From Flavobacterium sp. 83 (lineage in GTDB: Bacteria; Bacteroidota; Bacteroidia; Flavobacteriales; Flavobacteriaceae), in assembly GCF_000744835.1 (NCBI RefSeq), contig NZ_JQMS01000001.1:2666001-2730000 (forward strand): a stretch of 64,000 bases of DNA, in the 5' to 3' direction. Position 1 is the stretch's first letter; each line of letters starts with the position of its first letter. This document shows, piece after piece, positions 1 to 64,000 of the stretch. The notes below the pieces were generated by a model. The model saw only the letters and a list, made by a program, of their open reading frames with translations, had not been told where the DNA came from and ran no database searches. The translations under genes and the position numbers were made by a program.

Positions 1-257
1 CGATTTTTGAACGGAAGTTTTGATGAAACATCGGCAATCGAATCATCTGAAACGGCTATGATACACAAATCAGCTTCTGTCAAAGCATTCCAATCATCCG
101 TGATTTTACCGTAATCAAGTAACTGCGATACATTCGCAACCTGTCTTGAAAAGACTTGAACCAATTCGATTTCTGATCCCAAATTTTGAGAATCCTGAAA
201 TGCCGCAATCAGATGTTGCGCTACATTTCCAGAGCCAATAATTATTACTTTAATCAT
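1..257 (-). CDS. Rossmann-fold protein, DUF2520 type (3' part outside window)
   Basis: About 85 residues are visible and the C-terminus lies beyond the window edge. The protein opens with MIKVIIIGSGNVAQHL, a beta strand plus glycine-rich loop typical of NAD(P)-binding Rossmann folds, and continues with a second strand (CIIAVSDD). This resembles the Rossmann-like/DUF2520 proteins found beside ccsBA in flavobacteria; that match is from memory. The substrate is unknown. A TAATTTTG box at 269-262 lies only four bases upstream of the start codon, so if it is a promoter the mRNA would be nearly leaderless. The gene diverges from ccsBA. Confidence 0.7.
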   Translation of the reverse strand, partial: MIKVIIIGSGNVAQHLIAAFQDSQNLGSEIELVQVFSRQVANVSQLLDYGKITDDWNALTEADLCIIAVSDDSIADVSSKLPFKN

Positions 258-416
258 TTGACAAAATTAGCAAAAAAATATTAAGAGTTTTAGTCGAATT
301 TATCACAGGTTATAAACCGAAATTAGCAATGAAATATGCTTTTTTATCAAAAAAATGAATGCTTAATTTTGGATTAAATTAACAATTGTACGAATATAGA
401 AGTCAACATTTTTAAG

Positions 417-424
417 TACTTTTG
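417..424 (+). promoter_or_regulatory. -7 promoter box of ccsBA
   Basis: TACTTTTG is a perfect match to the Bacteroidota primary-sigma -7 consensus TAnnTTTG, 31 bp before the ccsBA start codon. I see no good -33 TTG at the usual distance. Confidence 0.55.
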
Positions 425-455
425 TCGCACTTTAATAAAACGTAATCCCTTACAA

Positions 456-3400
456 ATGATTAAAAAAATATACTCTATTTTGTTTTCTACCCGATTAATG
501 GCCATGCTTTTCTTAACATTTGCAATTGCAATGGGAGCAGGAACTTTTATCGAAAGTAAATATAACACTGATACTGCTAAAATTTGGGTTTATAATGCTT
601 GGTGGTTTGAAGCTATAATGGTGTTTTTTATGATTAATTTCATTGGAAACATTAAAAGATATCAATTGTTAAAAAAAGAAAAATGGGCTACATTATTGCT
701 TCATTTGGCTTTCGTATTTATACTTTTAGGAGCTTTCGTAACACGATATATAAGCTATGAAGGGATGATGCCCATTCGCGAAGGCGCAGCAGAAAATCAA
801 GTTTTTTCAGATAAAACCTTTCTTACCGTTTTTGTTGATGGAGATTACAAAGGAGAAATGAAACGCAGAGTTTTTGAAAAACCTTTGTTACTTTCACCAG
901 CTACCAACAATAATTTTACCATTTCAGATAAATTTGCCAACACTAATTTTGAGGTAAAATACAAAAACTTCATTATGGGTGCTACTGAATATATAAAACC
1001 GGATCCTAAAGGTTCATTGTATTTTAAAATTGTAGAGGCAGGTGATGGTGGTCGACATGAACACATGTTGAAAGAAGGTGAAATACAAAATATCCACAAC
1101 GTTTTATTTTCATTGAATAAATTTACTGAGGGTGCAATAAACATTACTATTAAGGGCGATACTAGTACGATTCAAACGCCGTTTGAAGGTAATTTTATGC
1201 GTATGGCTGATAAATTACAAGGAAAAGTAACTAAAGGAGATGCACAACCATTGATGATGCGATCGCTTTATACAATTGGTGAAATGCGATTTGTATTTCC
1301 TGATCCCGCTGTAAAAGGAATAATAGATTATCAATCTAAAAATGATTTTAAAGCTAAGAATCATGAAGATGCTTTGGTATTAAGTGTTACAGCTGACGGA
1401 AAAGAAAAAGAAGTTACAATTTTAGGTTCCAAAGGTAAAATAGGCGAATCTAAAACAGTAAAAATTGGGAATATAGATTATACATTGTTTTATGGAAGTA
1501 AAGCATACGTTTTGCCTTTCAAGATAAAACTGAATAAATTTATCGCTAAGAAATATCCAGGAACGGAGAAAAGCTATTCTTCATTTGAAAGCCAGGTTAC
1601 CGTTCAAGATTCTGCAGACTCATTTGATGCCCGAATTTATATGAATCATGTTCTGGATTACAAGCAGTTTCGCTTTTTTCAATCGTCATTCGATCCTGAT
1701 GAAAAGGGAACCGTTCTATCAGTAAATCATGATTTTTGGGGTACAGCCATTACTTATGCCGGTTATTTTATGTTGTTTTTTGCTATGATGTCAATTATGT
1801 TTACTAAATATTCTCGTTTTGCTGATTTAAAAAGGAAATTGGAAGTTGTCAAAGCTAAAAAAGCGAAGTTAATTACGGTTTTAGTTTTAATGCTTAGTTT
1901 TACTAGTTTTAGCCAAGGTCATGACGAGCATCAGCACCAAGCACCAAGTGAAAAACAAATTGATTCTTTATTGAATAAATATAAAGTTCCAGATGATCAC
2001 GCCGCTAAATTTGGACGATTAATTATTCAGGATGCTGGAGGAAGAATGAAACCGGTTAATACTTTTTCATCTGAATTGCTTCGAAAAGTAAGTCATATGG
2101 AAACGTATAAAGGAATGAATTCAGATCAGGTATTATTGTCTATGACACAATATGCTAAAGTTTGGATTGAAGTTCCTATCATTTATATTAAAGCTGGAAA
2201 TGATAGTATTCGTAAAATTATAGGAATTGATAAAGAAGCAAAATATGCTCCTTTTATATCTTTTTTTGATGAAAAAGGGAATTATAAACTGTCAACTTAT
2301 TTAGATGATGCGTTTAAAACTGCCAATCCAGATCAATTCCAAAAGGATTTTATCGAAACGGACAAAAAAGTAAATTTAATGGAATCGGCTTTAAGCGGAC
2401 GAATATTGAAAATTTTCCCTATTCCGAACGATGTAAATAATAAATGGATTTCTTATTTAGAACTGAATGAATCAGGAATGAAAGGAATGGATGCAACTTA
2501 TACTAAAAGTGTATTGCCATTGTATTTTGGAACTTTAAATGCTGCTGCTGAATCTAAAGATTATAAAACAGCAAACGAACTATTAGAAAGCATCAATGGT
2601 TTTCAGAAGAAATTTGGTGCTAAAGTAAGACCAAGTGAAGATAAAATCTCATTGGAAATCTTGTATAATAAATCTGATATTTTTAAGAATCTTTTCATGG
2701 CTTATTTTACAATTGGCTGTTTGATGCTTGTTTTTACTATCCTTAACATTATACTAGAGAAAAAGATATTACGTATTTTTATTAATTCCTTTCACGTAAT
2801 CATTGGGGTCTTATTTGGGTTGCATACTATTGGGTTAATAGCGAGATGGTTTATATCTGGACATGCGCCTTGGAGTAATGCTTACGAATCGATTATATAT
2901 GTGGCTTGGGCGACAATGTTTTTTGGTTTGGCTTTTGACAGGAAGTCAAAACTTACAGTTGCTGCATCGGCATTTGTGACTTCTATGATTTTGTTTGCGG
3001 CTTTTATGAACTGGATAGATCCTGAAATTGCTAATTTACAACCCGTTCTTAATTCGTATTGGTTAATGATTCACGTAGCGGTAATTGTTGCAAGTTATGG
3101 TCCATTTGCATTAGGTATGATTTTAGGAACTGTTTCGCTGCTGTTGATTTTGTTTACCAATGAAAAAAACAAAGTTAAGATGGATTTGAATATTCAGGAA
3201 ATCACCTATATCAACGAAATGGCTTTGACTATAGGTTTGATTATGCTTACTATCGGAAACTTCCTTGGTGGGCAATGGGCTAATGAAAGTTGGGGACGAT
3301 ACTGGGGATGGGATCCAAAAGAAACTTGGGCTTTAATTAGTATCATGGTTTATGCTTTTGTAATTCACGCCAGATTTGTACCTTCTTTACGAGGTAAATG

Positions 3401-3602
3401 GATTTTTAACCTGATGAGTATGTTTGCGTTTGTATCCATTTTGTTTACGTATTATGGTGTTAATTTTCATTTGGTAGGATTACATTCTTATGCAAGTGGT
3501 GAGGCAAAATCGTTAGGATGGATTTGGTATTCGTTAGGTACGATTGCATTGTTTGGAGCTATTTCCTATCCAAAATACAGAAAGTATTATAAGAAAAAAT
3601 AA
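456..3602 (+). CDS. ccsBA: Fused cytochrome c biogenesis protein CcsB-CcsA (ResB-ResC)
   Basis: This 1048-residue inner-membrane protein should export heme and attach it to apocytochromes c (System II). The N-terminal half is ResB-like, with membrane segments near residues 12-30, 50-70 and 85-100, a large periplasmic domain, and another segment near 430-450. A periplasmic stretch rich in His (GHDEHQHQ) follows. The C-terminal third is the CcsA core: SGHAPWSNAYES near residue 802, the tryptophan-rich heme-handling motif WGWDPKETW near 950, and the second periplasmic heme-ligand region FHLVGLHSY near 1003. The fusion and its length are usual for Bacteroidota. The ATG lies 31 bp after a good -7 box, and a bidirectional terminator follows. 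Confidence 0.93.
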   Translation: MIKKIYSILFSTRLMAMLFLTFAIAMGAGTFIESKYNTDTAKIWVYNAWWFEAIMVFFMINFIGNIKRYQLLKKEKWATLLLHLAFVFILLGAFVTRYISYEGMMPIREGAAENQVFSDKTFLTVFVDGDYKGEMKRRVFEKPLLLSPATNNNFTISDKFANTNFEVKYKNFIMGATEYIKPDPKGSLYFKIVEAGDGGRHEHMLKEGEIQNIHNVLFSLNKFTEGAINITIKGDTSTIQTPFEGNFMRMADKLQGKVTKGDAQPLMMRSLYTIGEMRFVFPDPAVKGIIDYQSKNDFKAKNHEDALVLSVTADGKEKEVTILGSKGKIGESKTVKIGNIDYTLFYGSKAYVLPFKIKLNKFIAKKYPGTEKSYSSFESQVTVQDSADSFDARIYMNHVLDYKQFRFFQSSFDPDEKGTVLSVNHDFWGTAITYAGYFMLFFAMMSIMFTKYSRFADLKRKLEVVKAKKAKLITVLVLMLSFTSFSQGHDEHQHQAPSEKQIDSLLNKYKVPDDHAAKFGRLIIQDAGGRMKPVNTFSSELLRKVSHMETYKGMNSDQVLLSMTQYAKVWIEVPIIYIKAGNDSIRKIIGIDKEAKYAPFISFFDEKGNYKLSTYLDDAFKTANPDQFQKDFIETDKKVNLMESALSGRILKIFPIPNDVNNKWISYLELNESGMKGMDATYTKSVLPLYFGTLNAAAESKDYKTANELLESINGFQKKFGAKVRPSEDKISLEILYNKSDIFKNLFMAYFTIGCLMLVFTILNIILEKKILRIFINSFHVIIGVLFGLHTIGLIARWFISGHAPWSNAYESIIYVAWATMFFGLAFDRKSKLTVAASAFVTSMILFAAFMNWIDPEIANLQPVLNSYWLMIHVAVIVASYGPFALGMILGTVSLLLILFTNEKNKVKMDLNIQEITYINEMALTIGLIMLTIGNFLGGQWANESWGRYWGWDPKETWALISIMVYAFVIHARFVPSLRGKWIFNLMSMFAFVSILFTYYGVNFHLVGLHSYASGEAKSLGWIWYSLGTIALFGAISYPKYRKYYKKK

Positions 3603-3618
3603 TTGGATTAATTCCAAA

Positions 3619-3651
3619 AAAAAGGTTCAACTTTACGGTTGAACCTTTTTT
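3619..3651. terminator. Bidirectional intrinsic terminator
   Basis: A perfect 13-bp stem (arms 3619-3631 and 3638-3650, core GGTTCAAC/GTTGAACC) has A and T runs on either side. It can end ccsBA on the plus strand and the sigma/anti-sigma operon on the minus strand. Confidence 0.85.
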
Positions 3652-3674
3652 ATTTTCAATAGAAAAAAAGCTGT

Positions 3675-4460
3675 TTATACTTTTCCTAGCGTATATAATT
3701 GTTCCATTGTAGGAGTTAAACTTCCGCCTTTAGGTTCTAATGTAATTCCAAAAGCTTCTGCATCAGTTGCGTTATCAACGGCAAATATTTTTTGATCATT
3801 AACCTTGAAATTGTCCAATAATCCTATGCTTGTAGGAGTTAATGGATTCAATTTTAATGCCCAAACTTGGTATACCATTCCTTCTGGAGGCTCCGGTAAT
3901 CCTGCAGCATCTACATAAACCACTTTGGTTTCTTTGTTCCAATATACTTTAGCCGAAGATTGTGGGGCAACTGCCTGTCCACCTAAAGGTACCACAGTAT
4001 TATTAACATCTCTTATAACCGCTAAGCTAGTTTCATTTGCTTTGCTTTTTAATTGTAAAGCATTCAAATCTTTTTCCATTTTTGCTTTCTCCACTTCAGT
4101 ATTTGCAACTTGAGTATTAGTTTGCTCTAACTGATTGTATTGGTAACCAATACCAACTAACAATAATACCGCTGCTGCCCAACCAATATATTGTGACCAG
4201 TTGCGAGTAGATTCCAACTCGATAACTTTTGAATGTTTGAGCTCTAATTTCTCTTTTATTTTTTCATAGTGTTCCGCAGAAATAAATGGTGAAAAACTTG
4301 AAGACAAAGCCACGATAGCTTTTTCTATTGCGATAATTTCGTCGTTTATTTCGGGATTATTTTTTGCCATAGTGGCTACTTCTTCATTTTCGGTTTCAGA
4401 GAGTAAACCATAAACGTAGAGTTCTAAAATACCGGATTCTATATATTCTTTTGCTTCCAT
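3675..4460 (-). CDS. Anti-sigma factor, RskA-like
   Basis: This 261-residue single-pass membrane protein is the probable inhibitor of the ECF sigma factor encoded just upstream. The N-terminal cytoplasmic part (about 1-90) contains the YIESGILELYVYGLLSETE segment typical of RskA-family anti-sigma domains. A transmembrane helix follows near 92-107, then a coiled stretch, then an RskA C-terminal domain with YQVWALKLNP and a hydrophobic strand pattern. The start codon overlaps the sigma stop codon (TAATG), so the two are translationally coupled. It would hold the sigma factor at the membrane until an envelope or oxidative signal releases it; the signal cannot be read from the sequence. Confidence 0.85.
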   Translation of the reverse strand: MEAKEYIESGILELYVYGLLSETENEEVATMAKNNPEINDEIIAIEKAIVALSSSFSPFISAEHYEKIKEKLELKHSKVIELESTRNWSQYIGWAAAVLLLVGIGYQYNQLEQTNTQVANTEVEKAKMEKDLNALQLKSKANETSLAVIRDVNNTVVPLGGQAVAPQSSAKVYWNKETKVVYVDAAGLPEPPEGMVYQVWALKLNPLTPTSIGLLDNFKVNDQKIFAVDNATDAEAFGITLEPKGGSLTPTMEQLYTLGKV

Positions 4461-4990
4461 TATACTTTCAAGTAATTTCTTAAATCATTAATGCAGTTTC
4501 GATTGTGAGTTTTAACGGTTCCCAAAGGAATTTCCAATTCCTCCGAAGCTTCTTGTTGGGTATACCCTTTAAAAAACAGTAAATCTATTATTTGAATACA
4601 CTTGGGTTTTAGCTTTTTTACAAACTCTTGAATCCCAATGCTATCAATTTTATTGACTAGTTTGTTACTATCGTCAAATAGATGTACGAAATTATCTGAA
4701 GAAAGGTTTTTTTGACTGTTATTAAAATTTTTAGAACGCAGTTTATCAATAGAAGTATTTCTGGCAATATTTAGAATCCAAGTATAGAAACGCCCTTTGC
4801 TTTCATGGTAGGAATCAATATTTTTCCAAATTTTGACAAATACTTCCTGAAGAACATCTTCGGCTTCTTCTCTATTTTTTACAAGAACATTGATTACTGC
4901 AAACAAGCTTTTTGAATACATATCATAAAGATGTGTGAATGCCTTTTCGTCTTTCTTATAAATTAATACTAACAATTCATCTTGAGTCAT
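4460..4990 (-). CDS. ECF-type RNA polymerase sigma factor
   Basis: The protein has 176 residues with the standard sigma-70 region 2 (HLYDMYSKSLFAVINVLV and EAEDVLQEVFVKIW, about 20-70) and region 4 helix-turn-helix (GYTQQEASEELEIPLGTVKT, about 135-160), as usual for extracytoplasmic-function sigma factors. It is paired with an RskA-like anti-sigma gene. The divergent DUF4331/TPR/TonB cluster is the likely target by position, although I could not identify an ECF promoter there with confidence. Its own promoter seems to be of the housekeeping type. Confidence 0.92.
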   Translation of the reverse strand: MTQDELLVLIYKKDEKAFTHLYDMYSKSLFAVINVLVKNREEAEDVLQEVFVKIWKNIDSYHESKGRFYTWILNIARNTSIDKLRSKNFNNSQKNLSSDNFVHLFDDSNKLVNKIDSIGIQEFVKKLKPKCIQIIDLLFFKGYTQQEASEELEIPLGTVKTHNRNCINDLRNYLKV

Positions 4991-5011
4991 ATATTTTTCA
5001 TTTTGCTTTTA

Positions 5012-5019
5012 CAAACTTA
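5012..5019 (-). promoter_or_regulatory. -7 box of the sigma/anti-sigma operon
   Basis: On the minus strand this reads TAAGTTTG, a full TAnnTTTG match 21 bp before the sigma-factor ATG. Confidence 0.5.
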
Positions 5020-5221
5020 TACATTCTTATTTACAATTGGTAAATTTTGTGAATAGCTACTTCAAAATAAATCTTAAAAGAAAATAATTGTGTTTTATTT
5101 AAATGTTTAAATATGTGAAAATCAATATTTTAAATAATTATTTAATTTTTTTTTATGGTTTTCAAAACCAAAACGAAAACAATCCCGTAAATGCTCTTAT
5201 AACCTTTTAATTCTAAACAAA

Positions 5222-5872
5222 ATGAAAAAAACAAAAATGATATTAGGTCTATCGCTAGTTGCGGTTTCGGGCTTAATTTTAGTAGCAGCTGATCACGTAG
5301 ATGCACCAGCAGTAACAGGGAATGCAGCAGACATCACTGATGTATACACTTTTCAGGGACAAGACACAAACAATCTTGCATTTGCAGTAAACACACAAGG
5401 ATTGTTAAGTCCTAATGCTACAGCCGCGGCAACATTTAATGAAAATGTTATGATTGAAATCAACATTGATAACACCGGTGACAATGTTGAGGATTTAGTT
5501 ATTCAGGCTATCAAAAGAGATGACAAGATGTATTTCTTTGGTCCTTATGCTCCAACAGCTACGGGAATTTCAAGTACAATTAAAAAGGAAGCTGCTTCAG
5601 GAAATGTAACTATTTCTACTTATGGAGCTACTCCTATAATAGCGGAGAAAAACGGAATGAAATTTTTTGCAGGGCCAAGAGACGATCCTTTCTTTTTTGA
5701 CTTAGGGCAATTCAAAGCAATACTTGGTGGAACAGCTTCTGGATTCAATAATCCGGGCACAGATACTTTTGCAGGGACAAATGTACTTTCGTTAGTAGTT
5801 GAAGTTCCAAAAGCAATGTTAGGTACTTCTAGTACTTTGAATGTATGGGCAGAAACTAAGAAAAAACAATAA
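5222..5872 (+). CDS. DUF4331 protein, N-terminal half of the family
   Basis: This 216-residue exported protein has an N-terminal signal segment (residues 1-22) and the DUF4331 opening signature ADHVDAPAV...ADITDVYTF, a strand-rich region, and GPRDDPFFFDLGQF. Full-length DUF4331 proteins are about twice this size. The missing C-terminal half is encoded by the next gene, 26 bp downstream, so the domain appears to be made as two polypeptides. The function of DUF4331 is not established. The gene heads a cluster divergent from an ECF sigma/anti-sigma pair. The upstream 230 bp contain a 13-bp palindrome (GGTTTTCAAAACC, 5157-5169) that could be an operator. Confidence 0.82.
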   Translation: MKKTKMILGLSLVAVSGLILVAADHVDAPAVTGNAADITDVYTFQGQDTNNLAFAVNTQGLLSPNATAAATFNENVMIEINIDNTGDNVEDLVIQAIKRDDKMYFFGPYAPTATGISSTIKKEAASGNVTISTYGATPIIAEKNGMKFFAGPRDDPFFFDLGQFKAILGGTASGFNNPGTDTFAGTNVLSLVVEVPKAMLGTSSTLNVWAETKKKQ

Positions 5873-5898
5873 CTAATTTTATTTTAAAACATAAAGAT

Positions 5899-6450
5899 AT
5901 GAAATCTAATAAATTCAAATTAATAGCTGTAGCAATAGTTTGTGCAGTTGTTTCAGTAAATTGTGATAATAATGATTCAACAACAGATCCTGTAGCAAGT
6001 CTTGATTTTTCAGGTACTTTTGTTCAGCAAGATCAAATGGCCAGACCGGCAATAAACACTGTATTTATTGCGTCGGGAGCACCAAAAGACGAATTTAATG
6101 CAGCGATTCCATCCATGATGGGCGCTAAATACCAATCTATTTTTAAATCTAGATTATTAGCTTTAAATGCGGGGTATACTACTAATGCGTTAGGGCAAAC
6201 TGCAGATCAATTAACAGGTCTTTTGGCAACCGATGTTTTAGGTGTTTCAAAAACTGCAAAAACAACATTCTTTGACGGAACAAATATTCTTACAGGTAGA
6301 GCTTTGGCTGATGATGTTATTGACGTGGAATTGTTATTGATTTTTGGAGGACCAACTGGTGCTTCTAATGCAGGGCTAACTTCTGATCACGTAGATGCAA
6401 ATGATAAAGCATTCGGAGTTTCATTTCCTTATTTGGCAACAGCCTGGTAA
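5899..6450 (+). CDS. DUF4331 protein, C-terminal half, lipoprotein
   Basis: This 183-residue protein has a lipoprotein-type leader ending in VSVNC (Cys about 22). The body carries the motifs normally found in the second half of DUF4331 proteins: ARPAINTVFI, KDEFN, GRALADDVIDVELLLIFGG and a closing SDHVDANDKAF...FPYLATAW. It complements the preceding protein, and the two probably assemble at the cell surface or in the periplasm. The second DHVDA sequence echoes the start of the partner, which may reflect a shared metal or ligand site; that is inference. A hairpin terminator follows at 6460-6504. Confidence 0.78.
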   Translation: MKSNKFKLIAVAIVCAVVSVNCDNNDSTTDPVASLDFSGTFVQQDQMARPAINTVFIASGAPKDEFNAAIPSMMGAKYQSIFKSRLLALNAGYTTNALGQTADQLTGLLATDVLGVSKTAKTTFFDGTNILTGRALADDVIDVELLLIFGGPTGASNAGLTSDHVDANDKAFGVSFPYLATAW

Positions 6451-6459
6451 TATTTTTAA

Positions 6460-6504
6460 AAAAAAACAGAGTTCGAATAATTTAATTTTAACTCTGTTTT
6501 TTTT
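6460..6504 (+). terminator. Intrinsic terminator after the DUF4331 pair
   Basis: AACAGAGTT and AACTCTGTT form a 9-bp stem extended by A/T pairing, with a 16-nt loop and a following T8 run. Some readthrough into the TPR/TonB genes is likely because no separate strong promoter is visible. Confidence 0.65.
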
Positions 6505-6510
6505 CTTTTC

Positions 6511-6540
6511 AAAACAAACAAACAAACAAACAAACAAAAC
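6511..6540 (+). repeat. AAAC tetranucleotide tract in a 5' leader
   Basis: Six consecutive AAAC units, with partial units at both ends, end five bases before the ATG of the TPR lipoprotein gene. Such tracts can change length by slippage and alter translation or promoter spacing. Confidence 0.8.
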
Positions 6541-6545
6541 AGATT

Positions 6546-7841
6546 ATGAAAACTTTAAAAATAATTCCATTATTGGTTTTTACAATCCTATCTCTTTTTA
6601 GTTGCGAGAAAAAACCAAGTCAAATTACAAATACTTCAGATTACAATAAATATCTGAATGTAAAAGGGAATAAATCATTGACTTTTGCCAAAAACGAAAT
6701 TGATTTCTGGCAAAAAAAATTCGATGCAGCTCCTAATCAAATCAGCTATTTAAGTATGATAGCGTCAAATTATGCAACTCTTTTTGAATATACCGGAGGT
6801 ATAAAAAACTTATATAAAACCGAAGAACTATTAACAAAATCGAATGAAACTTATAATTATTCTAAGGTTTCTACTATTCGATCTTTGGCAAGAAATTATA
6901 TTGCGCAACACCGTTTTAAAGAAGCTTTAGCATTGGCCAATAAAGCATTGGCTATAGGCGAAGGAAAGAAAGAAACTCAAAAATTATTATTCGATGTTCA
7001 AATGGAATTGGGAAATTTTCCTGAAGCTGTACGAAATTTGAACGCCATGCGAGATATGAAAGATTATGATTATCTCATTCGCTTAGCAAAATGGAATGAT
7101 CACAAAGGCGACTTGAAAACAGCGATAACTTTTATGGAAAAAGCTAGAGATATTGCTGAGAAAGAAGATAATAAAGTGCTTAAAATCTGGTCTTATTCTA
7201 ACCTAGGTGATTTTTATGGTCATGCAGGAAGAATCCAAGAATCGTATGACAGCTATTTAAAAACATTGGCAATAGATCCTAATTATTCGTATGCTTTAAA
7301 AGGAATTGCTTGGATTGTATTCTCTCATGAACGAAATACTGTCGAAGCAAAAAGAATTGTTGAAGCGATTGAAGTGACGCACAATACACCTGATTTTTAT
7401 TTGTTGAAATCTCAAATTGCACAATTTGAGGGGAATAAAGCCAAGGAAGTAGAAAATAGGAATGCTTATTTCGCAATGCTAAAAGAGAATAATTATGGCG
7501 CGATGTATAACAAATACAATGTCTTGATTTATGCTGATGCAAAAGAAACGGCTTCGAAAGCACTTGAAATTGCCAAAGTTGAAGTGGATCACCGTCCAAC
7601 TCCTGATTCCTATGATTTACTGGCATGGTCGTATTTTAATTTAGGCGAAAATAAAAAAGCATTGGAAATTGCTCAAAAATATGTCGTTGGACAATCATTT
7701 GAACCAAAAGTACAATACCATTTGGCTATGATTTATAAGTCTAATAAAGAAGTCGAGAAAGTTGAACCTATTAAACAAGAATTGCTTTCCAGTGTATATG
7801 AATTAGGACCAAATTTAGAGAAAAAGGTAAATCAATTATAA
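6546..7841 (+). CDS. TPR-repeat lipoprotein
   Basis: This 431-residue protein has a lipoprotein signal (LSLFSC, Cys about 20) followed by helical tetratricopeptide-like repeats across about 100-420, for example FKEALALANKALAIGEG, IQESYDSYLKTLAIDPNYSYALKGIAW and NKKALEIAQKY. It is therefore a membrane-anchored scaffold rather than an enzyme. It ends nine bases before the TonB receptor gene, so the two are cotranscribed. An AAAC repeat tract lies directly before the start codon. Confidence 0.8.
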   Translation: MKTLKIIPLLVFTILSLFSCEKKPSQITNTSDYNKYLNVKGNKSLTFAKNEIDFWQKKFDAAPNQISYLSMIASNYATLFEYTGGIKNLYKTEELLTKSNETYNYSKVSTIRSLARNYIAQHRFKEALALANKALAIGEGKKETQKLLFDVQMELGNFPEAVRNLNAMRDMKDYDYLIRLAKWNDHKGDLKTAITFMEKARDIAEKEDNKVLKIWSYSNLGDFYGHAGRIQESYDSYLKTLAIDPNYSYALKGIAWIVFSHERNTVEAKRIVEAIEVTHNTPDFYLLKSQIAQFEGNKAKEVENRNAYFAMLKENNYGAMYNKYNVLIYADAKETASKALEIAKVEVDHRPTPDSYDLLAWSYFNLGENKKALEIAQKYVVGQSFEPKVQYHLAMIYKSNKEVEKVEPIKQELLSSVYELGPNLEKKVNQL

Positions 7842-7849
7842 ATTTCCAA

Positions 7850-10063
7850 ATGAAGAACTTTTTTATTATCCTGATAACTCTTTTGGGTTTGACAACGTAT
7901 GCCCAGATTCGAAAAGGAATAGTAGTTGATAGCGATGGAACTTCTGTAGAAAATGCATACATCTATAATATAAGTTCCGAAAGTCATGCACATACCGATG
8001 AATTTGGGATGTTCAGTATTGATAAAACTGGCCTGAAAGATGTGTTGAAAGTAACTGCTTTAGGGTATAAAAAAACAAGTTTTATCGTTACGTCATCAGA
8101 AATTATTGTAAGCTTAGAAGGTGATAGCTTTAGATTGAATGAAGTGGTAATTCAGGCCAAGCTTTCGGCTATGAATGTGATTTCAAAAATAGATTTGCAA
8201 ACAACACCTGTAAATTCTTCACAGGAGATTTTACGAAAAGTACCAGGATTATTCATCGGTCAACATGCTGGTGGGGGAAAAGCGGAGCAACTATTTTTGA
8301 GAGGTTTTGATATCGATCATGGAACTGATATAGCGATTTCAGTGGACGGAATGCCTGTAAATATGGTTTCGCATGCGCACGGTCAAGGTTACGCTGATTT
8401 GCATTTTGTAATTCCGGAAACAGTAGAGAAAATAGATTTTGGAAAAGGAACGTATTATGCTAACAAAGGGGATTTTGCTACAGCAGGATACGTTGCTTTC
8501 CAAACTAAAGATAAAATTGAAAAAAGTAGTATTGGTCTCGAAGTTGGTCAATTCAATACATTAAGAACAGTAGGGTTATTTAATCTTTTGGGAAACCAAA
8601 AAAAGCAGAGCGCTTACATTGCGACTGAATATATACTGACGGATGGTCCATTTGATTCCCCCCAAAATTTTAACAGAATCAATTTGTTAGGTAAATATTC
8701 TGCTATTTTGGAAGATAACAGCAAAATTTCAGTAGCAGCTTCTCGTTTTTCCAGTAAGTGGGATGCTTCAGGACAAATACCGCAACGGTTGGTCGATAAT
8801 GGAACTATTTCTAGATTTGGTTCAGTGGATGATACGGAAGGAGGAAGTACTTCGAGAACAAATATAAATGCTTCTTTAAATAAACCTATTGATGAAAATA
8901 CATTCTTGAAAGCCAATGCTTTTTATTCGAATTATCAATTTGAATTGTATTCTAATTTCACGTTCTTTTTAGATGATCCTATTAATGGAGACCAGATTAA
9001 ACAGAAAGAAAATAGAGATATTTACGGAATGAATGCGGAACTGAATAAAAAAACTAAGCTAAACGATGTAGATATTTCATTACAATATGGCGTTGGTTTT
9101 CGTGCTGATGCTACAAAAGATACTGAGCTTTCACATACATTAAATAGAATTACTACTTTGCAGCAAATTAAATTAGGGGATATTGATGAGTCTAATTTAT
9201 TCTCGTATGTGAATTCAGAATTCAGTTTTGGAAAATTAATGATTAATCCCGCAGTGCGATTGGATTATTTTAAATTTAATTACCAAGATAAATTGACTAC
9301 GGATTATAATACGCAAACAGAAAGTAAAGTGAAAATTTCACCAAAAGTGAATTTCATTTATTCCCAAAATAACAATTTGCAGTTTTATATAAAATCAGGA
9401 ATGGGATTTCATTCGAATGATACTCGCGTTGTGGTTCAAAATAGTGGTAAACAAATTTTACCTACAGCAATAGGAACCGATATTGGTACGATTTGGAAAC
9501 CATTTCCAAAGTTAATCGTGAATTCCGCTTTATGGTATTTGTATCTGGAACAAGAGTTTGTTTATGTGGGTGATGCCGGAGTTATTCAACCAAGCGGAAA
9601 ATCAAAACGCATGGGATTTGATTTAGGATTGCGGTATCAATTGAATGATTGGTTTTTTTTGGATACAGATGCTAATTATACCTATGCCAGAAGTATTGAT
9701 GAGCCAAAAGGACAAGATTACATTCCATTAGCACCTGATTTTACTTCGACGGGAGGTTTAAGTTTTCAGAATTTAAATGGTTTTTCGGGTGGAATTCATT
9801 ATCGCTATTTAAAAAATCGTCCAGCAAACGAAGATAATTCAATAGTTGCGAAAGGCTATTTTGTTTCGGATTTCAACATCAATTACAAACTAAAAAATAT
9901 TTCTTTTGGAATAGTAATTGATAATTTATTCAATACCAAATGGAATGAAACCCAGTTTGCCACTGAATCAAGATTAAAAAATGAACCAACAAGTGTAGAA
10001 GAAATACATTTTACACCGGGAACGCCTTTTTTCATGAAAGGAAAAATTACGTATACGTTTTAG
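7850..10063 (+). CDS. TonB-dependent outer-membrane receptor with histidine-rich plug
   Basis: The protein has 737 residues. A signal peptide (about 1-18) is followed by a carboxypeptidase-regulatory-like beta sandwich (about 20-95, KGIVVDSDGTSVENAYIYN), a plug domain (about 105-220), and a 22-stranded barrel ending in aromatic residues (KITYTF). The plug has an unusual His/Asp cluster: FDIDHGTDIAISVDG, then VSHAHGQGYADLHF. Such clusters suggest metal or metal-complex recognition, but the substrate is unknown. It is the last gene of the sigma-linked cluster and sits directly behind a TPR lipoprotein. Its length is normal for the family. Confidence 0.9.
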   Translation: MKNFFIILITLLGLTTYAQIRKGIVVDSDGTSVENAYIYNISSESHAHTDEFGMFSIDKTGLKDVLKVTALGYKKTSFIVTSSEIIVSLEGDSFRLNEVVIQAKLSAMNVISKIDLQTTPVNSSQEILRKVPGLFIGQHAGGGKAEQLFLRGFDIDHGTDIAISVDGMPVNMVSHAHGQGYADLHFVIPETVEKIDFGKGTYYANKGDFATAGYVAFQTKDKIEKSSIGLEVGQFNTLRTVGLFNLLGNQKKQSAYIATEYILTDGPFDSPQNFNRINLLGKYSAILEDNSKISVAASRFSSKWDASGQIPQRLVDNGTISRFGSVDDTEGGSTSRTNINASLNKPIDENTFLKANAFYSNYQFELYSNFTFFLDDPINGDQIKQKENRDIYGMNAELNKKTKLNDVDISLQYGVGFRADATKDTELSHTLNRITTLQQIKLGDIDESNLFSYVNSEFSFGKLMINPAVRLDYFKFNYQDKLTTDYNTQTESKVKISPKVNFIYSQNNNLQFYIKSGMGFHSNDTRVVVQNSGKQILPTAIGTDIGTIWKPFPKLIVNSALWYLYLEQEFVYVGDAGVIQPSGKSKRMGFDLGLRYQLNDWFFLDTDANYTYARSIDEPKGQDYIPLAPDFTSTGGLSFQNLNGFSGGIHYRYLKNRPANEDNSIVAKGYFVSDFNINYKLKNISFGIVIDNLFNTKWNETQFATESRLKNEPTSVEEIHFTPGTPFFMKGKITYTF

Positions 10064-10098
10064 CTTACTATAATCAAGATTAGTTTGTTTTGTTTGTT

Positions 10099-10136
10099 AG
10101 CCTGGTATTTTGTTTGATATCAGGCTTCTTTTTTAA
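10099..10136 (+). terminator. Probable terminator after the TonB receptor
   Basis: AGCCTG/CAGGCT form a 6-bp stem with a 16-nt loop, followed by TCTTTTTT. Confidence 0.55.
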
Positions 10137-10204
10137 CTTGTGTTTAACCAAAATAAATTTTTAACCAACAATTAATTGTTTTAATTTTATAAAAAATATA
10201 AAAA

Positions 10205-10792
10205 ATGAAAAACCTATTATTCTTAACATGTTCTATGTTATTTCTATTTAGTTGCCAAAACCAGGCACAAACAAAAAAAACAAAATTAAATAAAAGTAAT
10301 ACTACTATGACCAAGGAAACCATTTATCAATTTAAAGTCGAGGATTTATCAGGAAAGATTTTTGATTTTGCGTCCTTGAAAGGTAAAAAAGTAATGATTG
10401 TGAATACCGCTTCAAAATGTGGTTTGACGCCTCAATACAAAGACCTTGAGGCTATCTATAAGCAATATTCTTCTAAAGGATTTGTTATTGTTGGCTTTCC
10501 AGCCAATAACTTTGCTTCTCAAGAACCTGGAACTAATGAAGAAATTGCTACTTTTTGCCAATTGAATTATGGCGTGACTTTTCCTATGATGGATAAAGTT
10601 TCAGTAAAAGGAGATGATATGTGTGCAGTATATCAGTTTTTGACTCAAAAATCAAAAAATGGATTACAAGATTCAGAAGTAGAATGGAATTTTCAAAAAT
10701 ACTTAATCAATGAAAAAGGAGAATTAGAAAAAGTAATTTCTCCAAAAATGTTACCTACAGATCCTGAAGTAATAAACTGGATTAAAGCATAG
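10205..10792 (+). CDS. Glutathione peroxidase-family thiol peroxidase, lipoprotein
   Basis: The protein has 195 residues: a lipoprotein leader (LFLFSC, Cys about 18), a short linker, then a complete peroxidase domain. The active-site segment NTASKCGLTPQY carries Cys where animal enzymes carry selenocysteine. GFPANNFASQEPG supplies the Gln, and the conserved WNFQKYLIN supplies Trp and Asn. Bacterial members of this type are usually thioredoxin-dependent and reduce peroxides. The lipoprotein leader places it outside the cytoplasm, where it would protect the envelope. It follows the sigma-linked cluster but has a terminator in front of it. Confidence 0.88.
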   Translation: MKNLLFLTCSMLFLFSCQNQAQTKKTKLNKSNTTMTKETIYQFKVEDLSGKIFDFASLKGKKVMIVNTASKCGLTPQYKDLEAIYKQYSSKGFVIVGFPANNFASQEPGTNEEIATFCQLNYGVTFPMMDKVSVKGDDMCAVYQFLTQKSKNGLQDSEVEWNFQKYLINEKGELEKVISPKMLPTDPEVINWIKA

Positions 10793-10808
10793 CTTTTATA
10801 TAGCATAA

Positions 10809-10849
10809 AAAAAGCGATTTTCGGGAAACTGAAAATCGCTTTTTGTTTT
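10809..10849. terminator. Bidirectional intrinsic terminator
   Basis: A perfect 14-bp stem (10809-10822 with 10831-10844, core AAGCGATTTTC) is flanked by A and T runs. It lies between the convergent peroxidase and tRNA-dihydrouridine synthase genes. Confidence 0.88.
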
Positions 10850-10865
10850 TATAAACAGTTAAAAA

Positions 10866-11816
10866 TTAAATTTTCTCATTTTTGAAAATTGCTGCAACAG
10901 CTGCTTCATAGTTTCGAATACTCTGCGCTTTTTTTATTTGTTTCAATACTTTATGTGGATTTGAAAAAGTAGCTGAAAAATATTCCCATAAATGATACAT
11001 CTTCAGTAAAATATGGGCTGATCCAGATAAAGATTCACTGTATATGGCATATAAAGTGTCATGAAATGCACTGAATAATTCCATTTTATTTGCTGGATAT
11101 TCCATAGTATTGTTTTTTATCATACTCGGTAAAAAAGGATCAGAAATTAATCCTCGTCCTATCATCCAGTGGTCAATAGAAGGAAAACGTTGCTGCATTT
11201 CCTGAAACTTAGCCACCGAAGTGATATCACCATTATAATACAATTTATGTTTCGTGTTGTCAATACATAGTTGAAACGCATCTAAGTTTACACCACCTTT
11301 ATACAGTTGCTTGCCAATGCGCGCATGTATGGCAATATTTTTAATTGGATACGTATCTAAAATGGGCAAAACATCAAGAATTTCTTCACTATTATCATAA
11401 CCCAAACGCATCTTCATAGACACAATAATGTCAGATTCAGAATGTGCTCTGTGAAGAATGTTGTTAATTTTCTCAGGATTACTGATCAAACCGGAACCCA
11501 TACCAGATTTTGTAACCATAGGATACGGACAGCCTAAATTCCAGTTTAATTCTTTGTATCCCAATTCCCGAACATATTTGGCTACAAATAAAAACTCATC
11601 GGCATCGTTTGTTATAACTTGCGGAATTACCTCTAAACCTACATTGTTTTCAGGAAGAAGGTCGCGTTCATAGGACGGCTTAATGACAAGTTTTCCGTTT
11701 AAACGAATGTATGGGGAATAGTAGGTATCAATACCACCAAACAATTTGTTTTGGGCATTTCTAAAACGAAAATCAGTAAATCCTTGTAAAGGCGATGAGA
11801 GTAAGGTATAGTCCAT
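10866..11816 (-). CDS. dusC: tRNA-dihydrouridine synthase, DusC-like
   Basis: This 316-residue FMN enzyme reduces specific uridines in tRNA. The sequence shows the Dus pattern: an N-terminal SSPLQGFTDFRFR, the catalytic cysteine segment NLGCPYPMVTKSGMGSGL (Cys about 98), the FMN/tRNA-contact motif MKMRLGYDN, IHARIGKQLYKG, and MIGRGLISDPFL before the helical C-terminal domain. The short length and sequence style are closest to DusC, though subfamily assignment from motifs alone is tentative. A -7 box lies 17 bp before the ATG. Confidence 0.88.
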   Translation of the reverse strand: MDYTLLSSPLQGFTDFRFRNAQNKLFGGIDTYYSPYIRLNGKLVIKPSYERDLLPENNVGLEVIPQVITNDADEFLFVAKYVRELGYKELNWNLGCPYPMVTKSGMGSGLISNPEKINNILHRAHSESDIIVSMKMRLGYDNSEEILDVLPILDTYPIKNIAIHARIGKQLYKGGVNLDAFQLCIDNTKHKLYYNGDITSVAKFQEMQQRFPSIDHWMIGRGLISDPFLPSMIKNNTMEYPANKMELFSAFHDTLYAIYSESLSGSAHILLKMYHLWEYFSATFSNPHKVLKQIKKAQSIRNYEAAVAAIFKNEKI

Positions 11817-11832
11817 GAAATTTTTAATTGTG

Positions 11833-11840
11833 CAAATATA
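11833..11840 (-). promoter_or_regulatory. -7 box of the dus gene
   Basis: It reads TATATTTG on the minus strand, 16 bases before the start codon. Confidence 0.45.
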
Positions 11841-11899
11841 CCATTCTTTAAACTGTAATTGTTTTCTTGAATAATCTTGTTTTTCAAATTAGCCTTTTT

Positions 11900-12397
11900 T
11901 TATTCTAAAATTAATTGCATAAAGACAGAATGCAACCAGCGATCAAATTTAAAACCGGATTCTTTAATAATTCCAACCGTTTTAAAACCAAATTTTTGAT
12001 GAAAATCAATACTGCTTTGATTTTCTGAGTCAATAACGGCAATCATAGTGTGTAATCCTTGTTTTTTTGCTAGTCCAATTAATTCTTGCAACAGCATTTT
12101 GCCAATACCTTTGCCATGAAAATCTTTATTGACATAAACGGAATGTTCAACGGTAAATTTATAGGCTTCTCTGAATCTAAATTCGCTATACATACCAAAA
12201 CCAACAACAACTCCGTCTAATTCAGCTATAATAACAGGGAAGTTTTTAGTGATTTTTTCTTCTAATAGTGCTTTTTGCTGTTCATAGCTTCGTGTTTTGT
12301 AATCGTAAAGCGCTGTAGAATTAAGAATATTGTAATTTATAATAGCTAATATCTCTTGTGTGTCTTCAGTTTGATAGTCTCTTAACTTGATTTCCAT
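11900..12397 (-). CDS. GNAT-family N-acetyltransferase (phosphinothricin acetyltransferase-like)
   Basis: The protein has 165 residues covering the whole GNAT fold. The acetyl-CoA pyrophosphate loop is visible as KDFHGKGIGKMLL (about 95-107), preceded by the strand FTVEHSVYVN and followed by IDSENQSSIDFHQKFGFKTVG, which are hallmarks of the Pat/Bar-like subfamily of small-amine acetyltransferases. The true substrate is unknown; many such proteins acetylate methionine sulfone or similar compounds. It is monocistronic, with a -7 box 20 bp upstream. Confidence 0.82.
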   Translation of the reverse strand: MEIKLRDYQTEDTQEILAIINYNILNSTALYDYKTRSYEQQKALLEEKITKNFPVIIAELDGVVVGFGMYSEFRFREAYKFTVEHSVYVNKDFHGKGIGKMLLQELIGLAKKQGLHTMIAVIDSENQSSIDFHQKFGFKTVGIIKESGFKFDRWLHSVFMQLILE

Positions 12398-12416
12398 GTA
12401 CTGTATTATTTGTTTT

Positions 12417-12424
12417 CAAATTTA
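12417..12424 (-). promoter_or_regulatory. -7 box of the GNAT gene
   Basis: It reads TAAATTTG on the minus strand, 19 bases before the start codon. Confidence 0.45.
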
Positions 12425-12467
12425 AGAAAAATGAGCCAAAATGAGCCGAAAAGCAAGAGCAAGTTTG

Positions 12468-12475
12468 TAACTTTG
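12468..12475 (+). promoter_or_regulatory. -7 box of menD
   Basis: TAACTTTG matches the consensus and lies 19 bases before the menD ATG, back to back with the GNAT promoter. Confidence 0.5.
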
Positions 12476-12494
12476 TAATCAGAAAAATAAACAA

Positions 12495-14156
12495 ATGATT
12501 TACCCCAAAATACCTTTAGCGCAAAGCATCATTGAGATTTGTTTGGCCAAAGGAATCAACACCATAATAATTTCCCCAGGTTCTCGTAATGCTCCGCTAA
12601 CAATTGGTTTTGTGAGCAATCCTGCTTTTCAATGTTACAGTATAGCTGATGAACGTTCCGCTGCTTTTTTTGCACTTGGAATTGCGCAGCAAACAAAACA
12701 TCCAGTCGCCTTAGTTTGTACATCGGGTTCCGCATTACTGAATTATTATCCTGCTTTTGCGGAAGCATTTTACAGTCAGATTCCTTTAATAGTAATCTCG
12801 GCGGACAGACCACAAAGTAAAATAGACATTGGAGACGGACAAACCATCCGACAGGAAAATGTGTTTGCAAACCATTCTTTATACAATGCTAATTTAAATG
12901 AAGCTGTTTCAAAAGCAAATGATTTCAAAATAAATGAAGCGATAGATTTTGCCGTGCATAAAAAAGGTCCTGTTCATATCAATGCGCCATTTGAAGAGCC
13001 TTTATACGAAACCGTTTCAGAACTTTCAATAGATGTTATGGTTAATGGTTTTGCAAATTTGAATGCATTGAGCACTGTAGAAAACGTTTCGGATTTTGCT
13101 GATATTTGGAACAATTCAACTAAAAAAATGATTTTAGTTGGTGTGAATGAACCCAACTTGATTAGCGAAAAAACAATCGCTGCATTGGCTCAAGATGAAT
13201 CGGTTGTTGTTATGACGGAAACTACGTCTAACTTGCATCATCCTTCCTTTATCAACAATATCGATACTATAATTACCCCTTTTAGTAATGAAGATTTTGA
13301 GGATTTTCGACCAGAAATATTGGTGACTTTTGGTGGAATGATTGTTTCTAAAAGAATCAAGGCTTTTTTGAGAAAATACAAGCCAAAACACCATTGGCAT
13401 ATTGACTCATTGAGAGCGTACGATACTTTTAATGCTTTGACGAAACATTTTGAAGTAAATCCTAATACTTTTTTCGAAGCATTTTTACCTTTAACAGTTG
13501 CTATAAAAAGCGATTATTTTGAAAAATTAGAAGCAGTGAAACTTTTGCGAAAGCAAAAACATGAAATCTATTTGGGAAAAATTCAATTTTCAGATTTTAA
13601 AGTTTTCGAAAAAATAATTCAAAGTTTACCAAGAAACAGTCAATTACAAATCAGTAACAGTTCAGCGATTCGATACGCACAATTAATAGACATTGATTCA
13701 TCGATTGAAGTGTATTGCAATCGAGGTACCAGCGGAATCGACGGAAGCACTTCTACAGCTATTGGTGCGGCTGTGGCCAATAAAAAACAAACGGTTTTCA
13801 TAACAGGAGATATTGGGTTCTTGTATGATAGCAATGCATTATGGAACAATTATATTCCGAAAAATTTCAAAATAATTTTGATTAATAACGGTGGAGGAGG
13901 TATTTTTAGAATTCTGCCCGGACATGAAGAAACTCCTGTTTTTAATACTTTCTTTGAAACATCACATGGTCTTACTGCAGAGCATTTGGCTAAAATGTAT
14001 GGTTTTGAATATGCTGTTGCTAGTGATGAAAAAGGTCTAGTGACGGAACTAGATGCTTTTTATAGTCAAAATGAAAAACCTGGTATTCTGGAAGTTTTTA
14101 CACCAACATTAGATAACGATAGAATTTTGTTACAGTATTTTAAAGAATTGGTTTAA
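12495..14156 (+). CDS. menD: 2-succinyl-5-enolpyruvyl-6-hydroxy-3-cyclohexene-1-carboxylate synthase
   Basis: The protein has 553 residues, the normal MenD length. This thiamine-diphosphate enzyme joins isochorismate to the succinic semialdehyde unit from 2-oxoglutarate in menaquinone synthesis. The N-terminal Pyr domain has ISPGSRNAPL (about 26-35) and the glutamate region YSIADERSAAFFALG. The C-terminal PP domain shows CNRGTSGIDGSTSTAIGAA and ITGDIGFLYDSNALWN, with the closing NNGGGGIFRILPG. It is the first men gene in the window. menB, menA and menC follow over 9 kb with other genes between them, so the pathway genes are clustered but not in one tight operon. Confidence 0.95.
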   Translation: MIYPKIPLAQSIIEICLAKGINTIIISPGSRNAPLTIGFVSNPAFQCYSIADERSAAFFALGIAQQTKHPVALVCTSGSALLNYYPAFAEAFYSQIPLIVISADRPQSKIDIGDGQTIRQENVFANHSLYNANLNEAVSKANDFKINEAIDFAVHKKGPVHINAPFEEPLYETVSELSIDVMVNGFANLNALSTVENVSDFADIWNNSTKKMILVGVNEPNLISEKTIAALAQDESVVVMTETTSNLHHPSFINNIDTIITPFSNEDFEDFRPEILVTFGGMIVSKRIKAFLRKYKPKHHWHIDSLRAYDTFNALTKHFEVNPNTFFEAFLPLTVAIKSDYFEKLEAVKLLRKQKHEIYLGKIQFSDFKVFEKIIQSLPRNSQLQISNSSAIRYAQLIDIDSSIEVYCNRGTSGIDGSTSTAIGAAVANKKQTVFITGDIGFLYDSNALWNNYIPKNFKIILINNGGGGIFRILPGHEETPVFNTFFETSHGLTAEHLAKMYGFEYAVASDEKGLVTELDAFYSQNEKPGILEVFTPTLDNDRILLQYFKELV

Positions 14157-14194
14157 TTATTTTATTTATTCGTTAAAACATATGATTAAATGTT

Positions 14195-14202
14195 TAAATT
14201 TG
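14195..14202 (+). promoter_or_regulatory. -7 box of the DUF2853 gene
   Basis: TAAATTTG lies 41 bases before the ATG at 14244. It sits inside the longer possible reading frame that begins at 14190, which argues for the shorter protein. Confidence 0.5.
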
Positions 14203-14243
14203 AGATTGTTAAAAATTATCAATCAAATATTAAACTTTTATTT

Positions 14244-14585
14244 ATGAGTGCAAGAGATGAATTAATTGTAAAGTATGCAGCCGATTTGAAAGACAAATGT
14301 GGCGTTAATCCTGATATGGATTTATTGACAAAAGTAACAATTGGTTGTGGTCCATCAATTTATAATGCCGATTCGGCAACAGTTGCTGGAAGCCAACAAT
14401 CAGAATTGGACACGGTGAAAAATAATTTTCTAATTAAGAAATTAGGGCTCGCTGATAGTACAGATTTAGATGCAGGAATTGATGCCGTAATGGAAAAATA
14501 CGGTCGTTCCAATAAAAATAAATACCGAGTTGTGGTATATTATTTATTGGCAGTTCATTTTGGAAAAGAGAGTGTTTACAATTAA
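14244..14585 (+). CDS. DUF2853 family protein
   Basis: This 113-residue cytoplasmic protein begins MSARDELIVKYAADLK and is largely helical, with the conserved-looking stretch CGVNPDMDLLTKVTIGCGPSIYNADS and KYRVVVYYLLAVHFGKE near the end. It matches the small DUF2853 family, whose function is unknown. I chose the ATG at 14244 over the in-frame ATG at 14190 because family members start here and a promoter box lies between the two. A strong terminator follows immediately. Confidence 0.8.
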   Translation: MSARDELIVKYAADLKDKCGVNPDMDLLTKVTIGCGPSIYNADSATVAGSQQSELDTVKNNFLIKKLGLADSTDLDAGIDAVMEKYGRSNKNKYRVVVYYLLAVHFGKESVYN

Positions 14586-14602
14586 TAATAGATATAAAAA
14601 TG

Positions 14603-14629
14603 AAAAGCGCCTTTGTTGGCGCTTTTTTT
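14603..14629 (+). terminator. Intrinsic terminator after the DUF2853 gene
   Basis: AAAAGCGCC/GGCGCTTTT form a 9-bp stem with a 6-nt loop, then a T run. Confidence 0.9.
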
Positions 14630-14672
14630 ATGAAGTGATTTTTCGTTATTCTGAAAAACAAAACGTCCTAAT

Positions 14673-14772
14673 CTAGCCCCGATGGGAGTAAGTATCCTTT
14701 TTCTCGTCAGTTCGAGTTCGCTTGAAAAGCGAGTATCGAGAACCAGAGAAAAAGATACTGCGGACAGCGGGA
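14673..14772. repeat. Composite dispersed palindromic repeat
   Basis: The outer element starts CTAGCCCCGATGGGAG and ends GCGGACAGCGGGAC. Its arms AGTATCCTTTTTCTC and GAGAAAAAGATACT form a long stem. In the loop sits a second palindrome, CGTCAGTTCGAGT...GTATCGAGAAC, with its own stem TCGCTT/AAGCGA. The outer ends match the repeat at 19110-19195, and the inner unit matches the one at 48031-48075 in the opposite orientation. Confidence 0.7.
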
Positions 14773-14883
14773 CGACTCGTAATGAAATAACGGAAAGTCA
14801 TGCTCCTGTAAAACTAAAAAACAGTCGAATTTAGGCTTCGTTTTTTTGTGTGACGTTTCTTAATTTACTATTTTCAAACTTCG

Positions 14884-14891
14884 TACCTTTG
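14884..14891 (+). promoter_or_regulatory. -7 box of the S1-domain gene
   Basis: TACCTTTG lies 21 bases before the ATG at 14913. Confidence 0.5.
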
Positions 14892-14912
14892 CGCATTAGA
14901 AATTGAAAGAAA

Positions 14913-15767
14913 ATGATTGAAATAGGAAAATACAATACGCTTACCATACTACGCGATACCAAAGTGGGTTTGTTTCTGGGAAATCCAGAAAAAGATCCGG
15001 AAGGAATACATGATATTCTTTTGCCTAACAAATACGTTCCAAACGAATTTGAAATAGGTGAGGAGCTGATTGTTTTCGTTTATTTAGACCACGAAGAAAG
15101 ACCCGTTGCCACAACATTAGAACCTTATATTTTATTGAATGAATTTGCACTTTTGCGTGTGAATTATACGAATCAAGTAGGTGCTTTTATGGATTGGGGA
15201 ATGGAAAAAGATATTTTGGTTCCTTTTAAAGAGCAAGCGCGTCCTATGGAAAAAGGAAAACGCTACTTGGTTTATCTATATATGGATGAAAAAACGAATC
15301 GTTTAGTTGCTTCAAGTAAATTGAATCAGTTTTTGAAAAATGACCACCTAACAGTTGAAAAAGGAGAAGAAGTAGATTTGATTGTTTCTCATATCACTGA
15401 ATTAGGAATCAATGTGATTATTAACGAGAAGCACAAAGGATTGTTGTACAAAGATGAGGTTTATGATGATGCAATTCGTACGGGAGACCGCATGCGCGGC
15501 TATATAAAAACGATTCGTCCTGACAATAAAATCGATGTGGCATTACAAGTTCAAGGCTATCAAAGTATCGAACCAAATGCCGAAAAAATTCTTGATGAAT
15601 TAAGAGCCAGCAGAGGTTTCTTGCGCTTGACGGATAATTCACATCCTGAAGATATTAAAACGGTTTTGAAGATGAGTAAGAAAACCTTCAAGAAAGCAAT
15701 TGGTGCTTTATATAGAGAGAAATTAATCGAAATCAAGGAAGACGGAATTTACTTGGTTAAGGAATAA
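14913..15767 (+). CDS. CvfB-like S1 RNA-binding protein
   Basis: The protein has 284 residues with the CvfB layout: several S1-like OB folds followed by a C-terminal winged helix. The first S1 unit covers about 1-60 (TILRDTKVGLFLG, LPNKYVP), the second about 65-140 (VNYTNQVGAFMDWGMEKDILVPF), the third about 150-215 (VSHITELGINVIINEKHKGLLY, GYIKTIRPDNKIDVAL). The winged helix is near 220-284 (DIKTVLKMSKKTFKKAIGALYREKLI). It should bind RNA and act in post-transcriptional control; its targets are unknown. It is monocistronic, with its own promoter and terminator. Confidence 0.87.
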   Translation: MIEIGKYNTLTILRDTKVGLFLGNPEKDPEGIHDILLPNKYVPNEFEIGEELIVFVYLDHEERPVATTLEPYILLNEFALLRVNYTNQVGAFMDWGMEKDILVPFKEQARPMEKGKRYLVYLYMDEKTNRLVASSKLNQFLKNDHLTVEKGEEVDLIVSHITELGINVIINEKHKGLLYKDEVYDDAIRTGDRMRGYIKTIRPDNKIDVALQVQGYQSIEPNAEKILDELRASRGFLRLTDNSHPEDIKTVLKMSKKTFKKAIGALYREKLIEIKEDGIYLVKE

Positions 15768-15773
15768 AAAAAA

Positions 15774-15807
15774 GAAAGACTAATCGTAACGGTTAGTCTT
15801 TCTCTTT
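15774..15807 (+). terminator. Intrinsic terminator after the S1-domain gene
   Basis: GAAAGACTAA/TTAGTCTTTC, extended by two further pairs including one G-T, encloses a 5-nt loop and is followed by CTTTTT. Confidence 0.85.
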
Positions 15808-16497
15808 TTAATGCTGTTTTAGGATATTAAATTCTATCAGCGTTAAAATAAATTGAAGTTTTAAAGTAACTTTATTCGCCTGCAATGCAATAGAGTTCAT
15901 ATACTATTTTAAAAATATTAACTTAAGCGCAAAGTACTTTAAGGAACTTTTTTGTCTTTAAATGTCCAATCGGTTGTCTAGAAGTTTTGGAAATAATTTC
16001 ACAATAAAGCCGTTGGTTTTGTTTTTAATGGAAGATAATTTTCTAAACAATCGTTTATTAATGTCTCACTTTTGCAAGAACAAGAAAAATAGCTCTTTGG
16101 TTAACCGTAGGTGTTACTTTTTATTTTTTACTGCTGGGGCAAATGATTTTTTCATTAACTCACTTATCGGGGCTTTTATAATACTGTTATAAGTTATTAC
16201 CGCAGAAAAAGGAGTGACAACATTTTTAATTGCATTCAATACATTCTTTTTTTTAGGTTAATAAATCAGTTCTGAATCAATAATTAATTAGGATAAAAAA
16301 AAGGTATTTATCTGATTAGCTTATTCTAAAATTAAAAATAATTTGAATTGCCAACTGTTAAAATGTTATTTTTTTGTTCTTTTTTAACATTTTAAAGTCT
16401 TTAATCAGAGAAGGATTACCATAAGCTTCTTTAATTAGAATAGATAAAATGTAAAAAATGATTTATTTTTACACTGAAATAATTTAAATCAATTACA
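15808..16497 (+). other. 690-bp gap before menB with no intact gene
   Basis: No convincing intact gene is visible. A frame of 76 codons at 15962-16192 has low-complexity content and no family resemblance. The middle holds possible remains of a membrane-protein gene, and a weak AT hairpin (TTAAAATGTT arms near 16358-16396) precedes menB. Confidence 0.6.
16060..16262 (+). pseudogene. Possible decayed membrane-protein gene fragment
   Basis: In one frame from about 16074 the translation contains TRKIALWLTVGVTFYFLLLG and MIFSLTHLSGLL before a stop. A different frame continues with VITAEKGVTTFLIAFNTFFF. Both pieces look like transmembrane helices with charged loops and lie in the same orientation, as expected for a gene broken by frameshift and deletion. 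There is no start codon and I cannot name the parent family. Chance translation of AT-rich DNA is a real alternative. Confidence 0.25.
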
Positions 16498-17328
16498 ATG
16501 GATTGGATCACTGCTAAAGAATACGAAGATATCACTTATAAGAAATGCAATGGCGTTGCCAGAATTGCTTTCAACAGGCCGGATGTACGCAATGCGTTCC
16601 GTCCAAAAACGACTGCTGAATTGTATAATGCTTTTTATGACGCTCAGGAAGATACGTCGATAGGAGTAGTTTTACTGTCTGCCGAAGGTCCATCGTCTAA
16701 AGATGGCGTGTATTCTTTTTGCAGTGGCGGAGATCAAAACGCACGCGGTCATCAAGGCTATGTGGGAGAGGATGGACAGCACCGTTTGAATATCTTGGAA
16801 GTACAACGATTAATCCGATTCATGCCAAAAGTTGTTATCGCTGTAGTTCCAGGTTGGGCAGTAGGTGGTGGACACAGTTTACATGTAGTTTGCGATTTGA
16901 CTTTGGCAAGTAAAGAGCACGCAATCTTCAAACAAACCGATGCTGATGTAACGAGTTTTGATGGCGGATACGGTTCGGCATATTTGGCTAAAATGGTTGG
17001 ACAAAAAAAAGCTCGTGAGATTTTCTTCCTTGGACGCAATTATTCAGCTCAAGACGCTATGGATATGGGAATGGTTAATGCCGTTATTCCGCATGCCGAG
17101 TTAGAAGATACTGCTTACGAATGGGCGCAAGAAATTTTGCAAAAATCGCCGATGGCTATCAAAATGCTAAAATTTGCAATGAACCTTACCGATGATGGAA
17201 TGGTGGGGCAGCAGGTTTTTGCTGGTGAAGCCACACGTCTTGCTTATATGACTGAAGAAGCCAAAGAAGGTAGAAATGCATTCTTAGAAAAGAGAAAACC
17301 AAATTTTGAAAAAAAGTGGTTGCCATAA
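16498..17328 (+). CDS. menB: 1,4-dihydroxy-2-naphthoyl-CoA synthase
   Basis: The protein has 276 residues. This crotonase-fold enzyme closes the second ring of menaquinone from o-succinylbenzoyl-CoA. Diagnostic MenB features are visible: FNRPDVRNAFRPKT (about 22-35), the CoA/oxyanion segment SFCSGGDQNARG, the second oxyanion stretch VVPGWAVGGGHSLHVVCDL, TSFDGGYGSAYLAK with the catalytic Asp, and the C-terminal EATRLAYMTEEAKEGRNAFLEKRKP. The C-terminal arm is complete. menA follows 85 bp downstream in the same direction, probably in the same transcript. Confidence 0.96.
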   Translation: MDWITAKEYEDITYKKCNGVARIAFNRPDVRNAFRPKTTAELYNAFYDAQEDTSIGVVLLSAEGPSSKDGVYSFCSGGDQNARGHQGYVGEDGQHRLNILEVQRLIRFMPKVVIAVVPGWAVGGGHSLHVVCDLTLASKEHAIFKQTDADVTSFDGGYGSAYLAKMVGQKKAREIFFLGRNYSAQDAMDMGMVNAVIPHAELEDTAYEWAQEILQKSPMAIKMLKFAMNLTDDGMVGQQVFAGEATRLAYMTEEAKEGRNAFLEKRKPNFEKKWLP

Positions 17329-17413
17329 AAAAGGGTTAAAGTTTTTGGTTAATTGTTTTGTTAAAAACACTTGACTTTTAGCTTTTTGAACTTTAAAATT
17401 TAAAAATAAAATA

Positions 17414-18364
17414 ATGAAACACTGGATTGAAGCTGCACGTTTGCGTACATTACCATTATCGGTTTCGGGAATAATTGTTGGAAGCATGTATGCTTTGGCA
17501 CACCCAACGGATGAAATATTAACCCCAACAGAAGTTTTTAACTGGAGAATATTTGGCTTTGCCATATTGACAACACTTGGACTTCAAATTCTGTCTAATT
17601 TTGCCAATGATTATGGTGATGGGGTAAAAGGAACTGATAATGAAGACAGAATAGGGCCAAAACGTGCTATACAAAGTGGAGTAATTACTCCTGAATCCAT
17701 GAAGCGCGCTATTATAATAACATCTGCACTGACATTGCTTTCAGCGATACTGTTAATATATTATGCATTTAAAGATACTAATTTGTGGTATTCCTTATTC
17801 TATTTGGTTTTAGGTATTTTAGCCATTGCTTCGGCAATTCGTTATACGGTAGGAAATACAGCTTACGGTTACCGGGGGTTTGGTGATATCTTTGTCTTTG
17901 TGTTTTTTGGGCTGGTAAGTACTTTGGGAGTTAACTTTTTGTATTCAAAACAATTGGATTTCGACTTGTTTTTGCCTGCAATTGCTATTGGATTATTGAG
18001 CGTCGGTGTTTTAAATCTGAACAATATGCGTGACGAAGCATCGGATAGAAAGTCAAATAAAAATACAATTGTTGTGAAAATTGGCGGTGCTAAGGCTAAG
18101 AAATACCATTATTTCTTGATTGTTACAGCAATGGTTTTAGTGATAGGTTTTGCAATTTTAGACCATTTTCACTTTGATCAATACTTGTTTTTGCTAGCGT
18201 ACATCCCTTTAACTAAACATTTAATTACTGTTTATAAAAACAACAACCCTAAGGAATTAGATCCCGAATTAAAAAAACTGGCACTAAGTACTTTTGCACT
18301 TTCTGTATTACTTGCCTTCTGTATGATTTTCTTCTTTTCGGATTTGCTTGTCAATAATTATTAA
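17414..18364 (+). CDS. menA: 1,4-dihydroxy-2-naphthoate polyprenyltransferase
   Basis: This 316-residue UbiA-family membrane enzyme has about nine transmembrane segments and attaches the isoprenoid tail to dihydroxynaphthoate. The two aspartate-rich prenyl-diphosphate motifs are present: NFANDYGDGVKGTDNEDR (about 66-83) and NNMRDEASDRKSNKNT (about 198-213). The start MKHWIEAARLRTLPLSVSG is typical of MenA. It lies between menB and a UPF0173 hydrolase gene with short spacings (85 and 33 bp), suggesting one operon. Confidence 0.95.
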   Translation: MKHWIEAARLRTLPLSVSGIIVGSMYALAHPTDEILTPTEVFNWRIFGFAILTTLGLQILSNFANDYGDGVKGTDNEDRIGPKRAIQSGVITPESMKRAIIITSALTLLSAILLIYYAFKDTNLWYSLFYLVLGILAIASAIRYTVGNTAYGYRGFGDIFVFVFFGLVSTLGVNFLYSKQLDFDLFLPAIAIGLLSVGVLNLNNMRDEASDRKSNKNTIVVKIGGAKAKKYHYFLIVTAMVLVIGFAILDHFHFDQYLFLLAYIPLTKHLITVYKNNNPKELDPELKKLALSTFALSVLLAFCMIFFFSDLLVNNY

Positions 18365-18397
18365 ACTAAAATCTCTCTATTTTAAAATTTAATTCAA

Positions 18398-19075
18398 ATG
18401 AAAATAACATTTTACGGTCACGCTTCATTGGGTATAGAAGTTGGTGGCAAACACATTATTGTTGATCCTTATATTTCTGCTAATTTAAAAGCGGGTCATG
18501 TTGATGTCGAAACCTTAAAAGCAGATTACATTTTAGTAACGCACGCCCATGGAGATCATATTCTGGATGTGGAGGCAATTGCCAAAAGAACCAATGCAGT
18601 AATTGTTTCCAATGCTGAAATTGCCACTTATTATTCTCAAAAAGGGTATAAGGCACATCCTATGAATCATGGCGGAAGCTGGAATTTTGACTTTGGGAAA
18701 CTAAAATTTGTAAGTGCAATTCATTCCAGTTCATTTCCTGACGGAAGTTATGGAGGAAATCCTGGTGGTTTTGTTATTGAAGGGGAGCATAAAAATATCT
18801 ACATTGCTGGTGATACGGCGCTTACAATGGACATGAAGCTAATTCCTATGCGTACTAAACTAGATTTAGCGATTCTGCCAATAGGTGATAATTTCACGAT
18901 GGATGTTGACGATGCCATTATTGCTTCTGATTTCCTGGATTGTGATAAAATTCTGGGGTATCATTACGACACTTTTGGTTATATAGAAATCGATCATGAA
19001 GCTGCTATTCGCAAATTCTTCGATAAAGGAAAAGATTTGATGTTACTGGAAATAGGGGATTTTATAGAATTATAA
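18398..19075 (+). CDS. UPF0173 metal-dependent hydrolase (MBL fold)
   Basis: The protein has 225 residues. This metallo-beta-lactamase-fold hydrolase shows the metal-binding motif THAHGDHILD (about 48-57), downstream histidines in MNHGG and AIHSSSFPDG, the Asp-bearing AGDTALTMDM, and the final His in LGYHYDTFG. It belongs to the widespread UPF0173 group, for which no physiological substrate is established. It follows menA by 33 bp and may be cotranscribed, but a role in quinone synthesis is not implied. Confidence 0.87.
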   Translation: MKITFYGHASLGIEVGGKHIIVDPYISANLKAGHVDVETLKADYILVTHAHGDHILDVEAIAKRTNAVIVSNAEIATYYSQKGYKAHPMNHGGSWNFDFGKLKFVSAIHSSSFPDGSYGGNPGGFVIEGEHKNIYIAGDTALTMDMKLIPMRTKLDLAILPIGDNFTMDVDDAIIASDFLDCDKILGYHYDTFGYIEIDHEAAIRKFFDKGKDLMLLEIGDFIEL

Positions 19076-19083
19076 TTTATGTT

Positions 19084-19195
19084 AGCCTGAGCGCAGTCAA
19101 AGGTGGAGCAATTTCCTGCTATCCGCTTGTATCTTTTCTTGCTTAAAGAAAGCAAGAAAAGGATGCCGCTTTTATCAGGGCTAGGGCTTTCGTTG
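19084..19195. repeat. Dispersed palindromic repeat
   Basis: Its parts are CCTGAGCGCAGTCAAAGG at the left, then CTGCTATCCGCTTGTATC, a 12-bp perfect stem CTTTTCTTGCTT/AAGCAAGAAAAG (19133-19144 with 19150-19161), and GGATGCCGCTTTTATCAGGG ending in CTAGGG. The ends pair imperfectly with each other. In reverse complement the order CTAGCCC(T)GAT...stem...GCGGATAGCAGG equals that of the repeat at 14673-14772. It lies between convergent-free, same-strand genes, so it may also act as a terminator. Confidence 0.75.
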
Positions 19196-19271
19196 ATTTA
19201 AAACCTTGAGAATCTTGCAATAAACTTTGCGAATTTTGAGGTTAAATTTTTTTTAAGAACGTAATTCAATC

Positions 19272-20480
19272 ATGCAAAAAAAGAATTTCATTGCTTTATT
19301 TCTGTTTTTAATTGCAACAAATGCCGTTTTTTCTCAAAAAGACGGTTATTGGGATAAAGCTCGCGCAACAACTGAAGAAATTTTAGTTTCAGCCAGAGAC
19401 AGAATAATTATTAAAACCCAAGATTTCCCTGAAGGAACTACCGAAGTGATTTATAGAATAACACTTCTTGATAAAAATCAGCAAATGGCGGGTAGTTTGG
19501 TTTCGGTTTTAAAGGCCATTCCTGACCCAACAGGAATAAGCCAAGGTTCTGCCGGAGCAGTTTTCATCTTGTCTAAAATATCAGGAGATGATAAATGCAA
19601 GTATGCCGTTTTTTCAAGTAGTGATTTAGCTGCAAAATACAAAGCAGACGGAAAAACAGATGACGCTTGTCTGGTTCAGGATACGCCAGTTAGTAAAGAT
19701 GCCAAACGACTTTCTACGGATAAATCGGCTTGTATGAAATTGAATTCTGGGAATTTATGGTTTGGTTTCGAAAGTAAAAACTGGATTATGAACCAAAAAA
19801 TTATTTTGGAAGTCGTGCCTTGGGTCGATAGCAAACTTAGTCGCGGTTGGACGCTTGAGAATAGAAAAGTAATCATTGACCAATGTAAAACATCGAATAT
19901 GGCACAAAAAATGACCAATTCAGATGATTTTTGTGTTTGTATTCTTGATAAAATCCAATCTAAATATAAGTTTAAGGAATTCCAAAAACTATTAGCTATA
20001 GAGCGTTCAAAAGCTTTTAAGGATTTTGGAAACAGCTGTTATAACGAAACAGGGGCTTCTAATGTATTTTATGGGACTTTACGTAAACAGGCATCAGATT
20101 TAGCGAAACAAGGGCTTTATGGTGCTGCAATCACTAAATGGAATGCGATTATTAATAACAATAAGGCAACCGCTTTGGATTATAATGCAATTGGGAATAG
20201 TTATATTTTGACAAAACAATACGGCAAAGCAATTAAATTTCTAAAAGAAGGCGAGAAGCTTGATGATTCTGAGCTATTGATAAAATTGAATTTAGCGCAC
20301 GCTTATTTATTGAATAATAACTATTCATCAGCGAAAGCTATTTATAAGGAATACCAATCTCAAAACGTAACAGATACTTTGAGTTGGACTGAAAAAGTGA
20401 AACAAGATTTCGAAGCTTTTAAAAAGGCAGGAATAATTTCTAATGACTTTGAAAGAGTTTTGAAGTTGATGGAAAAGTAA
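19272..20480 (+). CDS. Exported TPR-repeat protein
   Basis: This 402-residue protein has a cleavable signal peptide (about 1-21, ending NAVFSQ). The N-terminal region (about 25-200) is strand-rich with several cysteines (DDKCKYAVF, DDACLVQ, SACMKLN) and no family I can name. The C-terminal region (about 270-400) has TPR-like helices: AAITKWNAIINNNKATALDYNAIG, YGKAIKFLKEGEKL and LLIKLNLAHAYLLNNNYSSAKAIYKEY. Genes of this type commonly sit between menA and menC in flavobacteria, but no role in quinone synthesis is known to me. Only the TPR part is confidently recognised. Confidence 0.75.
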   Translation: MQKKNFIALFLFLIATNAVFSQKDGYWDKARATTEEILVSARDRIIIKTQDFPEGTTEVIYRITLLDKNQQMAGSLVSVLKAIPDPTGISQGSAGAVFILSKISGDDKCKYAVFSSSDLAAKYKADGKTDDACLVQDTPVSKDAKRLSTDKSACMKLNSGNLWFGFESKNWIMNQKIILEVVPWVDSKLSRGWTLENRKVIIDQCKTSNMAQKMTNSDDFCVCILDKIQSKYKFKEFQKLLAIERSKAFKDFGNSCYNETGASNVFYGTLRKQASDLAKQGLYGAAITKWNAIINNNKATALDYNAIGNSYILTKQYGKAIKFLKEGEKLDDSELLIKLNLAHAYLLNNNYSSAKAIYKEYQSQNVTDTLSWTEKVKQDFEAFKKAGIISNDFERVLKLMEK

Positions 20481-20499
20481 AATTATTCTCTTTAAGGAT

Positions 20500-20560
20500 T
20501 TGTCAAGTCGAGCGCAGTCGAGACTCGTCAATTAGGTCTCGACTGCGCTCGACTTGACAA
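20500..20560. repeat. Perfect 25-bp inverted repeat
   Basis: Arms 20500-20524 and 20536-20560 are perfectly complementary, with core GTCGAGCGCAGTCGAGAC and an 11-nt loop. It lacks a T tract, so it is more likely a dispersed genomic repeat that can stop transcription than a classical terminator. The core GAGCGCAGTC also occurs at 19089-19098. Confidence 0.85.
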
Positions 20561-20632
20561 GATTAGGTATTGCTTATTTTTTTCATACGAATATGTAACT
20601 CAAAATTTATAACTCATAATTCATAATTTTTT

Positions 20633-21679
20633 TTGAAAGCAACTTATCACAAATATATTCTTGATTTTAAACGTCCGTCAGGAACTTCCCGTGGCGTAAT
20701 GACCGAAAAAGAAACTTGGTTTATCGTCTTGGAGCAAGAAGGTAAAAAGGGAATAGGGGAATGTGGAATTCTTCGCGGATTAAGTATTGATGATCGTCTG
20801 GATTATGAAGAAAAATTGCAATGGACCTGCGACAATATTTATCTTGGTAAAGAGCAACTTTGGGAATCATTATTGGAGTTTCCTTCCATCCAATTTGGAG
20901 TCGAAATGGCATTCCAATCTTTAGTGAGTGAGACTCCTTTTTTGCTTTTCCCTTCGGGCTTTACAAATGGTGTAAAATCCATATTGATTAACGGCTTAGT
21001 TTGGATGGGTGAGGAGTTGTTTATGAAGCAACAAATCGAGGAGAAATTAGCGCAGGGCTTTCTATGTATTAAACTTAAAATAGGAGCGATAGATTTCGAT
21101 AAAGAATTGCAATTATTACGGTTTATTCGGGAACATTTTACTCCGGAGCAAGTTGAAATTCGTGTTGATGCGAATGGTGCTTTTGATGAAATTTTAGCTT
21201 TAGACAAATTAACGCAACTGTCTGAATTTGAATTGCATAGTATTGAGCAACCGATACAAAAAAATCACACCGACAGGATGGCAGAGTTGTGTAAAATCAC
21301 TCCATTTCCTATTGCTTTGGATGAAGAGCTGATTGGTGTGTTTACATTGGAAGATAAAGAACAATTATTGGAGAAAATTAAACCGCAATACATTATTTTG
21401 AAGCCTAGTTTTGTAGGCGGATTTAGAGGTACACAAGAATGGATTTCTTTGGCTGAAAAGCATAAAATAGGGTGGTGGATTACTTCAGCTTTAGAGAGTA
21501 ACATTGGACTGAATGCGATTGCACAATGGACGTTTTTACAACATAATTTAATGCCTCAGGGTTTAGGGACAGGAGCGCTTTATACCAATAATTTTGATTG
21601 CCCGCTGGAAGTTTCACAAGGACAATTATGGTATAAAAAAGAGTTGGATTGGGTGTTTGATTTTGATCTTTTGAAGTAG
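20633..21679 (+). CDS. menC: o-succinylbenzoate synthase
   Basis: The protein has 348 residues. This enolase-superfamily enzyme dehydrates the MenD/MenH product. The barrel residues are visible: CIKLKIGA with the catalytic Lys (about 145), IRVDANGAF with the first metal Asp, SIEQPI with Glu, IALDEEL with the third acid, and ILKPSFVGG with the second Lys. The start is an unusual TTG: a stop lies just upstream in frame, the first in-frame ATG is 22 codons later, and the intervening residues KATYHKYILDFKRPSGTSRG are part of the conserved N-terminal sheet. It ends one base before the convergent AI-2E permease gene. Confidence 0.93.
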   Translation: MKATYHKYILDFKRPSGTSRGVMTEKETWFIVLEQEGKKGIGECGILRGLSIDDRLDYEEKLQWTCDNIYLGKEQLWESLLEFPSIQFGVEMAFQSLVSETPFLLFPSGFTNGVKSILINGLVWMGEELFMKQQIEEKLAQGFLCIKLKIGAIDFDKELQLLRFIREHFTPEQVEIRVDANGAFDEILALDKLTQLSEFELHSIEQPIQKNHTDRMAELCKITPFPIALDEELIGVFTLEDKEQLLEKIKPQYIILKPSFVGGFRGTQEWISLAEKHKIGWWITSALESNIGLNAIAQWTFLQHNLMPQGLGTGALYTNNFDCPLEVSQGQLWYKKELDWVFDFDLLK

Positions 21680-21680
21680 A

Positions 21681-22769
21681 TTATTTCGTAGCTTTTTTTT
21701 GCTCGCCGTCTCCTAATAAAACCGATAATGTCTTTAAGCTAGGTGTGCGGTCTGCAATCAATTTTATTATGCTAACGAAGGGAATGAATAATATCATTCC
21801 TGCGGCGCCCCATAAAATGCCTCCTGCAATTACCATTGTTATAATGACAAGCGTGTTTATTTTTAAGCGGCTTCCTACTGCAAAAGGAAATATAATATAA
21901 GCTTCAAGTATTTGTACGATTGAAAATACGATTACAACACCTATTGGATACCAAATAGAATTATACGTTATCCAGGAAACAGCAATAGGCAAGAGCGACG
22001 ATATCATGATTCCTACATAAGGAATAAAAGTTAGGATTGAAGCTATAAATCCGAACAGAAAAGGATGTGGTATCCCAATGATTAATAAGCCAATACTATT
22101 TAAAATCCCAACAATAAGATATACCAATAGCATTCCTTTGATAAAATTATAATAAGCATGAATCGTTTCGATAAGAATTTCGTGAATTATTTTTGTATTT
22201 TCTAAAGGAAAAAGAGCGTAGAGCGCATTGGACAGCATTTGACGATGATATAAAATCAGTGCTGAAAAAACAGGAATAATTAATAGTGAAAAAACGGATT
22301 CAGATAAAGAGTAGGCAAAGCTACGTAATAGTGAAAAAGTTTCTGAACCAGAATTGTTAAAGATGTTTTTGATGAATTCTAATTGTTTTTCGATGCTTAT
22401 ATCAAACCTTTCATAGATTGAAAAGCTTATTGAATTTATTGTTTCCAGAAGCTTTATTCGCAATAATTGCCAATCATTTAAAAATTCTATAAACTGTGTA
22501 AACAGTAAATAAATAATTGTTCCTACTAAAATTAGTACTCCTAAAATAGCAATTATGATTGCAACAGCTTTGTTTATGCCTTTTGTTTCCATCCACTTAC
22601 AAACGGGGTACAAAATAAAACTAATAAGTAATGAAAAGCTCAGCGGGATAAATAATGTTTTTCCAAAATAGAGTATCAAGCAGGATAATACGATTAACTG
22701 AAGAATTTCCAGTGCAGCATATTTTCTGTTTGACTCAAATGGAACGGGATTTTTAGAAAACTGTATCAT
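21681..22769 (-). CDS. AI-2E family transporter (UPF0118)
   Basis: This 362-residue polytopic membrane protein has the family pattern of about eight transmembrane segments: two or three in residues 20-100, a cytoplasmic amphipathic region (about 110-165), then helices from about 170 to 345 including GFIASILTFIPYVGIMISSLLPIAVSW and GGILWGAAGMILFIPFVSIIKLI, the most conserved part. Members export various solutes or ions; autoinducer-2 transport is established only for a few. It is convergent with menC with one base between the stop codons and has no visible operon partner. Confidence 0.85.
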   Translation of the reverse strand: MIQFSKNPVPFESNRKYAALEILQLIVLSCLILYFGKTLFIPLSFSLLISFILYPVCKWMETKGINKAVAIIIAILGVLILVGTIIYLLFTQFIEFLNDWQLLRIKLLETINSISFSIYERFDISIEKQLEFIKNIFNNSGSETFSLLRSFAYSLSESVFSLLIIPVFSALILYHRQMLSNALYALFPLENTKIIHEILIETIHAYYNFIKGMLLVYLIVGILNSIGLLIIGIPHPFLFGFIASILTFIPYVGIMISSLLPIAVSWITYNSIWYPIGVVIVFSIVQILEAYIIFPFAVGSRLKINTLVIITMVIAGGILWGAAGMILFIPFVSIIKLIADRTPSLKTLSVLLGDGEQKKATK

Positions 22770-22882
22770 ACAAATCTTGTATTATAACTATTATTTCATT
22801 TCCGTTTTTTTATAGGAGTATTTTAGATTTATATTCGCTTAATCAGTTATTTGAGCGAATGGAATAAATAAATCTTTTTTTA

Positions 22883-23326
22883 TTAATCTAATAAACGCCT
22901 GTGGTAATTGATCTGGCCCAGATGATAGGTGAGGTGGGTAGTCAAATGGATTAGCATAAATTCAGTAGACGTTTTGGTTTCAAAAACTAAAAGAGGGTAT
23001 TCTTTTTTTAAATCTTCTTCTGATATGGTATTAAGTGCATTGTTAACGGTAACAATGGTTTCTTCAATTTTGTTTATTAATTCTGCTCTTGGGACATTCT
23101 TGAGAGAAAATTCAAGCGCTCTGTTTCTGATATAGCCTGTCTTTCCATATTCGGCTCCAATATACGTATTAAGATTTCCTATTATATGCAGGCAAAGATT
23201 TCCTGCTGAATTAGTGATTCCTTTTTGAATATGCCAAATTTCATTTTCATATTGGTATAACTCAATCTCTAATTTTAATTTGTTTAGATCTCTATCGAAT
23301 AGCGATTTTAAAGTTTCAATTAGCAT
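22883..23326 (-). CDS. DinB-like (DUF1572) four-helix protein
   Basis: The protein has 147 residues with the DinB metal-binding layout: an early helix, LCLHIIGNLNTYIGAEYG with the first His (about 46), and HLTTHLTYHLGQINYHRRLL near the C-terminus supplying the remaining histidines. Such proteins are thiol-dependent metal enzymes or bacillithiol-type transferases; the substrate here is unknown. Its start overlaps the end of the preceding NTF2-like gene by 11 bp, so the two form an operon. Confidence 0.82.
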   Translation of the reverse strand: MLIETLKSLFDRDLNKLKLEIELYQYENEIWHIQKGITNSAGNLCLHIIGNLNTYIGAEYGKTGYIRNRALEFSLKNVPRAELINKIEETIVTVNNALNTISEEDLKKEYPLLVFETKTSTEFMLIHLTTHLTYHLGQINYHRRLLD

Positions 23327-23795
23327 GATTCGTTTCTTTGTACTTTTTCAATGACAACAGTGCTTTTTGTTGTATTTTGTTTTGGAAAAAACCTGTCCAT
23401 CCAAATAGATACCCTTTAGTTCCTAATGCTTGTTTGGACCATTTCCAAATATCAAAGTAATCAGAATGTTTTACGATTAGCCCCTCTTTAAACTGAAATT
23501 TTGCCTGAATAACGTTCACAACTTTTCTGTTGGTTTTACTAAAATTATAGGTAGCTATCCATCGAGCAGAACCAATGTATTCATCCGCTTTTATATCTGA
23601 GAATTCAATTTTTATATTTCCTTTGTTGTTTTCTATGAGCATTTTCCACATTTGACACACATCATTTCCTTTTAATAAACCAAATACAGAGTCCCGAAAT
23701 TGAATATCCGGATGATAACATTCACACATTGTAGTGGCGTCAGCATTTGCAAAAGCAGTATAGAACTTAGTAATGATTTTTTCGTTTGCGGTCAT
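23316..23795 (-). CDS. NTF2/SnoaL-like protein
   Basis: The protein has 159 residues. The first 125 or so have the cone-shaped NTF2-like pattern: ITKFYTAFANADATTMCECYHPDIQFRDSVFG, then strands GSARWIATYNFSKTNRKVVN and FKEGLIVKHSDYFDIWKWSKQALG. The family includes small isomerases, hydrolases and ligand binders, and the function cannot be assigned. Its 3' end overlaps the DinB-like gene by 11 bp. Confidence 0.78.
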   Translation of the reverse strand: MTANEKIITKFYTAFANADATTMCECYHPDIQFRDSVFGLLKGNDVCQMWKMLIENNKGNIKIEFSDIKADEYIGSARWIATYNFSKTNRKVVNVIQAKFQFKEGLIVKHSDYFDIWKWSKQALGTKGYLFGWTGFFQNKIQQKALLSLKKYKETNHAN

Positions 23796-23965
23796 ATTTA
23801 CATAAAGTGATTAGTAAAAATAATGATTTTTTGTTAAAATTTCAGTTTTAAATAGTAATTTTAAAAAAATAAATATTATTTATTCCTAATTTCATTTTTT
23901 GATACACGTAAATTAGTAATTATTCATTGAGTTTGTTTCTTATGGATTTAAAAATAAGATAAAAA

Positions 23966-24001
23966 AAAAGAGGATAGTCTTTTAAGTTTCTATCCTCTTT
24001 T
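23966..24001 (-). terminator. Intrinsic terminator after the OmpA gene
   Basis: AAAAGAGGATAG/CTATCCTCTTTT form a 12-bp perfect stem with a 12-nt loop. On the minus strand it is followed by a T9 run. Confidence 0.9.
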
Positions 24002-24037
24002 AGTATTTATCAAAATTATATTCTTTATTCCTATGAC

Positions 24038-26071
24038 TTATTTAGCAGCAGGAATAATATCAATTATTACGGTACGATTGTAAAAACGTTCTTCTGGAGT
24101 TTTGTTTTCAAAAGGAGATTTATTTTCGTCTTCTCCATATCCAAGTACTTCAAATTTCACGTCGTTTCTACCAGATTTAGATAGACTACTTTCAAGAATA
24201 CTTTTAACATCATTAGCACGAGCTAGAGACAAATCTTGATTATGTACTTCTTCACCTATAATATCAGTATGACCATGAATTGTAACTGTTGCTCCAATAG
24301 GGATTTTTGGTGTTACTACTTCAGTAAGGTATTTTTCATAGATAGTTATTGCTTTAGATTTATTAAATTCATAAATAATACTATATCTCGTACCTTCTTC
24401 CATTTTTGCAGGAGTCCAAAGTACTATGTGTACTGGAGTTTCGTTCTCTACAATTTTACCACTTTTGGTTTGACCAATCATTTTTACTTTGTAATTACCT
24501 TCTGGACGACTACCTAAAATTGATTTTCCAGGAATACTTACTTCCTCTTGTGTATAAGGTCCAAAAGCTTGTACTTTTCCTTGTTCATCAGCTATTTGTA
24601 ATGACCATGAAGATAAAGCTTCGTTTGCTCCTTTATTATTGAAAGTAACATAGCTTTCAGCTGGTGCTTCTTGTAGAGGAACAATTTGTACAGGTTTCAA
24701 TTGCGCATCAGGACCGCTTTGAAATTCCATTAACAAATCTGGAGAAGTGCTTTCGATTGAAACTCTGCGATCTCCTTCACGTAACAGTTCTAATTCAAGT
24801 GTCCCACCTGGTTGTTCTGATGGAATATTAGGTTTGTTTTGGCCTTTAGTAGTTATTCTGGAAGGATTTATTGCAAAGACATTGACCAAGTAGGTTTTGA
24901 TAGATTCTGATAAAGCAAGACCATCTTCAGGACCTTTTTCTGATGAGCCCACCAAAGTAATTGTCGATGAAGGATTTTTTTGCATACGATCTCCAAGGAT
25001 GTTTAAAACATTATAATAAACAATCATTTGTCTTTTTGAACGGTCTGACAAGTTTTTTGGAGCAAAAACTTCCAATTGGTCTTCTTTGAAGTCTTTAACT
25101 TGATCTTTATTCAATATAACATACCGATTTGGGATTTCAGTTGATCCTACATTAAAAAACACATAGTTTCTAAGTGGGAATATTTCAGTCATTCTTCGTT
25201 CACCAGGAACATTACTTGGCGAGTTTACAGAAAACTGAACTTCAGGATCCTTCAATAGATCTGTTGATTCTTGGATATTATGTCCTTGTCCCATTTTTAG
25301 GGCTATACCTGCTCTAAGAGTTGTTATGTTCCATGTTTCTGTTGAACGTGGATTTTGACCAAAATAAGGCTGAAAAGCAACAAAAGGGGATAGTACAAAC
25401 TGTGTCTTATTTGTATCAGATGAAAGAGGAATATCATAACCGGCTCCAATTTGCATTGAAATAATAGTTTTTTTGACATCACTTAAATCACCTGTTACTG
25501 CAGGACTTGGTACTTGATCCGGATATGCAGGATTGATTCCTAATTGATACGTAAATGATTTATCCATATTGAAAGCCAAACGTGGTCCACCATAAAGATA
25601 AAAATTAGATTTAAAAGGAGCGAAGCGTAAACTAGGTTCCACAGTAATATAACTTACGTTTGTAGATAAATCTGCCGGACAGTCACATGGAGTAACAATT
25701 TGGTCAAAAGTTCCTTTGCGATTATCATATCCAGCTTGAAGCATTACACCCCATCTGGAATCAGCAGGGCGATATTCTAAAAGTGGTGCTATGAAAAGTC
25801 CCACACCATTTCCATCATGAAAAGCAGCTGGAGGGGTAAAATCAGCATTCAATTGTTGGGTAGAGCCACGATAAAAATTAAAATTGGCACCGCCTGCAAC
25901 TCCAAAGTACCATGAAGGTTTTGTGTACTTGAGTACTTGAGTTTCTTGAGATTGAATAGGAGTTTGAATACTTAACCACGTCAAAGAGACTAATAAAAGA
26001 CCTTTGATAGGCAAGCTATTAGGGGACCAAGCTAGGCGTAATCCCTTTTTTAAATTAGTTTTAATGTTCAT
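24038..26071 (-). CDS. OmpA-family outer-membrane protein
   Basis: The protein has 677 residues. An unusually long N-terminal leader (signal helix about 22-42, ending QSQE) precedes a beta-barrel-like domain (about 50-260, SWYFGVAGGANFNFYRG, LYGGPRLAFNMD). Next come a degenerate OmpA-like segment (about 360-430), a beta-sandwich region, and a C-terminal OmpA peptidoglycan-binding domain (about 570-675) with TIHGHTDIIGEEVHNQDLSLARA and the usual Arg in NRTVIIDI. It should tie the outer membrane to the cell wall. It lies 79 bp after the ice-binding/Ig lipoprotein gene, so it may share that gene's regulated promoter. Confidence 0.88.
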   Translation of the reverse strand: MNIKTNLKKGLRLAWSPNSLPIKGLLLVSLTWLSIQTPIQSQETQVLKYTKPSWYFGVAGGANFNFYRGSTQQLNADFTPPAAFHDGNGVGLFIAPLLEYRPADSRWGVMLQAGYDNRKGTFDQIVTPCDCPADLSTNVSYITVEPSLRFAPFKSNFYLYGGPRLAFNMDKSFTYQLGINPAYPDQVPSPAVTGDLSDVKKTIISMQIGAGYDIPLSSDTNKTQFVLSPFVAFQPYFGQNPRSTETWNITTLRAGIALKMGQGHNIQESTDLLKDPEVQFSVNSPSNVPGERRMTEIFPLRNYVFFNVGSTEIPNRYVILNKDQVKDFKEDQLEVFAPKNLSDRSKRQMIVYYNVLNILGDRMQKNPSSTITLVGSSEKGPEDGLALSESIKTYLVNVFAINPSRITTKGQNKPNIPSEQPGGTLELELLREGDRRVSIESTSPDLLMEFQSGPDAQLKPVQIVPLQEAPAESYVTFNNKGANEALSSWSLQIADEQGKVQAFGPYTQEEVSIPGKSILGSRPEGNYKVKMIGQTKSGKIVENETPVHIVLWTPAKMEEGTRYSIIYEFNKSKAITIYEKYLTEVVTPKIPIGATVTIHGHTDIIGEEVHNQDLSLARANDVKSILESSLSKSGRNDVKFEVLGYGEDENKSPFENKTPEERFYNRTVIIDIIPAAK

Positions 26072-26102
26072 ATTTTTTTATTTTGATTGTTTCTTTTTTA
26101 TA

Positions 26103-26122
26103 ATCCCGCCTTACGACGGGAT
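26103..26122 (-). terminator. Weak hairpin between the Ig/ice-binding and OmpA genes
   Basis: ATCCCG/CGGGAT form a 6-bp stem with an 8-nt loop. No real T tract follows on the minus strand, so at most it attenuates readthrough into ompA. Confidence 0.35.
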
Positions 26123-26150
26123 GAAATCATTTATTTGTAAAATCTTAAAT

Positions 26151-27929
26151 TTAGTTAGCAGGTACATTAATAGTTGTATTTACCATAGTAACTGAAGCAA
26201 CAAGGGAAATAGCTCTACCATTTAATACTGTTTGTGCAGCATTTCCTGCTGTTGAGAAGGTAACTCCAGCAGATGCGATAATCGTACCAGTCATTACTCC
26301 ACCACCAGCGCCATTGATAACCGCTTGACTGCCTACGTACCAATAAACATTTTTAGCTAAAGCTCCATTGACCAATTTAACACTTTTAGCACCTGTTGGG
26401 CCAGCAATTCCTACTGTTAAGCCAGCTGCTGTTTGAAAAATCCAAACTGCATTAGCATCGCCTTTGGCATCTAAAGTTAAATCTCCATTTGATATTTTAA
26501 AAGTACCGCTTGCTGATTTATAAATCCCTGGTGCTAATACTAAGTTTCCTAGCTCACCTGCTCCGGGATCGATTCCTCCTGGTTTTGAAGCTGGAGAAAT
26601 ACTGATATAAGCTGCATTTGCATCAATTAGTCCCTGAGTTGCAATTGCTTCAGATGTAGCTGTTCCTGGTGCAGGCGGAGCCGTATATATTCCACCAGAT
26701 ACAAGTCCTTTATTTAAAGGTGTTTCTGTATAGACTGCAGCCGATAGGCCATCGTGGAATCCAGTTATTAAAGTAGAAGCTGCAGTAGTTCCGATACGTC
26801 CATTAATTACGGTATTTAAACCCTGATTAGTGATTCCTGCATTTCCTCCAAAAACTCCAAAATATAGACCGCTAGCAGCTGTTGGAGCAGGAGTAACAAT
26901 TGCTGCATTCACTGTAGTGAAATCCCATACATAATTGTTAGCCATTGGAATACCTAGTGAACTTTTAGCACCCGTTGTAATGGTTGCTCTATAAGTAAGT
27001 CCTGTGTCTAACGGATTAACTGGGTTAAATGAAGCCGTTGTACCTGAATAAGTAACTACACCTGGAATTACTGTTGTACCTTGTTTTAAAGTAAAAGTTG
27101 CAGTACTAATAGTTAAAGGATCCATAACTATGCTAAATTTAGCTGTAACAGTTTTGTTTAAATTAACTCCTGTTGCATTATCAAGAGGGTCTGTGGTGGT
27201 TACTGTAGGAGCTATTGCTGTTGTGAAACTCCATACGTAATTACCAGCCAATGATGTTCCTTCTAAATTTTTAGCACCATTAGTTATGGTAACAGTATAG
27301 ATTGTATTGTCTATCAATGGAGTTGTAGGTGTAAAAGATACTGTTGATCCAGTATAAGTAATTGCCCCACTAACTGTATTTGTTCCTCGTTTTACAATAA
27401 AAGTAGTGTTATTTAAAGTCAAAGGATCCATTGGTACACTGAATGTTGCCGTAATTGTTTTATTCAGAACAACGTTTATTTCATTGGCAATAGGGTCTGT
27501 AGAAGTTACCACTGGTACTAATATCATTCCTGTAGTGAATGTCCATGTATAATCGGTTTGAAGTGCATTACCCGTTAAGTCTTTTACTCCAGTTTTAATT
27601 CTACCTGTGTAGGTTGTATTAGGTTTAAGAGGACTTGTTGGAGTAAATGTTGCTGTTGTTGCGCTGTAAGCAATAGTACCAGTAATGGCTGTACCGCCAG
27701 CTTCAGTAACAGTAAAAGTAGCCGCGTTAATCGTTGAGGCATTCATCGCTTCATTAAATGTTGCAGAAATAACTTGCCTGAAAGGAACTCCTAATGCACC
27801 ATTAAGCGGTACAGTAGAGGAAACTACTGGACAAACACCAACAATCTCTTGGAAATCGTCTTTTGCACAGCCAGAAATTAATGCAATAAATAGTATTGCA
27901 AAGGTTAATAGTAAATTTTTAGTTTTCAT
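26151..27929 (-). CDS. Lipoprotein with three Ig-like (Big_5) domains and a DUF3494 ice-binding domain
   Basis: The protein has 592 residues from the ATG at 27929. A lipoprotein signal (LFIALISGC, Cys about 20) is followed by three SbsA-type Ig repeats of about 100 residues (30-340), each with the signature STVPLNGA/TDPIANE/TDPLDNA...ATFS and a closing YTWTFTT. The C-terminal DUF3494 domain (about 355-590) has ASGLYFGVFGGNAGITNQG, TSEAIATQGLIDANAAY, APGIYKSASG and VYWYVGSQAVINGAGG. DUF3494 proteins bind ice in cold-adapted microbes, but many Bacteroidota copies are adhesin-like. An ATG 13 codons further upstream is in frame but lies on the -7 box, so I reject it. Confidence 0.87.
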   Translation of the reverse strand: MKTKNLLLTFAILFIALISGCAKDDFQEIVGVCPVVSSTVPLNGALGVPFRQVISATFNEAMNASTINAATFTVTEAGGTAITGTIAYSATTATFTPTSPLKPNTTYTGRIKTGVKDLTGNALQTDYTWTFTTGMILVPVVTSTDPIANEINVVLNKTITATFSVPMDPLTLNNTTFIVKRGTNTVSGAITYTGSTVSFTPTTPLIDNTIYTVTITNGAKNLEGTSLAGNYVWSFTTAIAPTVTTTDPLDNATGVNLNKTVTAKFSIVMDPLTISTATFTLKQGTTVIPGVVTYSGTTASFNPVNPLDTGLTYRATITTGAKSSLGIPMANNYVWDFTTVNAAIVTPAPTAASGLYFGVFGGNAGITNQGLNTVINGRIGTTAASTLITGFHDGLSAAVYTETPLNKGLVSGGIYTAPPAPGTATSEAIATQGLIDANAAYISISPASKPGGIDPGAGELGNLVLAPGIYKSASGTFKISNGDLTLDAKGDANAVWIFQTAAGLTVGIAGPTGAKSVKLVNGALAKNVYWYVGSQAVINGAGGGVMTGTIIASAGVTFSTAGNAAQTVLNGRAISLVASVTMVNTTINVPAN

Positions 27930-27965
27930 TTTTTTTGATTTTAGGGGATTAAATGTTTTATATCG

Positions 27966-28030
27966 CAAAGGTTGGTTAGTTACTGACTTTAAGTATTATA
28001 CAATTAGAAGTATAACTTGTGAAATTCACA
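27966..28030 (-). promoter_or_regulatory. Regulon site 1: promoter of the Ig/ice-binding gene
   Basis: Read on the minus strand: TGTGAATTTCACAAG (distal half), ATTGTATAAT (proximal half), 21 bp, then the -7 box AACCTTTG at 27973-27966, 36 bp before the chosen ATG. Confidence 0.7.
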
Positions 28031-28279
28031 TATTTAAAATGTTAAAATTTATTCAATATATTGATAATCAGATATTTGAATCTTTATATTTGTTAAAAAA
28101 ATGTTAGAACAAATAATTTATACCGTAAAATAAGGGTATAAATTGCTTAAATTTTTTGCGACAAAATACGTTTAAGGGAAAAAAAATGGAGGATATGGTT
28201 AGTTGGCAAACTAATAAAAATCGGTGATGCCAATTCAAAACTGAAGATTAATTTTCTAGCAGTTTTAAATTATATAATA

Positions 28280-28313
28280 AAAAAGGGTCTAACTTTTTTA
28301 AAAAGTCAAACCC
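28280..28313 (-). terminator. Terminator after the coiled-coil H-box gene
   Basis: On the minus strand GGGTTTGACTTTTT pairs with AAAAAGTTAGACCC with one mismatch and is followed by T6. The remaining sequence between 28031 and 28374 holds nothing else I can recognise. Confidence 0.75.
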
Positions 28314-28374
28314 CTATATTTTTAAAATTTACATACTCTTTAGGATAGAGTCATAAAAATTGTATGTATTAATT

Positions 28375-29250
28375 TTATTTATTTTCAATTTTATTTTTTC
28401 CTTTTTCACCCAAATTAGAAATATATTCAGTAAGTTCTTGTGTGAAAGAATCGAGTACTAAAGCAGATTGTAAGATCAAATTTGTATATTCTTTTAGTTC
28501 ATTTGGAGAATTTATCTCCTGTTCCAGCAATAACGATAACCCGAGAATATTAGCAATGGGTTGTCTCACTTTATGCGAGGTTATAAACATCAAATGCTCT
28601 AATCCGTTGATGTATTCTTTTTGATATTGTTGTGCTTTTTTAAGTTCTAAATTGATTTTAATTAAATCAATTGCTCTTTTTTCTTTTTCTTTATTTTGAT
28701 AAGCAAGTTCTTTATTGGCAATAATTAATTCGATTGCTCGTTTTTCTTTTTCATCATTTTGAAATACCAGTTCCTCATTGGCAATTGCTAATTCAGCGGC
28801 TCTTTTTTCTTTTTCATCATTTTGAAATACTAGTTCTTCATTGGCAATAACTAATTCTGCGGCACGTTTCTCTTTTTCTTTATTTTGATAAGCAAGTTCT
28901 TCATTGGCAATAATTAATTCAATTGCTCGTTTTTCTTTTTCTTCATTTTGAAATACCAGTTCTTCATTGGCGATGACTAATTCAGCGGCTCTTTTTTCTT
29001 TTTCTATGTTTTGAAAGGCTAGTTCTTCATTGGCGATGACTAATTCAGCGGCTCGTTTCTCTTTTTCCAAATTTTGATAAGCAAGTTCTTCATTGGCAAT
29101 AACTAATTCTGCAGCACGTTTCTCTTTTTCCAAATTTTGATAAGCAAGTTCAATATTAGCAATAACTAATTCAGCAGCTCGTTTTTCTTTTTCATCGTTT
29201 TGAAAAATAAGTTGTTTGTTAGTTATTATTAGCGTTTCTTTTTTTATCAT
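28375..29250 (-). CDS. Coiled-coil repeat protein with histidine-kinase H-box but no ATPase domain
   Basis: The protein has 291 residues. Residues 20-208 are nine copies of a 21-residue unit of the form EKEKRAAELVIANEELAYQN, predicted to be a continuous coiled coil (three heptads per unit). The C-terminal 80 residues resemble a HisKA dimerisation helix pair: FITSHKVRQPIANILGLSLL with His about 228, then ELKEYTNLILQSALVLDSFTQEL. No HATPase, PAS or membrane segment is present, so it cannot be a kinase on its own. The same repeat occurs in the hybrid kinases at 55548-59135 and 61090-64000, so it may form mixed coiled coils with them or relay phosphate. It has its own terminator. Confidence 0.8.
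   Translation of the reverse strand: MIKKETLIITNKQLIFQNDEKEKRAAELVIANIELAYQNLEKEKRAAELVIANEELAYQNLEKEKRAAELVIANEELAFQNIEKEKRAAELVIANEELVFQNEEKEKRAIELIIANEELAYQNKEKEKRAAELVIANEELVFQNDEKEKRAAELAIANEELVFQNDEKEKRAIELIIANKELAYQNKEKEKRAIDLIKINLELKKAQQYQKEYINGLEHLMFITSHKVRQPIANILGLSLLLEQEINSPNELKEYTNLILQSALVLDSFTQELTEYISNLGEKGKNKIENK
28660..29193 (-). repeat. Nine 63-bp tandem repeats (coding)
   Basis: The unit encodes EKEKRAAELVIANEELAYQN plus one residue. Copies differ mainly at codon third positions and at AYQ/VFQ/AFQ. The repeats lie in frame in the coiled-coil H-box gene. Confidence 0.92.
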
Positions 29251-29375
29251 TTTGTCAATTTTTAATTTAAAGCCTTTACGTTTTTTTTGCTTAGCTATAA
29301 ATTTATTTTAAGTATGAAAAAAGATTTCTTCTGCAATTAAATGCAATCGTTATTTGGAGAGTGACCTGTTTAAAT

Positions 29376-29714
29376 TTAGACCTTTATATTATCAGAATGC
29401 TTTGTTACCACATTAGTGACTACAAATTGTAATAATGTCCCTAATAGTCTTTTTATTGGATTATGAGAAGAGCCTAACAATACTTTTTTTGTCAAATAAC
29501 CTGTAGACATTCCAATGGCATTACTAATTAAGTTCCCTTTTATCTCAGATGAAGTTGTTATTTCGCTAAAAACACTTTTAATGATGTTTAAAGGTTTTAA
29601 ACTTTCATAAGTTAATTCAAACTGTTGTTTTAAAGAGATTAATTCTATGGCTTGTTTGTTTTCTAATAAAACGATAGCTTCGTTAAGCTTATCGGTTTCG
29701 TTGCTTTTTTTCAT
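29376..29714 (-). CDS. Conserved small protein of the YtxH/holin-like operon
   Basis: The protein has 112 residues and no named family that I recognise. It has a helical N-terminal part (NEAIVLLENKQAIELISLKQQFELTYESL), then a glycine-containing amphipathic or hydrophobic stretch (NLISNAIGMSTGYLTKKVLLG, RLLGTLLQFVVTNVV) that could lie on the membrane. It overlaps the holin-like gene by 4 bp (ATGA), so the two are translationally coupled and probably work together in envelope stress. Confidence 0.65.
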   Translation of the reverse strand: MKKSNETDKLNEAIVLLENKQAIELISLKQQFELTYESLKPLNIIKSVFSEITTSSEIKGNLISNAIGMSTGYLTKKVLLGSSHNPIKRLLGTLLQFVVTNVVTKHSDNIKV

Positions 29715-30064
29715 CCTATTTTTTTATTAAGCATTTTAGTGATAATGAAATTACTGATAGGGGTTTTAATCCATTGATCCTTAAAAGTGTATAGTATAAT
29801 TGAAACTAGAAAATAAGCACTTCCTACGATAAAAAAGCCTAAATATGGTTTTCCCATTAATTCACCTATCCATAAAGAGAGACCAATATTAGTAAGCAGA
29901 ACAAACATTACAACAACAATAGCTACGGTTAATCTGGAAAGTAGAGAGGATAAAACATCTGCTGATGTATCAATTGCATTAAGCTTTACCAATTCAGCGG
30001 TTGTTCTTGTATAGTTCTCCGCTTTTTCAAAAAGCGTTTCTATTGTTGTTGCATAGTTGTCCAT
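29711..30064 (-). CDS. Holin-like (actinobacterial Phage_holin_3_6-type) membrane protein
   Basis: The protein has 117 residues: a helical N-terminus (MDNYATTIETLFEKAENYTRTTAELVKLNAID), then two transmembrane helices (about 45-68 and 75-95), and a short positively charged tail. This matches the PF07332-type putative holins that commonly occur as chromosomal stress genes. There are no phage genes around, so a lytic role is not suggested. It lies between the YtxH-like gene and a small overlapping gene. Confidence 0.75.
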   Translation of the reverse strand: MDNYATTIETLFEKAENYTRTTAELVKLNAIDTSADVLSSLLSRLTVAIVVVMFVLLTNIGLSLWIGELMGKPYLGFFIVGSAYFLVSIILYTFKDQWIKTPISNFIITKMLNKKIG

Positions 30065-30121
30065 AATTTAATTTTAATTGAGATTATAGTTTAGAAATTT
30101 TAATGAATTGACTGCTTCAAT

Positions 30122-30400
30122 TTAGATTTCTAATTTTTGAATTTCCTTTTTTGTTTTTTCTAATTTGTCTTTTCCTGCTGATAGCAGATCTTGACCTTCT
30201 AACCATATATCTTCATATTTTTTAGATACTGTGCCTAATAAATTATCATATTTATCTTTTAAGTCATCAGCATAATCATTGCCTTTACTTAAGATTCTTT
30301 TTCTTGTTTTCTTTCCTTTTTCCGGAGCAAATAATATACCCATTAATGCACCTGCTGCAAGACCACCTAATACTCCTAATATTACTTTATCTGTTTTCAT
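30122..30400 (-). CDS. YtxH domain protein
   Basis: The protein has 92 residues. One N-terminal transmembrane helix (VILGVLGGLAAGALMGILFAP, about 6-26) is followed immediately by the YtxH signature EKGKKTRKRILSKG and a long charged helix (KDKYDNLLGTVSKKYEDIW). YtxH proteins are small general-stress membrane proteins of unknown mechanism. It is second in the operon after the 50-residue lmo0937-like gene (31 bp spacing). Confidence 0.85.
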   Translation of the reverse strand: MKTDKVILGVLGGLAAGALMGILFAPEKGKKTRKRILSKGNDYADDLKDKYDNLLGTVSKKYEDIWLEGQDLLSAGKDKLEKTKKEIQKLEI

Positions 30401-30431
30401 AGTTAATTTTTTTGTTTTTAAATATTGATTT

Positions 30432-30584
30432 TTATAATCTTCGCCCTTGAATCAGTCTTAAAATTATTGCAATTATTGCAATTACTAATAATATGTGTAT
30501 AATAGATCCTGCACTGTATGCAAAGAATCCAATTGCCCAAAAAATAATTAATATTACTGCTAATGTGTAAAGAAGATTGCTCAT
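30432..30584 (-). CDS. Lmo0937-family small membrane protein (50 aa)
   Basis: The 50 residues start MSNLLYTLAVILIIFWAIGF and contain two hydrophobic helices separated by FAYSAGSIIHILL, ending in the basic tail RLIQGRRL. This is the pattern of the lmo0937/DUF5670 family of tiny stress-induced membrane proteins. It heads the YtxH/holin-like operon; a possible -7 box lies 43 bp upstream, the same distance as in the regulon promoters nearby. Confidence 0.8.
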   Translation of the reverse strand: MSNLLYTLAVILIIFWAIGFFAYSAGSIIHILLVIAIIAIILRLIQGRRL

Positions 30585-30626
30585 GATTTCTGTTTTTTAA
30601 TGATTAGTATTTAAAATGTTATTTAG

Positions 30627-30634
30627 TAAAGTTA
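30627..30634 (-). promoter_or_regulatory. Possible -7 box of the lmo0937/YtxH operon
   Basis: It reads TAACTTTA on the minus strand, 43 bp before the ATG. The upstream sequence at the regulon-element position (30656-30686) matches that element poorly. Confidence 0.35.
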
Positions 30635-30725
30635 AAATAAAATAAAACGTAATGTATTGTTTTTCAGTGTTTTGTGTGATATTTTTTTTTAACGTAATCT
30701 GAAATTTATTCTATTATTTTTTTGA

Positions 30726-31361
30726 TTAAAATGAAAAAGCTGCGTAAAAACTTAAGACACTGTTTTTAGCATCTGGAGAAGTGAAATTACTACTGGTATT
30801 ATCTTTACCAATTTTGGTTAATCCATAATTGTAACGAACTCCAAAACTTACTGGTTCTAAATCAAGTCCCACACCTCCTGCAAGACCTGCATCAAAGCGA
30901 TTGAAGTCATCAGTGTTAATGTTATTTTCAAAATTATAACTGCCGTTATTTGATTTGTTAGTAGTTTTTCCGCTAATTAAGTAAGCAGCATAAGGGCCTG
31001 CATGTATATTGAAATTCTTTGTAACGTTTACAACTAATAAAATAGGTACTTCAATATAATCTAATTTAAATTGTGCAGTTCCGCTTACTAATGCATTGTT
31101 GTAAACAAGTTCGGCTCCTTTTCCTGTATAAGAAATTTCGGGTTGAATAGCTATAAAATTTGATACTGGTAATTTAGCAAAGAAACCTGCATTAAAGCCT
31201 GTCAATACATTGTTGTCATCTACATTATCGGTGTAAAGGTTAGAGAAATTCACACCACCTTTAATACCAAATTTAGGTACATTTTCTTGAGCTTTTACTC
31301 CTGTGAAAGCCATGAAAGTTAGGATTAGTGAAGCTGAGATTAATATTCTTGATTTTTTCAT
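30726..31361 (-). CDS. Porin-family outer-membrane beta-barrel protein
   Basis: The protein has 211 residues: signal peptide (about 1-24, ending GVKAQE), then a small PorT/OmpX-like barrel of about eight strands beginning PKFGIKGGVNFSNLYTD and continuing with GFNAGFFAKLPV, FAIQPEISYTGKGAEL, FNIHAGPYAAYLISG and VSFGVRYNYGLTKIG, ending NSVLSFYAAFSF. It is an outer-membrane structural or adhesive protein; pore activity is not implied. It has regulon site 2 as its promoter. Confidence 0.85.
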   Translation of the reverse strand: MKKSRILISASLILTFMAFTGVKAQENVPKFGIKGGVNFSNLYTDNVDDNNVLTGFNAGFFAKLPVSNFIAIQPEISYTGKGAELVYNNALVSGTAQFKLDYIEVPILLVVNVTKNFNIHAGPYAAYLISGKTTNKSNNGSYNFENNINTDDFNRFDAGLAGGVGLDLEPVSFGVRYNYGLTKIGKDNTSSNFTSPDAKNSVLSFYAAFSF

Positions 31362-31404
31362 TTTTGTTTCTTTAAATTTAATTTATAGTGTAATTTCTAT
31401 CTTA

Positions 31405-31470
31405 CAAAGGTCAGCACGATAACAGCGAAAAGTGTTACAATACTTTCTGTATAATTTACATTATTCACAC
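31405..31470 (-). promoter_or_regulatory. Regulon site 2: promoter of the porin-family gene
   Basis: Minus strand: GTGTGAATAATGTAA, GTATTGTAAC, 21 bp, -7 box GACCTTTG, 44 bp before the ATG. Confidence 0.72.
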
Positions 31471-31530
31471 TTTCTTGAATGATTATGAGTTATTTAAGGT
31501 TTTGTTGCAGTAGGGGGAAATTAAAATAAC

Positions 31531-31560
31531 AAAAGGCGAGTTAAATAAAACTCGCCTTTT
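31531..31560. terminator. Bidirectional hairpin
   Basis: AAAAGGCGAGTT/AACTCGCCTTTT form a 12-bp perfect stem with a 6-nt loop. It probably ends the CsbD transcript on the minus strand. The stretch from 31561 to 31779 shows no gene or other signal. Confidence 0.8.
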
Positions 31561-31779
31561 AATGATGTGTATTGTTATTTATTTTAAATTAGAAGCTAAT
31601 AAATTGTTTTTTTACTGTAATTTTAGTTTTTATGTTGGGAGTAAAGAAATTATTCCCCTTTTATTATTCAAACTAGGGCAATCAGGTTATTCCGTCTTGA
31701 GTTATTTTATGTGATTAGACAAGTTATTAATTTATGAGAAATAGCTGTAAATAAATTGGATGTTTATACTATAATTGAT

Positions 31780-31965
31780 TTACAGGTTTTTAATAACGGT
31801 CAGTAATTCTTCTTTAGTTTTGCCTAATTTTATTTGTAGTTTTCTGATCATTTCGTCTTTCATACTTTCCTTAAAAAGTAAATCATTATCAGTTAAAGCG
31901 GCAAATTTTTGTTTCAATTTTCCTTTTTGCTCTTCCCAATTTCCTTCTAGTTCTATACTGTCCAT
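31780..31965 (-). CDS. CsbD-like stress protein
   Basis: The 61 residues match the CsbD fold: LEGNWEEQKGKLKQKFAALTDNDLLF at the N-terminus (the GNW..QKGKLK signature) and a second helix KDEMIRKLQIKLGKTKEELL. CsbD proteins are small, abundant general-stress proteins of unknown mechanism; in Bacillus the namesake depends on the stress sigma factor. It is monocistronic with regulon site 3 directly upstream. Confidence 0.88.
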   Translation of the reverse strand: MDSIELEGNWEEQKGKLKQKFAALTDNDLLFKESMKDEMIRKLQIKLGKTKEELLTVIKNL

Positions 31966-32006
31966 TGCTATTGTATTTATGTGTTGAAAAAATATTCACC
32001 ACGTTA

Positions 32007-32072
32007 CAAAGTTGAGGGAGTAAGCGTCAAAATGAATTATATAATTGCAGTGAAGATTTGCAATATTCACAG
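32007..32072 (-). promoter_or_regulatory. Regulon site 3: promoter of the CsbD gene
   Basis: Minus strand: CTGTGAATATTGCAA, ATTATATAAT, 21 bp, -7 box CAACTTTG, 42 bp before the ATG. Confidence 0.75.
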
Positions 32073-32109
32073 ATTACTGACAAGAAGTAGTTTTTTAAAC
32101 AAATAATAA

Positions 32110-32505
32110 TTAATTATCTTCTTCGTCTAGTTCTTTTATTTTTTCAGCTAATTCGCTGTATTCTTTTGAAAGTTCTGTGATTTCTTTTTCAGTTTTTACG
32201 TCAGCGTTCAATACAGCATTACTGGCAGTTTCATGAGATGAAACTAATTCATTTACTTTTAAATGTAATGAAGCTGAAAATCGGTTAAATGATTTTTGGA
32301 TAATAAATAAACTTAAAAAGGTAACTCCAAAAATAATATCTCCAATGATTTGATGTATATCCATTGTTGTAAATAGATTATTAATCCACCACCAAAGCAC
32401 TAAGCATAGTGCAAAAATAAATGTAATAGGATTGCCAAGTATAGCTGTTACTGTTGAGGTCAGTTTTTCAAAAAGCTGTTCCAAACGGCTGTATATCTTC
32501 ATCAT
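32110..32505 (-). CDS. Low-affinity iron permease-family membrane protein
   Basis: The protein has 131 residues: two transmembrane helices (about 27-45 and 52-70; NPITFIFALCLVLWWWINN and DIIFGVTFLSLFIIQKS), followed by a cytoplasmic helix with KVNELVSSHETASNAVLNAD and an acidic tail (ELDEEDN). This corresponds to the small PF04120 family, named after yeast Fet4, but iron transport has not been shown for bacterial members. It follows a 73-residue gene by 17 bp. Confidence 0.8.
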   Translation of the reverse strand: MMKIYSRLEQLFEKLTSTVTAILGNPITFIFALCLVLWWWINNLFTTMDIHQIIGDIIFGVTFLSLFIIQKSFNRFSASLHLKVNELVSSHETASNAVLNADVKTEKEITELSKEYSELAEKIKELDEEDN

Positions 32506-32522
32506 AAAAAATATTTACAGGT

Positions 32523-32744
32523 TTATTTATTTTCTGTTTTAGTATGATTTGGTGCATATTTCTTTAGTATAGAGTTTAATGATTCGTAATAATCTTTCAA
32601 TATTTTAATATTGATTTTAGGATTTTTGTTATCAGGGATTGTTTCCGGCATTTCTATTAAATATTTGGATAATTCAGGATATTCATTTCGTATTTTTAAA
32701 GTCATTTTTAAGATAGCATCATTTAGCTCTTTTTCTGTTTCCAT
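32523..32744 (-). CDS. Small hypothetical protein
   Basis: The protein has 73 residues and is predicted all-helical and charged: METEKELNDAILKMTLKIR, then YPELSKYLIEMPETIPDN and ILKDYYESLNSILKKYAP. I recognise no family. It is directly upstream of the iron permease-like gene (17 bp) and very likely cotranscribed. No promoter resembling the neighbouring regulon sites is visible before it. Confidence 0.6.
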   Translation of the reverse strand: METEKELNDAILKMTLKIRNEYPELSKYLIEMPETIPDNKNPKINIKILKDYYESLNSILKKYAPNHTKTENK

Positions 32745-32775
32745 GATATTTTGATTTAATTTTTTAATAAAATAA

Positions 32776-32838
32776 AAAAAATTAAACTATCAGAAGTGTA
32801 TCTCATTGCAAGGATGCTTCAAAATAGTTTAATTTTTT
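32776..32838 (-). terminator. Long-armed hairpin after the DUF4382 gene
   Basis: Perfect 15-bp AT-rich arms (AAAAAATTAAACTAT at 32776-32790 with 32824-32838) enclose a 33-nt loop that can fold further (GAAG/CTTC). A T-rich tail follows on the minus strand. Confidence 0.6.
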
Positions 32839-32897
32839 ATTAACCTATGATAATCTCTTAGTTTCATTAGAAACAGAGTGTACTATAAGACCTATTC

Positions 32898-33665
32898 TTA
32901 CAAAAGAATTATAGTTCCTAAATCAGTTGTATTACCTGTTGTCACTACAATAGTAGTTTTGGTAACAGGAGCTAAAGGCAATACAGGAGTAATCGTTACA
33001 TTATAGGTACCTGCAGGAAGTCCCATAATTAAAAATTCGCCACTTGTATTTACGTTTGTTGAATAGGATGAATTAGTAACTGCATCGACAGCTGTAACTA
33101 CAGCTATACTTCCTGTAGGGGTAACTTTTCCTTTAATGGAACCGCTTATAGCCGCTTCGATCGTTCTAATAACTGGTTTCAATTTATAGGCCCCGTTACC
33201 AGTACTGACAATAGATTTATTAGCATCAAAATCAAGGAGTACACTATACAATATACCTTGTTCAAGCGTTTGATGAACCTGTAATTTTAATCCCGTTTGA
33301 TCTGCACTAGGAGTACTTAAAGGATAGCTGACATTGTTAATTTTCACTGTGTTTTCAGTTCCTAGTATAAGTCTGATTTGTTCTACTTTAGAAATTTCTA
33401 ATGAATCAGTGGCAATTAACGTACTCACTCCATTAGAAAAATCAAGCAGATTGTAAATCCCTTTTCGAACATTTAATGAGACTGTTTGGCCAGCATCACC
33501 AGTTATTTCCACACCTAGAATATCTACATTTACTTCGTCATATGGACCTGGAGCATCAGTCATTCGTACAGCGTACGGATAACTAGCTGTTGAATTATCA
33601 TTATTGCATGAATTCAATAAGAATCCAAGAAGAATGAAAGACAGAATAAGATTGATTTTTTTCAT
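32898..33665 (-). CDS. DUF4382 lipoprotein
   Basis: The protein has 255 residues: lipoprotein signal (LLGFLLNSC, Cys about 20), a DUF4382 domain (about 28-170) with the hallmark YAVRMTDAPGPYDEVNVDILGVEI and LLDFSNGVSTLIATDSLE, then a carboxypeptidase-regulatory-like beta sandwich (about 175-250, GSIKGKVTPTGSIAVVTAVD and GLPAGTYNVTITP). It is surface or periplasmic; the function of DUF4382 is unknown. Regulon site 4 is its promoter. Confidence 0.85.
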   Translation of the reverse strand: MKKINLILSFILLGFLLNSCNNDNSTASYPYAVRMTDAPGPYDEVNVDILGVEITGDAGQTVSLNVRKGIYNLLDFSNGVSTLIATDSLEISKVEQIRLILGTENTVKINNVSYPLSTPSADQTGLKLQVHQTLEQGILYSVLLDFDANKSIVSTGNGAYKLKPVIRTIEAAISGSIKGKVTPTGSIAVVTAVDAVTNSSYSTNVNTSGEFLIMGLPAGTYNVTITPVLPLAPVTKTTIVVTTGNTTDLGTIILL

Positions 33666-33709
33666 TTTATTTTATTTTTTAGATAATAAATAATACTTTG
33701 AGTATTATG

Positions 33710-33775
33710 TAAAGGTAGTATCATCTTTAAAACGCAGTATTATATAACTTTATTTTTAAATTGTAATATTCTCAC
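33710..33775 (-). promoter_or_regulatory. Regulon site 4: promoter of the DUF4382 gene
   Basis: Minus strand: GTGAGAATATTACAA, GTTATATAAT, 21 bp, -7 box TACCTTTA, 45 bp before the ATG. Confidence 0.72.
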
Positions 33776-33812
33776 TTTTAAGACTTTAAGTTTAAGTATT
33801 TTAGTGTTAAAA

Positions 33813-34697
33813 TTATTTTTTTGTAGTATTCTCATCAACAAATTTTAAATCTTTTTTCAATTCTAATTCTTGTTGGTCATCTAATTCCTGTTGTTTTTTT
33901 TCTTCCGCTTTTTTCTGTTTATTAAAATAACCTCTTAATAAAAAATTATGTTTAGCAGCCTCAATAACTTCATTAAGTCCCTTTGTACCAGTGTTGACAT
34001 TAGTTAAGGTTGAGTCAACCATTTTTCCCATCTTTTCATCACTGACCAGTTTAGATAAAGCACCTTTTCCGCTATTCATTTTTGTTGTAAAACTTGCAAA
34101 TTCATTTGAACTGCTTTCTAAGTTGTCAAGTGTGTTTTTTAGACTACCAGCAAATTCTTGATCGGTCATTAATTTTGATAATGTTCCTTTTCCATTGTTC
34201 ATATTATAGGTAAATTGTGCTAATTGAGCGGTAATAATACCGGCATTATCAACGCTTGTTTTCACACTACTCATAATGTCTTCCATATCAATGGGTTTTC
34301 TTGAGGCAATGATGTCATTATCTTTTACTGATTTATTCGAATGGGTTCCTGGCGATATTGTTAATACTTTGTCTCCCATTAACCCGTCTGAGCCAATACT
34401 GGCTATTGCATCCGTTTTTATAAACTGTTGTACCTCATCTTTTATCAAAAATTTTACTACTACCGAGGTGTCAGTAACTAATTCGATTTCACTTACAGTC
34501 CCAATATTAATACCTGAAAAGCGCACATTATTTCCTACTTCAAGACCACTTACGGATTTAAAGTTAGATTTTAAATGAAATGTTGAACCAAATATATTTT
34601 TCTGTTTCCCTACAAAATAAATTGTGGCTATAAAGAGTACTAATCCAATTATTACAAACATTCCCAATTTCCATTGGAACCCAGATTCTTTATTCAT
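33813..34697 (-). CDS. MlaD-like MCE substrate-binding protein (copy 1)
   Basis: The protein has 294 residues: one N-terminal transmembrane helix (about 11-30), then an MCE domain (about 38-118) with VSGLEVGNNVRFSGINIGTV and SIGSDGLMGDKVLTISPG, and a long helical region ending HNFLLRGYFNKQKK and a charged tail. It is the periplasmic lipid-binding part of an Mla-type ABC system that moves phospholipids between membranes. It is last in the order MlaE-MlaF-MlaD. The copy at 38887-39864 has the same layout and a near-identical C-terminal motif. Confidence 0.88.
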   Translation of the reverse strand: MNKESGFQWKLGMFVIIGLVLFIATIYFVGKQKNIFGSTFHLKSNFKSVSGLEVGNNVRFSGINIGTVSEIELVTDTSVVVKFLIKDEVQQFIKTDAIASIGSDGLMGDKVLTISPGTHSNKSVKDNDIIASRKPIDMEDIMSSVKTSVDNAGIITAQLAQFTYNMNNGKGTLSKLMTDQEFAGSLKNTLDNLESSSNEFASFTTKMNSGKGALSKLVSDEKMGKMVDSTLTNVNTGTKGLNEVIEAAKHNFLLRGYFNKQKKAEEKKQQELDDQQELELKKDLKFVDENTTKK

Positions 34698-34727
34698 AGT
34701 TTTTGATTTATTTTTTTAATTTTCTGT

Positions 34728-35504
34728 TTAAATGAAAAAGGAGCGAACCCATTCGTCATCACTTTTTTCTAAGGATTCATAACTGCCTTCGGCATGTATT
34801 ATACCTTCTTTTAAAATAACTATCCTATCACTAGTATGTTTTGCACATGCCATATCGTGTGTGATGATGATAGAACTTGTTTTATTTTTTTTCTGAAGAT
34901 CTAATATTAATTCGCTTATTTCTCTGGAAGTAATCGTGTCTAATCCAGTGGTGGGTTCGTCATAAAGGATTATTTCCGGTTTTAAAATAAGTGTTCGTGC
35001 CAGACCAACTCTTTTTCGCATACCTCCTGATAATTCCGAAGGCATTTTATCAATAGCATCCGCTAAACCTACGCTTTGTAATACTTCTGAAATTTCAGTT
35101 TGCAATTCTTCTTTTGATAAACCGGTAACATGTCGTCTTAAAGTAAAACTAAGATTCTCTCTTACACTCATTGAGTCGTATAGTGCTGCGTTTTGAAAAA
35201 GAAATCCAATCCGGACTCTAATTTCATTCAGTTCTTTAGTATCTATTTTGGTAATATCAGTATCAAATACAGTAATTTCACCTTTGTCCGCTATTACTAA
35301 TCCCACTATGCATTTTATAGTTATCGATTTTCCGGATCCTGACTTTCCTAATACAACTACATTTTCGCCTTTATTTACGCAGAGATTAACTCCCTTTAAC
35401 ACCTCGTTATCTCCAAAAGCTTTATGTAAATCCTTAATTTCTATTATAGGAGTATTTTCAATAGTAGTTTTGTCTATAGCTATGTTTGCTTTTTCTTGTA
35501 TCAT
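34728..35504 (-). CDS. MlaF-like ABC transporter ATPase (copy 1)
   Basis: The protein has 258 residues, a full ABC domain: Walker A VVLGKSGSGKSITIK (about 51-65), Q-loop FLFQNAALYDSMSV, signature ELSGGMRKRVGLAR, Walker B EIILYDEPTTGLD, and the H-loop IIITHDM. QNAALYDSM and GMRKRV are typical of Mla-type ATPases. It powers lipid transfer by the adjacent permease. One base separates it from the permease gene upstream, so the operon is tight. Confidence 0.92.
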   Translation of the reverse strand: MIQEKANIAIDKTTIENTPIIEIKDLHKAFGDNEVLKGVNLCVNKGENVVVLGKSGSGKSITIKCIVGLVIADKGEITVFDTDITKIDTKELNEIRVRIGFLFQNAALYDSMSVRENLSFTLRRHVTGLSKEELQTEISEVLQSVGLADAIDKMPSELSGGMRKRVGLARTLILKPEIILYDEPTTGLDTITSREISELILDLQKKNKTSSIIITHDMACAKHTSDRIVILKEGIIHAEGSYESLEKSDDEWVRSFFI

Positions 35505-35505
35505 T

Positions 35506-36264
35506 TTAAAAGAATAAATCAGTTAATTGTACTGCAAGCATGTCTATAATAAATATAGTCAGTGATGCAGTTACTACTGCTGAGTTTGCTGCTTTACCTA
35601 CGCTTTCAGTTCCATTTGAAGCATTAAAACCCTTATAACATCCTATCATTCCGATGAAAAATCCAAAGAAAAAAGTTTTAATCGTGGCCGGTATAATGTC
35701 TAAAAAGGTCAATGATTCAAAAACTTGAGAAGTATACCGTGTCAGGTTAACATCACTATGCATATTTACGCCTATATATCCTCCAAATATTCCAATTCCA
35801 TCAGCATAAATAACTAAAACCGGAATCATAAGTGTAGTGGCTAATATCCTTGTCACTACTAAATATTTGAACGGATTTATGGCTGCAACTTCCATGGCGT
35901 CAATTTGTTCCGTAACTTTCATCGAACCTAACTCTGCACCAATGCCGGAAGAAACCTTTCCTGCACAAATTAATGCTGTAATTACAGGTGCAATTTCTCT
36001 TATTAAGGAAAGCGCAACCATTCCAGGTAACCAAGATTCGGCACCAAATTTCGCTAAAGTTGGTCTGGATTGAAGTGTGAGGACTAATCCCATTATAAAA
36101 CCAGTTATAGTCACTAATGGTAAAGATTTATATCCTATAGAATAGCATTGTTTAATAAACGTTCGCATTTCATAAGGAGGTATAAAAACTTCACTAAAAA
36201 AACGTTTCGTAAATAGTGTTACTTTACCAAAATCGTTAAAAGTATTTTTTAAATATAGAATCAA
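35506..36264 (-). CDS. MlaE-like ABC permease (copy 1)
   Basis: The protein has 252 residues with about five or six membrane segments. The MlaE hallmark AELGSMKVTEQIDAMEVAAI, followed by NPFKYLVVTRILATTLMIPVL, lies around 110-150; the coupling region and GCYKGFNASNGTESVGKAANSAVV are near 205-230. It is the first gene of the first mla operon, transcribed with the ATPase and MCE genes. No regulon-type promoter is visible, but a perfect 15-bp palindrome lies 51-83 bp upstream. Confidence 0.92.
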   Translation of the reverse strand: MILYLKNTFNDFGKVTLFTKRFFSEVFIPPYEMRTFIKQCYSIGYKSLPLVTITGFIMGLVLTLQSRPTLAKFGAESWLPGMVALSLIREIAPVITALICAGKVSSGIGAELGSMKVTEQIDAMEVAAINPFKYLVVTRILATTLMIPVLVIYADGIGIFGGYIGVNMHSDVNLTRYTSQVFESLTFLDIIPATIKTFFFGFFIGMIGCYKGFNASNGTESVGKAANSAVVTASLTIFIIDMLAVQLTDLFF

Positions 36265-36314
36265 AATAAAATATTTTAATTGTGATTAATTGATTGGATG
36301 CAGTTGATTAACCT

Positions 36315-36347
36315 ATAAATTATGATAGTTATACTATCATAATTTAT
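36315..36347. repeat. Perfect 15-bp palindrome before the first mla operon
   Basis: Arms 36315-36329 and 36333-36347 are perfectly complementary (ATAAATTATGATAGT and its reverse complement) with a 3-nt loop. It may be a terminator of the four-helix gene or an operator for mla; no T tract favours the first. Confidence 0.7.
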
Positions 36348-36490
36348 TTATAAGCCTTTTTGAAAGAATAAAATAGGATTGGTGAAATTTGTCTTTGGTA
36401 TAAAAACAATAAAATCAATACTTAATTTTTGAAAAGGTTTTACATTTTATATTTCAATTTTTTAATAGAAAACCTTTGTTTTTACGGAGT

Positions 36491-36961
36491 TTATTTAAAA
36501 TATTTATTACTGAATAATCTGTCTCGCAGTTCTATTATTCTGGAATTATCAACAGTAATTAATGAATATTGTTTTCGTAACATAACTTGTTGCTCAAAAC
36601 TTAAATGTTTCATTTTAAAAACTAATGCATTTTTATAATATTGTCCAGCTATATGTTCATACGATTCGCAGTAATTAATGACATCCTGGCTATCTTTACA
36701 AATAAGCGATGCTTTGAGATTAATCCAAAATTTCGAAAATCGGTTATTTTTTTTATAGTTATCTCTTGGATTTCCTCCTAATTTTTCAATTTCTTTTATA
36801 AGTTCTGATTTGCATTTCAGGCTTGTTTGTTGAAATTCTAAAAAAAGTTTTTTTAGCCCTTTTTTTTCAGTAGAATTTAAAGCAGTTTTATAACCCTCTA
36901 TTCTGTCATTATTAATCTCTACAAGTGTATTTAATACTTCGATTGATTTATTAGTATCCAT
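36491..36961 (-). CDS. PA2169-type (DUF2383) four-helix-bundle protein
   Basis: The 156 residues form long amphipathic helices: EVLNTLVEINNDRIEGYKTAL at the N-terminus, FLEFQQTSLKCKSELIKEIEKLGG, then SLICKDSQDVINYCESYEHIAGQYYKNAL. The ferritin-like spacing and LGGNP motif fit the PA2169/DUF2383 family of stress-linked four-helix proteins. Metal binding is possible but unproven. It is monocistronic with regulon site 5 as promoter. Confidence 0.85.
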   Translation of the reverse strand: MDTNKSIEVLNTLVEINNDRIEGYKTALNSTEKKGLKKLFLEFQQTSLKCKSELIKEIEKLGGNPRDNYKKNNRFSKFWINLKASLICKDSQDVINYCESYEHIAGQYYKNALVFKMKHLSFEQQVMLRKQYSLITVDNSRIIELRDRLFSNKYFK

Positions 36962-36998
36962 TGTTATTCAATTTAAATTAATGACTATCAGTTTTATA

Positions 36999-37064
36999 CA
37001 AAGTTGGTGACTATCTAAAGAATATCTGTTACATAAATTTTTATAGAAATTACAATATTCACAG
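36999..37064 (-). promoter_or_regulatory. Regulon site 5: promoter of the PA2169-like gene
   Basis: Minus strand: CTGTGAATATTGTAA, TTTATGTAAC, 21 bp, -7 box CAACTTTG, 38 bp before the ATG. Confidence 0.75.
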
Positions 37065-37081
37065 TTTTTTTAAGATCAATT

Positions 37082-37303
37082 TTAGGAGAGTTGTTTGTTT
37101 TTACTAAGGATTAAAACAATTCCTCCCGTAGCCAGTACTATTCCAACTATTGGTGACCATACTATCGGATGATTTACTTCTTTATTGATTTGTATAGGAC
37201 CTATGTCGACTATTTTTTCAGTTGTTATATAATTAAAGCTGTTATAAAGCATCATTATTACTCCAATAATTACCATTACGATTCCTATAGTACGTGTTTG
37301 CAT
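37082..37303 (-). CDS. Small two-helix membrane protein
   Basis: The protein has 73 residues: helix one GIVMVIIGVIMMLYNSF (about 7-23), a polar loop (NYITTEKIVDIGPIQINKEVNHP), and helix two WSPIVGIVLATGGIVLILS (about 49-67). I recognise no family with certainty. It follows the gene at 37337-37720 by 33 bp and is probably in the same transcript. Confidence 0.65.
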   Translation of the reverse strand: MQTRTIGIVMVIIGVIMMLYNSFNYITTEKIVDIGPIQINKEVNHPIVWSPIVGIVLATGGIVLILSKNKQLS

Positions 37304-37336
37304 TTTTTTATAATTTAAAATTGATTAGTAAAATTT

Positions 37337-37720
37337 TTAGGCTTTTGAAAAATATTCTCTTACAAAATCATGTTTTTGATTTTCAGTCATTTTATCTGTA
37401 TTTTTAATTTCAATTTTGATTTTTAAGAAACGCTCATCTTCACTTAATAAGTCAAATAATTCTATTTTAGCATCAGTTGGTCCAAAAAGAATTACTCGTT
37501 TATAATTTTTTATAGCCTCTGCTATTTTTTTATAATAATCAAAAAGTTGTTTGGTCTCTTTTTTAGGTGTAAGATTTTTATTTTTCACTACACTTTCATG
37601 TTGGAGATCAGTAGTTAAATTTGATTCGATTGTTTCTATTTCAAAATGTTTAGATGTAAATTCCATTAAATGAGCAATAGAGTGATCCATCCAAATGCCT
37701 AATTTTTTTGTAGTTTTCAT
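37337..37720 (-). CDS. Conserved hypothetical protein, possibly eRF1-domain-like
   Basis: The protein has 127 residues: an N-terminal strand pattern KLGIWMDHSIAHLMEF, a charged linker, then FDYYKKIAEAIKNYKRVILFGPTDAKIELFDLL and a closing strand-helix EIKNTDKMTENQKHDFVREYF. The layout recalls bacterial eRF1-like/host-attachment proteins, in which GPxxAK sits in a similar place, but this is weak. It has regulon site 6 upstream and heads a two-gene operon. Confidence 0.6.
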   Translation of the reverse strand: MKTTKKLGIWMDHSIAHLMEFTSKHFEIETIESNLTTDLQHESVVKNKNLTPKKETKQLFDYYKKIAEAIKNYKRVILFGPTDAKIELFDLLSEDERFLKIKIEIKNTDKMTENQKHDFVREYFSKA

Positions 37721-37792
37721 GATATTCTTTTTAATAGTTCCTAGACGTGGTATTGTATTACAATTACAGCTTGTTTAATTGTATTAATAAGT

Positions 37793-37858
37793 TAAATTTC
37801 AGTATTTTAATCGTTAAAATGATTATATAACTTTTGATAAAAGTTATATAATTTACAT
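37793..37858 (-). promoter_or_regulatory. Regulon site 6: palindromic variant
   Basis: Minus strand: ATGTAAATTATATAAC (distal), GTTATATAAT (proximal), 21 bp, weak -7 box GAAATTTA, 73 bp before the ATG. The two halves form a near-perfect palindrome here. Confidence 0.6.
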
Positions 37859-37893
37859 GTTTGTAAATTTGAATTTTATAATGCTTTTTAAGC

Positions 37894-37926
37894 ATAAAAA
37901 AAGGGCTGTTGTTGTCAACAGCCCTT
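37894..37926 (-). terminator. Intrinsic terminator after the Dps operon
   Basis: AAGGGCTGTTG/CAACAGCCCTT form a perfect 11-bp stem with a 4-nt loop, followed by a T run on the minus strand. Confidence 0.9.
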
Positions 37927-38052
37927 AATCAAAACAAAAACCTAACCTAATTTTTTTTTGGGTACATCCTCAACAGCTGTTGCATGCATAATCCCTACAA
38001 CAAAATGTTTGCTGGTAATATATGATGGTCAAAACGCAAAACTTAAAAAGTA

Positions 38053-38199
38053 TTAAAGCATTATGCAAGATAAATTTTCGTCAAATTTTTCAAATTCAGT
38101 TTCAGATTCTGATTCTTCAAAAGATTTTTTTGCGGTAATTTTACCAACTTTGCAATAACTATTATGTGCTAAATAAACTTCGTTTTCTGAGTTTTCCAT
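38053..38199 (-). CDS. 48-residue acidic protein downstream of dps
   Basis: The frame encodes MENSENEVYLAHNSYCKVGK, then ITAKKSFEESESETEFEKFD and ENLSCIML. It is hydrophilic and acidic with two cysteines and an AHNSYCKVG stretch. It starts 29 bp after the dps stop codon and ends before the strong terminator at 37894-37926, which supports it being the second gene of the dps operon. I recognise no family. Confidence 0.6.
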   Translation of the reverse strand: MENSENEVYLAHNSYCKVGKITAKKSFEESESETEFEKFDENLSCIML

Positions 38200-38228
38200 T
38201 TTGTTATGAGTTAATTTTTTAATTTAAA

Positions 38229-38702
38229 TTAGTTTAAATATCTTCTTAAAATCCAAGACATTGTTTCATGTGACTCCATCATTCCTGTTAGAAAATCAGC
38301 TGTTCCTGCATCTTTGTTTTCTTGAGTACTTAGGTCAACATCTTTTCGTAAATGAACGATGATTGTTTCATGATCGGCTAATAATTCTTTTAGCATCTCT
38401 TTTTGAGCAGGATATTGATTTGGAGATTCTTTAATTGTTGACAAATCAGAAAAATCTTTCATTGTTCCGATGGCTTTTCCGCCTAATTTACTGATACGTT
38501 CTGCAATTTCATCGATTGATTCTTCTAGTTGTTTGTATTGACCTTCGAATAATTTATGAAGTTCCATGAAACTTTCACCAGATACATTCCAATGAAATTT
38601 TCTTAGTTTAATATATAGCGTCATTTCATTTGCTAAAATTGAAGAAAGAACTGTTATACTTTTTTTTAAATGCTCTTCTGTAATTCCTATTTGTGGTTTC
38701 AT
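38229..38702 (-). CDS. dps: Dps-family ferritin-like DNA-protecting protein
   Basis: The protein has 157 residues from the ATG at 38702 (MKPQIGITEEHLKK). The inter-subunit ferroxidase ligands are visible in KFHWNVSGESFMELHKLFE and EESIDEIAERI, and the tail MESHETMSWILRRYLN is typical. Dps stores iron, consumes peroxide and coats DNA in stress. An in-frame ATG at 38789 would add 29 residues unlike Dps. It lies 29 bp from the -7 box of regulon site 7, closer to the usual spacing in this regulon, so the longer form cannot be excluded. Confidence 0.93.
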   Translation of the reverse strand: MKPQIGITEEHLKKSITVLSSILANEMTLYIKLRKFHWNVSGESFMELHKLFEGQYKQLEESIDEIAERISKLGGKAIGTMKDFSDLSTIKESPNQYPAQKEMLKELLADHETIIVHLRKDVDLSTQENKDAGTADFLTGMMESHETMSWILRRYLN

Positions 38703-38817
38703 ATTTTCTAGATTTTTTATTGATGTTAAACTATTGCTTTTTAATGGATGATTTTTCCTGAATACAGGACTTGCATCTTTTGAATTCAAGGGTTGTAAAT
38801 ACTAAAAATTCACCTTA

Positions 38818-38883
38818 CAAAGGTGGAAATCTAATAAGTTTAAAGTGTTATATAACTTTTTAAAGAACTTACAACATTCTCAC
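38818..38883 (-). promoter_or_regulatory. Regulon site 7: promoter of dps
   Basis: Minus strand: GTGAGAATGTTGTAA, GTTATATAAC, 21 bp, -7 box CACCTTTG. This is one of the best matches. Confidence 0.77.
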
Positions 38884-38886
38884 ATT

Positions 38887-39864
38887 TTATTTTTCAGAGG
38901 TGTTGATTTCAGCTTTTTTATTTTTCTTTTTAAAATAGCCTTTCAGTAAAAAATTATGTTGTAGGGCTTCTAGATCTTCATTTAGTTTTTCAGAACTGCT
39001 TTCTAAATTTCTAATAGTTTTTTTCATATTAGCACCTGATTCTTCATCATGCAACAATACGCCAATAGTAGAGTTGGGATTATTGCTGGCTTCTTTGAGA
39101 TTATTCACAAATAAATTAGCAGTTTCAGTCATTTGATGCAATTGTAAAACTGATTTTTTTATCGAAGCATAAACGATTGTATCGGTTACTAATTCATTAG
39201 CAAGAGTTCCTTTGTTGTTTAGCTTTGAACTAAAATCATTCAAGGAACTAATAAGTTGTTTTGCTTTTGCGGAAGCATCATTAAGAGAAACGGTTACTGA
39301 ATTTACATTGTTGTATAAGGTGTTATCATTCAATAATTTTCCAACGGTTCCTTCGCTTGTGGTGAGCTTTTTGCTGATTGTTTTGAAATTAGTGGTTATT
39401 GCCAGCAGATTTTCATTGTTCTTTTGTAGTGTATTCAAAATATTCTCTGTAGAAAATGAATTTTCAACAGCTAAAGTATCTCCTTCTTCAACAGCATTGA
39501 ATTGTGGAGTGCCACCATATATAACAATGACTTTATTCCCAATGAGTCCGTCTGTACTTATTTTTGCTTTAGCATCTTTACGAATATAATCTTGTGCCTT
39601 TTTTTCAACATTCAAACTTACTAAAACAAGTGTTTTTCCATCAATAGTTATTTCGCCTACGGTTCCTATTTTTACACCTGAAAACCAAACATTATCGCCT
39701 TTTTGAAGTCCGTTTACATTATCAAAGAAAGAAACCAACAACATTTTCTTTTTGAAGGTTTCATGTAAATTGCCCACCATTAAAATTCCAACAATAAGAA
39801 ATGTAAGCCCTAAAAAAATAAAAAGGCCTACAATTACAGCGCGTTTGTTTGATGAATCGTTCAT
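38887..39864 (-). CDS. MlaD-like MCE substrate-binding protein (copy 2)
   Basis: The protein has 325 residues: transmembrane helix (about 10-32), MCE domain (about 40-120) with [20 protein letters not shown] and [17 protein letters not shown], a long helical region with [18 protein letters not shown], and a C-terminal [15 protein letters not shown] like copy 1. It is the last gene of the second mla operon and starts three bases after the ATPase stop codon. Confidence 0.88.
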
Positions 39865-39867
39865 GGT

Positions 39868-40647
39868 TTACTGTATAAAATTATAAGCAAAAAACTTTTT
39901 GACTTGATCATTATCTGCATGTAAAACGTCTTCAAATGTTCCTACTTTCGAAAACGTACCGTCAATCAACATTGCAATGCGATCGCTGGTATTTTTTGCA
40001 CATGTTAAATCGTGTGTGATAATAACAGCACTTGTTTTGTATTGCTGCTGTACTTCAATAATAAGCGTATTTATTTCAGCAGATGTAATTGGGTCTAAAC
40101 CTGAAGTTGGCTCATCATACAGCATTATCTCGGGCTTTAAAATCAAAGTACGTGCTATGCCAATTCTCTTACGCTGCCCTCCGGAAAGGTCTGCAGGAAG
40201 TTCCTTTATTTTATCTTTTAATCCTACAGCATCCAATGCTTCTTCTACAGAATAATCAACTTGTTTTCTCGTCAAGTGTTTTACATTCATAATTAATGGA
40301 AAAGCCAGATTTTGATATACATCCATGCTATCATATAAAGCACTGTTTTGAAATGAAAATCCTATGTGTAGTCGTAGTTCATCTAATTCTTTTCCATTTA
40401 AATCAGCAACTTTTTTTCCTAATACAGCAACTTCCCCTTTGTCAGGTTGTAATAAACCCGCAATAATTTTTATTAATACGGATTTACCAGAACCGGATTT
40501 ACCCAGAACAGCTACGTTTTCACCTCTATAAATGCTTAAGTCTATGCCTTTCAAAACGTCCAATTCACCAAAGGATTTGTATAGACCATTGATTGTTATA
40601 ACGGATTCTTCTTTATTAATACTATGTTGTATTTTATCCTTTTTCAT
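39868..40647 (-). CDS. MlaF-like ABC transporter ATPase (copy 2)
   Basis: The protein has 259 residues from the ATG at 40647: Walker A AVLGKSGSGKSVLIK, FSFQNSALYDSMDV, signature LSGGQRKRIGIAR, Walker B IMLYDEPTSGLD, and IITHDL. The signature is the canonical GGQ type, unlike GGM in copy 1. An ATG seven codons upstream would overlap the permease gene by 19 bp. The chosen start leaves two bases between the genes, as in the first operon. Confidence 0.92.
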   Translation of the reverse strand: MKKDKIQHSINKEESVITINGLYKSFGELDVLKGIDLSIYRGENVAVLGKSGSGKSVLIKIIAGLLQPDKGEVAVLGKKVADLNGKELDELRLHIGFSFQNSALYDSMDVYQNLAFPLIMNVKHLTRKQVDYSVEEALDAVGLKDKIKELPADLSGGQRKRIGIARTLILKPEIMLYDEPTSGLDPITSAEINTLIIEVQQQYKTSAVIITHDLTCAKNTSDRIAMLIDGTFSKVGTFEDVLHADNDQVKKFFAYNFIQ

Positions 40648-40649
40648 GT

Positions 40650-41444
40650 TTAAAAATATCGAATCCAATTTACAACCTGCACAATGACAACTTCTTCAAA
40701 AAAAATAAGAAATATGGAAAGTATGACCGCTTGATTAGTTGCTTTTCCTACGCCACGAGTACCTTGAGTGGCAAAAAAACCTTTGTAACAACCTATAATT
40801 CCTATTGTAAATCCATAAACGATAGATTTAGTTAATGATGAAAAAATATCCAGAAAAGAAATATTTGAAAAAGCATTTTTATAAAAAATTTCTAAACTTG
40901 TCATTTCTTCATTGTGAACATTGTAGTACGAACCCAATAGTCCAACAAAACTGCAATACAATGCAAGTATGGGAATAGAAATAGTTGTTGCAATTACCCG
41001 CGTAACCACTAAGTATTTAAAAGGATTAATTGCTGAAACTTCCATCGCTTCAATTTGCTCCGTAACTTTCATGGAACCTAATTCGGCACTAATGCTGGAA
41101 CCTACTTTACCAGCACAAATAAGTGCTGTTACTAATGGCCCTAACGCTCTTACAATGGCAATCCCAATTAAGGAAGGCAGCCACGAAACTGCTCCAAAAG
41201 TTTCCAACGAAGGTCGTGATTGTTTTGTAAAAACTACTCCTACAATAAACCCTGTCAATATTATTAATGAAAGTGATTTTAATCCAATTTCGAAACATTG
41301 ATTAATAATTTCACGCCAATGAAAAGGCAGTGTAAATACTTGTTTAAAAAAACGAATGGTAAATTGATAGCCTTTATGAACGCCTTCTAAATAGGAATCG
41401 ATTCCTTTAGAAAATAAATATTTCTTTGTTTTAAGCGTTTCCAT
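40650..41444 (-). CDS. MlaE-like ABC permease (copy 2)
   Basis: The protein has 264 residues with the MlaE hallmark SAELGSMKVTEQIEAMEVSA followed by INPFKYLVVTRVIATTISIPIL, and GCYKGFFATQGTRGVGKATNQAVI near the C-terminus. It is the first gene of the second mla operon. The upstream region (41520-41575) has a degraded resemblance to the regulon element. Two such operons 5 kb apart with dps and small stress genes between them suggest an ancient duplication. Confidence 0.92.
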   Translation of the reverse strand: METLKTKKYLFSKGIDSYLEGVHKGYQFTIRFFKQVFTLPFHWREIINQCFEIGLKSLSLIILTGFIVGVVFTKQSRPSLETFGAVSWLPSLIGIAIVRALGPLVTALICAGKVGSSISAELGSMKVTEQIEAMEVSAINPFKYLVVTRVIATTISIPILALYCSFVGLLGSYYNVHNEEMTSLEIFYKNAFSNISFLDIFSSLTKSIVYGFTIGIIGCYKGFFATQGTRGVGKATNQAVILSIFLIFFEEVVIVQVVNWIRYF

Positions 41445-41781
41445 TTTGGAGCTTTTCTATGTTGTTACTATGCTATCACTTTATGCTGTTTTTATTTAAA
41501 AAAGATTCACTTCAAATAGGATTGTATCCTTATTTGGTTAACATTATAAATTTACAAAAATAAATTACACAAAGATTGATTTTTAAGAGTATATATTATT
41601 TATAATCAGTATTTTATGTATTTATTTTAAATTTAATACTAATTTAAATAGTAGTTAATTATCGTTTTTATACCGATATTGGTAGGATATAAAAAAGTAC
41701 TTGTTTAGACTTTTTTTGAGGCTGTATGGAATGTTTTTTTCTGAATATCCAATGTATAAATGAAACAATAAATAACAAAAT

Positions 41782-42387
41782 ATGGCCTTATTAGCACTTA
41801 TCCGACACGGAGAATCGATTTATAATTTAGAGAATCGTTTCACAGGAAATCTAGATATAGGACTGACTTCTCAAGGAGAAAAAGAAGCTAGACTTGCAGG
41901 AACCAAGTTAAAGGAATTCAGCTTTTCTTATGCATATACTTCAGTACTGAATAGGGCAGTGGCCTCTTTGAAAATTATCTTAGAAGAAATGCAACAAAAT
42001 ACTATTCCTGTGATTAAGGATAAAGCTCTAAATGAAAGAATGTATGGCAGTTTACAAGGACTTAATAAAGAAGAAGTAGCAAAAAAATACGGAGAGAATC
42101 AGGTGGAAATATGGAGAAGAAGTTATGAAGTTCGCCCTCCAGATGGAGAAAGTTTAGAAGATACCTACAATAGAATTGTACCCTATTATAAACAAGAAAT
42201 AGAGCCAAAGCTAAAATCCGGTAAAAATATTTTGATAGTGGCACATGGCAATAGTCTTAGAGCTTTATTGATGTATTTAGAAAATATTAGCCGGATAGAT
42301 ATAACCAAAATAGATATTCCCACCGGAACACCCCGACTTTATGATTTAGATTCTACTCTAAAGATTAAAAACGTAAAATATCTATAG
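41782..42387 (+). CDS. gpmA: 2,3-bisphosphoglycerate-dependent phosphoglycerate mutase
   Basis: The protein has 201 residues. The histidine-phosphatase motif LIRHGESIYNLENRFTGNLD (His about 9) and the second catalytic His in VAHGNSLRALLMYLE (about 154) are present, with NERMYGSLQGLNKEE and RSYEVRPPDGESLEDTYNR typical of GpmA. It is shorter than the usual 230-250 residues, as in a compact bacterial subgroup. It is convergent with fbaB with nine bases between them. Both are glycolytic. Confidence 0.9.
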   Translation: MALLALIRHGESIYNLENRFTGNLDIGLTSQGEKEARLAGTKLKEFSFSYAYTSVLNRAVASLKIILEEMQQNTIPVIKDKALNERMYGSLQGLNKEEVAKKYGENQVEIWRRSYEVRPPDGESLEDTYNRIVPYYKQEIEPKLKSGKNILIVAHGNSLRALLMYLENISRIDITKIDIPTGTPRLYDLDSTLKIKNVKYL

Positions 42388-42396
42388 ATACAAAGA

Positions 42397-43458
42397 TTAA
42401 GCAATAGATACTTCTTTGGTCAAGTAAATTTCCTGTACGGCGTTTATAAGTTTAACACCTTCGTTAAAGGGGCGCTGAAAAGCTTTTCGACCCATTATCA
42501 TTCCTGCTCCACCGGCACGTTTATTTATTACAGCTGTTTTTATGGCTTCTGCCAAATCCGTATCGCCTTTTGATTCCCCACCGGAGTTAATCATGCTAAT
42601 GCGCCCTGAATAACAATTCATAACCTGATAACGGCATAAATCGATTGGATGATCACTGGCTAATTTGGTATACATTTCAGGATTTGTTTTGGCAAATTTT
42701 ATGGCTGTAAAACCACCATTATTAGTTGGCACTTTTTGTTTGATAATATCTGCCTGAATCGAAACTCCTAAATAATTGGCCTGACCGGTAATATCAGCAG
42801 CCGTATTATAATCAATACCGTTTTTTATAAAACTGTCGTTTCTGGAATAACACCAAAGAATTGTCGCCATTCCTAAATTATGTGCTTCTTCAAAAGCGCT
42901 AGCTATTTCTATGATTTGTCTGTCTGATTCGGCTGAACCAAAATAAACAGTTGCTCCAACAGCAACAGCTCCCATATTCCAAGCATCTCGAACACTTCCA
43001 AACATAATTTGATTGTATTTATTGGGATAAGTCATTAGCTCGTTATGATTCAATTTTACCACAAACGGAATTTTATGTGCATATTTTCTGGATAACATTG
43101 CCAGTCCTCCCATTGTAGAAGCGACAGCATTACAATTAGCTTCGATAGCTAATTTTATAATGTTTTCAGGGTCAAAATAAATGGGATTTGGAGAAAAGGA
43201 ACTTCCAGCTGTATGCTCAATTCCTTGATCTACTGGTAAAATAGAAAGATAGCCCGTATTGCCAAGTCGTCCATGTAGGTATAATTGGTTCAAACTCCGA
43301 AGAGTTTGTGCATTACGATTGCTTTGCAGAAAATTAGTATCAATATGGAAAGGAGTTGGGATGTGAATCTGGTCTTTCGAAATTGTTTTACAAATATGGT
43401 TCAACAAAGAGTCTTTTTCATTGCCTAATAAATTCAATAATTGAGCTATATCTTTCAT
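42397..43458 (-). CDS. fbaB: Class I fructose-bisphosphate aldolase (DhnA/FbaB type)
   Basis: The protein has 353 residues. The TIM-barrel shows LSILPVDQGIEHTAGSSFSPNP near the N-terminus, VVKLNHNELM, GAVAVGATVYFGSAESDRQI, the Schiff-base lysine region (FTAIKFAKTNPE) and the phosphate loop SGGESKGDTDLAEAI, ending GGAGMIMGRKAFQRPFNEG. It makes or cleaves fructose-1,6-bisphosphate without metal. It is 58 bp downstream of the alkene reductase gene on the same strand, possibly cotranscribed. Confidence 0.9.
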   Translation of the reverse strand: MKDIAQLLNLLGNEKDSLLNHICKTISKDQIHIPTPFHIDTNFLQSNRNAQTLRSLNQLYLHGRLGNTGYLSILPVDQGIEHTAGSSFSPNPIYFDPENIIKLAIEANCNAVASTMGGLAMLSRKYAHKIPFVVKLNHNELMTYPNKYNQIMFGSVRDAWNMGAVAVGATVYFGSAESDRQIIEIASAFEEAHNLGMATILWCYSRNDSFIKNGIDYNTAADITGQANYLGVSIQADIIKQKVPTNNGGFTAIKFAKTNPEMYTKLASDHPIDLCRYQVMNCYSGRISMINSGGESKGDTDLAEAIKTAVINKRAGGAGMIMGRKAFQRPFNEGVKLINAVQEIYLTKEVSIA

Positions 43459-43516
43459 TTTAACTTTGAATTGAATGAATTTCTAATACATTTTTTACAA
43501 AAATGCTTATTTTGAT

Positions 43517-44605
43517 TTAACCTTTATAAACGGGATAATCAGTATATCCTTTCTCATCAGCAGTATAAAACAAATCCATATTTAAGTCTTCAGACAAAGG
43601 CCAATTGTTTTTGAATCGTTCCACTAAATCAGGATTATTGATAAACGGGCGTCCAAAAGCGATGAGGTCAGCTAAACCGCTTTCAATTGTAGCTTCAGCT
43701 GATTCTTTGTCAAAACCACCACAAAGAATCAAGGTGTTTTTAAAATTCTTACGTATTAATTTTTTAATTTCTAAAGGTACTGGCGGTGCCCCCATGGCAG
43801 AATGGTCCACAAGATGAATATAGGCAATGTCCAGTTTGTTAAGTTCCTTTGATAGGTAATCGTAAGTAGCATCAATTTCAGGATAATGAGGCATATCACT
43901 GGCTACTCCATAAGGTGATAAACGAATCCCGGTTTTATCTTTACCAATGGCATTTGCAACAGCAGTAACAACTTCAATTACAAAGCGGCATCGGTTTTCA
44001 ATACTTCCACCATAATTATCAGTTCGGATGTTGCTTATTGGTGAAAGAAATTCTTCTAGTAAATAGCCATTGGCCGAATGTAATTCTACGCCATCAAATT
44101 TGGCAAATAAAGCATTTTCTGCAGCGGCAACATATTCTGTTCGGGCATGAAGTATTTCTTGCGCAGTCATTTCTTTTGGAACTACAAAGTCTTGCAAGCC
44201 TTTCAAATCGGTCCACATTTGTCCAGATGCTTTAACTTGAGAAGGAGCAAGGATGTGAGCATCTTTATGCATATTCAATGGGTGACTAATTCTTCCTGAA
44301 TGCATCAATTGAACAATTATTTTTCCTCCGTTTTTATGAACTGCTGTTGTTGTTGTTTTCCAGCCTTCTACTTGAAGTTCACTAAATATTCCCGGGATTC
44401 GGGCATATCCAAGTCCGTTGGGTGATGGCGATGTTCCCTCAGTTATAATTAATCCAGCATTGGAACGTTGCAAATAATATTCCTTCATCAGTTCATTAGG
44501 GATATTCTCAATTGCTCTGCATCGTGTCATAGGTGCCATTACAATGCTATTTTTTAATTCGATGGAACCCACTTTTTTTGGTGCAAATAATTCGTAAGTT
44601 TTCAT
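43517..44605 (-). CDS. Alkene reductase, old yellow enzyme family
   Basis: The protein has 362 residues. FMN/substrate motifs are visible: NSIVMAPMTRCRAIEN (about 20-35), LIITEGTSPSPNGLGY, IIVQLMHSGRISHP, the catalytic FDGVELHSANGYLLEEFLSP, and IAFGRPFINNPDLVERFKNNWPL at the end. It is NAD(P)H-dependent and reduces activated double bonds or nitro groups, as in NemA. It is convergent with nothing and lies 58 bp before fbaB. A 15-bp hairpin is 64 bp upstream of the start. Confidence 0.9.
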   Translation of the reverse strand: MKTYELFAPKKVGSIELKNSIVMAPMTRCRAIENIPNELMKEYYLQRSNAGLIITEGTSPSPNGLGYARIPGIFSELQVEGWKTTTTAVHKNGGKIIVQLMHSGRISHPLNMHKDAHILAPSQVKASGQMWTDLKGLQDFVVPKEMTAQEILHARTEYVAAAENALFAKFDGVELHSANGYLLEEFLSPISNIRTDNYGGSIENRCRFVIEVVTAVANAIGKDKTGIRLSPYGVASDMPHYPEIDATYDYLSKELNKLDIAYIHLVDHSAMGAPPVPLEIKKLIRKNFKNTLILCGGFDKESAEATIESGLADLIAFGRPFINNPDLVERFKNNWPLSEDLNMDLFYTADEKGYTDYPVYKG

Positions 44606-44668
44606 GTTTTTTCTATTGTTAGATTGTTGATATAAAGATAATTATATTTTACGACTTGTTTTTTAATA

Positions 44669-44704
44669 TCCTCTGATTAAATGTGTTTTCATTTAATTAG
44701 AGGA
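44669..44704. repeat. 15-bp inverted repeat upstream of the alkene reductase gene
   Basis: TCCTCTGATTAAATG and CATTTAATTAGAGGA pair with one G-T and enclose a 6-nt loop. On the plus strand a T-rich tract follows, but no plus-strand gene precedes it, so an operator or old terminator are both possible. Confidence 0.6.
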
Positions 44705-45075
44705 TTGTTTTTTTATACTTACAGACTCTTTATTCAATTGTTTTCAAAAAATTAAGTTAGATAACATTCTTTTAAAATATTCTGATTAACGGTTATCAAG
44801 CTCGTGTACCTATTCGTTGGTCATAGACGGAAGATTGGAAAACCTCTATGTTCTTGATGCCGTTACGCCAATCTGGCAAACCAGTAAAGATGTCACCTAA
44901 CAAAATTTAATGAATTCTTTGGGATTATTACTTAATAGACTTGGAAGATCACTAAGAGCATAAGTTTTGGTGTTTCAGATTCCTGAATTCGTAATTCAGA
45001 TAATTTGGTTAATCAAATCGAATTAACATATTATAATAATAGTTTTTATTATTTAAAATAATCACTATTTGATTT
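44705..45075. other. Gap without an intact gene, with a GC-richer island
   Basis: No intact gene is visible. The stretch 44790-44900 is clearly richer in G+C than its flanks. On the minus strand it encodes an open stretch with DIFTGLPDWRNGIKNIEVFQ and, on the plus strand, YQARVPIRWS before a stop. This could be a decayed coding remnant; I cannot name a family. Confidence 0.4.
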
Positions 45076-45405
45076 TTAAGGCTCAATTAGTCCATACATT
45101 GCTTCATATTTCTTCATAATATTCTCTTCGCCAATTGAGGTAAAAAATAATTCTAAACGTTGTATATGTTCTTGTGTAAATTGAAGATGTACTTTAAGAG
45201 CGTCAACTAATTCCTCTGTAGCTGCTTTTTTAATCATTATAGGAATGGAGATTGTTAATGCTTTTTCAGAAAAGTAAATTTCTTTTAGCTCTTCTACAAA
45301 AACATTACGACAATCTTCTTTTATTTCCAGGATAATTTTTTTTGAATTTCCTTTACCTTCTTTTAATGCTGCTTTTTTATCGGTAGTGGCGCTTGTACTT
45401 TTCAT
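45076..45405 (-). CDS. YciE/YciF-type (DUF892) ferritin-like protein, truncated
   Basis: The protein has 109 residues. After a basic N-terminal tail, the conserved start of the DUF892 bundle is present: FVEELKEIYFSEKALTISIP, then LVDALKVHLQFTQEHIQRLE and MKKYEAMYGLIEP. Normal members have about 160-190 residues with two more helices that supply further metal ligands; here the frame stops after the second helix pair and nothing similar follows downstream. It may be a half-size family variant or a truncated gene. Regulon site 8 precedes it. Confidence 0.78.
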   Translation of the reverse strand: MKSTSATTDKKAALKEGKGNSKKIILEIKEDCRNVFVEELKEIYFSEKALTISIPIMIKKAATEELVDALKVHLQFTQEHIQRLELFFTSIGEENIMKKYEAMYGLIEP

Positions 45406-45439
45406 GGTTAATTTTTTTATCTTGTATTTTCTAATACTG

Positions 45440-45505
45440 TAAAGTTGAACCTTAATTCTTTTTGATGGCTTACATAATTAAAAGTATGACTTGTATTTTT
45501 TACAT
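45440..45505 (-). promoter_or_regulatory. Regulon site 8: promoter of the DUF892 gene
   Basis: Minus strand: ATGTAAAAAATACAA, ATTATGTAAG, 21 bp, -7 box CAACTTTA, 35 bp before the ATG. The match in the distal half is weaker than in most sites. Confidence 0.6.
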
Positions 45506-45513
45506 ATTTGCAT

Positions 45514-45620
45514 AAAAAAGGTTGTTAAAAAAATAATTTGCTTTTTTATCACAAATAAACAGCTGCAAACTTGTTGCTTGTGTCATTAATTTGTGTTCAA
45601 ATTATTGTTTTTAACAACCT
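45514..45620 (-). terminator. Long hairpin, probable terminator of the YXWGXW-type gene
   Basis: The arms AGGTTGTTAAAAA.ATAATTTG (45519-45540 with 45598-45620) pair with one bulged base and enclose 57 nt that fold again (CACAA/TTGTG). On the minus strand the structure ends in T6. Confidence 0.65.
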
Positions 45621-45638
45621 CTTGATTAGTGAGTTATT

Positions 45639-45956
45639 CTATCTTCTGCCTTCTTCCCAACGATAACCTCGTTGCGATTTTTGCCAATGCCCTTTTTTAT
45701 GGTTGCGACCATTATTTTGGTTGGTCCAATAACCATCTCTTTGTTGGTACGTTCGGCTATTGCTTCTCCATACCCAACCACCATCAATCCAAATATAATC
45801 AGTGCTTGGGCGTGGGGGTCTATTTACTTCTATATAAGAAGGTTCTTCAGAAACATAACCTGCGGAGCATGCACTAAAAAATAATGCAAATCCAGCTAAT
45901 ACGGTAATAAAAACGAGCTTTTTCATAATATTATTTTTAAATTTATTTTTATTCAC
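45639..45956 (-). CDS. YXWGXW-type small lipoprotein
   Basis: The protein has 105 residues: lipoprotein signal (LAGFALFFSAC, Cys about 30), then a tryptophan-rich domain with VNRPPRPSTDYIWIDGGWVW, YQQRDGYWTNQNNGRNHKKG and HWQKSQRGYRWEEGRR, the pattern of YXWGXW/BcpO-related repeat proteins. An ATG ten codons in (45926) would also give a good signal peptide. The upstream one is kept because it lies 42 bp from the -7 box of regulon site 9, the usual spacing here. Confidence 0.8.
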   Translation of the reverse strand: MNKNKFKNNIMKKLVFITVLAGFALFFSACSAGYVSEEPSYIEVNRPPRPSTDYIWIDGGWVWRSNSRTYQQRDGYWTNQNNGRNHKKGHWQKSQRGYRWEEGRR

Positions 45957-45997
45957 AATTATTTTTTAATTGTTTTAAAGTGCTGATATTCAGAGTT

Positions 45998-46063
45998 CTA
46001 ATTTAGTTATTATTAGTAAAAAAGATATTGTATAATTTTTATAAATAGTTGTAATATTCACTC
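45998..46063 (-). promoter_or_regulatory. Regulon site 9: promoter of the YXWGXW-type gene
   Basis: Minus strand: GAGTGAATATTACAA, ATTATACAAT, 21 bp, -7 box TAAATTAG (one base off consensus). Confidence 0.68.
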
Positions 46064-46115
46064 ATTTCTTTACTCATATTCAATACATTTTAAATCTAAA
46101 AATTAATTACCGCTA

Positions 46116-47510
46116 TTAAGGTTGATGTTTATCTTGCTTATTTTCGGGTTTTTGATTTATTGGTTGCTGTTGTTTGACCTGTTGATCGTTGCGTTGTTGT
46201 TGCGCTTGCTGTTGTTTGACCTGTTGATCGTTGCGTTGTTGTTGCGCTTGCTGTTGTTTGACCTGTTGATCGTTGCGTTGTTGTTTAACTTGTTGATTGT
46301 TAAGTTGTTGTTGTGCTTGCTGTTGTTTGACTTGTTGATCGTTGCGTTGTTGTTGCGCTTGCTGTTGTTTGACTTGTTGATCGTTGCGTTGTTGTTGCGC
46401 TTGCTGTTGTTTAACTTGTTGATCGTTGCGTTGTTGTTGCGCTTGCTGTTGTTTGACTTGTTGGTCGTTGCGTTGTTGTTGTGCTTGCTGCTGATTGATC
46501 TGTTGATCGTTACGTTGTTGTTGCGCTTGCTGTTGTTTAGCCTGTTGATTATTACGTTGTTGTTGCGCTTGCTGTTGTTTGATCTGTTGATTATTACGTT
46601 GTTGTTGCGCTTGCTGCTGCTGCTGCTGCTGCGCTTGTTTGTTATTAGGTTGTTTTGTAGTGGGTTTGGTTGTGTTTTGTGGCTGAGTTTTAGCCTCTCT
46701 TTTTGATATAGGTTTCAGTTCTTTTATATTTGCCACTTTAGACGGAACTGGTCTATGCCCGGTTGCATTGTTTTTTTGGACAATCGGTCTGTATATCTGA
46801 AGTTCCCCTTTGCTTAAGTTTTGACCAGGTTTATTTCGTTCTCTGAGCGTAATTGGTGAAATCGCAGTACCAGTTCTTCTTTGTACTTCAGTTCTATCAG
46901 GTCCAGCATTATACCTTACATTTCTGGATCGATCCTGTTGAATATTATTTATTACTGTCGAATTATAAATAATAGTTGTATTATTTGTTGAATTAACATA
47001 GTAATTATAGATATTCCTTCTTCCAAAATCCCGGTCTCTAACAAATGTCCATTGATTGTAGGGTAAATTATAGTTTCTACCATAGGCAATTTCAATGCTT
47101 ATACCTGGACCTATTGGTGCCCAACCATAATAACCGTTAGCACTTCTCCATGTAACCCATCCCGGACCCCATTCGTAACCAGGAACCCATAACCATCCAT
47201 AATAAGAGTCGTATAACCATCTGCCATAATGAAAAGGTGCCCATCCCCAGGAATAATTTGAAACCCAAGTCCAACCTACATTAGTATATACCCAATAGCC
47301 ATTAGTATTATAGGGACTAAAGTTGTTAGAAACGTCAGGTACCCAAACGTATCCATAATCTCGGTTATTTATCCAATTACCGTAAGGACTTAAATCATCA
47401 TAAAAAACTTGGAAGTTGATTGATATCTGTGCAGATGCTTTTTGTGGTGCTATTAATGTAATTGAATTAACAGCAAGAAATAAAACGAAAATTTTATATG
47501 TTGTTTTCAT
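46116..47510 (-). CDS. DUF6600-like exported protein with Q-rich repeat tail
   Basis: The protein has 464 residues: signal peptide (about 1-27), then a Trp/Tyr/Gly-rich domain (about 30-165) with FYDDLSPYGNWINNRDYGYV, WGWAPFHYGRWLYDSYYGWL and GYYGWAPIGPGI, as in DUF6600 proteins. A basic linker leads to a tail (about 290-455) of about eleven 14-residue units such as QQAQQQRNDQQVKQ. It is probably surface or periplasmic; the polar repetitive tail may be extended and sticky. No regulon site precedes it, but a perfect 27-bp inverted repeat lies 88-154 bp upstream. Confidence 0.8.
   Translation of the reverse strand: MKTTYKIFVLFLAVNSITLIAPQKASAQISINFQVFYDDLSPYGNWINNRDYGYVWVPDVSNNFSPYNTNGYWVYTNVGWTWVSNYSWGWAPFHYGRWLYDSYYGWLWVPGYEWGPGWVTWRSANGYYGWAPIGPGISIEIAYGRNYNLPYNQWTFVRDRDFGRRNIYNYYVNSTNNTTIIYNSTVINNIQQDRSRNVRYNAGPDRTEVQRRTGTAISPITLRERNKPGQNLSKGELQIYRPIVQKNNATGHRPVPSKVANIKELKPISKREAKTQPQNTTKPTTKQPNNKQAQQQQQQQAQQQRNNQQIKQQQAQQQRNNQQAKQQQAQQQRNDQQINQQQAQQQRNDQQVKQQQAQQQRNDQQVKQQQAQQQRNDQQVKQQQAQQQRNDQQVKQQQAQQQLNNQQVKQQRNDQQVKQQQAQQQRNDQQVKQQQAQQQRNDQQVKQQQPINQKPENKQDKHQP
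46163..46640 (-). repeat. 42-bp tandem repeats (coding, Gln-rich)
   Basis: About eleven in-frame copies encode QAQQQRNDQQVKQQ with small changes (RNN, LNN, QIN, QAK); one copy is shortened. Several neighbours are identical at DNA level, so copy number may vary between strains. Confidence 0.92.
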
Positions 47511-47597
47511 AATATTGTTTTTATTTAAAAAAATAAATAAATTAAATTTATAACATATTAAAGATAAGCAATTTAAGTTTTTTAATGAGCGATTTTT

Positions 47598-47664
47598 AAA
47601 TAAAATATTGAAAATTACGCTAAGGAAATTCTATTTTCTTAGCGTAATTTTCAATATTTTATTT
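47598..47664. repeat. Perfect 27-bp inverted repeat
   Basis: Arms 47598-47624 and 47638-47664 (core TTGAAAATTACGCTAAG) are perfectly complementary with a 13-nt loop. The following 47665-47931 holds no recognisable gene or signal. Confidence 0.85.
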
Positions 47665-47931
47665 CTTTAAAAGAAGAGCTCAACTGTCAATTTCCAAATA
47701 AGGGAATCAAATAATCTACTAAATATGTTCAAAAGAAGGGATTACTAAAATATCAAAAAGGAAGTATTGTGCTTGCTTGTAGTTTAGTAAACAAATTAAA
47801 TAAGGATTCAAAATGGGTATAATTTTCATCCAAATTTTGAATTTGATGACAGCATTTTGTTAAGACTATGAGGTTGATATCACTGACGGAATATCTTCCC
47901 CTTTAGTTTGGTGTATTTATTTATACTATTA

Positions 47932-48113
47932 ACCCGTTGGGTGCAATTATTAAAAACGTCAATTCGAGTGTTTTTTGTGTAGTAAAACGGAACAAAAAAT
48001 GTATAGAGAATCGTTTTTAATGAAATTTTGCTTGTTCTCGATACGATTTTCTATCGAAAATCACTCGAACTGACGAAAAATTATCATCAAAAACCTAATT
48101 ACACCCAACGGGT
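47932..48113. repeat. Nested 180-bp inverted-repeat element
   Basis: Outer arms: ACCCGTTGGGTGCAATTA (47932-47949) against 48096-48113, 17 of 18 paired. Middle arms: CGTCAATTCGAGTG (47957-47970) against 48062-48075, 13 of 14 paired. Inner arms: ATAGAGAATCGT (48003-48014) against ACGATTTTCTAT (48042-48053). In reverse complement the segment CGTCAGTTCGAGTG...GTATCGAGAAC matches the inner unit at 14705-14745. Confidence 0.8.
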
Positions 48114-48202
48114 ACCTATTTCTAGAATAATAAGTAGGAAGAGATTGTAATTTATATTTTTAGGGTTGTCAGTTTAAATTCAGTTTATATGGGGTATGGT
48201 AT

Positions 48203-48397
48203 TTATGATTCATCTTTTGTGGTGCGAACTAAGCTAATTCCAGAAACGAAGAATATAATACCAAGAACGCCATAAATGATTAATGATTTGACATCTCTCA
48301 TTTCAGAGGATGCATTTGAAAACAATATTGCAGTGTAAATTAGGCCGCCAATTCCAAGAGCTGTAAGTAATGCTCCAAAGATTCGTTTTAGATTCAT
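48203..48397 (-). CDS. Small two-helix membrane protein
   Basis: The protein has 64 residues: helix one RIFGALLTALGIGGLIYTAILF (about 5-26), a short polar loop SNASSEMRDVKS, and helix two IIYGVLGIIFFVSGISLV (about 40-57), then a charged tail. I recognise no family with certainty. It sits four bases after a 39-residue frame that also looks like a membrane peptide, and both are served by regulon site 10. Confidence 0.7.
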   Translation of the reverse strand: MNLKRIFGALLTALGIGGLIYTAILFSNASSEMRDVKSLIIYGVLGIIFFVSGISLVRTTKDES

Positions 48398-48401
48398 GAT
48401 T

Positions 48402-48521
48402 TTATTTTTTTAAAGTTATTGTTATTTTTAAACTATTTGATATTGCAATTTTTTGAATATAAAAAAAGCCAAAAACTGTAATAGAGACAATTAGTAGAGG
48501 AATGTTTAGGAGAAATAGCAT
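48402..48521 (-). CDS. Possible 39-residue membrane peptide
   Basis: The frame encodes MLFLLNIPLLIVSITVFGFF followed by YIQKIAISNSLKITITLKK: a single hydrophobic helix with a basic tail. Its start is 27 bp from the -7 box of regulon site 10, close to the regulon norm, whereas the 64-residue gene starts 151 bp away. It ends four bases before that gene. The placement is the main argument; there is no family match. Confidence 0.45.
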   Translation of the reverse strand: MLFLLNIPLLIVSITVFGFFYIQKIAISNSLKITITLKK

Positions 48522-48547
48522 AAATAGGGATTGTTAAAATTACTATT

Positions 48548-48613
48548 CAAATGTAGTCCTTAGCATTCTTGAAAATATTATACAATTTTTTTAATAAATT
48601 ATATTATTCACAG
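48548..48613 (-). promoter_or_regulatory. Regulon site 10: promoter of the small membrane-protein pair
   Basis: Minus strand: CTGTGAATAATATAA, ATTGTATAAT, 21 bp, -7 box TACATTTG. Confidence 0.7.
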
Positions 48614-48680
48614 ATTCAAAACATTAGAGAATTATAAATCAAACTGAAGCTATTTTTTTATATAAATTAACTCCAAGAAA

Positions 48681-51600
48681 TTATTTTTTAGTTAACTCAA
48701 TAATTTTATTAAACAATAATTTTTCATCAATAGGTTTTGCTAAGTAATCATTCATTCCCACAGCTTTGCATTTTGTTAAATCAACAGTTGTTACATCAGC
48801 TGTTAAAGCAATAATAGGAATATTTACATTCATAGTGTTACGAATATAATCAGTTGCTTCAAATCCATTCATCTCGGGCATTTGCAAATCCATTAAAATA
48901 ATATCATACGATTTTTTTTGTAGCATTTCAATAGCAATTTTTCCATTGTCAGCAATATCACGTTCAAATCCAAAATCATCTAATATTGTTTTCATCAATA
49001 GTTGATTGAGCGCCATATCTTCTACAACTAATACTTTTAAATTTTTGATGTCACTATCTAATACCTTTAAATCATGTTCTAATTCAGCATCAATTTTTGT
49101 TTTTTGAAAAGGTAGTGTGAAACTAAAACTGGAGCCTTCATGCATTTTACTTTTAACCCGAATATTTCCTCCTTGTGATTTAACCAGTTGTTTTACAATA
49201 GCGAGTCCTAAACCTGTTCCTCCATAGATACTGGAAGTTTCATTAGCAGCTTGTTGAAAGTTTTCAAATATTAAATCGATGTTGTCATCTGGAATTCCAA
49301 TTCCCGTATCTTCAATAGTAAATTCGACAATAACTTTATCTTCATCTTCAAATATTAAATTGACACTAACTATAATTTTTCCTTCGGATGTGAATTTAAT
49401 TGCATTACTTACTAAATTTAAAATAATCTGATGTAATCGAATAGGATCTCCTAAAAGAACATCAGGTATTTTTTTGTCATAGTTTGTGAATAATTTTAAA
49501 TTTTTTTCTTGAATTTTTGTATCAAATAATTGCAGCATTGAAGTTATGGAAACGCCTAATTTGAAAGGCTTTTTTTCAAACGTCATTTTTCCGGCATCTA
49601 CTTTTGCTAAATCAAGTATGTCATTAATTAATGCAATCAAGGTATCACCACTCAATTTAATTGCTTGTAAATATTCTTTCTGTCTGTCAGATAAGTCTGT
49701 TTTTAATATTACTCTTGTAAATCCAATAATTGCATTCATAGGAGTTCGGATTTCATGGCTCATATTTGACAAAAATTGTTGTTTTGCCATCATTGCTTTT
49801 TCTGCGATTTTTGTCGCATTCTCTGCATTACCTTTTGCTTCTTCCGCTATTAATGTTGCCAATTCAGCTAATACTTTTGCTTCGATTAATTCGGATTCAA
49901 TTCTTTTTTGATCCGTAATATCTCTGGCAACTATTACGACACCCAGAATATTTCCCTTATCATCTTTGTAAACGGATCCGTTTAATAATACGTCGGTCAG
50001 TTTACCGCTTTTGTGACGTAGCTTAAGTGGAGAATTTGTAATAAAACCTCGAGCAAATACTTCCTGATAAACTGCGCGTGCTTTTTCGGGTTCTGTAAAA
50101 TATCCAAAGAAATCAGAACCTTTTAATTTCTCTCGAGAAATGCCGGTAATATTTACCGTAGCCCGATTCATATCTGTAATTTTACCTTCATTATTTATTG
50201 TAGTCAGTGGATCAAGACTGGCTTCAATCAGACTAAGAGAATATTTTTCTTTCAGATAATAACGGGAACGATCCGTTATGTCTTCAATTGCAAGAAGAAT
50301 TAATTGTTCTTTATTTGTTTTTTGAATAATTAAATGAGCGTTCAACAACATTATCCTTTCTCCTATTGATGAAAAAGTATGCGTTACTTCAAAATTTTCG
50401 AAACTACTTTTTTTCGAAAGTATTTCATTTAGCGCCTTATGGAGTTCTTTAATATCCCATTGCTTATTTCCTAAATCAAATAATAATTTCCCTTCTGTTT
50501 CGTCTTTATCTACCACAAATTTTTTATAAAAAGATTTATTGGCGGATATTACATGAAAATTTTTATTCAGGATAAGCATTGGTTCATGTATTGTTGCAAT
50601 AATAGCTTCTGAATACTCATGGGATTCTATTAATAAATCATGACGCATTTGTAATTCCTGGTTAGTAGAAATAAGCTCTTCATTAGTGGCTTCAATTTCT
50701 TCTTTTGAGGTCTCAAGTTCTTCATTCAAGGTTTGGAATTCTTCATTAGACGAAACGATTTCTTCATTTGCTGCCTGTAATTCTTCATAAATAGTTTCTT
50801 GCGTTTCAATGATAGTTATCATCTCAGAACGTGTCGTATTCAGTTCCTCAGTTAGTTTTTTTATTTTTAAGTCTTTGATTGTTGCATTGTTTTTTCCATC
50901 TACATCTGATTCAATATATTTTTCTACTTGTTCTTGAGGTTTAAAAACAATAAGTAATAAGGGTTCTTCCCACTCAATTTTAAGAGGACTAACTTCAAAA
51001 GACATCAATCGTAAAACAGATTCAATTTTTATTTCAATACCTGATTTGTATACTGGTTGCTTTGTTTCTATTACTTTATTAATTGCATTACGGAGTTCAA
51101 AAGCAAATTCCGGTCGTGCCATTTTTAAAATATTAAGACTGGCTTTACCGGATGCATGTTCTAGGTAGGAGGAGACTGGACCTCTAAACTGGAGAATTTC
51201 CATGTCTTTGTTGACTACAGCGCAGGCAGGCATATAACTGGCTAGAAGGGTTGAATCAATAGCATTTTCGATGCTTTCTTGATTTACACTTACAACATTT
51301 TTTGTAACGGAATTTGGTTTTTTACTGGACATATTTGTACGTGCAAAACGAGGAGTTAATTCAAGTATTTTTCTTACTCCCAAATTATTTTTTCGAGAAT
51401 AAATTTTAAATTTATTGTTTATAAGCGTGAAAAGGAGTGAGGAAGTCCCAATACTTTCTGCTTTGCCTAGCATTAAATAGCCTCCATCATTCAATGCAAA
51501 ATGTAGGGATGCAAAGACTTTTTTCTGTGCGGCGGAATCAAAATAAATAAGAAGATTACAACAACTAACAAAATCCATTCGCGAAAAAGGAGGGTCACGT

Positions 51601-52856
51601 AAAATATTGTGAGGTGCAAATATGCACATTTCACGTAGCTCTTTAATAATGCGATAGTTGTCACCTTCTTTAGTAAAAAAGCGCGACAAATACTTTTGAG
51701 GGATAGATTCTACATCGCTTTTAGAATATTCTCCACTACGAGCTTCTCTGATTGCCTCTTCACTTAGATCAGTTGCAAAAATCTGGACTGGAATTTTATT
51801 TGTTTTATCATTCTGCAATTCAGAAATAATCATAGCAATAGAATAGGCTTCTTGTCCTGTAGAACAAGCCGGAACCCATATCCGTAATGTTTCTTCGGTG
51901 GATTTACTATTTAATAGTTTAGGTAAAAGATCGTTTTTTAGAAAGTTGAAAGTTTCAGTTTCTCTAAAAAAACTGGTAACATTAATTAACAAGTCAGTAT
52001 AAAGAATTTCAATTTCATTGTTTTTTTCGAGTAAAAGCTTTACATATTCCTGTATTGTTTTTATTCCATACTGTTGCATTTTATGGTTTATCCGCCTTTT
52101 AATAGTGGCTATTTTATAATGGCTAAAGTCAACACCAGTTTCTTTGAGTAATAGTTCAAAAATAGTATTTATATCGTAATTGTTATTTTTGACAGTGATT
52201 TCTTTATCATTTCCTTTACCATTATTTATATGAAAACCATTTTTGCTGATACGAACTAATTCGGTGGCAATTTCCTCTGGAGATAAAATAAAATCTACTA
52301 CACCTGAAGAAATAGCTGAATTTGGCATACTACTGGCTTGGGCAGTTTCATCTTGAGCAAAGGTTATTCCTCCAGCATCTTTAATAGCTTTGAGACCAAT
52401 CATTCCATCACTGGCATAACCAGAAAGTACGACACCAATAACATTTTCTTTATGGGTTTCAGCAAGTGAGGAAAAGAGGAGGTCAATGGTTAGATTAGGG
52501 ATGTTATTTTTAATGCGGGGAAGCAATCGAATGTGTCCATCAATTACCTCAATTACTTTATTTGGTGGAATTACATACACATTATTGGGTTCCATTTTTT
52601 CCATATTATCAATTTCCTGGACTTTCATTTTTGTAATCTTAGAAAGTATGGAAGTCAGTAAACTTTTATGGTCTGGGCTTAGGTGTTGGACATAAATATA
52701 CGCCATACCAGTATCAATGGGTAAATTTTTTAATAAAACGCTGAATGCTTCGAGTCCTCCTGCAGATGCACCAATGGCCACTACAGTAAAGGATTTTTTT
52801 TTGATTTCTTTATCAGGGGACAATATATTCGGAGTCAGTTTCTTAGTTAATTTCAT
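48681..52856 (-). CDS. CheB-CheR-PAS hybrid histidine kinase
   Basis: The protein has 1391 residues and no membrane segment. Order: CheB methylesterase (about 22-205; Ser in IGASAGG, His in VQHLSPDH, Asp in SGYASDGMIG), CheR methyltransferase (about 225-495; VPACSTGQEAYSIAM, NLLIYFD), a linker, a coiled coil (about 660-745, NEEFQTLNEELETSKEEIEA), two PAS domains (about 755-995), HisKA (His in FLSNMSHEIRTPMNAI, about 1030), HATPase (about 1135-1250, GGTGLGLAI) and a REC domain (about 1275-1390, IILMDLQMPEMNG). All catalytic residues look intact. It has no HPt domain, unlike the two related kinases upstream, so it may pass phosphate to one of theirs. Confidence 0.92.
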   Translation of the reverse strand: MKLTKKLTPNILSPDKEIKKKSFTVVAIGASAGGLEAFSVLLKNLPIDTGMAYIYVQHLSPDHKSLLTSILSKITKMKVQEIDNMEKMEPNNVYVIPPNKVIEVIDGHIRLLPRIKNNIPNLTIDLLFSSLAETHKENVIGVVLSGYASDGMIGLKAIKDAGGITFAQDETAQASSMPNSAISSGVVDFILSPEEIATELVRISKNGFHINNGKGNDKEITVKNNNYDINTIFELLLKETGVDFSHYKIATIKRRINHKMQQYGIKTIQEYVKLLLEKNNEIEILYTDLLINVTSFFRETETFNFLKNDLLPKLLNSKSTEETLRIWVPACSTGQEAYSIAMIISELQNDKTNKIPVQIFATDLSEEAIREARSGEYSKSDVESIPQKYLSRFFTKEGDNYRIIKELREMCIFAPHNILRDPPFSRMDFVSCCNLLIYFDSAAQKKVFASLHFALNDGGYLMLGKAESIGTSSLLFTLINNKFKIYSRKNNLGVRKILELTPRFARTNMSSKKPNSVTKNVVSVNQESIENAIDSTLLASYMPACAVVNKDMEILQFRGPVSSYLEHASGKASLNILKMARPEFAFELRNAINKVIETKQPVYKSGIEIKIESVLRLMSFEVSPLKIEWEEPLLLIVFKPQEQVEKYIESDVDGKNNATIKDLKIKKLTEELNTTRSEMITIIETQETIYEELQAANEEIVSSNEEFQTLNEELETSKEEIEATNEELISTNQELQMRHDLLIESHEYSEAIIATIHEPMLILNKNFHVISANKSFYKKFVVDKDETEGKLLFDLGNKQWDIKELHKALNEILSKKSSFENFEVTHTFSSIGERIMLLNAHLIIQKTNKEQLILLAIEDITDRSRYYLKEKYSLSLIEASLDPLTTINNEGKITDMNRATVNITGISREKLKGSDFFGYFTEPEKARAVYQEVFARGFITNSPLKLRHKSGKLTDVLLNGSVYKDDKGNILGVVIVARDITDQKRIESELIEAKVLAELATLIAEEAKGNAENATKIAEKAMMAKQQFLSNMSHEIRTPMNAIIGFTRVILKTDLSDRQKEYLQAIKLSGDTLIALINDILDLAKVDAGKMTFEKKPFKLGVSITSMLQLFDTKIQEKNLKLFTNYDKKIPDVLLGDPIRLHQIILNLVSNAIKFTSEGKIIVSVNLIFEDEDKVIVEFTIEDTGIGIPDDNIDLIFENFQQAANETSSIYGGTGLGLAIVKQLVKSQGGNIRVKSKMHEGSSFSFTLPFQKTKIDAELEHDLKVLDSDIKNLKVLVVEDMALNQLLMKTILDDFGFERDIADNGKIAIEMLQKKSYDIILMDLQMPEMNGFEATDYIRNTMNVNIPIIALTADVTTVDLTKCKAVGMNDYLAKPIDEKLLFNKIIELTKK

Positions 52857-53054
52857 AATAAATTAAGCAGCTAATTTTAAAATTTATAGTTACATGATTA
52901 GCTATAAATTTTTTGTTACATCGAGGAATTCAAGAACCTTATTATTAGAAATATTTGATTAAAAGTAAGGAAATATGTCTTATGAATTTTAAATACTAAT
53001 GATTTATAATAGATTGTACCAGTGAATATTAAATATATTGAAGACATTTATTTA

Positions 53055-55487
53055 TTAAATGCTCTTTTTAATTGTTTTAAGTTCTTCTTCTAATTCTTTA
53101 CAAGCCTGAACACAAATTTTTTCAAGTTGAGAAACTAAGTTATTCAATTCCTCAGTGCATTCTTCTTTTACAGCAATTTCCTGAATTTTTTTGGCCATGT
53201 TTTCAAAAATAGGACTAATGCCCATTATCGAAAAAGAGGGAATCATTTTATGCGCAGCAGCTCCTAATAAAGTCCAGTTTTTATCCGCTAAACTTTGTTT
53301 TAACGCAGTTACTAAAGGAGGTGTATGAACTAAATATAATGATATCATTTCCATCATTAATGCTGGATTTGATTTTGTACGTTGGTTTAAATAAGTCAAA
53401 TCAATACATTTTAATTTTTCGATTTGAGTGTTTTCATTTCCTTTAGCAACTCCATATTTTTTATGGCTTTGCTTTTTTACTAACCCAACGATTTTACTAT
53501 ACAAAACTTTTTCGTCTATGGGCTTCGCTATATAATCATTCATTCCCACAGCTTTGCATTTAGCTAAGTCGATAGTAGTTACATCAGCCGTTAACGCGAT
53601 GATTGGAATTTTAGAATTCATGGTATTTCGAATGTAATCTGTGGCTTCAAAACCATTCATTATGGGCATTTGCAAGTCCATTAGGATGATATCATACGAT
53701 TTTTTTTGTAGCATTTCGATTGCTATTTTTCCATTTTCAGCAATATCCCGTTCAAATCCAAAATCATCCAATAGGGTTTTCATCAATAGTTGGTTGAGCG
53801 CAATATCTTCGACCACAAGTACACTTATATTTCTAATTTTAGTATCCAATTTTGTTGCTATTATTTTTGATTCAGCTGTCGCTTTTGTTTTTTTGAAAGA
53901 TAATGTGAAACTGAATGTTGAACCTTGATCAATTTTACTTTTTACCTGAATACTGCCACCTTGTGTTTCTACTAGTTGTTTTACTATCGCTAATCCTAAA
54001 CCAGTTCCACCATAAAGTCTTGAAGTATCACTTGTAGCTTGTTGAAAATTTTCAAATATGGTAGTTATTTTTTCTTGATCAATACCAATTCCGGTATCTG
54101 TTACTGCAAATTTGATAATAACTGTTTCATTATCTTCATGAATCAAATCAACGCTAACGGTAATTTGTCCTTTTGAAGTAAATTTTAAAGCATTACTTAC
54201 CAGATTTAAAATAATTTGGTGTAAACGTACTGGGTCTCCAACTAAAACCTCAGGTATTTTAGAGTCATAATTTTTAACCAGCTGTAAATTTTTTTCTTGG
54301 ATTTTTGTCTCAAATAAATGAAGCATTGTTGATAGGGACGTTGCTATTTTAAATGGAGTTTGCTCAAAGGTCATTTTTCCGGCATCTACTTTTGCTAAAT
54401 CAAGGATGTCGTCAATGAGTACGATTAGGGCATCCCCTGATACTTTAATAGCATTAAAATATTCATTCTGTTTATCAGTCAAAGGGGTTTTAATCAATAC
54501 TTTCGTAAATCCAATAATCGCATTCATTGGCGTACGTATTTCATGACTCATATTCGATAAAAATTGCTGTTTTGCTTTCACTGCATCTTCGGCTTTACTT
54601 TTAGCTTCTTCTGCAATTAAGGTGGTTAACTCGGCAAATACTTTAGCTTCTGTCAATTCTTTTTCAATTCTTTTTTGATCTGTAACATCTCTGGCAACAA
54701 TTACAACACCCAACACATTTTTTTTATCATCTTTATATACTGATCCATTGAATAATACATCAGTTAAGTTTCCGTTTTTATGGCGAAATATTAGTGGAGA
54801 ATCGGCAACAAATCCTTTTTCAAACACTTTCTGATATACTTCGCGAGCCTTTTGTGGTTCAGTGAAATAATCAAAAAAATCAGTTCCGATTAGTTTCTCC
54901 CGTAAAATTCCGGTTACATTGACCGAGGCATTATTCATATCGGTTATTTTTCCTTCAGAACTAATGGCAAATAAAGGATCATGACTTGCTTCAATAAGAC
55001 TAAGTGAATATTCGGAAAGTAATTTTTGTGCTATTAAATCATTGTTTAGCTTTTTTAGCTGTTCTGCCTGAGCCAATAGTTCCTGGTTTTTTTTATACAA
55101 ATCAACAAAAACTGCGACTTTTGCCTTTAATATTTCCGGCGAAAGCGGTTTAATCATATAATCAACTGCACCCGCTTGATAACCTTTGAAAATTTGTGCG
55201 GAATTATCCATACTGGCCGTTAAAAAAATAATCGGGACATGTTTGAGTTTTTCTATTTGGCGAATTAATTCTACAGTTTCAAATCCGTCCATCATGGGCA
55301 TTTGTACATCTATTAATATGATGGCAAAATCCTGTTCATGAAGAAGAATTTTTAATGCATCATTACCGGAATTTGCTTTTACGCATAAATAATCCTCGGT
55401 GGAGAGAATTACTTCTAAGGCAAACAAATTTTCGGGCAGATCATCTACCAATAAAATTTTAACAGGGGTATTTATTTTCGTTTTCAT
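53055..55487 (-). CDS. REC-PAS-HisKA-HATPase-REC-HPt hybrid histidine kinase
   Basis: This 810-residue soluble protein has an N-terminal REC (about 10-125, IILIDVQMPMMDG), PAS (about 160-275), HisKA (His about 316 in SNMSHEIRTPMNAI), HATPase (about 430-545), a second REC (about 557-675, IILMDLQMPIMNG) and a C-terminal HPt with LGAAAHKMIPSFSIMG (His about 745). The PAS-to-HPt part is very similar to the protein at 61090-64000. An input REC means it is itself controlled by another kinase, most likely the large hybrid kinase just upstream. It follows that gene by 60 bp. Confidence 0.92.
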   Translation of the reverse strand: MKTKINTPVKILLVDDLPENLFALEVILSTEDYLCVKANSGNDALKILLHEQDFAIILIDVQMPMMDGFETVELIRQIEKLKHVPIIFLTASMDNSAQIFKGYQAGAVDYMIKPLSPEILKAKVAVFVDLYKKNQELLAQAEQLKKLNNDLIAQKLLSEYSLSLIEASHDPLFAISSEGKITDMNNASVNVTGILREKLIGTDFFDYFTEPQKAREVYQKVFEKGFVADSPLIFRHKNGNLTDVLFNGSVYKDDKKNVLGVVIVARDVTDQKRIEKELTEAKVFAELTTLIAEEAKSKAEDAVKAKQQFLSNMSHEIRTPMNAIIGFTKVLIKTPLTDKQNEYFNAIKVSGDALIVLIDDILDLAKVDAGKMTFEQTPFKIATSLSTMLHLFETKIQEKNLQLVKNYDSKIPEVLVGDPVRLHQIILNLVSNALKFTSKGQITVSVDLIHEDNETVIIKFAVTDTGIGIDQEKITTIFENFQQATSDTSRLYGGTGLGLAIVKQLVETQGGSIQVKSKIDQGSTFSFTLSFKKTKATAESKIIATKLDTKIRNISVLVVEDIALNQLLMKTLLDDFGFERDIAENGKIAIEMLQKKSYDIILMDLQMPIMNGFEATDYIRNTMNSKIPIIALTADVTTIDLAKCKAVGMNDYIAKPIDEKVLYSKIVGLVKKQSHKKYGVAKGNENTQIEKLKCIDLTYLNQRTKSNPALMMEMISLYLVHTPPLVTALKQSLADKNWTLLGAAAHKMIPSFSIMGISPIFENMAKKIQEIAVKEECTEELNNLVSQLEKICVQACKELEEELKTIKKSI

Positions 55488-55547
55488 TTGTAAAATAAAA
55501 ATTTATCTTAATGATAGGAGGTGTATCACCTTTTTAATGATTTTGGG

Positions 55548-58500
55548 CTATTTACTTAACCATACGCGCATCAATGAGAGTAGGCGTTCTACATCAATAG
55601 GCTTAGTAATGTAATCGTTTGCACCGGCATCAATACATTTTTGTTTATCGTCTTTCATGGCTTTTGCCGTAAGTGCAATTACGGGCAGGTTTCTGAATTT
55701 TACTTGTGATCGTATTCGTTTCATTGCTTCGTAACCGTCCATTTCCGGCATCATAATATCCATTAGTACCATATCAATGTGAGTATGTTTATCTAACATT
55801 TCTAATGCTATTTTTCCGTTTTCGGACTTTATTACCTCCAGTCCGCGCTCTTGCAAAATTTTGGATAAAGCAAAAACATTTCGCATGTCATCATCTACTA
55901 ATAGTATTTTTTTGGAATGAAATATAGCTTCTTTATCATGCAAATTATTTATTATTAGTTGTTTCGATTTTGGCAAATTACTGATGGTTCGATGAAGGAA
56001 AAGCGCTGTTTCATCCAGTAATCTTTCTTCGGATTTTATACCTTTTATAATAATGCTTTCTGCATATTTATGAAGTAAATCATTTTCTTCTTTTGTAAGT
56101 TCCTTTCCGGTATAAACAATAATAGGGGGCATGTTATGGCCTTTTATATCCTCCAGTTTTTGTATAAGATCAAAACCGCTCATGTCTGGTAAACCAATGT
56201 CTAGGATGATACAATCAATGTTATTTTGCTCATATGATTCCAAAGCTCCTTTGCCTGTTGCTGCTTCAAAACATTGTACATCGCCATTGCCAATGAGTAT
56301 TTTCATTGCTTTTCTGGCATTTTCATTGTCTTCTATAATCAACAGGTTTTTTATTTTTCTATTGACAAAATTTTCAATTCGGTTAAAAGCTTCTTCCAGA
56401 CCATCTTTAGATATCGGTTTCATCAAATATTCTACCGCACCCTCTCGGATCGGTTCCAGCGAACGATCATTAGCCGACATAATATGCACCGGTATATGCC
56501 TTACTGATGGATTTGCTTTTAATTCATGCAATACTTGTTGCCCCTTGATTCCCGGTAGACCCATATCAAGAATGATTGCTTGCGGTTTGTATTTTGAAGC
56601 AAGTAATAAACCATCTTCTCCAGTTGCTGCCGACAAGCATTTAAATCCTTTTTTGTTGGCTTGTTTTAAAAGGATAGAAGCAAAATTTCGGTCATCTTCA
56701 ATAATAAGTACTACTTTATCATCGGTGATTATTGTGTTTCGATCGTCTTCAATAGTGCCGTAATTCAGAAAGGATTGATCTTTCTCAGAACGTGGTGCAT
56801 ACACAGCAGGTTTCACTTTTACTGCACTGACAGCTTCTTGTTCAGCATGTATTTCAATCGGAATAATGAGAGAGAAAGTAGATCCGTGATTTAATTCACT
56901 ACTCAATTTAATTTCTGCTTCTAATAATTTTGCCAGTTCACGAGAAATTGAAAGCCCCAAGCCCGTACCACCATACTTTCTGGAAGTGCCGCCTTCCGCT
57001 TGCTGAAAAGCTTCAAATATAGCCGTTTGTTTGTCGTCAGATATTCCAATGCCAGTATCGGTAACAGAAATGTTCAATGTAGTTGCTGTGTTAGGATCAA
57101 TACTCATAGTTACAGTCCCTTTTTCTGTGAATTTTATAGCATTGGAAAGGAGATTCTTCAATATTTGATTTAGGCGCTGTGCATCTGTATGGATGAATTC
57201 TGGCAAATCAGCACCCAATTTGCAAACTAATTTTAATCCTTTTTGTTCTGCTTGATGTCTAAAATCGCGAACTAAATTATCTGTAAAATTTTTCAACGAT
57301 AATTTTTCAATGTTTATAGCCATTTTTCCTGCTTCAATCTTGGAAAGATCTAGCACTTCATTAATTAATACAAGAAGGTCATGACCACTTTTATATATTA
57401 TCTCAGCACTTTCAACTTGAATATCATCTAAATTTTTCTTTCTGTTTTCTGATAAATCTTTGGAAAGAATCAGTAAGCTATTAAGCGGTGTTCTCAATTC
57501 ATGTGACATATTTGCCAGAAATTCCGATTTATATTTGCTGCTAATTTCCAGTTGTTTAGTTTTTTGTTCAATGTCATTTTTAGAAGCTTCAACTTCTTTG
57601 TTTTTCTGTTCCAATGACTGAGTCTGCTCTTCCAATTCTTCATTGGTCATTTGCAATTCCTCCTGTTGCTGTTTTAGATTTTGTGCTTGTTGTTCCAGTT
57701 CTTCATTCAGTTGTCTCAGTTCTTCTTGCTGCATTTGAAGTTCTTCGGCTTGAGTAGAAAGTTCTTTGTTAGCATAACGTAACTCAACTGCTCTTTTTTC
57801 TTTCTCTTCATTTTGATAGGCGAGTTCTTTATTGGCAATACCTAATTCGGCAGCTCTTTTTTCTTTCTCTTCATTTTGATAGGCGAGTTCACGATTAGCA
57901 ATTCCTAATTCTGCTGCTCTTTTTTCTTTCTCTTCATTTTGATAGGCGAGTTCTTCATTAGCAATAGCCAATTCAGCAGCTCTTTTTTCTTTCTCTTCAG
58001 CTTGTTGTACCGTATTTACGCTAATAGCGATACTATTCATAGAAACATTGATAAATTCTTTTTCTGTTTCATTGAAATCGGCAAACTTGCCTATTTCTAT
58101 TACTCCTATTGTTTTTCCATCAAGTAAAAAAGGGGTAATGAGTACGTTTTTTGGTTTTGCATCAAGTACAGCCGAGGTAATGCGTATTTGATCTTCGGTT
58201 ATATCTGTTACAAGAATTTGTTTCTGTTCCCACGCTGCCTGACCAATTAATCCTTCGTTTAATTTAAATATTTCGTTACCTTCTTTTAAAGACGAAAAAG
58301 CAAATTTTCCATTAATAATAAGGGTGTTATCATAATCATTAAGGAGATACACAGCACCTATATTAGCGTTTAGGTAATTACATAAAAAACTAATAGTATT
58401 GTTTGCTAGCTGCGTTAAATTTTGATTTCCAATTAATTTTTCATTAAGCTCTGAGTTACCGGTAAGCAACCAGTTTTTACTGGCAGTTTCTGCTTCGGAT

Positions 58501-59135
58501 TTTTTTAGTGCTTTCAAATTCTCAGTCACAATAGTGTATACAACCAGAAGAATTAAAATAATGATTAACAATAAAAAAGCAAAAACAAGATTAAATTTAC
58601 TGGCATCGTTTTCACTGATATGAATCCTTTTGATAAGCAAAGAACGTTCTGTTTCCTGAGCTTTATCAATTATTTTTCGTATTTCATCTTGTATTTTTTT
58701 TCCTTGGCCTGAAGCAACAAATTCTTTGGCTTTTTCAAAATCATTTTTACGTATGGCTATGCATTTATTTAAATTTTCGAAACGCATTTTGAGTTCTTTC
58801 TCAAGTTCTTCAATGTTTTTTTGCTGTTTGGGATTGTCTTTTGTTAATTTTTTTAGGTTAGTCAGGTCTTTGATTATTTTTGTATAAGAAGAGGAAAAAG
58901 GTTGTAAAAAATTGGTTTTTCCTGAAATTACATACCCTCTTACACCAGTCTCAGCATCGATGTTAGATATCAATATTTGGTCAAAATAATAGATCACCTC
59001 ATTAGAATGATTAACCCAAGCATTGGAAGCAGCAAATTTCTCACTATTTTTAAAAGAGAAAATTGCGACTGCTATAAGGACTACCGCACAAGCACTAAAT
59101 CCTAATACTATTTTTCTGCCAAGGGTCATTTTCAT
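55548..59135 (-). CDS. CHASE3-GAF hybrid histidine kinase with three receiver domains
   Basis: This 1195-residue membrane protein has TM1 (about 8-27), an extracytoplasmic CHASE3 sensor (about 30-178, ISNIDAETGVRGYVISGK), TM2 (about 183-205), GAF (about 230-370), a coiled coil with four EKEKRAAEL-type units and Q/E-rich heptads (about 373-525), HisKA (FLANMSHELRTPLNSL), HATPase (GGTGLGLSI) and three REC domains (about 800-905, 930-1045, 1073-1190; LDMGLP, LDIGLP, MDIMMP). It is the only transmembrane sensor seen complete in the cluster. The CheB gene lies 28 bp upstream. Confidence 0.92.
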   Translation of the reverse strand: MKMTLGRKIVLGFSACAVVLIAVAIFSFKNSEKFAASNAWVNHSNEVIYYFDQILISNIDAETGVRGYVISGKTNFLQPFSSSYTKIIKDLTNLKKLTKDNPKQQKNIEELEKELKMRFENLNKCIAIRKNDFEKAKEFVASGQGKKIQDEIRKIIDKAQETERSLLIKRIHISENDASKFNLVFAFLLLIIILILLVVYTIVTENLKALKKSEAETASKNWLLTGNSELNEKLIGNQNLTQLANNTISFLCNYLNANIGAVYLLNDYDNTLIINGKFAFSSLKEGNEIFKLNEGLIGQAAWEQKQILVTDITEDQIRITSAVLDAKPKNVLITPFLLDGKTIGVIEIGKFADFNETEKEFINVSMNSIAISVNTVQQAEEKEKRAAELAIANEELAYQNEEKEKRAAELGIANRELAYQNEEKEKRAAELGIANKELAYQNEEKEKRAVELRYANKELSTQAEELQMQQEELRQLNEELEQQAQNLKQQQEELQMTNEELEEQTQSLEQKNKEVEASKNDIEQKTKQLEISSKYKSEFLANMSHELRTPLNSLLILSKDLSENRKKNLDDIQVESAEIIYKSGHDLLVLINEVLDLSKIEAGKMAINIEKLSLKNFTDNLVRDFRHQAEQKGLKLVCKLGADLPEFIHTDAQRLNQILKNLLSNAIKFTEKGTVTMSIDPNTATTLNISVTDTGIGISDDKQTAIFEAFQQAEGGTSRKYGGTGLGLSISRELAKLLEAEIKLSSELNHGSTFSLIIPIEIHAEQEAVSAVKVKPAVYAPRSEKDQSFLNYGTIEDDRNTIITDDKVVLIIEDDRNFASILLKQANKKGFKCLSAATGEDGLLLASKYKPQAIILDMGLPGIKGQQVLHELKANPSVRHIPVHIMSANDRSLEPIREGAVEYLMKPISKDGLEEAFNRIENFVNRKIKNLLIIEDNENARKAMKILIGNGDVQCFEAATGKGALESYEQNNIDCIILDIGLPDMSGFDLIQKLEDIKGHNMPPIIVYTGKELTKEENDLLHKYAESIIIKGIKSEERLLDETALFLHRTISNLPKSKQLIINNLHDKEAIFHSKKILLVDDDMRNVFALSKILQERGLEVIKSENGKIALEMLDKHTHIDMVLMDIMMPEMDGYEAMKRIRSQVKFRNLPVIALTAKAMKDDKQKCIDAGANDYITKPIDVERLLSLMRVWLSK
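57780..58005 (-). repeat. Four 63-bp tandem repeats (coding)
   Basis: The four 21-residue units have the form EKEKRAAELGIANKELAYQN. They belong to the same repeat family as those at 28660-29193 and 63120-63640. Confidence 0.88.
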
Positions 59136-59163
59136 TTTTTAATTTGTAAAGTTTAAATCTATT

Positions 59164-59733
59164 CTATTTTTTATAATCCAATTCTATTAGCAACGCAACT
59201 ATATTCTCTATTGATAAAATATAATCAGCTTCAATAGTATCAATTGCTGACTGTGGCATATAAGGAGATTCTGCTGTTTTTGGATCTTGAATAATGGCCA
59301 AACCACCGCATTCTTTTATTCTTGTTATCCCTACAGTCCCATCATTATTAGATCCTGTAAGCACAATTCCAATTAATTTGTTCCTATAAGCCTCAGTAGC
59401 TGATTCAAACAATACATCAATTGATGGTCTTGCAAAATTTACGCGCTCGTCTATGGTAATTGAAAAAGTTTTATCCTTTTCAATGAGTAAATGATAATTA
59501 GGCGGAGCAATATAAATTGTTCCTTTTTCTATTTTCTCTTTTTCATCAGCTTCCTTAATATGAAGATTACTTTTCTCGTTTAAAAGTTGTATCCATTGAT
59601 TTTCAGAATGCGCTCCTACATGTTGTACGATGATAATTGGTATTTTAAAATCAATCGGCAATGCTGAGGATATGATTTTTAATACATTCATACCTCCTGA
59701 AGAAACTCCTATAACAATTGCTTCATAATGCAT
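59164..59733 (-). CDS. Free-standing CheB-type protein-glutamate methylesterase
   Basis: The protein has 189 residues, catalytic domain only, without the usual receiver. The triad is visible: Ser in VIGVSSGGMNVL (about 12), His in IIVQHVGAH (about 38), Asp in LTGSNNDGTVGI (about 130), with YIAPPNYHLLIE in between. The start follows the cheR-like stop codon with no gap. With no chemoreceptor gene in the window, its substrate may be a sensor kinase. Confidence 0.9.
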   Translation of the reverse strand: MHYEAIVIGVSSGGMNVLKIISSALPIDFKIPIIIVQHVGAHSENQWIQLLNEKSNLHIKEADEKEKIEKGTIYIAPPNYHLLIEKDKTFSITIDERVNFARPSIDVLFESATEAYRNKLIGIVLTGSNNDGTVGITRIKECGGLAIIQDPKTAESPYMPQSAIDTIEADYILSIENIVALLIELDYKK

Positions 59734-60558
59734 TTAATATTTCTTTTTAAATATTCGTTGCTTTGCATCCAACTCAATATACTCCTCATATAAATCAGAA
59801 AAGCGCAAACTTTCTTTTGATCCTAGGCATAAAACACCACCATTAATAAGGCTATTATAAAAAAGAGATTGGACTTTATTTTGTAAATTTTTATCAAAAT
59901 AAATCAATACATTTCTGCATAATATCAAGTTTACTTCTGCAAAAACACTATCGGTTACCAAATTATGATTGGCCCAAACAATATTTTTTTTCAAGGATTG
60001 ATTCATAATCACGTTATCATAATTGGAAGTGTAATAACTTGAAAAAGATTCTTTTCCTCCTGCTAATTGATAATTAGTAGTGTATTCTTTTATCATTTTG
60101 TTCGAAAAAATACCTTCTTTTGCTTGATTCAACGCTAGTTGGTTAAAGTCAGTTGCATAAATGGTAGTCCTATCATACAAGCCTTCTTCCTGCAAAAGGA
60201 TTGCCATCGAATAAGCCTCTTCACCAGTAGCGCAGCCAGCATGCCATATTTTTATAAAGGGATACGTTTTTAAAATGGGGATAACATTTTCTCTTAAAGA
60301 CCTATAAAATATGGGGTCACGGAACATTTCTGTTACTGTGATTGATAAATCCTGTAAAAATTCGGAAGCAAATGTTTCATCATTTAAAACCTTAGATTGT
60401 ATTTGAGAAACATCTTCGAATCCAGAAATTGCCATTCGGTTCATAATCCTACGTCGGATATGAGCTTGAGAATACTGTCTGAAATCGTAACCATGTTTTC
60501 TATAAATAGCTTCTAATAGCAATGAAATTTCTAGATCCGATGTGTCTTTGTACCGCAT
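59734..60558 (-). CDS. Free-standing CheR-type protein-glutamate methyltransferase
   Basis: The protein has 274 residues: an N-terminal helical domain (about 10-75, HIRRRIMNRMAISGFEDV), then the AdoMet-binding domain with IWHAGCATGEEAYSMAIL (about 103-120), ATDFNQLALNQAKEGIF and LCRNVLIYFDKNLQ (about 214-227), ending KESLRFSD. It lacks TPR or PAS fusions. It pairs with the CheB-like gene directly downstream. Confidence 0.9.
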   Translation of the reverse strand: MRYKDTSDLEISLLLEAIYRKHGYDFRQYSQAHIRRRIMNRMAISGFEDVSQIQSKVLNDETFASEFLQDLSITVTEMFRDPIFYRSLRENVIPILKTYPFIKIWHAGCATGEEAYSMAILLQEEGLYDRTTIYATDFNQLALNQAKEGIFSNKMIKEYTTNYQLAGGKESFSSYYTSNYDNVIMNQSLKKNIVWANHNLVTDSVFAEVNLILCRNVLIYFDKNLQNKVQSLFYNSLINGGVLCLGSKESLRFSDLYEEYIELDAKQRIFKKKY

Positions 60559-60570
60559 TTGTATAGAATA

Positions 60571-60596
60571 AATTTGGTTATAATTTCAACCAAATT
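60571..60596. repeat. Intercistronic 9-bp hairpin
   Basis: AATTTGGTT/AACCAAATT with an 8-nt loop lie between the REC and CheR-like genes. There is no T tract; it could adjust mRNA stability or operon polarity. Confidence 0.4.
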
Positions 60597-60652
60597 GGAA
60601 TAATTAATAGGTTTATTAATGAACTTAGGGAAATCTAATCTAGAAAAACAGA

Positions 60653-61087
60653 TTACATTCTATCCATGTACCAACTTAGTTCTTTTTCCATTTTTTGATA
60701 TTTAAAAATGGTCGTAATAATCTTTTGTAAGCGAACAAATGCAGTTTCACTTTTTACAACATAATCAAATGCTTTGTGATGCATACAGTTTATTGCTACC
60801 TCAATTTTATCTTGAGAAGACAACATTACAACAGGGATGTTAACATTGAAATTTTTTATTTTGTCCAAAGTTTCCAGTCCGTTCATAGCATTTTCTACAA
60901 TACCATCCAGTTGGTAATCTAAAATCACGACATCAGGTGCATTGGATAAGTTTTCAACACACAGTTCCCCTGTAGGATAGGTTTCAATAGTAAAATCGGC
61001 ATTTTCCAGAAATTCAATTTCTAAAGATTTTAAAAATAATGCATCATCATCTACTAAGAATATTTTTATTTTAGTGTCGTTTTCCAA
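60653..61087 (-). CDS. Single-domain response regulator
   Basis: The protein has 144 residues. The receiver fold is complete: acidic pair FLVDDDALFL (about 11-14), phospho-Asp in VVILDYQLDG (about 57), Ser in VMLSSQDK and Lys in FDYVVKSETAF. After the receiver only a short helix remains (FKYQKMEKELSWYMDRM), so there is no DNA-binding output. It starts two bases after the large hybrid-kinase gene and probably shuttles phosphate within the cluster. Confidence 0.9.
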   Translation of the reverse strand: MENDTKIKIFLVDDDALFLKSLEIEFLENADFTIETYPTGELCVENLSNAPDVVILDYQLDGIVENAMNGLETLDKIKNFNVNIPVVMLSSQDKIEVAINCMHHKAFDYVVKSETAFVRLQKIITTIFKYQKMEKELSWYMDRM

Positions 61088-61089
61088 AA

Positions 61090-64000
61090 TTATGTATTTT
61101 TTATAAGGTTAAATTCTTCTTCTAGTTCATTGCAGGCTTGCAAACAAATTTCTTCAAGTTGTCTTACTAAGTCGTGTATGTCATCTTTTTGCTCTTTTGC
61201 TATTGCATATTCCTGAATTTTTTTTGCCATGTTTTCAAAATCAGGATGGATACCCATTATTGAAAATGAAGGAATCATTTTATGCACAGTTGAGCTTAAC
61301 AATGGCCAATCTTCATCCGCTAAACTTTGCTTTAGGGAGTTGATTAAAGATGGTGTTTGTTTTAAATAAAGTGAAATCATCTCCATCATTAATATTGGAT
61401 TCGATTTTGTTCGTTGATTTAAATAAACCAAGTCAATACACTTTATTTTTTTTTCAGAACCATTTTTCAGCCCAATATTTTCATTAAGCTTTATACTAAG
61501 TTGCTCCAATTTTGGTTTTTTTAGTATTCCAACTATTTTACTGTACAGCACTCTTTCGTCAACAGGTTTTGCAATATAATCATTCATTCCTACGGATTTG
61601 CATTTAGCTAAGTCTACTGTAGTAACATCAGCAGTCAATGCAATAATGGGAATTTTTGAATTCATCGTGTTACGAATATATTCTGTGGCTTCAAATCCAT
61701 TCATTACGGGCATTTGCAAATCCATCAGTATAATATCATACTTTTTAGCTTTTAATTTTTCGATTGCTATTTGACCGTTTTCGGCAATATCTCTATCAAA
61801 TCCAAAATCATCCAAGAGTGTTTTCATTAATAATTGATTGAGTGCAATATCTTCAACTACCAATACTTTTATATCTTTTATTTCAGAATCCAATTCTAAA
61901 ATTTCATTTTCTAATTGAGCATCTGCATTTGTTTTTTGAAAAGGTAATGTAAAGCTAAATGTCGTTCCAACGTCAATTGTGCTTTTCACACGAATTTTGC
62001 CGCCTTGTGGTTCAACTAATTGTTTCACTATAGCTAGTCCTAGTCCAGTACCTCCGTATAATCTGGAAGTTCCGCTTGTTGCCTGTTGAAAATTTTCGAA
62101 TATACTATCTATTTTTGCCTTGGGAATACCAATTCCAGTATCTGTAACGGCAAATTCAAGAATTACTTTTTCATGATCTTCATGGAGCATATGAACTCCT
62201 ACGGTAATAGTTCCATTATTAGTAAATTTCACTGCATTACTCACTAAATTTAAAATTATTTGGTGCAATCGAACTGGATCTCCCACCAAAACAGCAGGAA
62301 TTTTGTTGTCATATTCCTTTATTAATTTTAAATTTTTTTCTTGGATTTTAGTTTCAAATAAATGGAGCATTGAAGATATGGAAGCCTTCATTTTAAAAGG
62401 AGTTTTTTCAAAAACCATTTTACCTGCATCTACTTTTGCTAAATCAAGGATGTCATTTATGAGTACGATTAATGCATCACCGCTCATTTTTATAGCGGTT
62501 AAATATTCTTTTTGTTTAGCAGATAATTCTGTTTTTAAAACCACTTTCGTAAACCCGATAATAGCATTCATCGGTGTGCGAATTTCATGACTCATGTTGG
62601 ACAAAAACTGTTGTTTTGCCTTCACTGCGTCTTTTGCTATAATTGTTGCATTTTCAGCATTAAGTTTTGCTTCTTCTGCAATTTCGGTTGCTAACTCAGC
62701 AAAAAGTCTGGCTTCGATAGATTCTTTTTCAATTCTTTTTTGATCCGTGATATCTCTTGCTACGACAACAACTCCTAGAACTTCGCCCTCTTCATTTTTG
62801 TAAACGGAACCATTTAGCAGTACATCAGTTAATCTATGATCTTTTATGGTCAATGGATAATCAGCGATAAAACCTTTATCAAAAACTTCCCGATATGCTT
62901 TTCGAGCCTCTTTTGGTTCAGTAAAATAATCAAAGAAATCTGAACCAATTAATTTTTCACGTAAAATTCCTGTCACTCTTACAGATGCCTCGTTTGTATC
63001 CGTTATTTTTCCTTTTGGACTAATCGTAAACAAAGGGTCACGGCTTGCTTCAATTAAACTTAAAGAATATTGAGAGGCTAATTTTAAAGAATTACTAAAA
63101 ACTTCTAATTCTTTGTTTTCAATTTTTCGTTTTTCTTTTTCTTTGTTTTGAAAAATAAGTTCTTCATTGGCAATCAGTAATTCTGCCGCTCGTTTTTCCT
63201 TTTCATCGTTTTGAAAACGAAGTTCTTTGTTAGCAATTATTAACTCGTCTGCACGTTTTTCTTTTTCATCATTTTGGTATGCTAATTCTTTATTGGCAAT
63301 AACCAATTCGTCTGCACGCTTTTCTTTTTCGTCATTTTGGTATGCTAATTCTTTATTGGCAATAACCAATTCGTCTGCACGTTTTTCTTTTTCGTCATTT
63401 TGGTATGCTAATTCTTTATTGGCAATAACCAATTCGTCTGCACGTTTTTCTTTTTCATCATTTTGGTACGCTAATTCTTTATTGGCAATAACCAATTCGT
63501 CTGCACGTTTTTCTTTTTCATCATTTTGGTACGCTAATTCTTTATTAGCAATAACCAATTCGTCTGCACGTTTTTCTTTTTCATTATTTTGATAAGCCAA
63601 TTCTTTGTTGGCAGTACGTAATTCAGTTGCCCATTTTTGTTCTGCAATATCTCGGGCTACAATTACAACTCCTAACACATTCCCTCTGTCATCTTTATAA
63701 ACGGAACCATTGAATAATACATCAGTCAATTTACCCTCTTTATGACGAAGTGTAAGCGGAGAATCAGCAACTGAACCTTTAGCAAAAACTTCTTGATACA
63801 CTTCACGAGCTTTTTGTGGTTCAGTAAAATAATCAAAGAAATCAGATCCAATTAACTTTTTACGTTCTATTCCAGTAATATTCACCGTAGCTTGATTCAT
63901 ATCAGTTATTTTACCACTAATATTTATAGTAACCAAAGGATCTAAACTTGCTTCAATTAAACTAAGGGAATATTTAGATGATAATTTTTGAGCAGTCACA
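61090..64000 (-). CDS. PAS-coiled coil-PAS hybrid histidine kinase with REC and HPt (5' end outside window)
   Basis: About 969 residues are visible. The first visible codons run straight into a PAS domain without a signal or linker, so the start is probably beyond the window; the GTG at 63999 is not convincing. Visible order: PAS (about 8-120), about eight coiled-coil units (120-296), PAS (about 308-420), HisKA (His about 472, SNMSHEIRTPMNAI), HATPase (about 585-695, GGTGLGLAI), REC (about 710-825, IILMDLQMPVMNG) and HPt (about 850-960, STVHKMIPSFSIMG). It is very close to the protein at 53055-55487 but adds the coiled coil and a second PAS. Confidence 0.9.
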   Translation of the reverse strand, partial: VTAQKLSSKYSLSLIEASLDPLVTINISGKITDMNQATVNITGIERKKLIGSDFFDYFTEPQKAREVYQEVFAKGSVADSPLTLRHKEGKLTDVLFNGSVYKDDRGNVLGVVIVARDIAEQKWATELRTANKELAYQNNEKEKRADELVIANKELAYQNDEKEKRADELVIANKELAYQNDEKEKRADELVIANKELAYQNDEKEKRADELVIANKELAYQNDEKEKRADELVIANKELAYQNDEKEKRADELIIANKELRFQNDEKEKRAAELLIANEELIFQNKEKEKRKIENKELEVFSNSLKLASQYSLSLIEASRDPLFTISPKGKITDTNEASVRVTGILREKLIGSDFFDYFTEPKEARKAYREVFDKGFIADYPLTIKDHRLTDVLLNGSVYKNEEGEVLGVVVVARDITDQKRIEKESIEARLFAELATEIAEEAKLNAENATIIAKDAVKAKQQFLSNMSHEIRTPMNAIIGFTKVVLKTELSAKQKEYLTAIKMSGDALIVLINDILDLAKVDAGKMVFEKTPFKMKASISSMLHLFETKIQEKNLKLIKEYDNKIPAVLVGDPVRLHQIILNLVSNAVKFTNNGTITVGVHMLHEDHEKVILEFAVTDTGIGIPKAKIDSIFENFQQATSGTSRLYGGTGLGLAIVKQLVEPQGGKIRVKSTIDVGTTFSFTLPFQKTNADAQLENEILELDSEIKDIKVLVVEDIALNQLLMKTLLDDFGFDRDIAENGQIAIEKLKAKKYDIILMDLQMPVMNGFEATEYIRNTMNSKIPIIALTADVTTVDLAKCKSVGMNDYIAKPVDERVLYSKIVGILKKPKLEQLSIKLNENIGLKNGSEKKIKCIDLVYLNQRTKSNPILMMEMISLYLKQTPSLINSLKQSLADEDWPLLSSTVHKMIPSFSIMGIHPDFENMAKKIQEYAIAKEQKDDIHDLVRQLEEICLQACNELEEEFNLIKNT
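63120..63640 (-). repeat. About eight 63-bp tandem repeats (coding)
   Basis: Five consecutive units encode EKEKRADELVIANKELAYQN and are almost identical in DNA. Flanking units are more diverged (RADELIIANKELRFQN, RAAELLIANEELIFQN, and a partial KIENKEL). This homogeneity points to recent amplification. Confidence 0.92.

Follow-up and report, generated by a model that had tools for sequence, protein, structure and literature searches.

A rigid direct-repeat operator at ten stress-type promoters of Flavobacterium sp. 83 and a small AraC-type protein as its candidate regulator

The window analysed here, a 64,000-nucleotide stretch of the Flavobacterium sp. 83 genome, carries ten minus-strand promoters with a common upstream element. 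The sites lie where an earlier note on this DNA had placed them and align without gaps over 44 columns. The first operator (27994..28030, -7 box 27966-27973) precedes the gene for a Big_5/ice-binding lipoprotein (26151-27917), the second (31433..31469, -7 box 31405-31412) that for an outer membrane beta-barrel protein (30726-31361) and the third (32035..32071, -7 box 32007-32014) that for a CsbD-like protein (31780-31965). Next come the operators of a DUF4382 lipoprotein (33738..33774, -7 box 33710-33717, gene 32898-33665), a DUF2383/PA2169-family protein (37027..37063, -7 box 36999-37006, gene 36491-36961) and a 127-aa protein (37821..37857, weak -7 box 37793-37800, gene 37337-37720). The site with the highest score in the genome (38846..38882, -7 box 38818-38825) serves the ORF of a Dps-like ferritin (38229-38789). 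The remaining three belong to a half-length DUF892 protein (45468..45504, -7 box 45440-45447, gene 45076-45405), a WXXGXW lipoprotein (46026..46062, weak -7 box 45998-46005, gene at about 45639-45929) and a 64-aa protein (48576..48612, -7 box 48548-48555, gene 48203-48397).

Pfam and NCBIfam broadly agree with the genes that the note had assigned to these promoters, but the eRF1 likeness it suggested for the 127-aa protein was not confirmed, this protein having no match in either database. The CsbD-like protein scores 35.9 bits, below the Pfam cut-off of 40, and the Dps-like ferritin stays below the cut-off of the NCBIfam Dps model; the real start of the latter is probably the internal ATG of MKPQIGIT. 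The 64-aa protein has no Pfam match and reads as a membrane protein. Duplicated DNA as the origin of the ten promoters was considered and rejected: they are not mutual copies, because their spacers and flanks share almost no information.

Across 285 sites, the operator takes the form TGTGAATnATRYAAC, then ARTTRTRTAACA, with the two halves forming a direct repeat at 21 bp. Among direct shifts from 8 to 33, that of 21 bp scores highest (r 0.56 over 23 columns). The half-site is itself near-palindromic (GTTATATAAC), and consequently an inverted reading scores no worse (r 0.63 over 18 columns). The consensus printed in the note, TGWGAATATTGTAA, is looser than was stated there: it occurs exactly in one of the ten sites, six are found when up to two mismatches are allowed and four need at least three. 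Its 12 matches in the window exceed those in 100 shuffles (mean 3.9, maximum 9). The rigidity claimed for the element is borne out, since a -7-type box stands at a single fixed distance in all ten promoters (TTTG in six, TTTA in three and a weak TTAG at 45998). The claimed lack of a -33 box also holds, with TTG at that position in none of the ten sites and elsewhere within the 17 nt examined in two. The available text of PMC9723704 places the sigma-A type -7 box, TAnnTTTG, at -12 to -5; from this and the alignment, the promoter-proximal half falls at about -44 to -33. Conserved operator positions extend to about -69 in the 285 sites, and in the ten window sites the direct repeat stops at the expected position of the -33 box. 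As in operators of the AraC/XylS family, the direct repeat is of about two turns and adjoins or overlaps the -35 region, the near-palindromic halves leaving some doubt about this class.

The rigid -7 spacing and the missing -33 box would also suit an extended promoter of an alternative sigma factor, with no activator site involved. How long the element is and how it repeats led us to reject this explanation, which we regard as highly improbable: conserved positions out to about -69, arranged in a 21-bp repeat, lie beyond the usual range of sigma contacts. Among the 205 matches from named loci described below, 25 have their best -7 offset one base shorter. The -7 box itself is similar to TAnnTTTG of the sigma-A type, and the alternative sigma motifs SM4-6 that PMC9723704 gives for F. 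psychrophilum are different.

A core model of the repeat alone, trained on the ten window sites with the -7 box left out, gave 14 genome matches at E<3e-4, of which ten had served to train it, and 70 non-training matches at E<=10. Chance in AT-rich DNA was rejected with a decoy model of permuted columns, which had no genome match at E<0.01 (best E 0.044). The -7 box was then a separate test on 14 non-training matches down to E 0.14, two antisense overlaps (L031, L034) being omitted. It stands at the same distance as in the window in eight of them and at offset 59 at 2470202, is weak at the regulator's own site, 1623088 and 1622103, and is absent at 3708093 and 1290953. Four further matches (L037-L040, E about 0.2) all lack the box by eye. 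The family-wide model R3, built from 150 sites with the ten window sites among them, recovers nine of the ten at E<1e-3 and 45440 at E 0.2. An eleventh strong site directly precedes the gene of a small AraC-type regulator. All ten sites of the note are confirmed, but the full set is larger, as it also includes the promoter of the regulator itself and about eight more at other places in the genome.

The regulator gene lies 355-939 bp past the window edge on the minus strand (G000:C1:2730355-2730939), its start 0.9 kb outside, with its own operator at 2730990-2731032 on the same strand. On sequence grounds, the element appears to be the candidate operator of this protein. The protein has 194 aa and no receiver domain. 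Its C-terminal domain of about 100 residues contains two helix-turn-helix motifs, as is typical of the AraC/XylS family, whereas the N-terminal domain has a predicted beta-alpha-beta-beta-alpha-beta fold of the Atx1/CopZ metallochaperone type. PF00403 (HMA) does not match the regulator and gives E values of 0.012 and 0.016, below the cut-off, in two of the six subfamily proteins scanned. The first ligand of the CxxC motif is serine in all 75 readable sequences among 80 stress-type proteins, and also in this regulator, which makes metal binding of the usual type unlikely. The second cysteine is retained in 48 of 48 aligned proteins.

Regulator and operator are paired well beyond this genome. 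Among 80 named loci with regulator relatives, mostly from Bacteroidota, 71 have an operator site at E<=0.01, and in 51 it lies at most 200 nt before the regulator. Within the stretch covered, nine loci have no site at this threshold, two of these with E 0.011; one of the nine, Flavobacterium glaciei, has sites farther away. The named loci yielded 206 matches at E<=0.01, of which 205 were used; the one excluded (L170) overlaps a site already counted, in antisense. At offsets 59-60, 179 of these 205 and 80 of 96 matches from relatives reach a -7 score of 3 or more. The pairing extends from Flavobacterium to entries under the labels Bacteroidales, Sphingobacteriaceae and Chitinophaga. Motif and regulator homologue also co-occur over a phylum sample. 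As counter-evidence, 12 of the 22 genomes of this sample having a homologue of at least 230 bits gave no match at E<=1e-4. No regulator match was found in two genomes with site matches (G001 with four, G288 with two). Target families include Dps-like, CsbD-like, PA2169-type, YtxH, DUF4382, OmpA, barrel and ice-binding-like proteins. Two sets of targets were compiled. For the set of 102, 105 of the 205 matches passed the filter (nearby ORF, clear -7 box, not the regulator), and manual removal took out three, two of them regulator genes and the third an ORF preceding a regulator. The set of 62 is what was left of the 96 once 25 matches that lacked an ORF or a distinct -7 box and nine before the regulator itself had been removed. 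SusC/SusD is not among the families listed, which are 25 of 47 for the 102 targets and 25 of 32 for the 62. The note's proposal of a co-regulated set of stress-type promoters in which an activator site replaces the -33 box is supported.

Another DNA-binding protein might read these sites, for instance a response regulator of the LytTR class or a different AraC-type protein encoded elsewhere, with the small AraC gene as just a further target. Candidates exist, as the genome holds eight LytTR and 22 HTH_18 domains, and kinase clusters generally act through response regulators. Two AraC-type genes (2654564 and 2657406) lie near the sites 2659546 and 2662791, at 2-5 kb from the former. We nevertheless consider such a reader unlikely. 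The closest LytTR domain is about 86 kb from the cluster, and the LytTR link, which the note had offered as a guess, was rejected, although a LytTR protein might conceivably act from afar; here the site precedes the gene of an AraC-type regulator, and the conserved subfamily of this regulator accompanies the site across the phylum. The operator occurs at loci of both the stress-type and the copper-type branch of this subfamily, although their neighbours differ, with hybrid kinases in the former and none seen in the latter.

Directly after the regulator gene follows that of a PAS hybrid histidine kinase (PAS, HisKA, HATPase, receiver; 61090..64000, minus strand, the ORF running past the window edge). 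The rest of a signalling cluster occupies 48681..61087 on the same strand and encodes a CheB-CheR-PAS-hybrid kinase, a PAS hybrid kinase with two receivers, a CHASE3-GAF hybrid kinase with three receivers, CheB, CheR and a single-receiver protein; its neighbourhood suggests a role in the same pathway. Of 73 named loci, 64 have a hybrid histidine kinase after the regulator, each time as a separate gene, as is the case here. From this gene order, the kinase is probably the regulator's signal source. The same AraC activator might instead respond to a ligand or metal at its N-terminal domain, or to its own level alone, the neighbouring kinase being no partner. We regard this as quite possible: the regulator is devoid of a receiver, its second cysteine is kept in every aligned protein, a CxxC paralogue is located in a copper operon, and the kinases of the window have other possible outputs at hand, such as the single-receiver protein. 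Against it stand the serine at the first ligand position and the recurrence of the kinase after the regulator, which is hard to explain unless the two are functionally linked.

Overall, we think it very probable that a stress regulon is driven by an autoregulated AraC-family activator that has a metallochaperone-like N-terminal domain without one ligand cysteine and is paired with a hybrid kinase. Two regulator monomers would occupy both half-sites of the 21-bp direct repeat, from about -69 to -33. As the proximal half takes the position of the -33 box, the regulator may recruit sigma-A RNA polymerase to promoters that keep the -7 box only, i.e. by class II activation. The operator before the regulator's own gene suggests positive autoregulation. 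The signal, presumably stress, would come from the neighbouring hybrid kinase, probably by contact and not by phosphorylation of the receiver-less regulator, and the output would be the stress-type genes listed above.

Half-sites spaced by 21 bp are also found in AraC at araBAD. XylS has two 15-bp direct repeats according to the available text of PMC5481539, where a reference title mentions overlap with the polymerase site at Pm. As at both of these class II promoters, two monomers would sit on direct repeats here; XylS and AraC answer small effectors, whereas the present regulon is phylum-wide and stress-type. Direct repeats with an average of 21 bp are also predicted as the operators of the AraC-type hybrid two-component systems (HTCS) of Bacteroides (PMC3878776, available text). 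Both systems combine an AraC-type DNA-binding domain, a histidine kinase with receiver and repeats of about 21 bp (PMC3878776; PMC11253607, both in their available text). In a literature search largely outside subscription papers, no description of the present regulator and operator was found; to that extent the operator sequence is undescribed, as the note had it, but its architecture is known from the HTCS operators in the accessible part of PMC3878776. In Bacteroides, a single polypeptide unites the kinase with the receiver and the DNA-binding domain and, as far as these sources go, controls polysaccharide utilisation, whereas here kinase and AraC protein are encoded separately, the AraC protein has a metallochaperone-like domain in place of a receiver, and the targets are stress-type genes. 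This suggests a split, receiver-less counterpart of the HTCS.

The target families Dps, CsbD and YtxH are shared with the general stress regulons of RpoS and SigB, where they depend on these sigma factors. RpoS and SigB are alternative sigma factors, in contrast to the activator of ordinary promoters proposed here. To our knowledge, Bacteroidota are not known to use either, and we know of no master control of their stress and stationary-phase genes. A candidate regulator, a scannable operator and a probable kinase partner can now be named for Bacteroidota stress genes, and together they make the question of stress control directly testable.

The copper-type branch is represented in this genome by a CxxC paralogue at about 1613663-1614223 on the plus strand, in a copper operon with a P-type ATPase containing an HMA domain and a multicopper oxidase. 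It resembles the stress-type regulator in its two-domain build and operator type, so that one operator type is common to both, and differs in the retained CxxC, the copper-gene neighbours and the missing kinase motif. The literature search mentioned above yielded no published description of it either. Tentatively, and with considerable doubt, one may see here the missing general stress response of Bacteroidota: a hybrid kinase and a receiver-less AraC activator, whose N-terminal domain was converted between copper sensing and docking to the kinase receiver, would act through one rigid operator on a regulon that spans the phylum and comprises Dps, CsbD, PA2169, YtxH, ice-binding-like and OmpA proteins. 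In the unrooted tree, which fits either direction of this conversion and has eight protein rows labelled 'other' owing to gaps in the alignment, the CxxC proteins share the same side of a branch (100/100). At the 17 copper-type loci, no kinase motif was seen, CxxC is intact in all 17 paralogues and the operator lies directly behind the paralogue gene in 12.

When the ten minus-strand promoter sites of the window (27966..48613) were excised and aligned, they gave a gapless alignment of 44 columns with a 21-bp direct repeat and the -7-type box at a single distance in all, much as the earlier note had described them. Two blocks of invariant or nearly invariant positions are found, TGTGAATATTRYAA and ARTTATRTAAYAC, the latter repeating the former at 21 bp. 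The spacer from the second block to the -7 box holds almost no shared information, and the ten sites are therefore not copies of one DNA segment. The claim that a -33 TTG box is missing also holds: TTG occurs at that position in 0/10 sites. If the -7 box is placed at -12 to -5, its position in F. psychrophilum (PMC9723704), the element covers about -69 to -33 and transcription is predicted to start about 5 nt past the coordinates first proposed.

Model R1, built from the ten sites, covers the element alone and excludes the -7 box. In the 3.79-Mb genome it gave 14 matches at E < 3e-4, namely the ten sites it was trained on plus four others; a decoy made by shuffling the order of the model's columns reached E 0.044 at best. 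A scan of this genome and of other Flavobacterium genomes had been suggested as a check, and the matches found exceed chance. Since the -7 box is absent from R1, it provides an independent test: the best -7 match lies exactly at the trained offset in 8 of the 14 scored non-training matches, against a background rate of 0.0058. When 99 relatives were scanned along with this genome, 25 of the 100 had a match at E<=0.001, and for the 96 matches outside this genome the best -7 match is at offset 60 in 68 and at 59 in 16. The finding is real and larger than originally thought. Further candidate targets in this genome with the -7 spacing of the ten sites include another DUF2383/PA2169-type gene (889650), a 105-aa protein that reaches the cut-off of no family (2659546), an AI-2E-family transporter (2662791), an alpha/beta hydrolase (3746326), a heavy-metal-binding protein directly behind the copper-type paralogue discussed below (1614219), and three proteins without Pfam match, one outer-membrane-like (3180310) and one lipoprotein-like (3520453) by reading, and one at 2135119. 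The -7 box is one base closer at a DUF748/AsmA protein (2470202).

The predicted regulator is a 194-aa AraC-type protein encoded just past the window edge (2730355-2730939, minus strand). The best 80 of 520 loci from a search of genome contigs (L155-L234, the named loci) come from Flavobacterium, Lutibacter, Paludibacter, Prolixibacteraceae including Sunxiuqinia, Odoribacter, Salinivirgaceae, Chitinophaga, Mucilaginibacter, Crocinitomicaceae and others; many are MAGs, one of them labelled Ignavibacteria. In these 1.32 Mb, R1 gave 229 matches at E<=0.1 versus 1 for the decoy. Of the 206 matches listed at E<=0.01, one was dropped as an antisense overlap; in 183 of the remaining 205 the -7 box scores best at offset 59 or 60, and 196 are oriented as the regulator. 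At least one such site occurs in 71/80 loci, and 51/80 have a site at most 200 nt upstream of the regulator. By motif search, a hybrid kinase starts less than 500 nt behind the regulator in 64 of the 73 loci whose sequence extends 1.5 kb or more in that direction; Pfam confirms the kinase in four of these 64 and in this genome. Between bacterial orders the regulator keeps 76-95% identity, and the Ignavibacteria-labelled MAG (L214) carries regulator, site and hybrid kinase together; very slow evolution, transfer and mis-binning are alternative explanations.

Two further members of this AraC subfamily are encoded in this genome. The copper-type paralogue (about 1613663-1614223, plus strand) keeps the metal motif NMVCDRC; its copper operon also encodes a multicopper oxidase and a P-type ATPase that bears an HMA domain. 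Among 17 such genes from 14 genomes, this one included, the operator stands directly behind the gene in 12 (all twelve at E<=0.006), lies 277-763 nt from it in three, and was not found at two. A kinase motif is present at 0/17 of these loci, and an HMA-type CxxC is encoded at 10/17. The first cysteine is conserved in 17/17 copper-type proteins, versus serine in all 75 readable of the 80 stress-type proteins, and in an unrooted tree a branch supported at 100/100 separates the CxxC proteins from the rest. Because the operator goes with the protein subfamily even where the neighbouring genes differ, the small AraC protein, rather than the kinases or another regulator, is predicted to read it; this is the strongest argument for that assignment. 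This AraC-type protein is, with good confidence, the predicted activator. The copper operon of this genome (L153, G000:C1:1610001-1626000) combines the CxxC-bearing, HMA-like AraC-type regulator with CPMHP metal-binding proteins; our searches turned up no account of such a copper regulator. In the third paralogue (L154, G000:C1:2617418-2617990) the first ligand is Asn and the second Cys is kept; a single-receiver protein and a CHASE3-PAS histidine kinase follow directly.

Among the 99 relatives, a motif match is present in 16/19 genomes with a close orthologue, by a cut-off chosen after the scores were seen, versus 8/80 without. In a phylum sample of 296 genomes, the family-wide 150-site model R3 matched at E<=1e-4 in 17; a homologue at E<=1e-30 is encoded by 16 of these versus 119 of the 279 R3-negative genomes. 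Two results count against co-occurrence: among the 22 genomes whose homologue scores at least 230 bits, 12 have no R3 match at E<=1e-4, and in genomes G001 and G288, which have motif matches, no regulator homologue was found.

The small AraC protein would act as a class II activator on a promoter lacking a -33 box, and its own gene would be autoregulated. Kinase input might come by contact of the kinase receiver with the metallochaperone-like domain of the AraC protein, the simplest route by our guess. The arrangement resembles that of XylS on Pm (PMC5481539). According to PMC3878776, Bacteroides AraC-type hybrid two-component systems have predicted direct repeats averaging 21 bp and the same predicted architecture as proposed here. 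Unusually, and unlike in those systems, kinase and AraC protein are separate here, the AraC protein has no receiver, and the targets are stress-type genes.

For 102 ORFs downstream of sites in the named loci, the first 25 of 47 families include ice-binding-like (26), CsbD (9), receiver (7), OmpA (6), Big_5 (5), YtxH (3), CHASE3 (3), and DUF4382, Usp and CheR (one each). For 62 such ORFs of Flavobacterium relatives, the first 25 of 32 families include OmpA (7), ice-binding (4), CsbD (4), DUF2383 (3), ferritin (3) and YtxH (2).

Two MlaE-MlaF-MlaD type (MCE) lipid-transport operons lie amid the stress genes of the window, at 33813-36264 (Pfam-confirmed) and 38887-41444 (by reading); MlaE stands behind the operator in 2/102 targets of the named relatives. 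The protein at 28375-29250 consists of repeated EKEKRAAELVIANEEL units, ends in a HisKA match that is weak and falls below cut-off, and has no ATPase domain; it is a truncated kinase-like protein, and its PH_SLA1 Pfam match probably reflects coiled coil. Its repeat recurs in full kinases encoded in the cluster. The DUF892 protein (45076-45405) matches the family profile over only about half its length and may be a genuine short version, since a similar short form is found in relative G029. Genes for CheB, CheR and hybrid kinases are densely clustered at 48681-61087, where no chemoreceptor gene was seen by eye. Within 10 kb behind the regulator, CheB and CheR motifs occur in 14/80 and 10/80 named loci, respectively.
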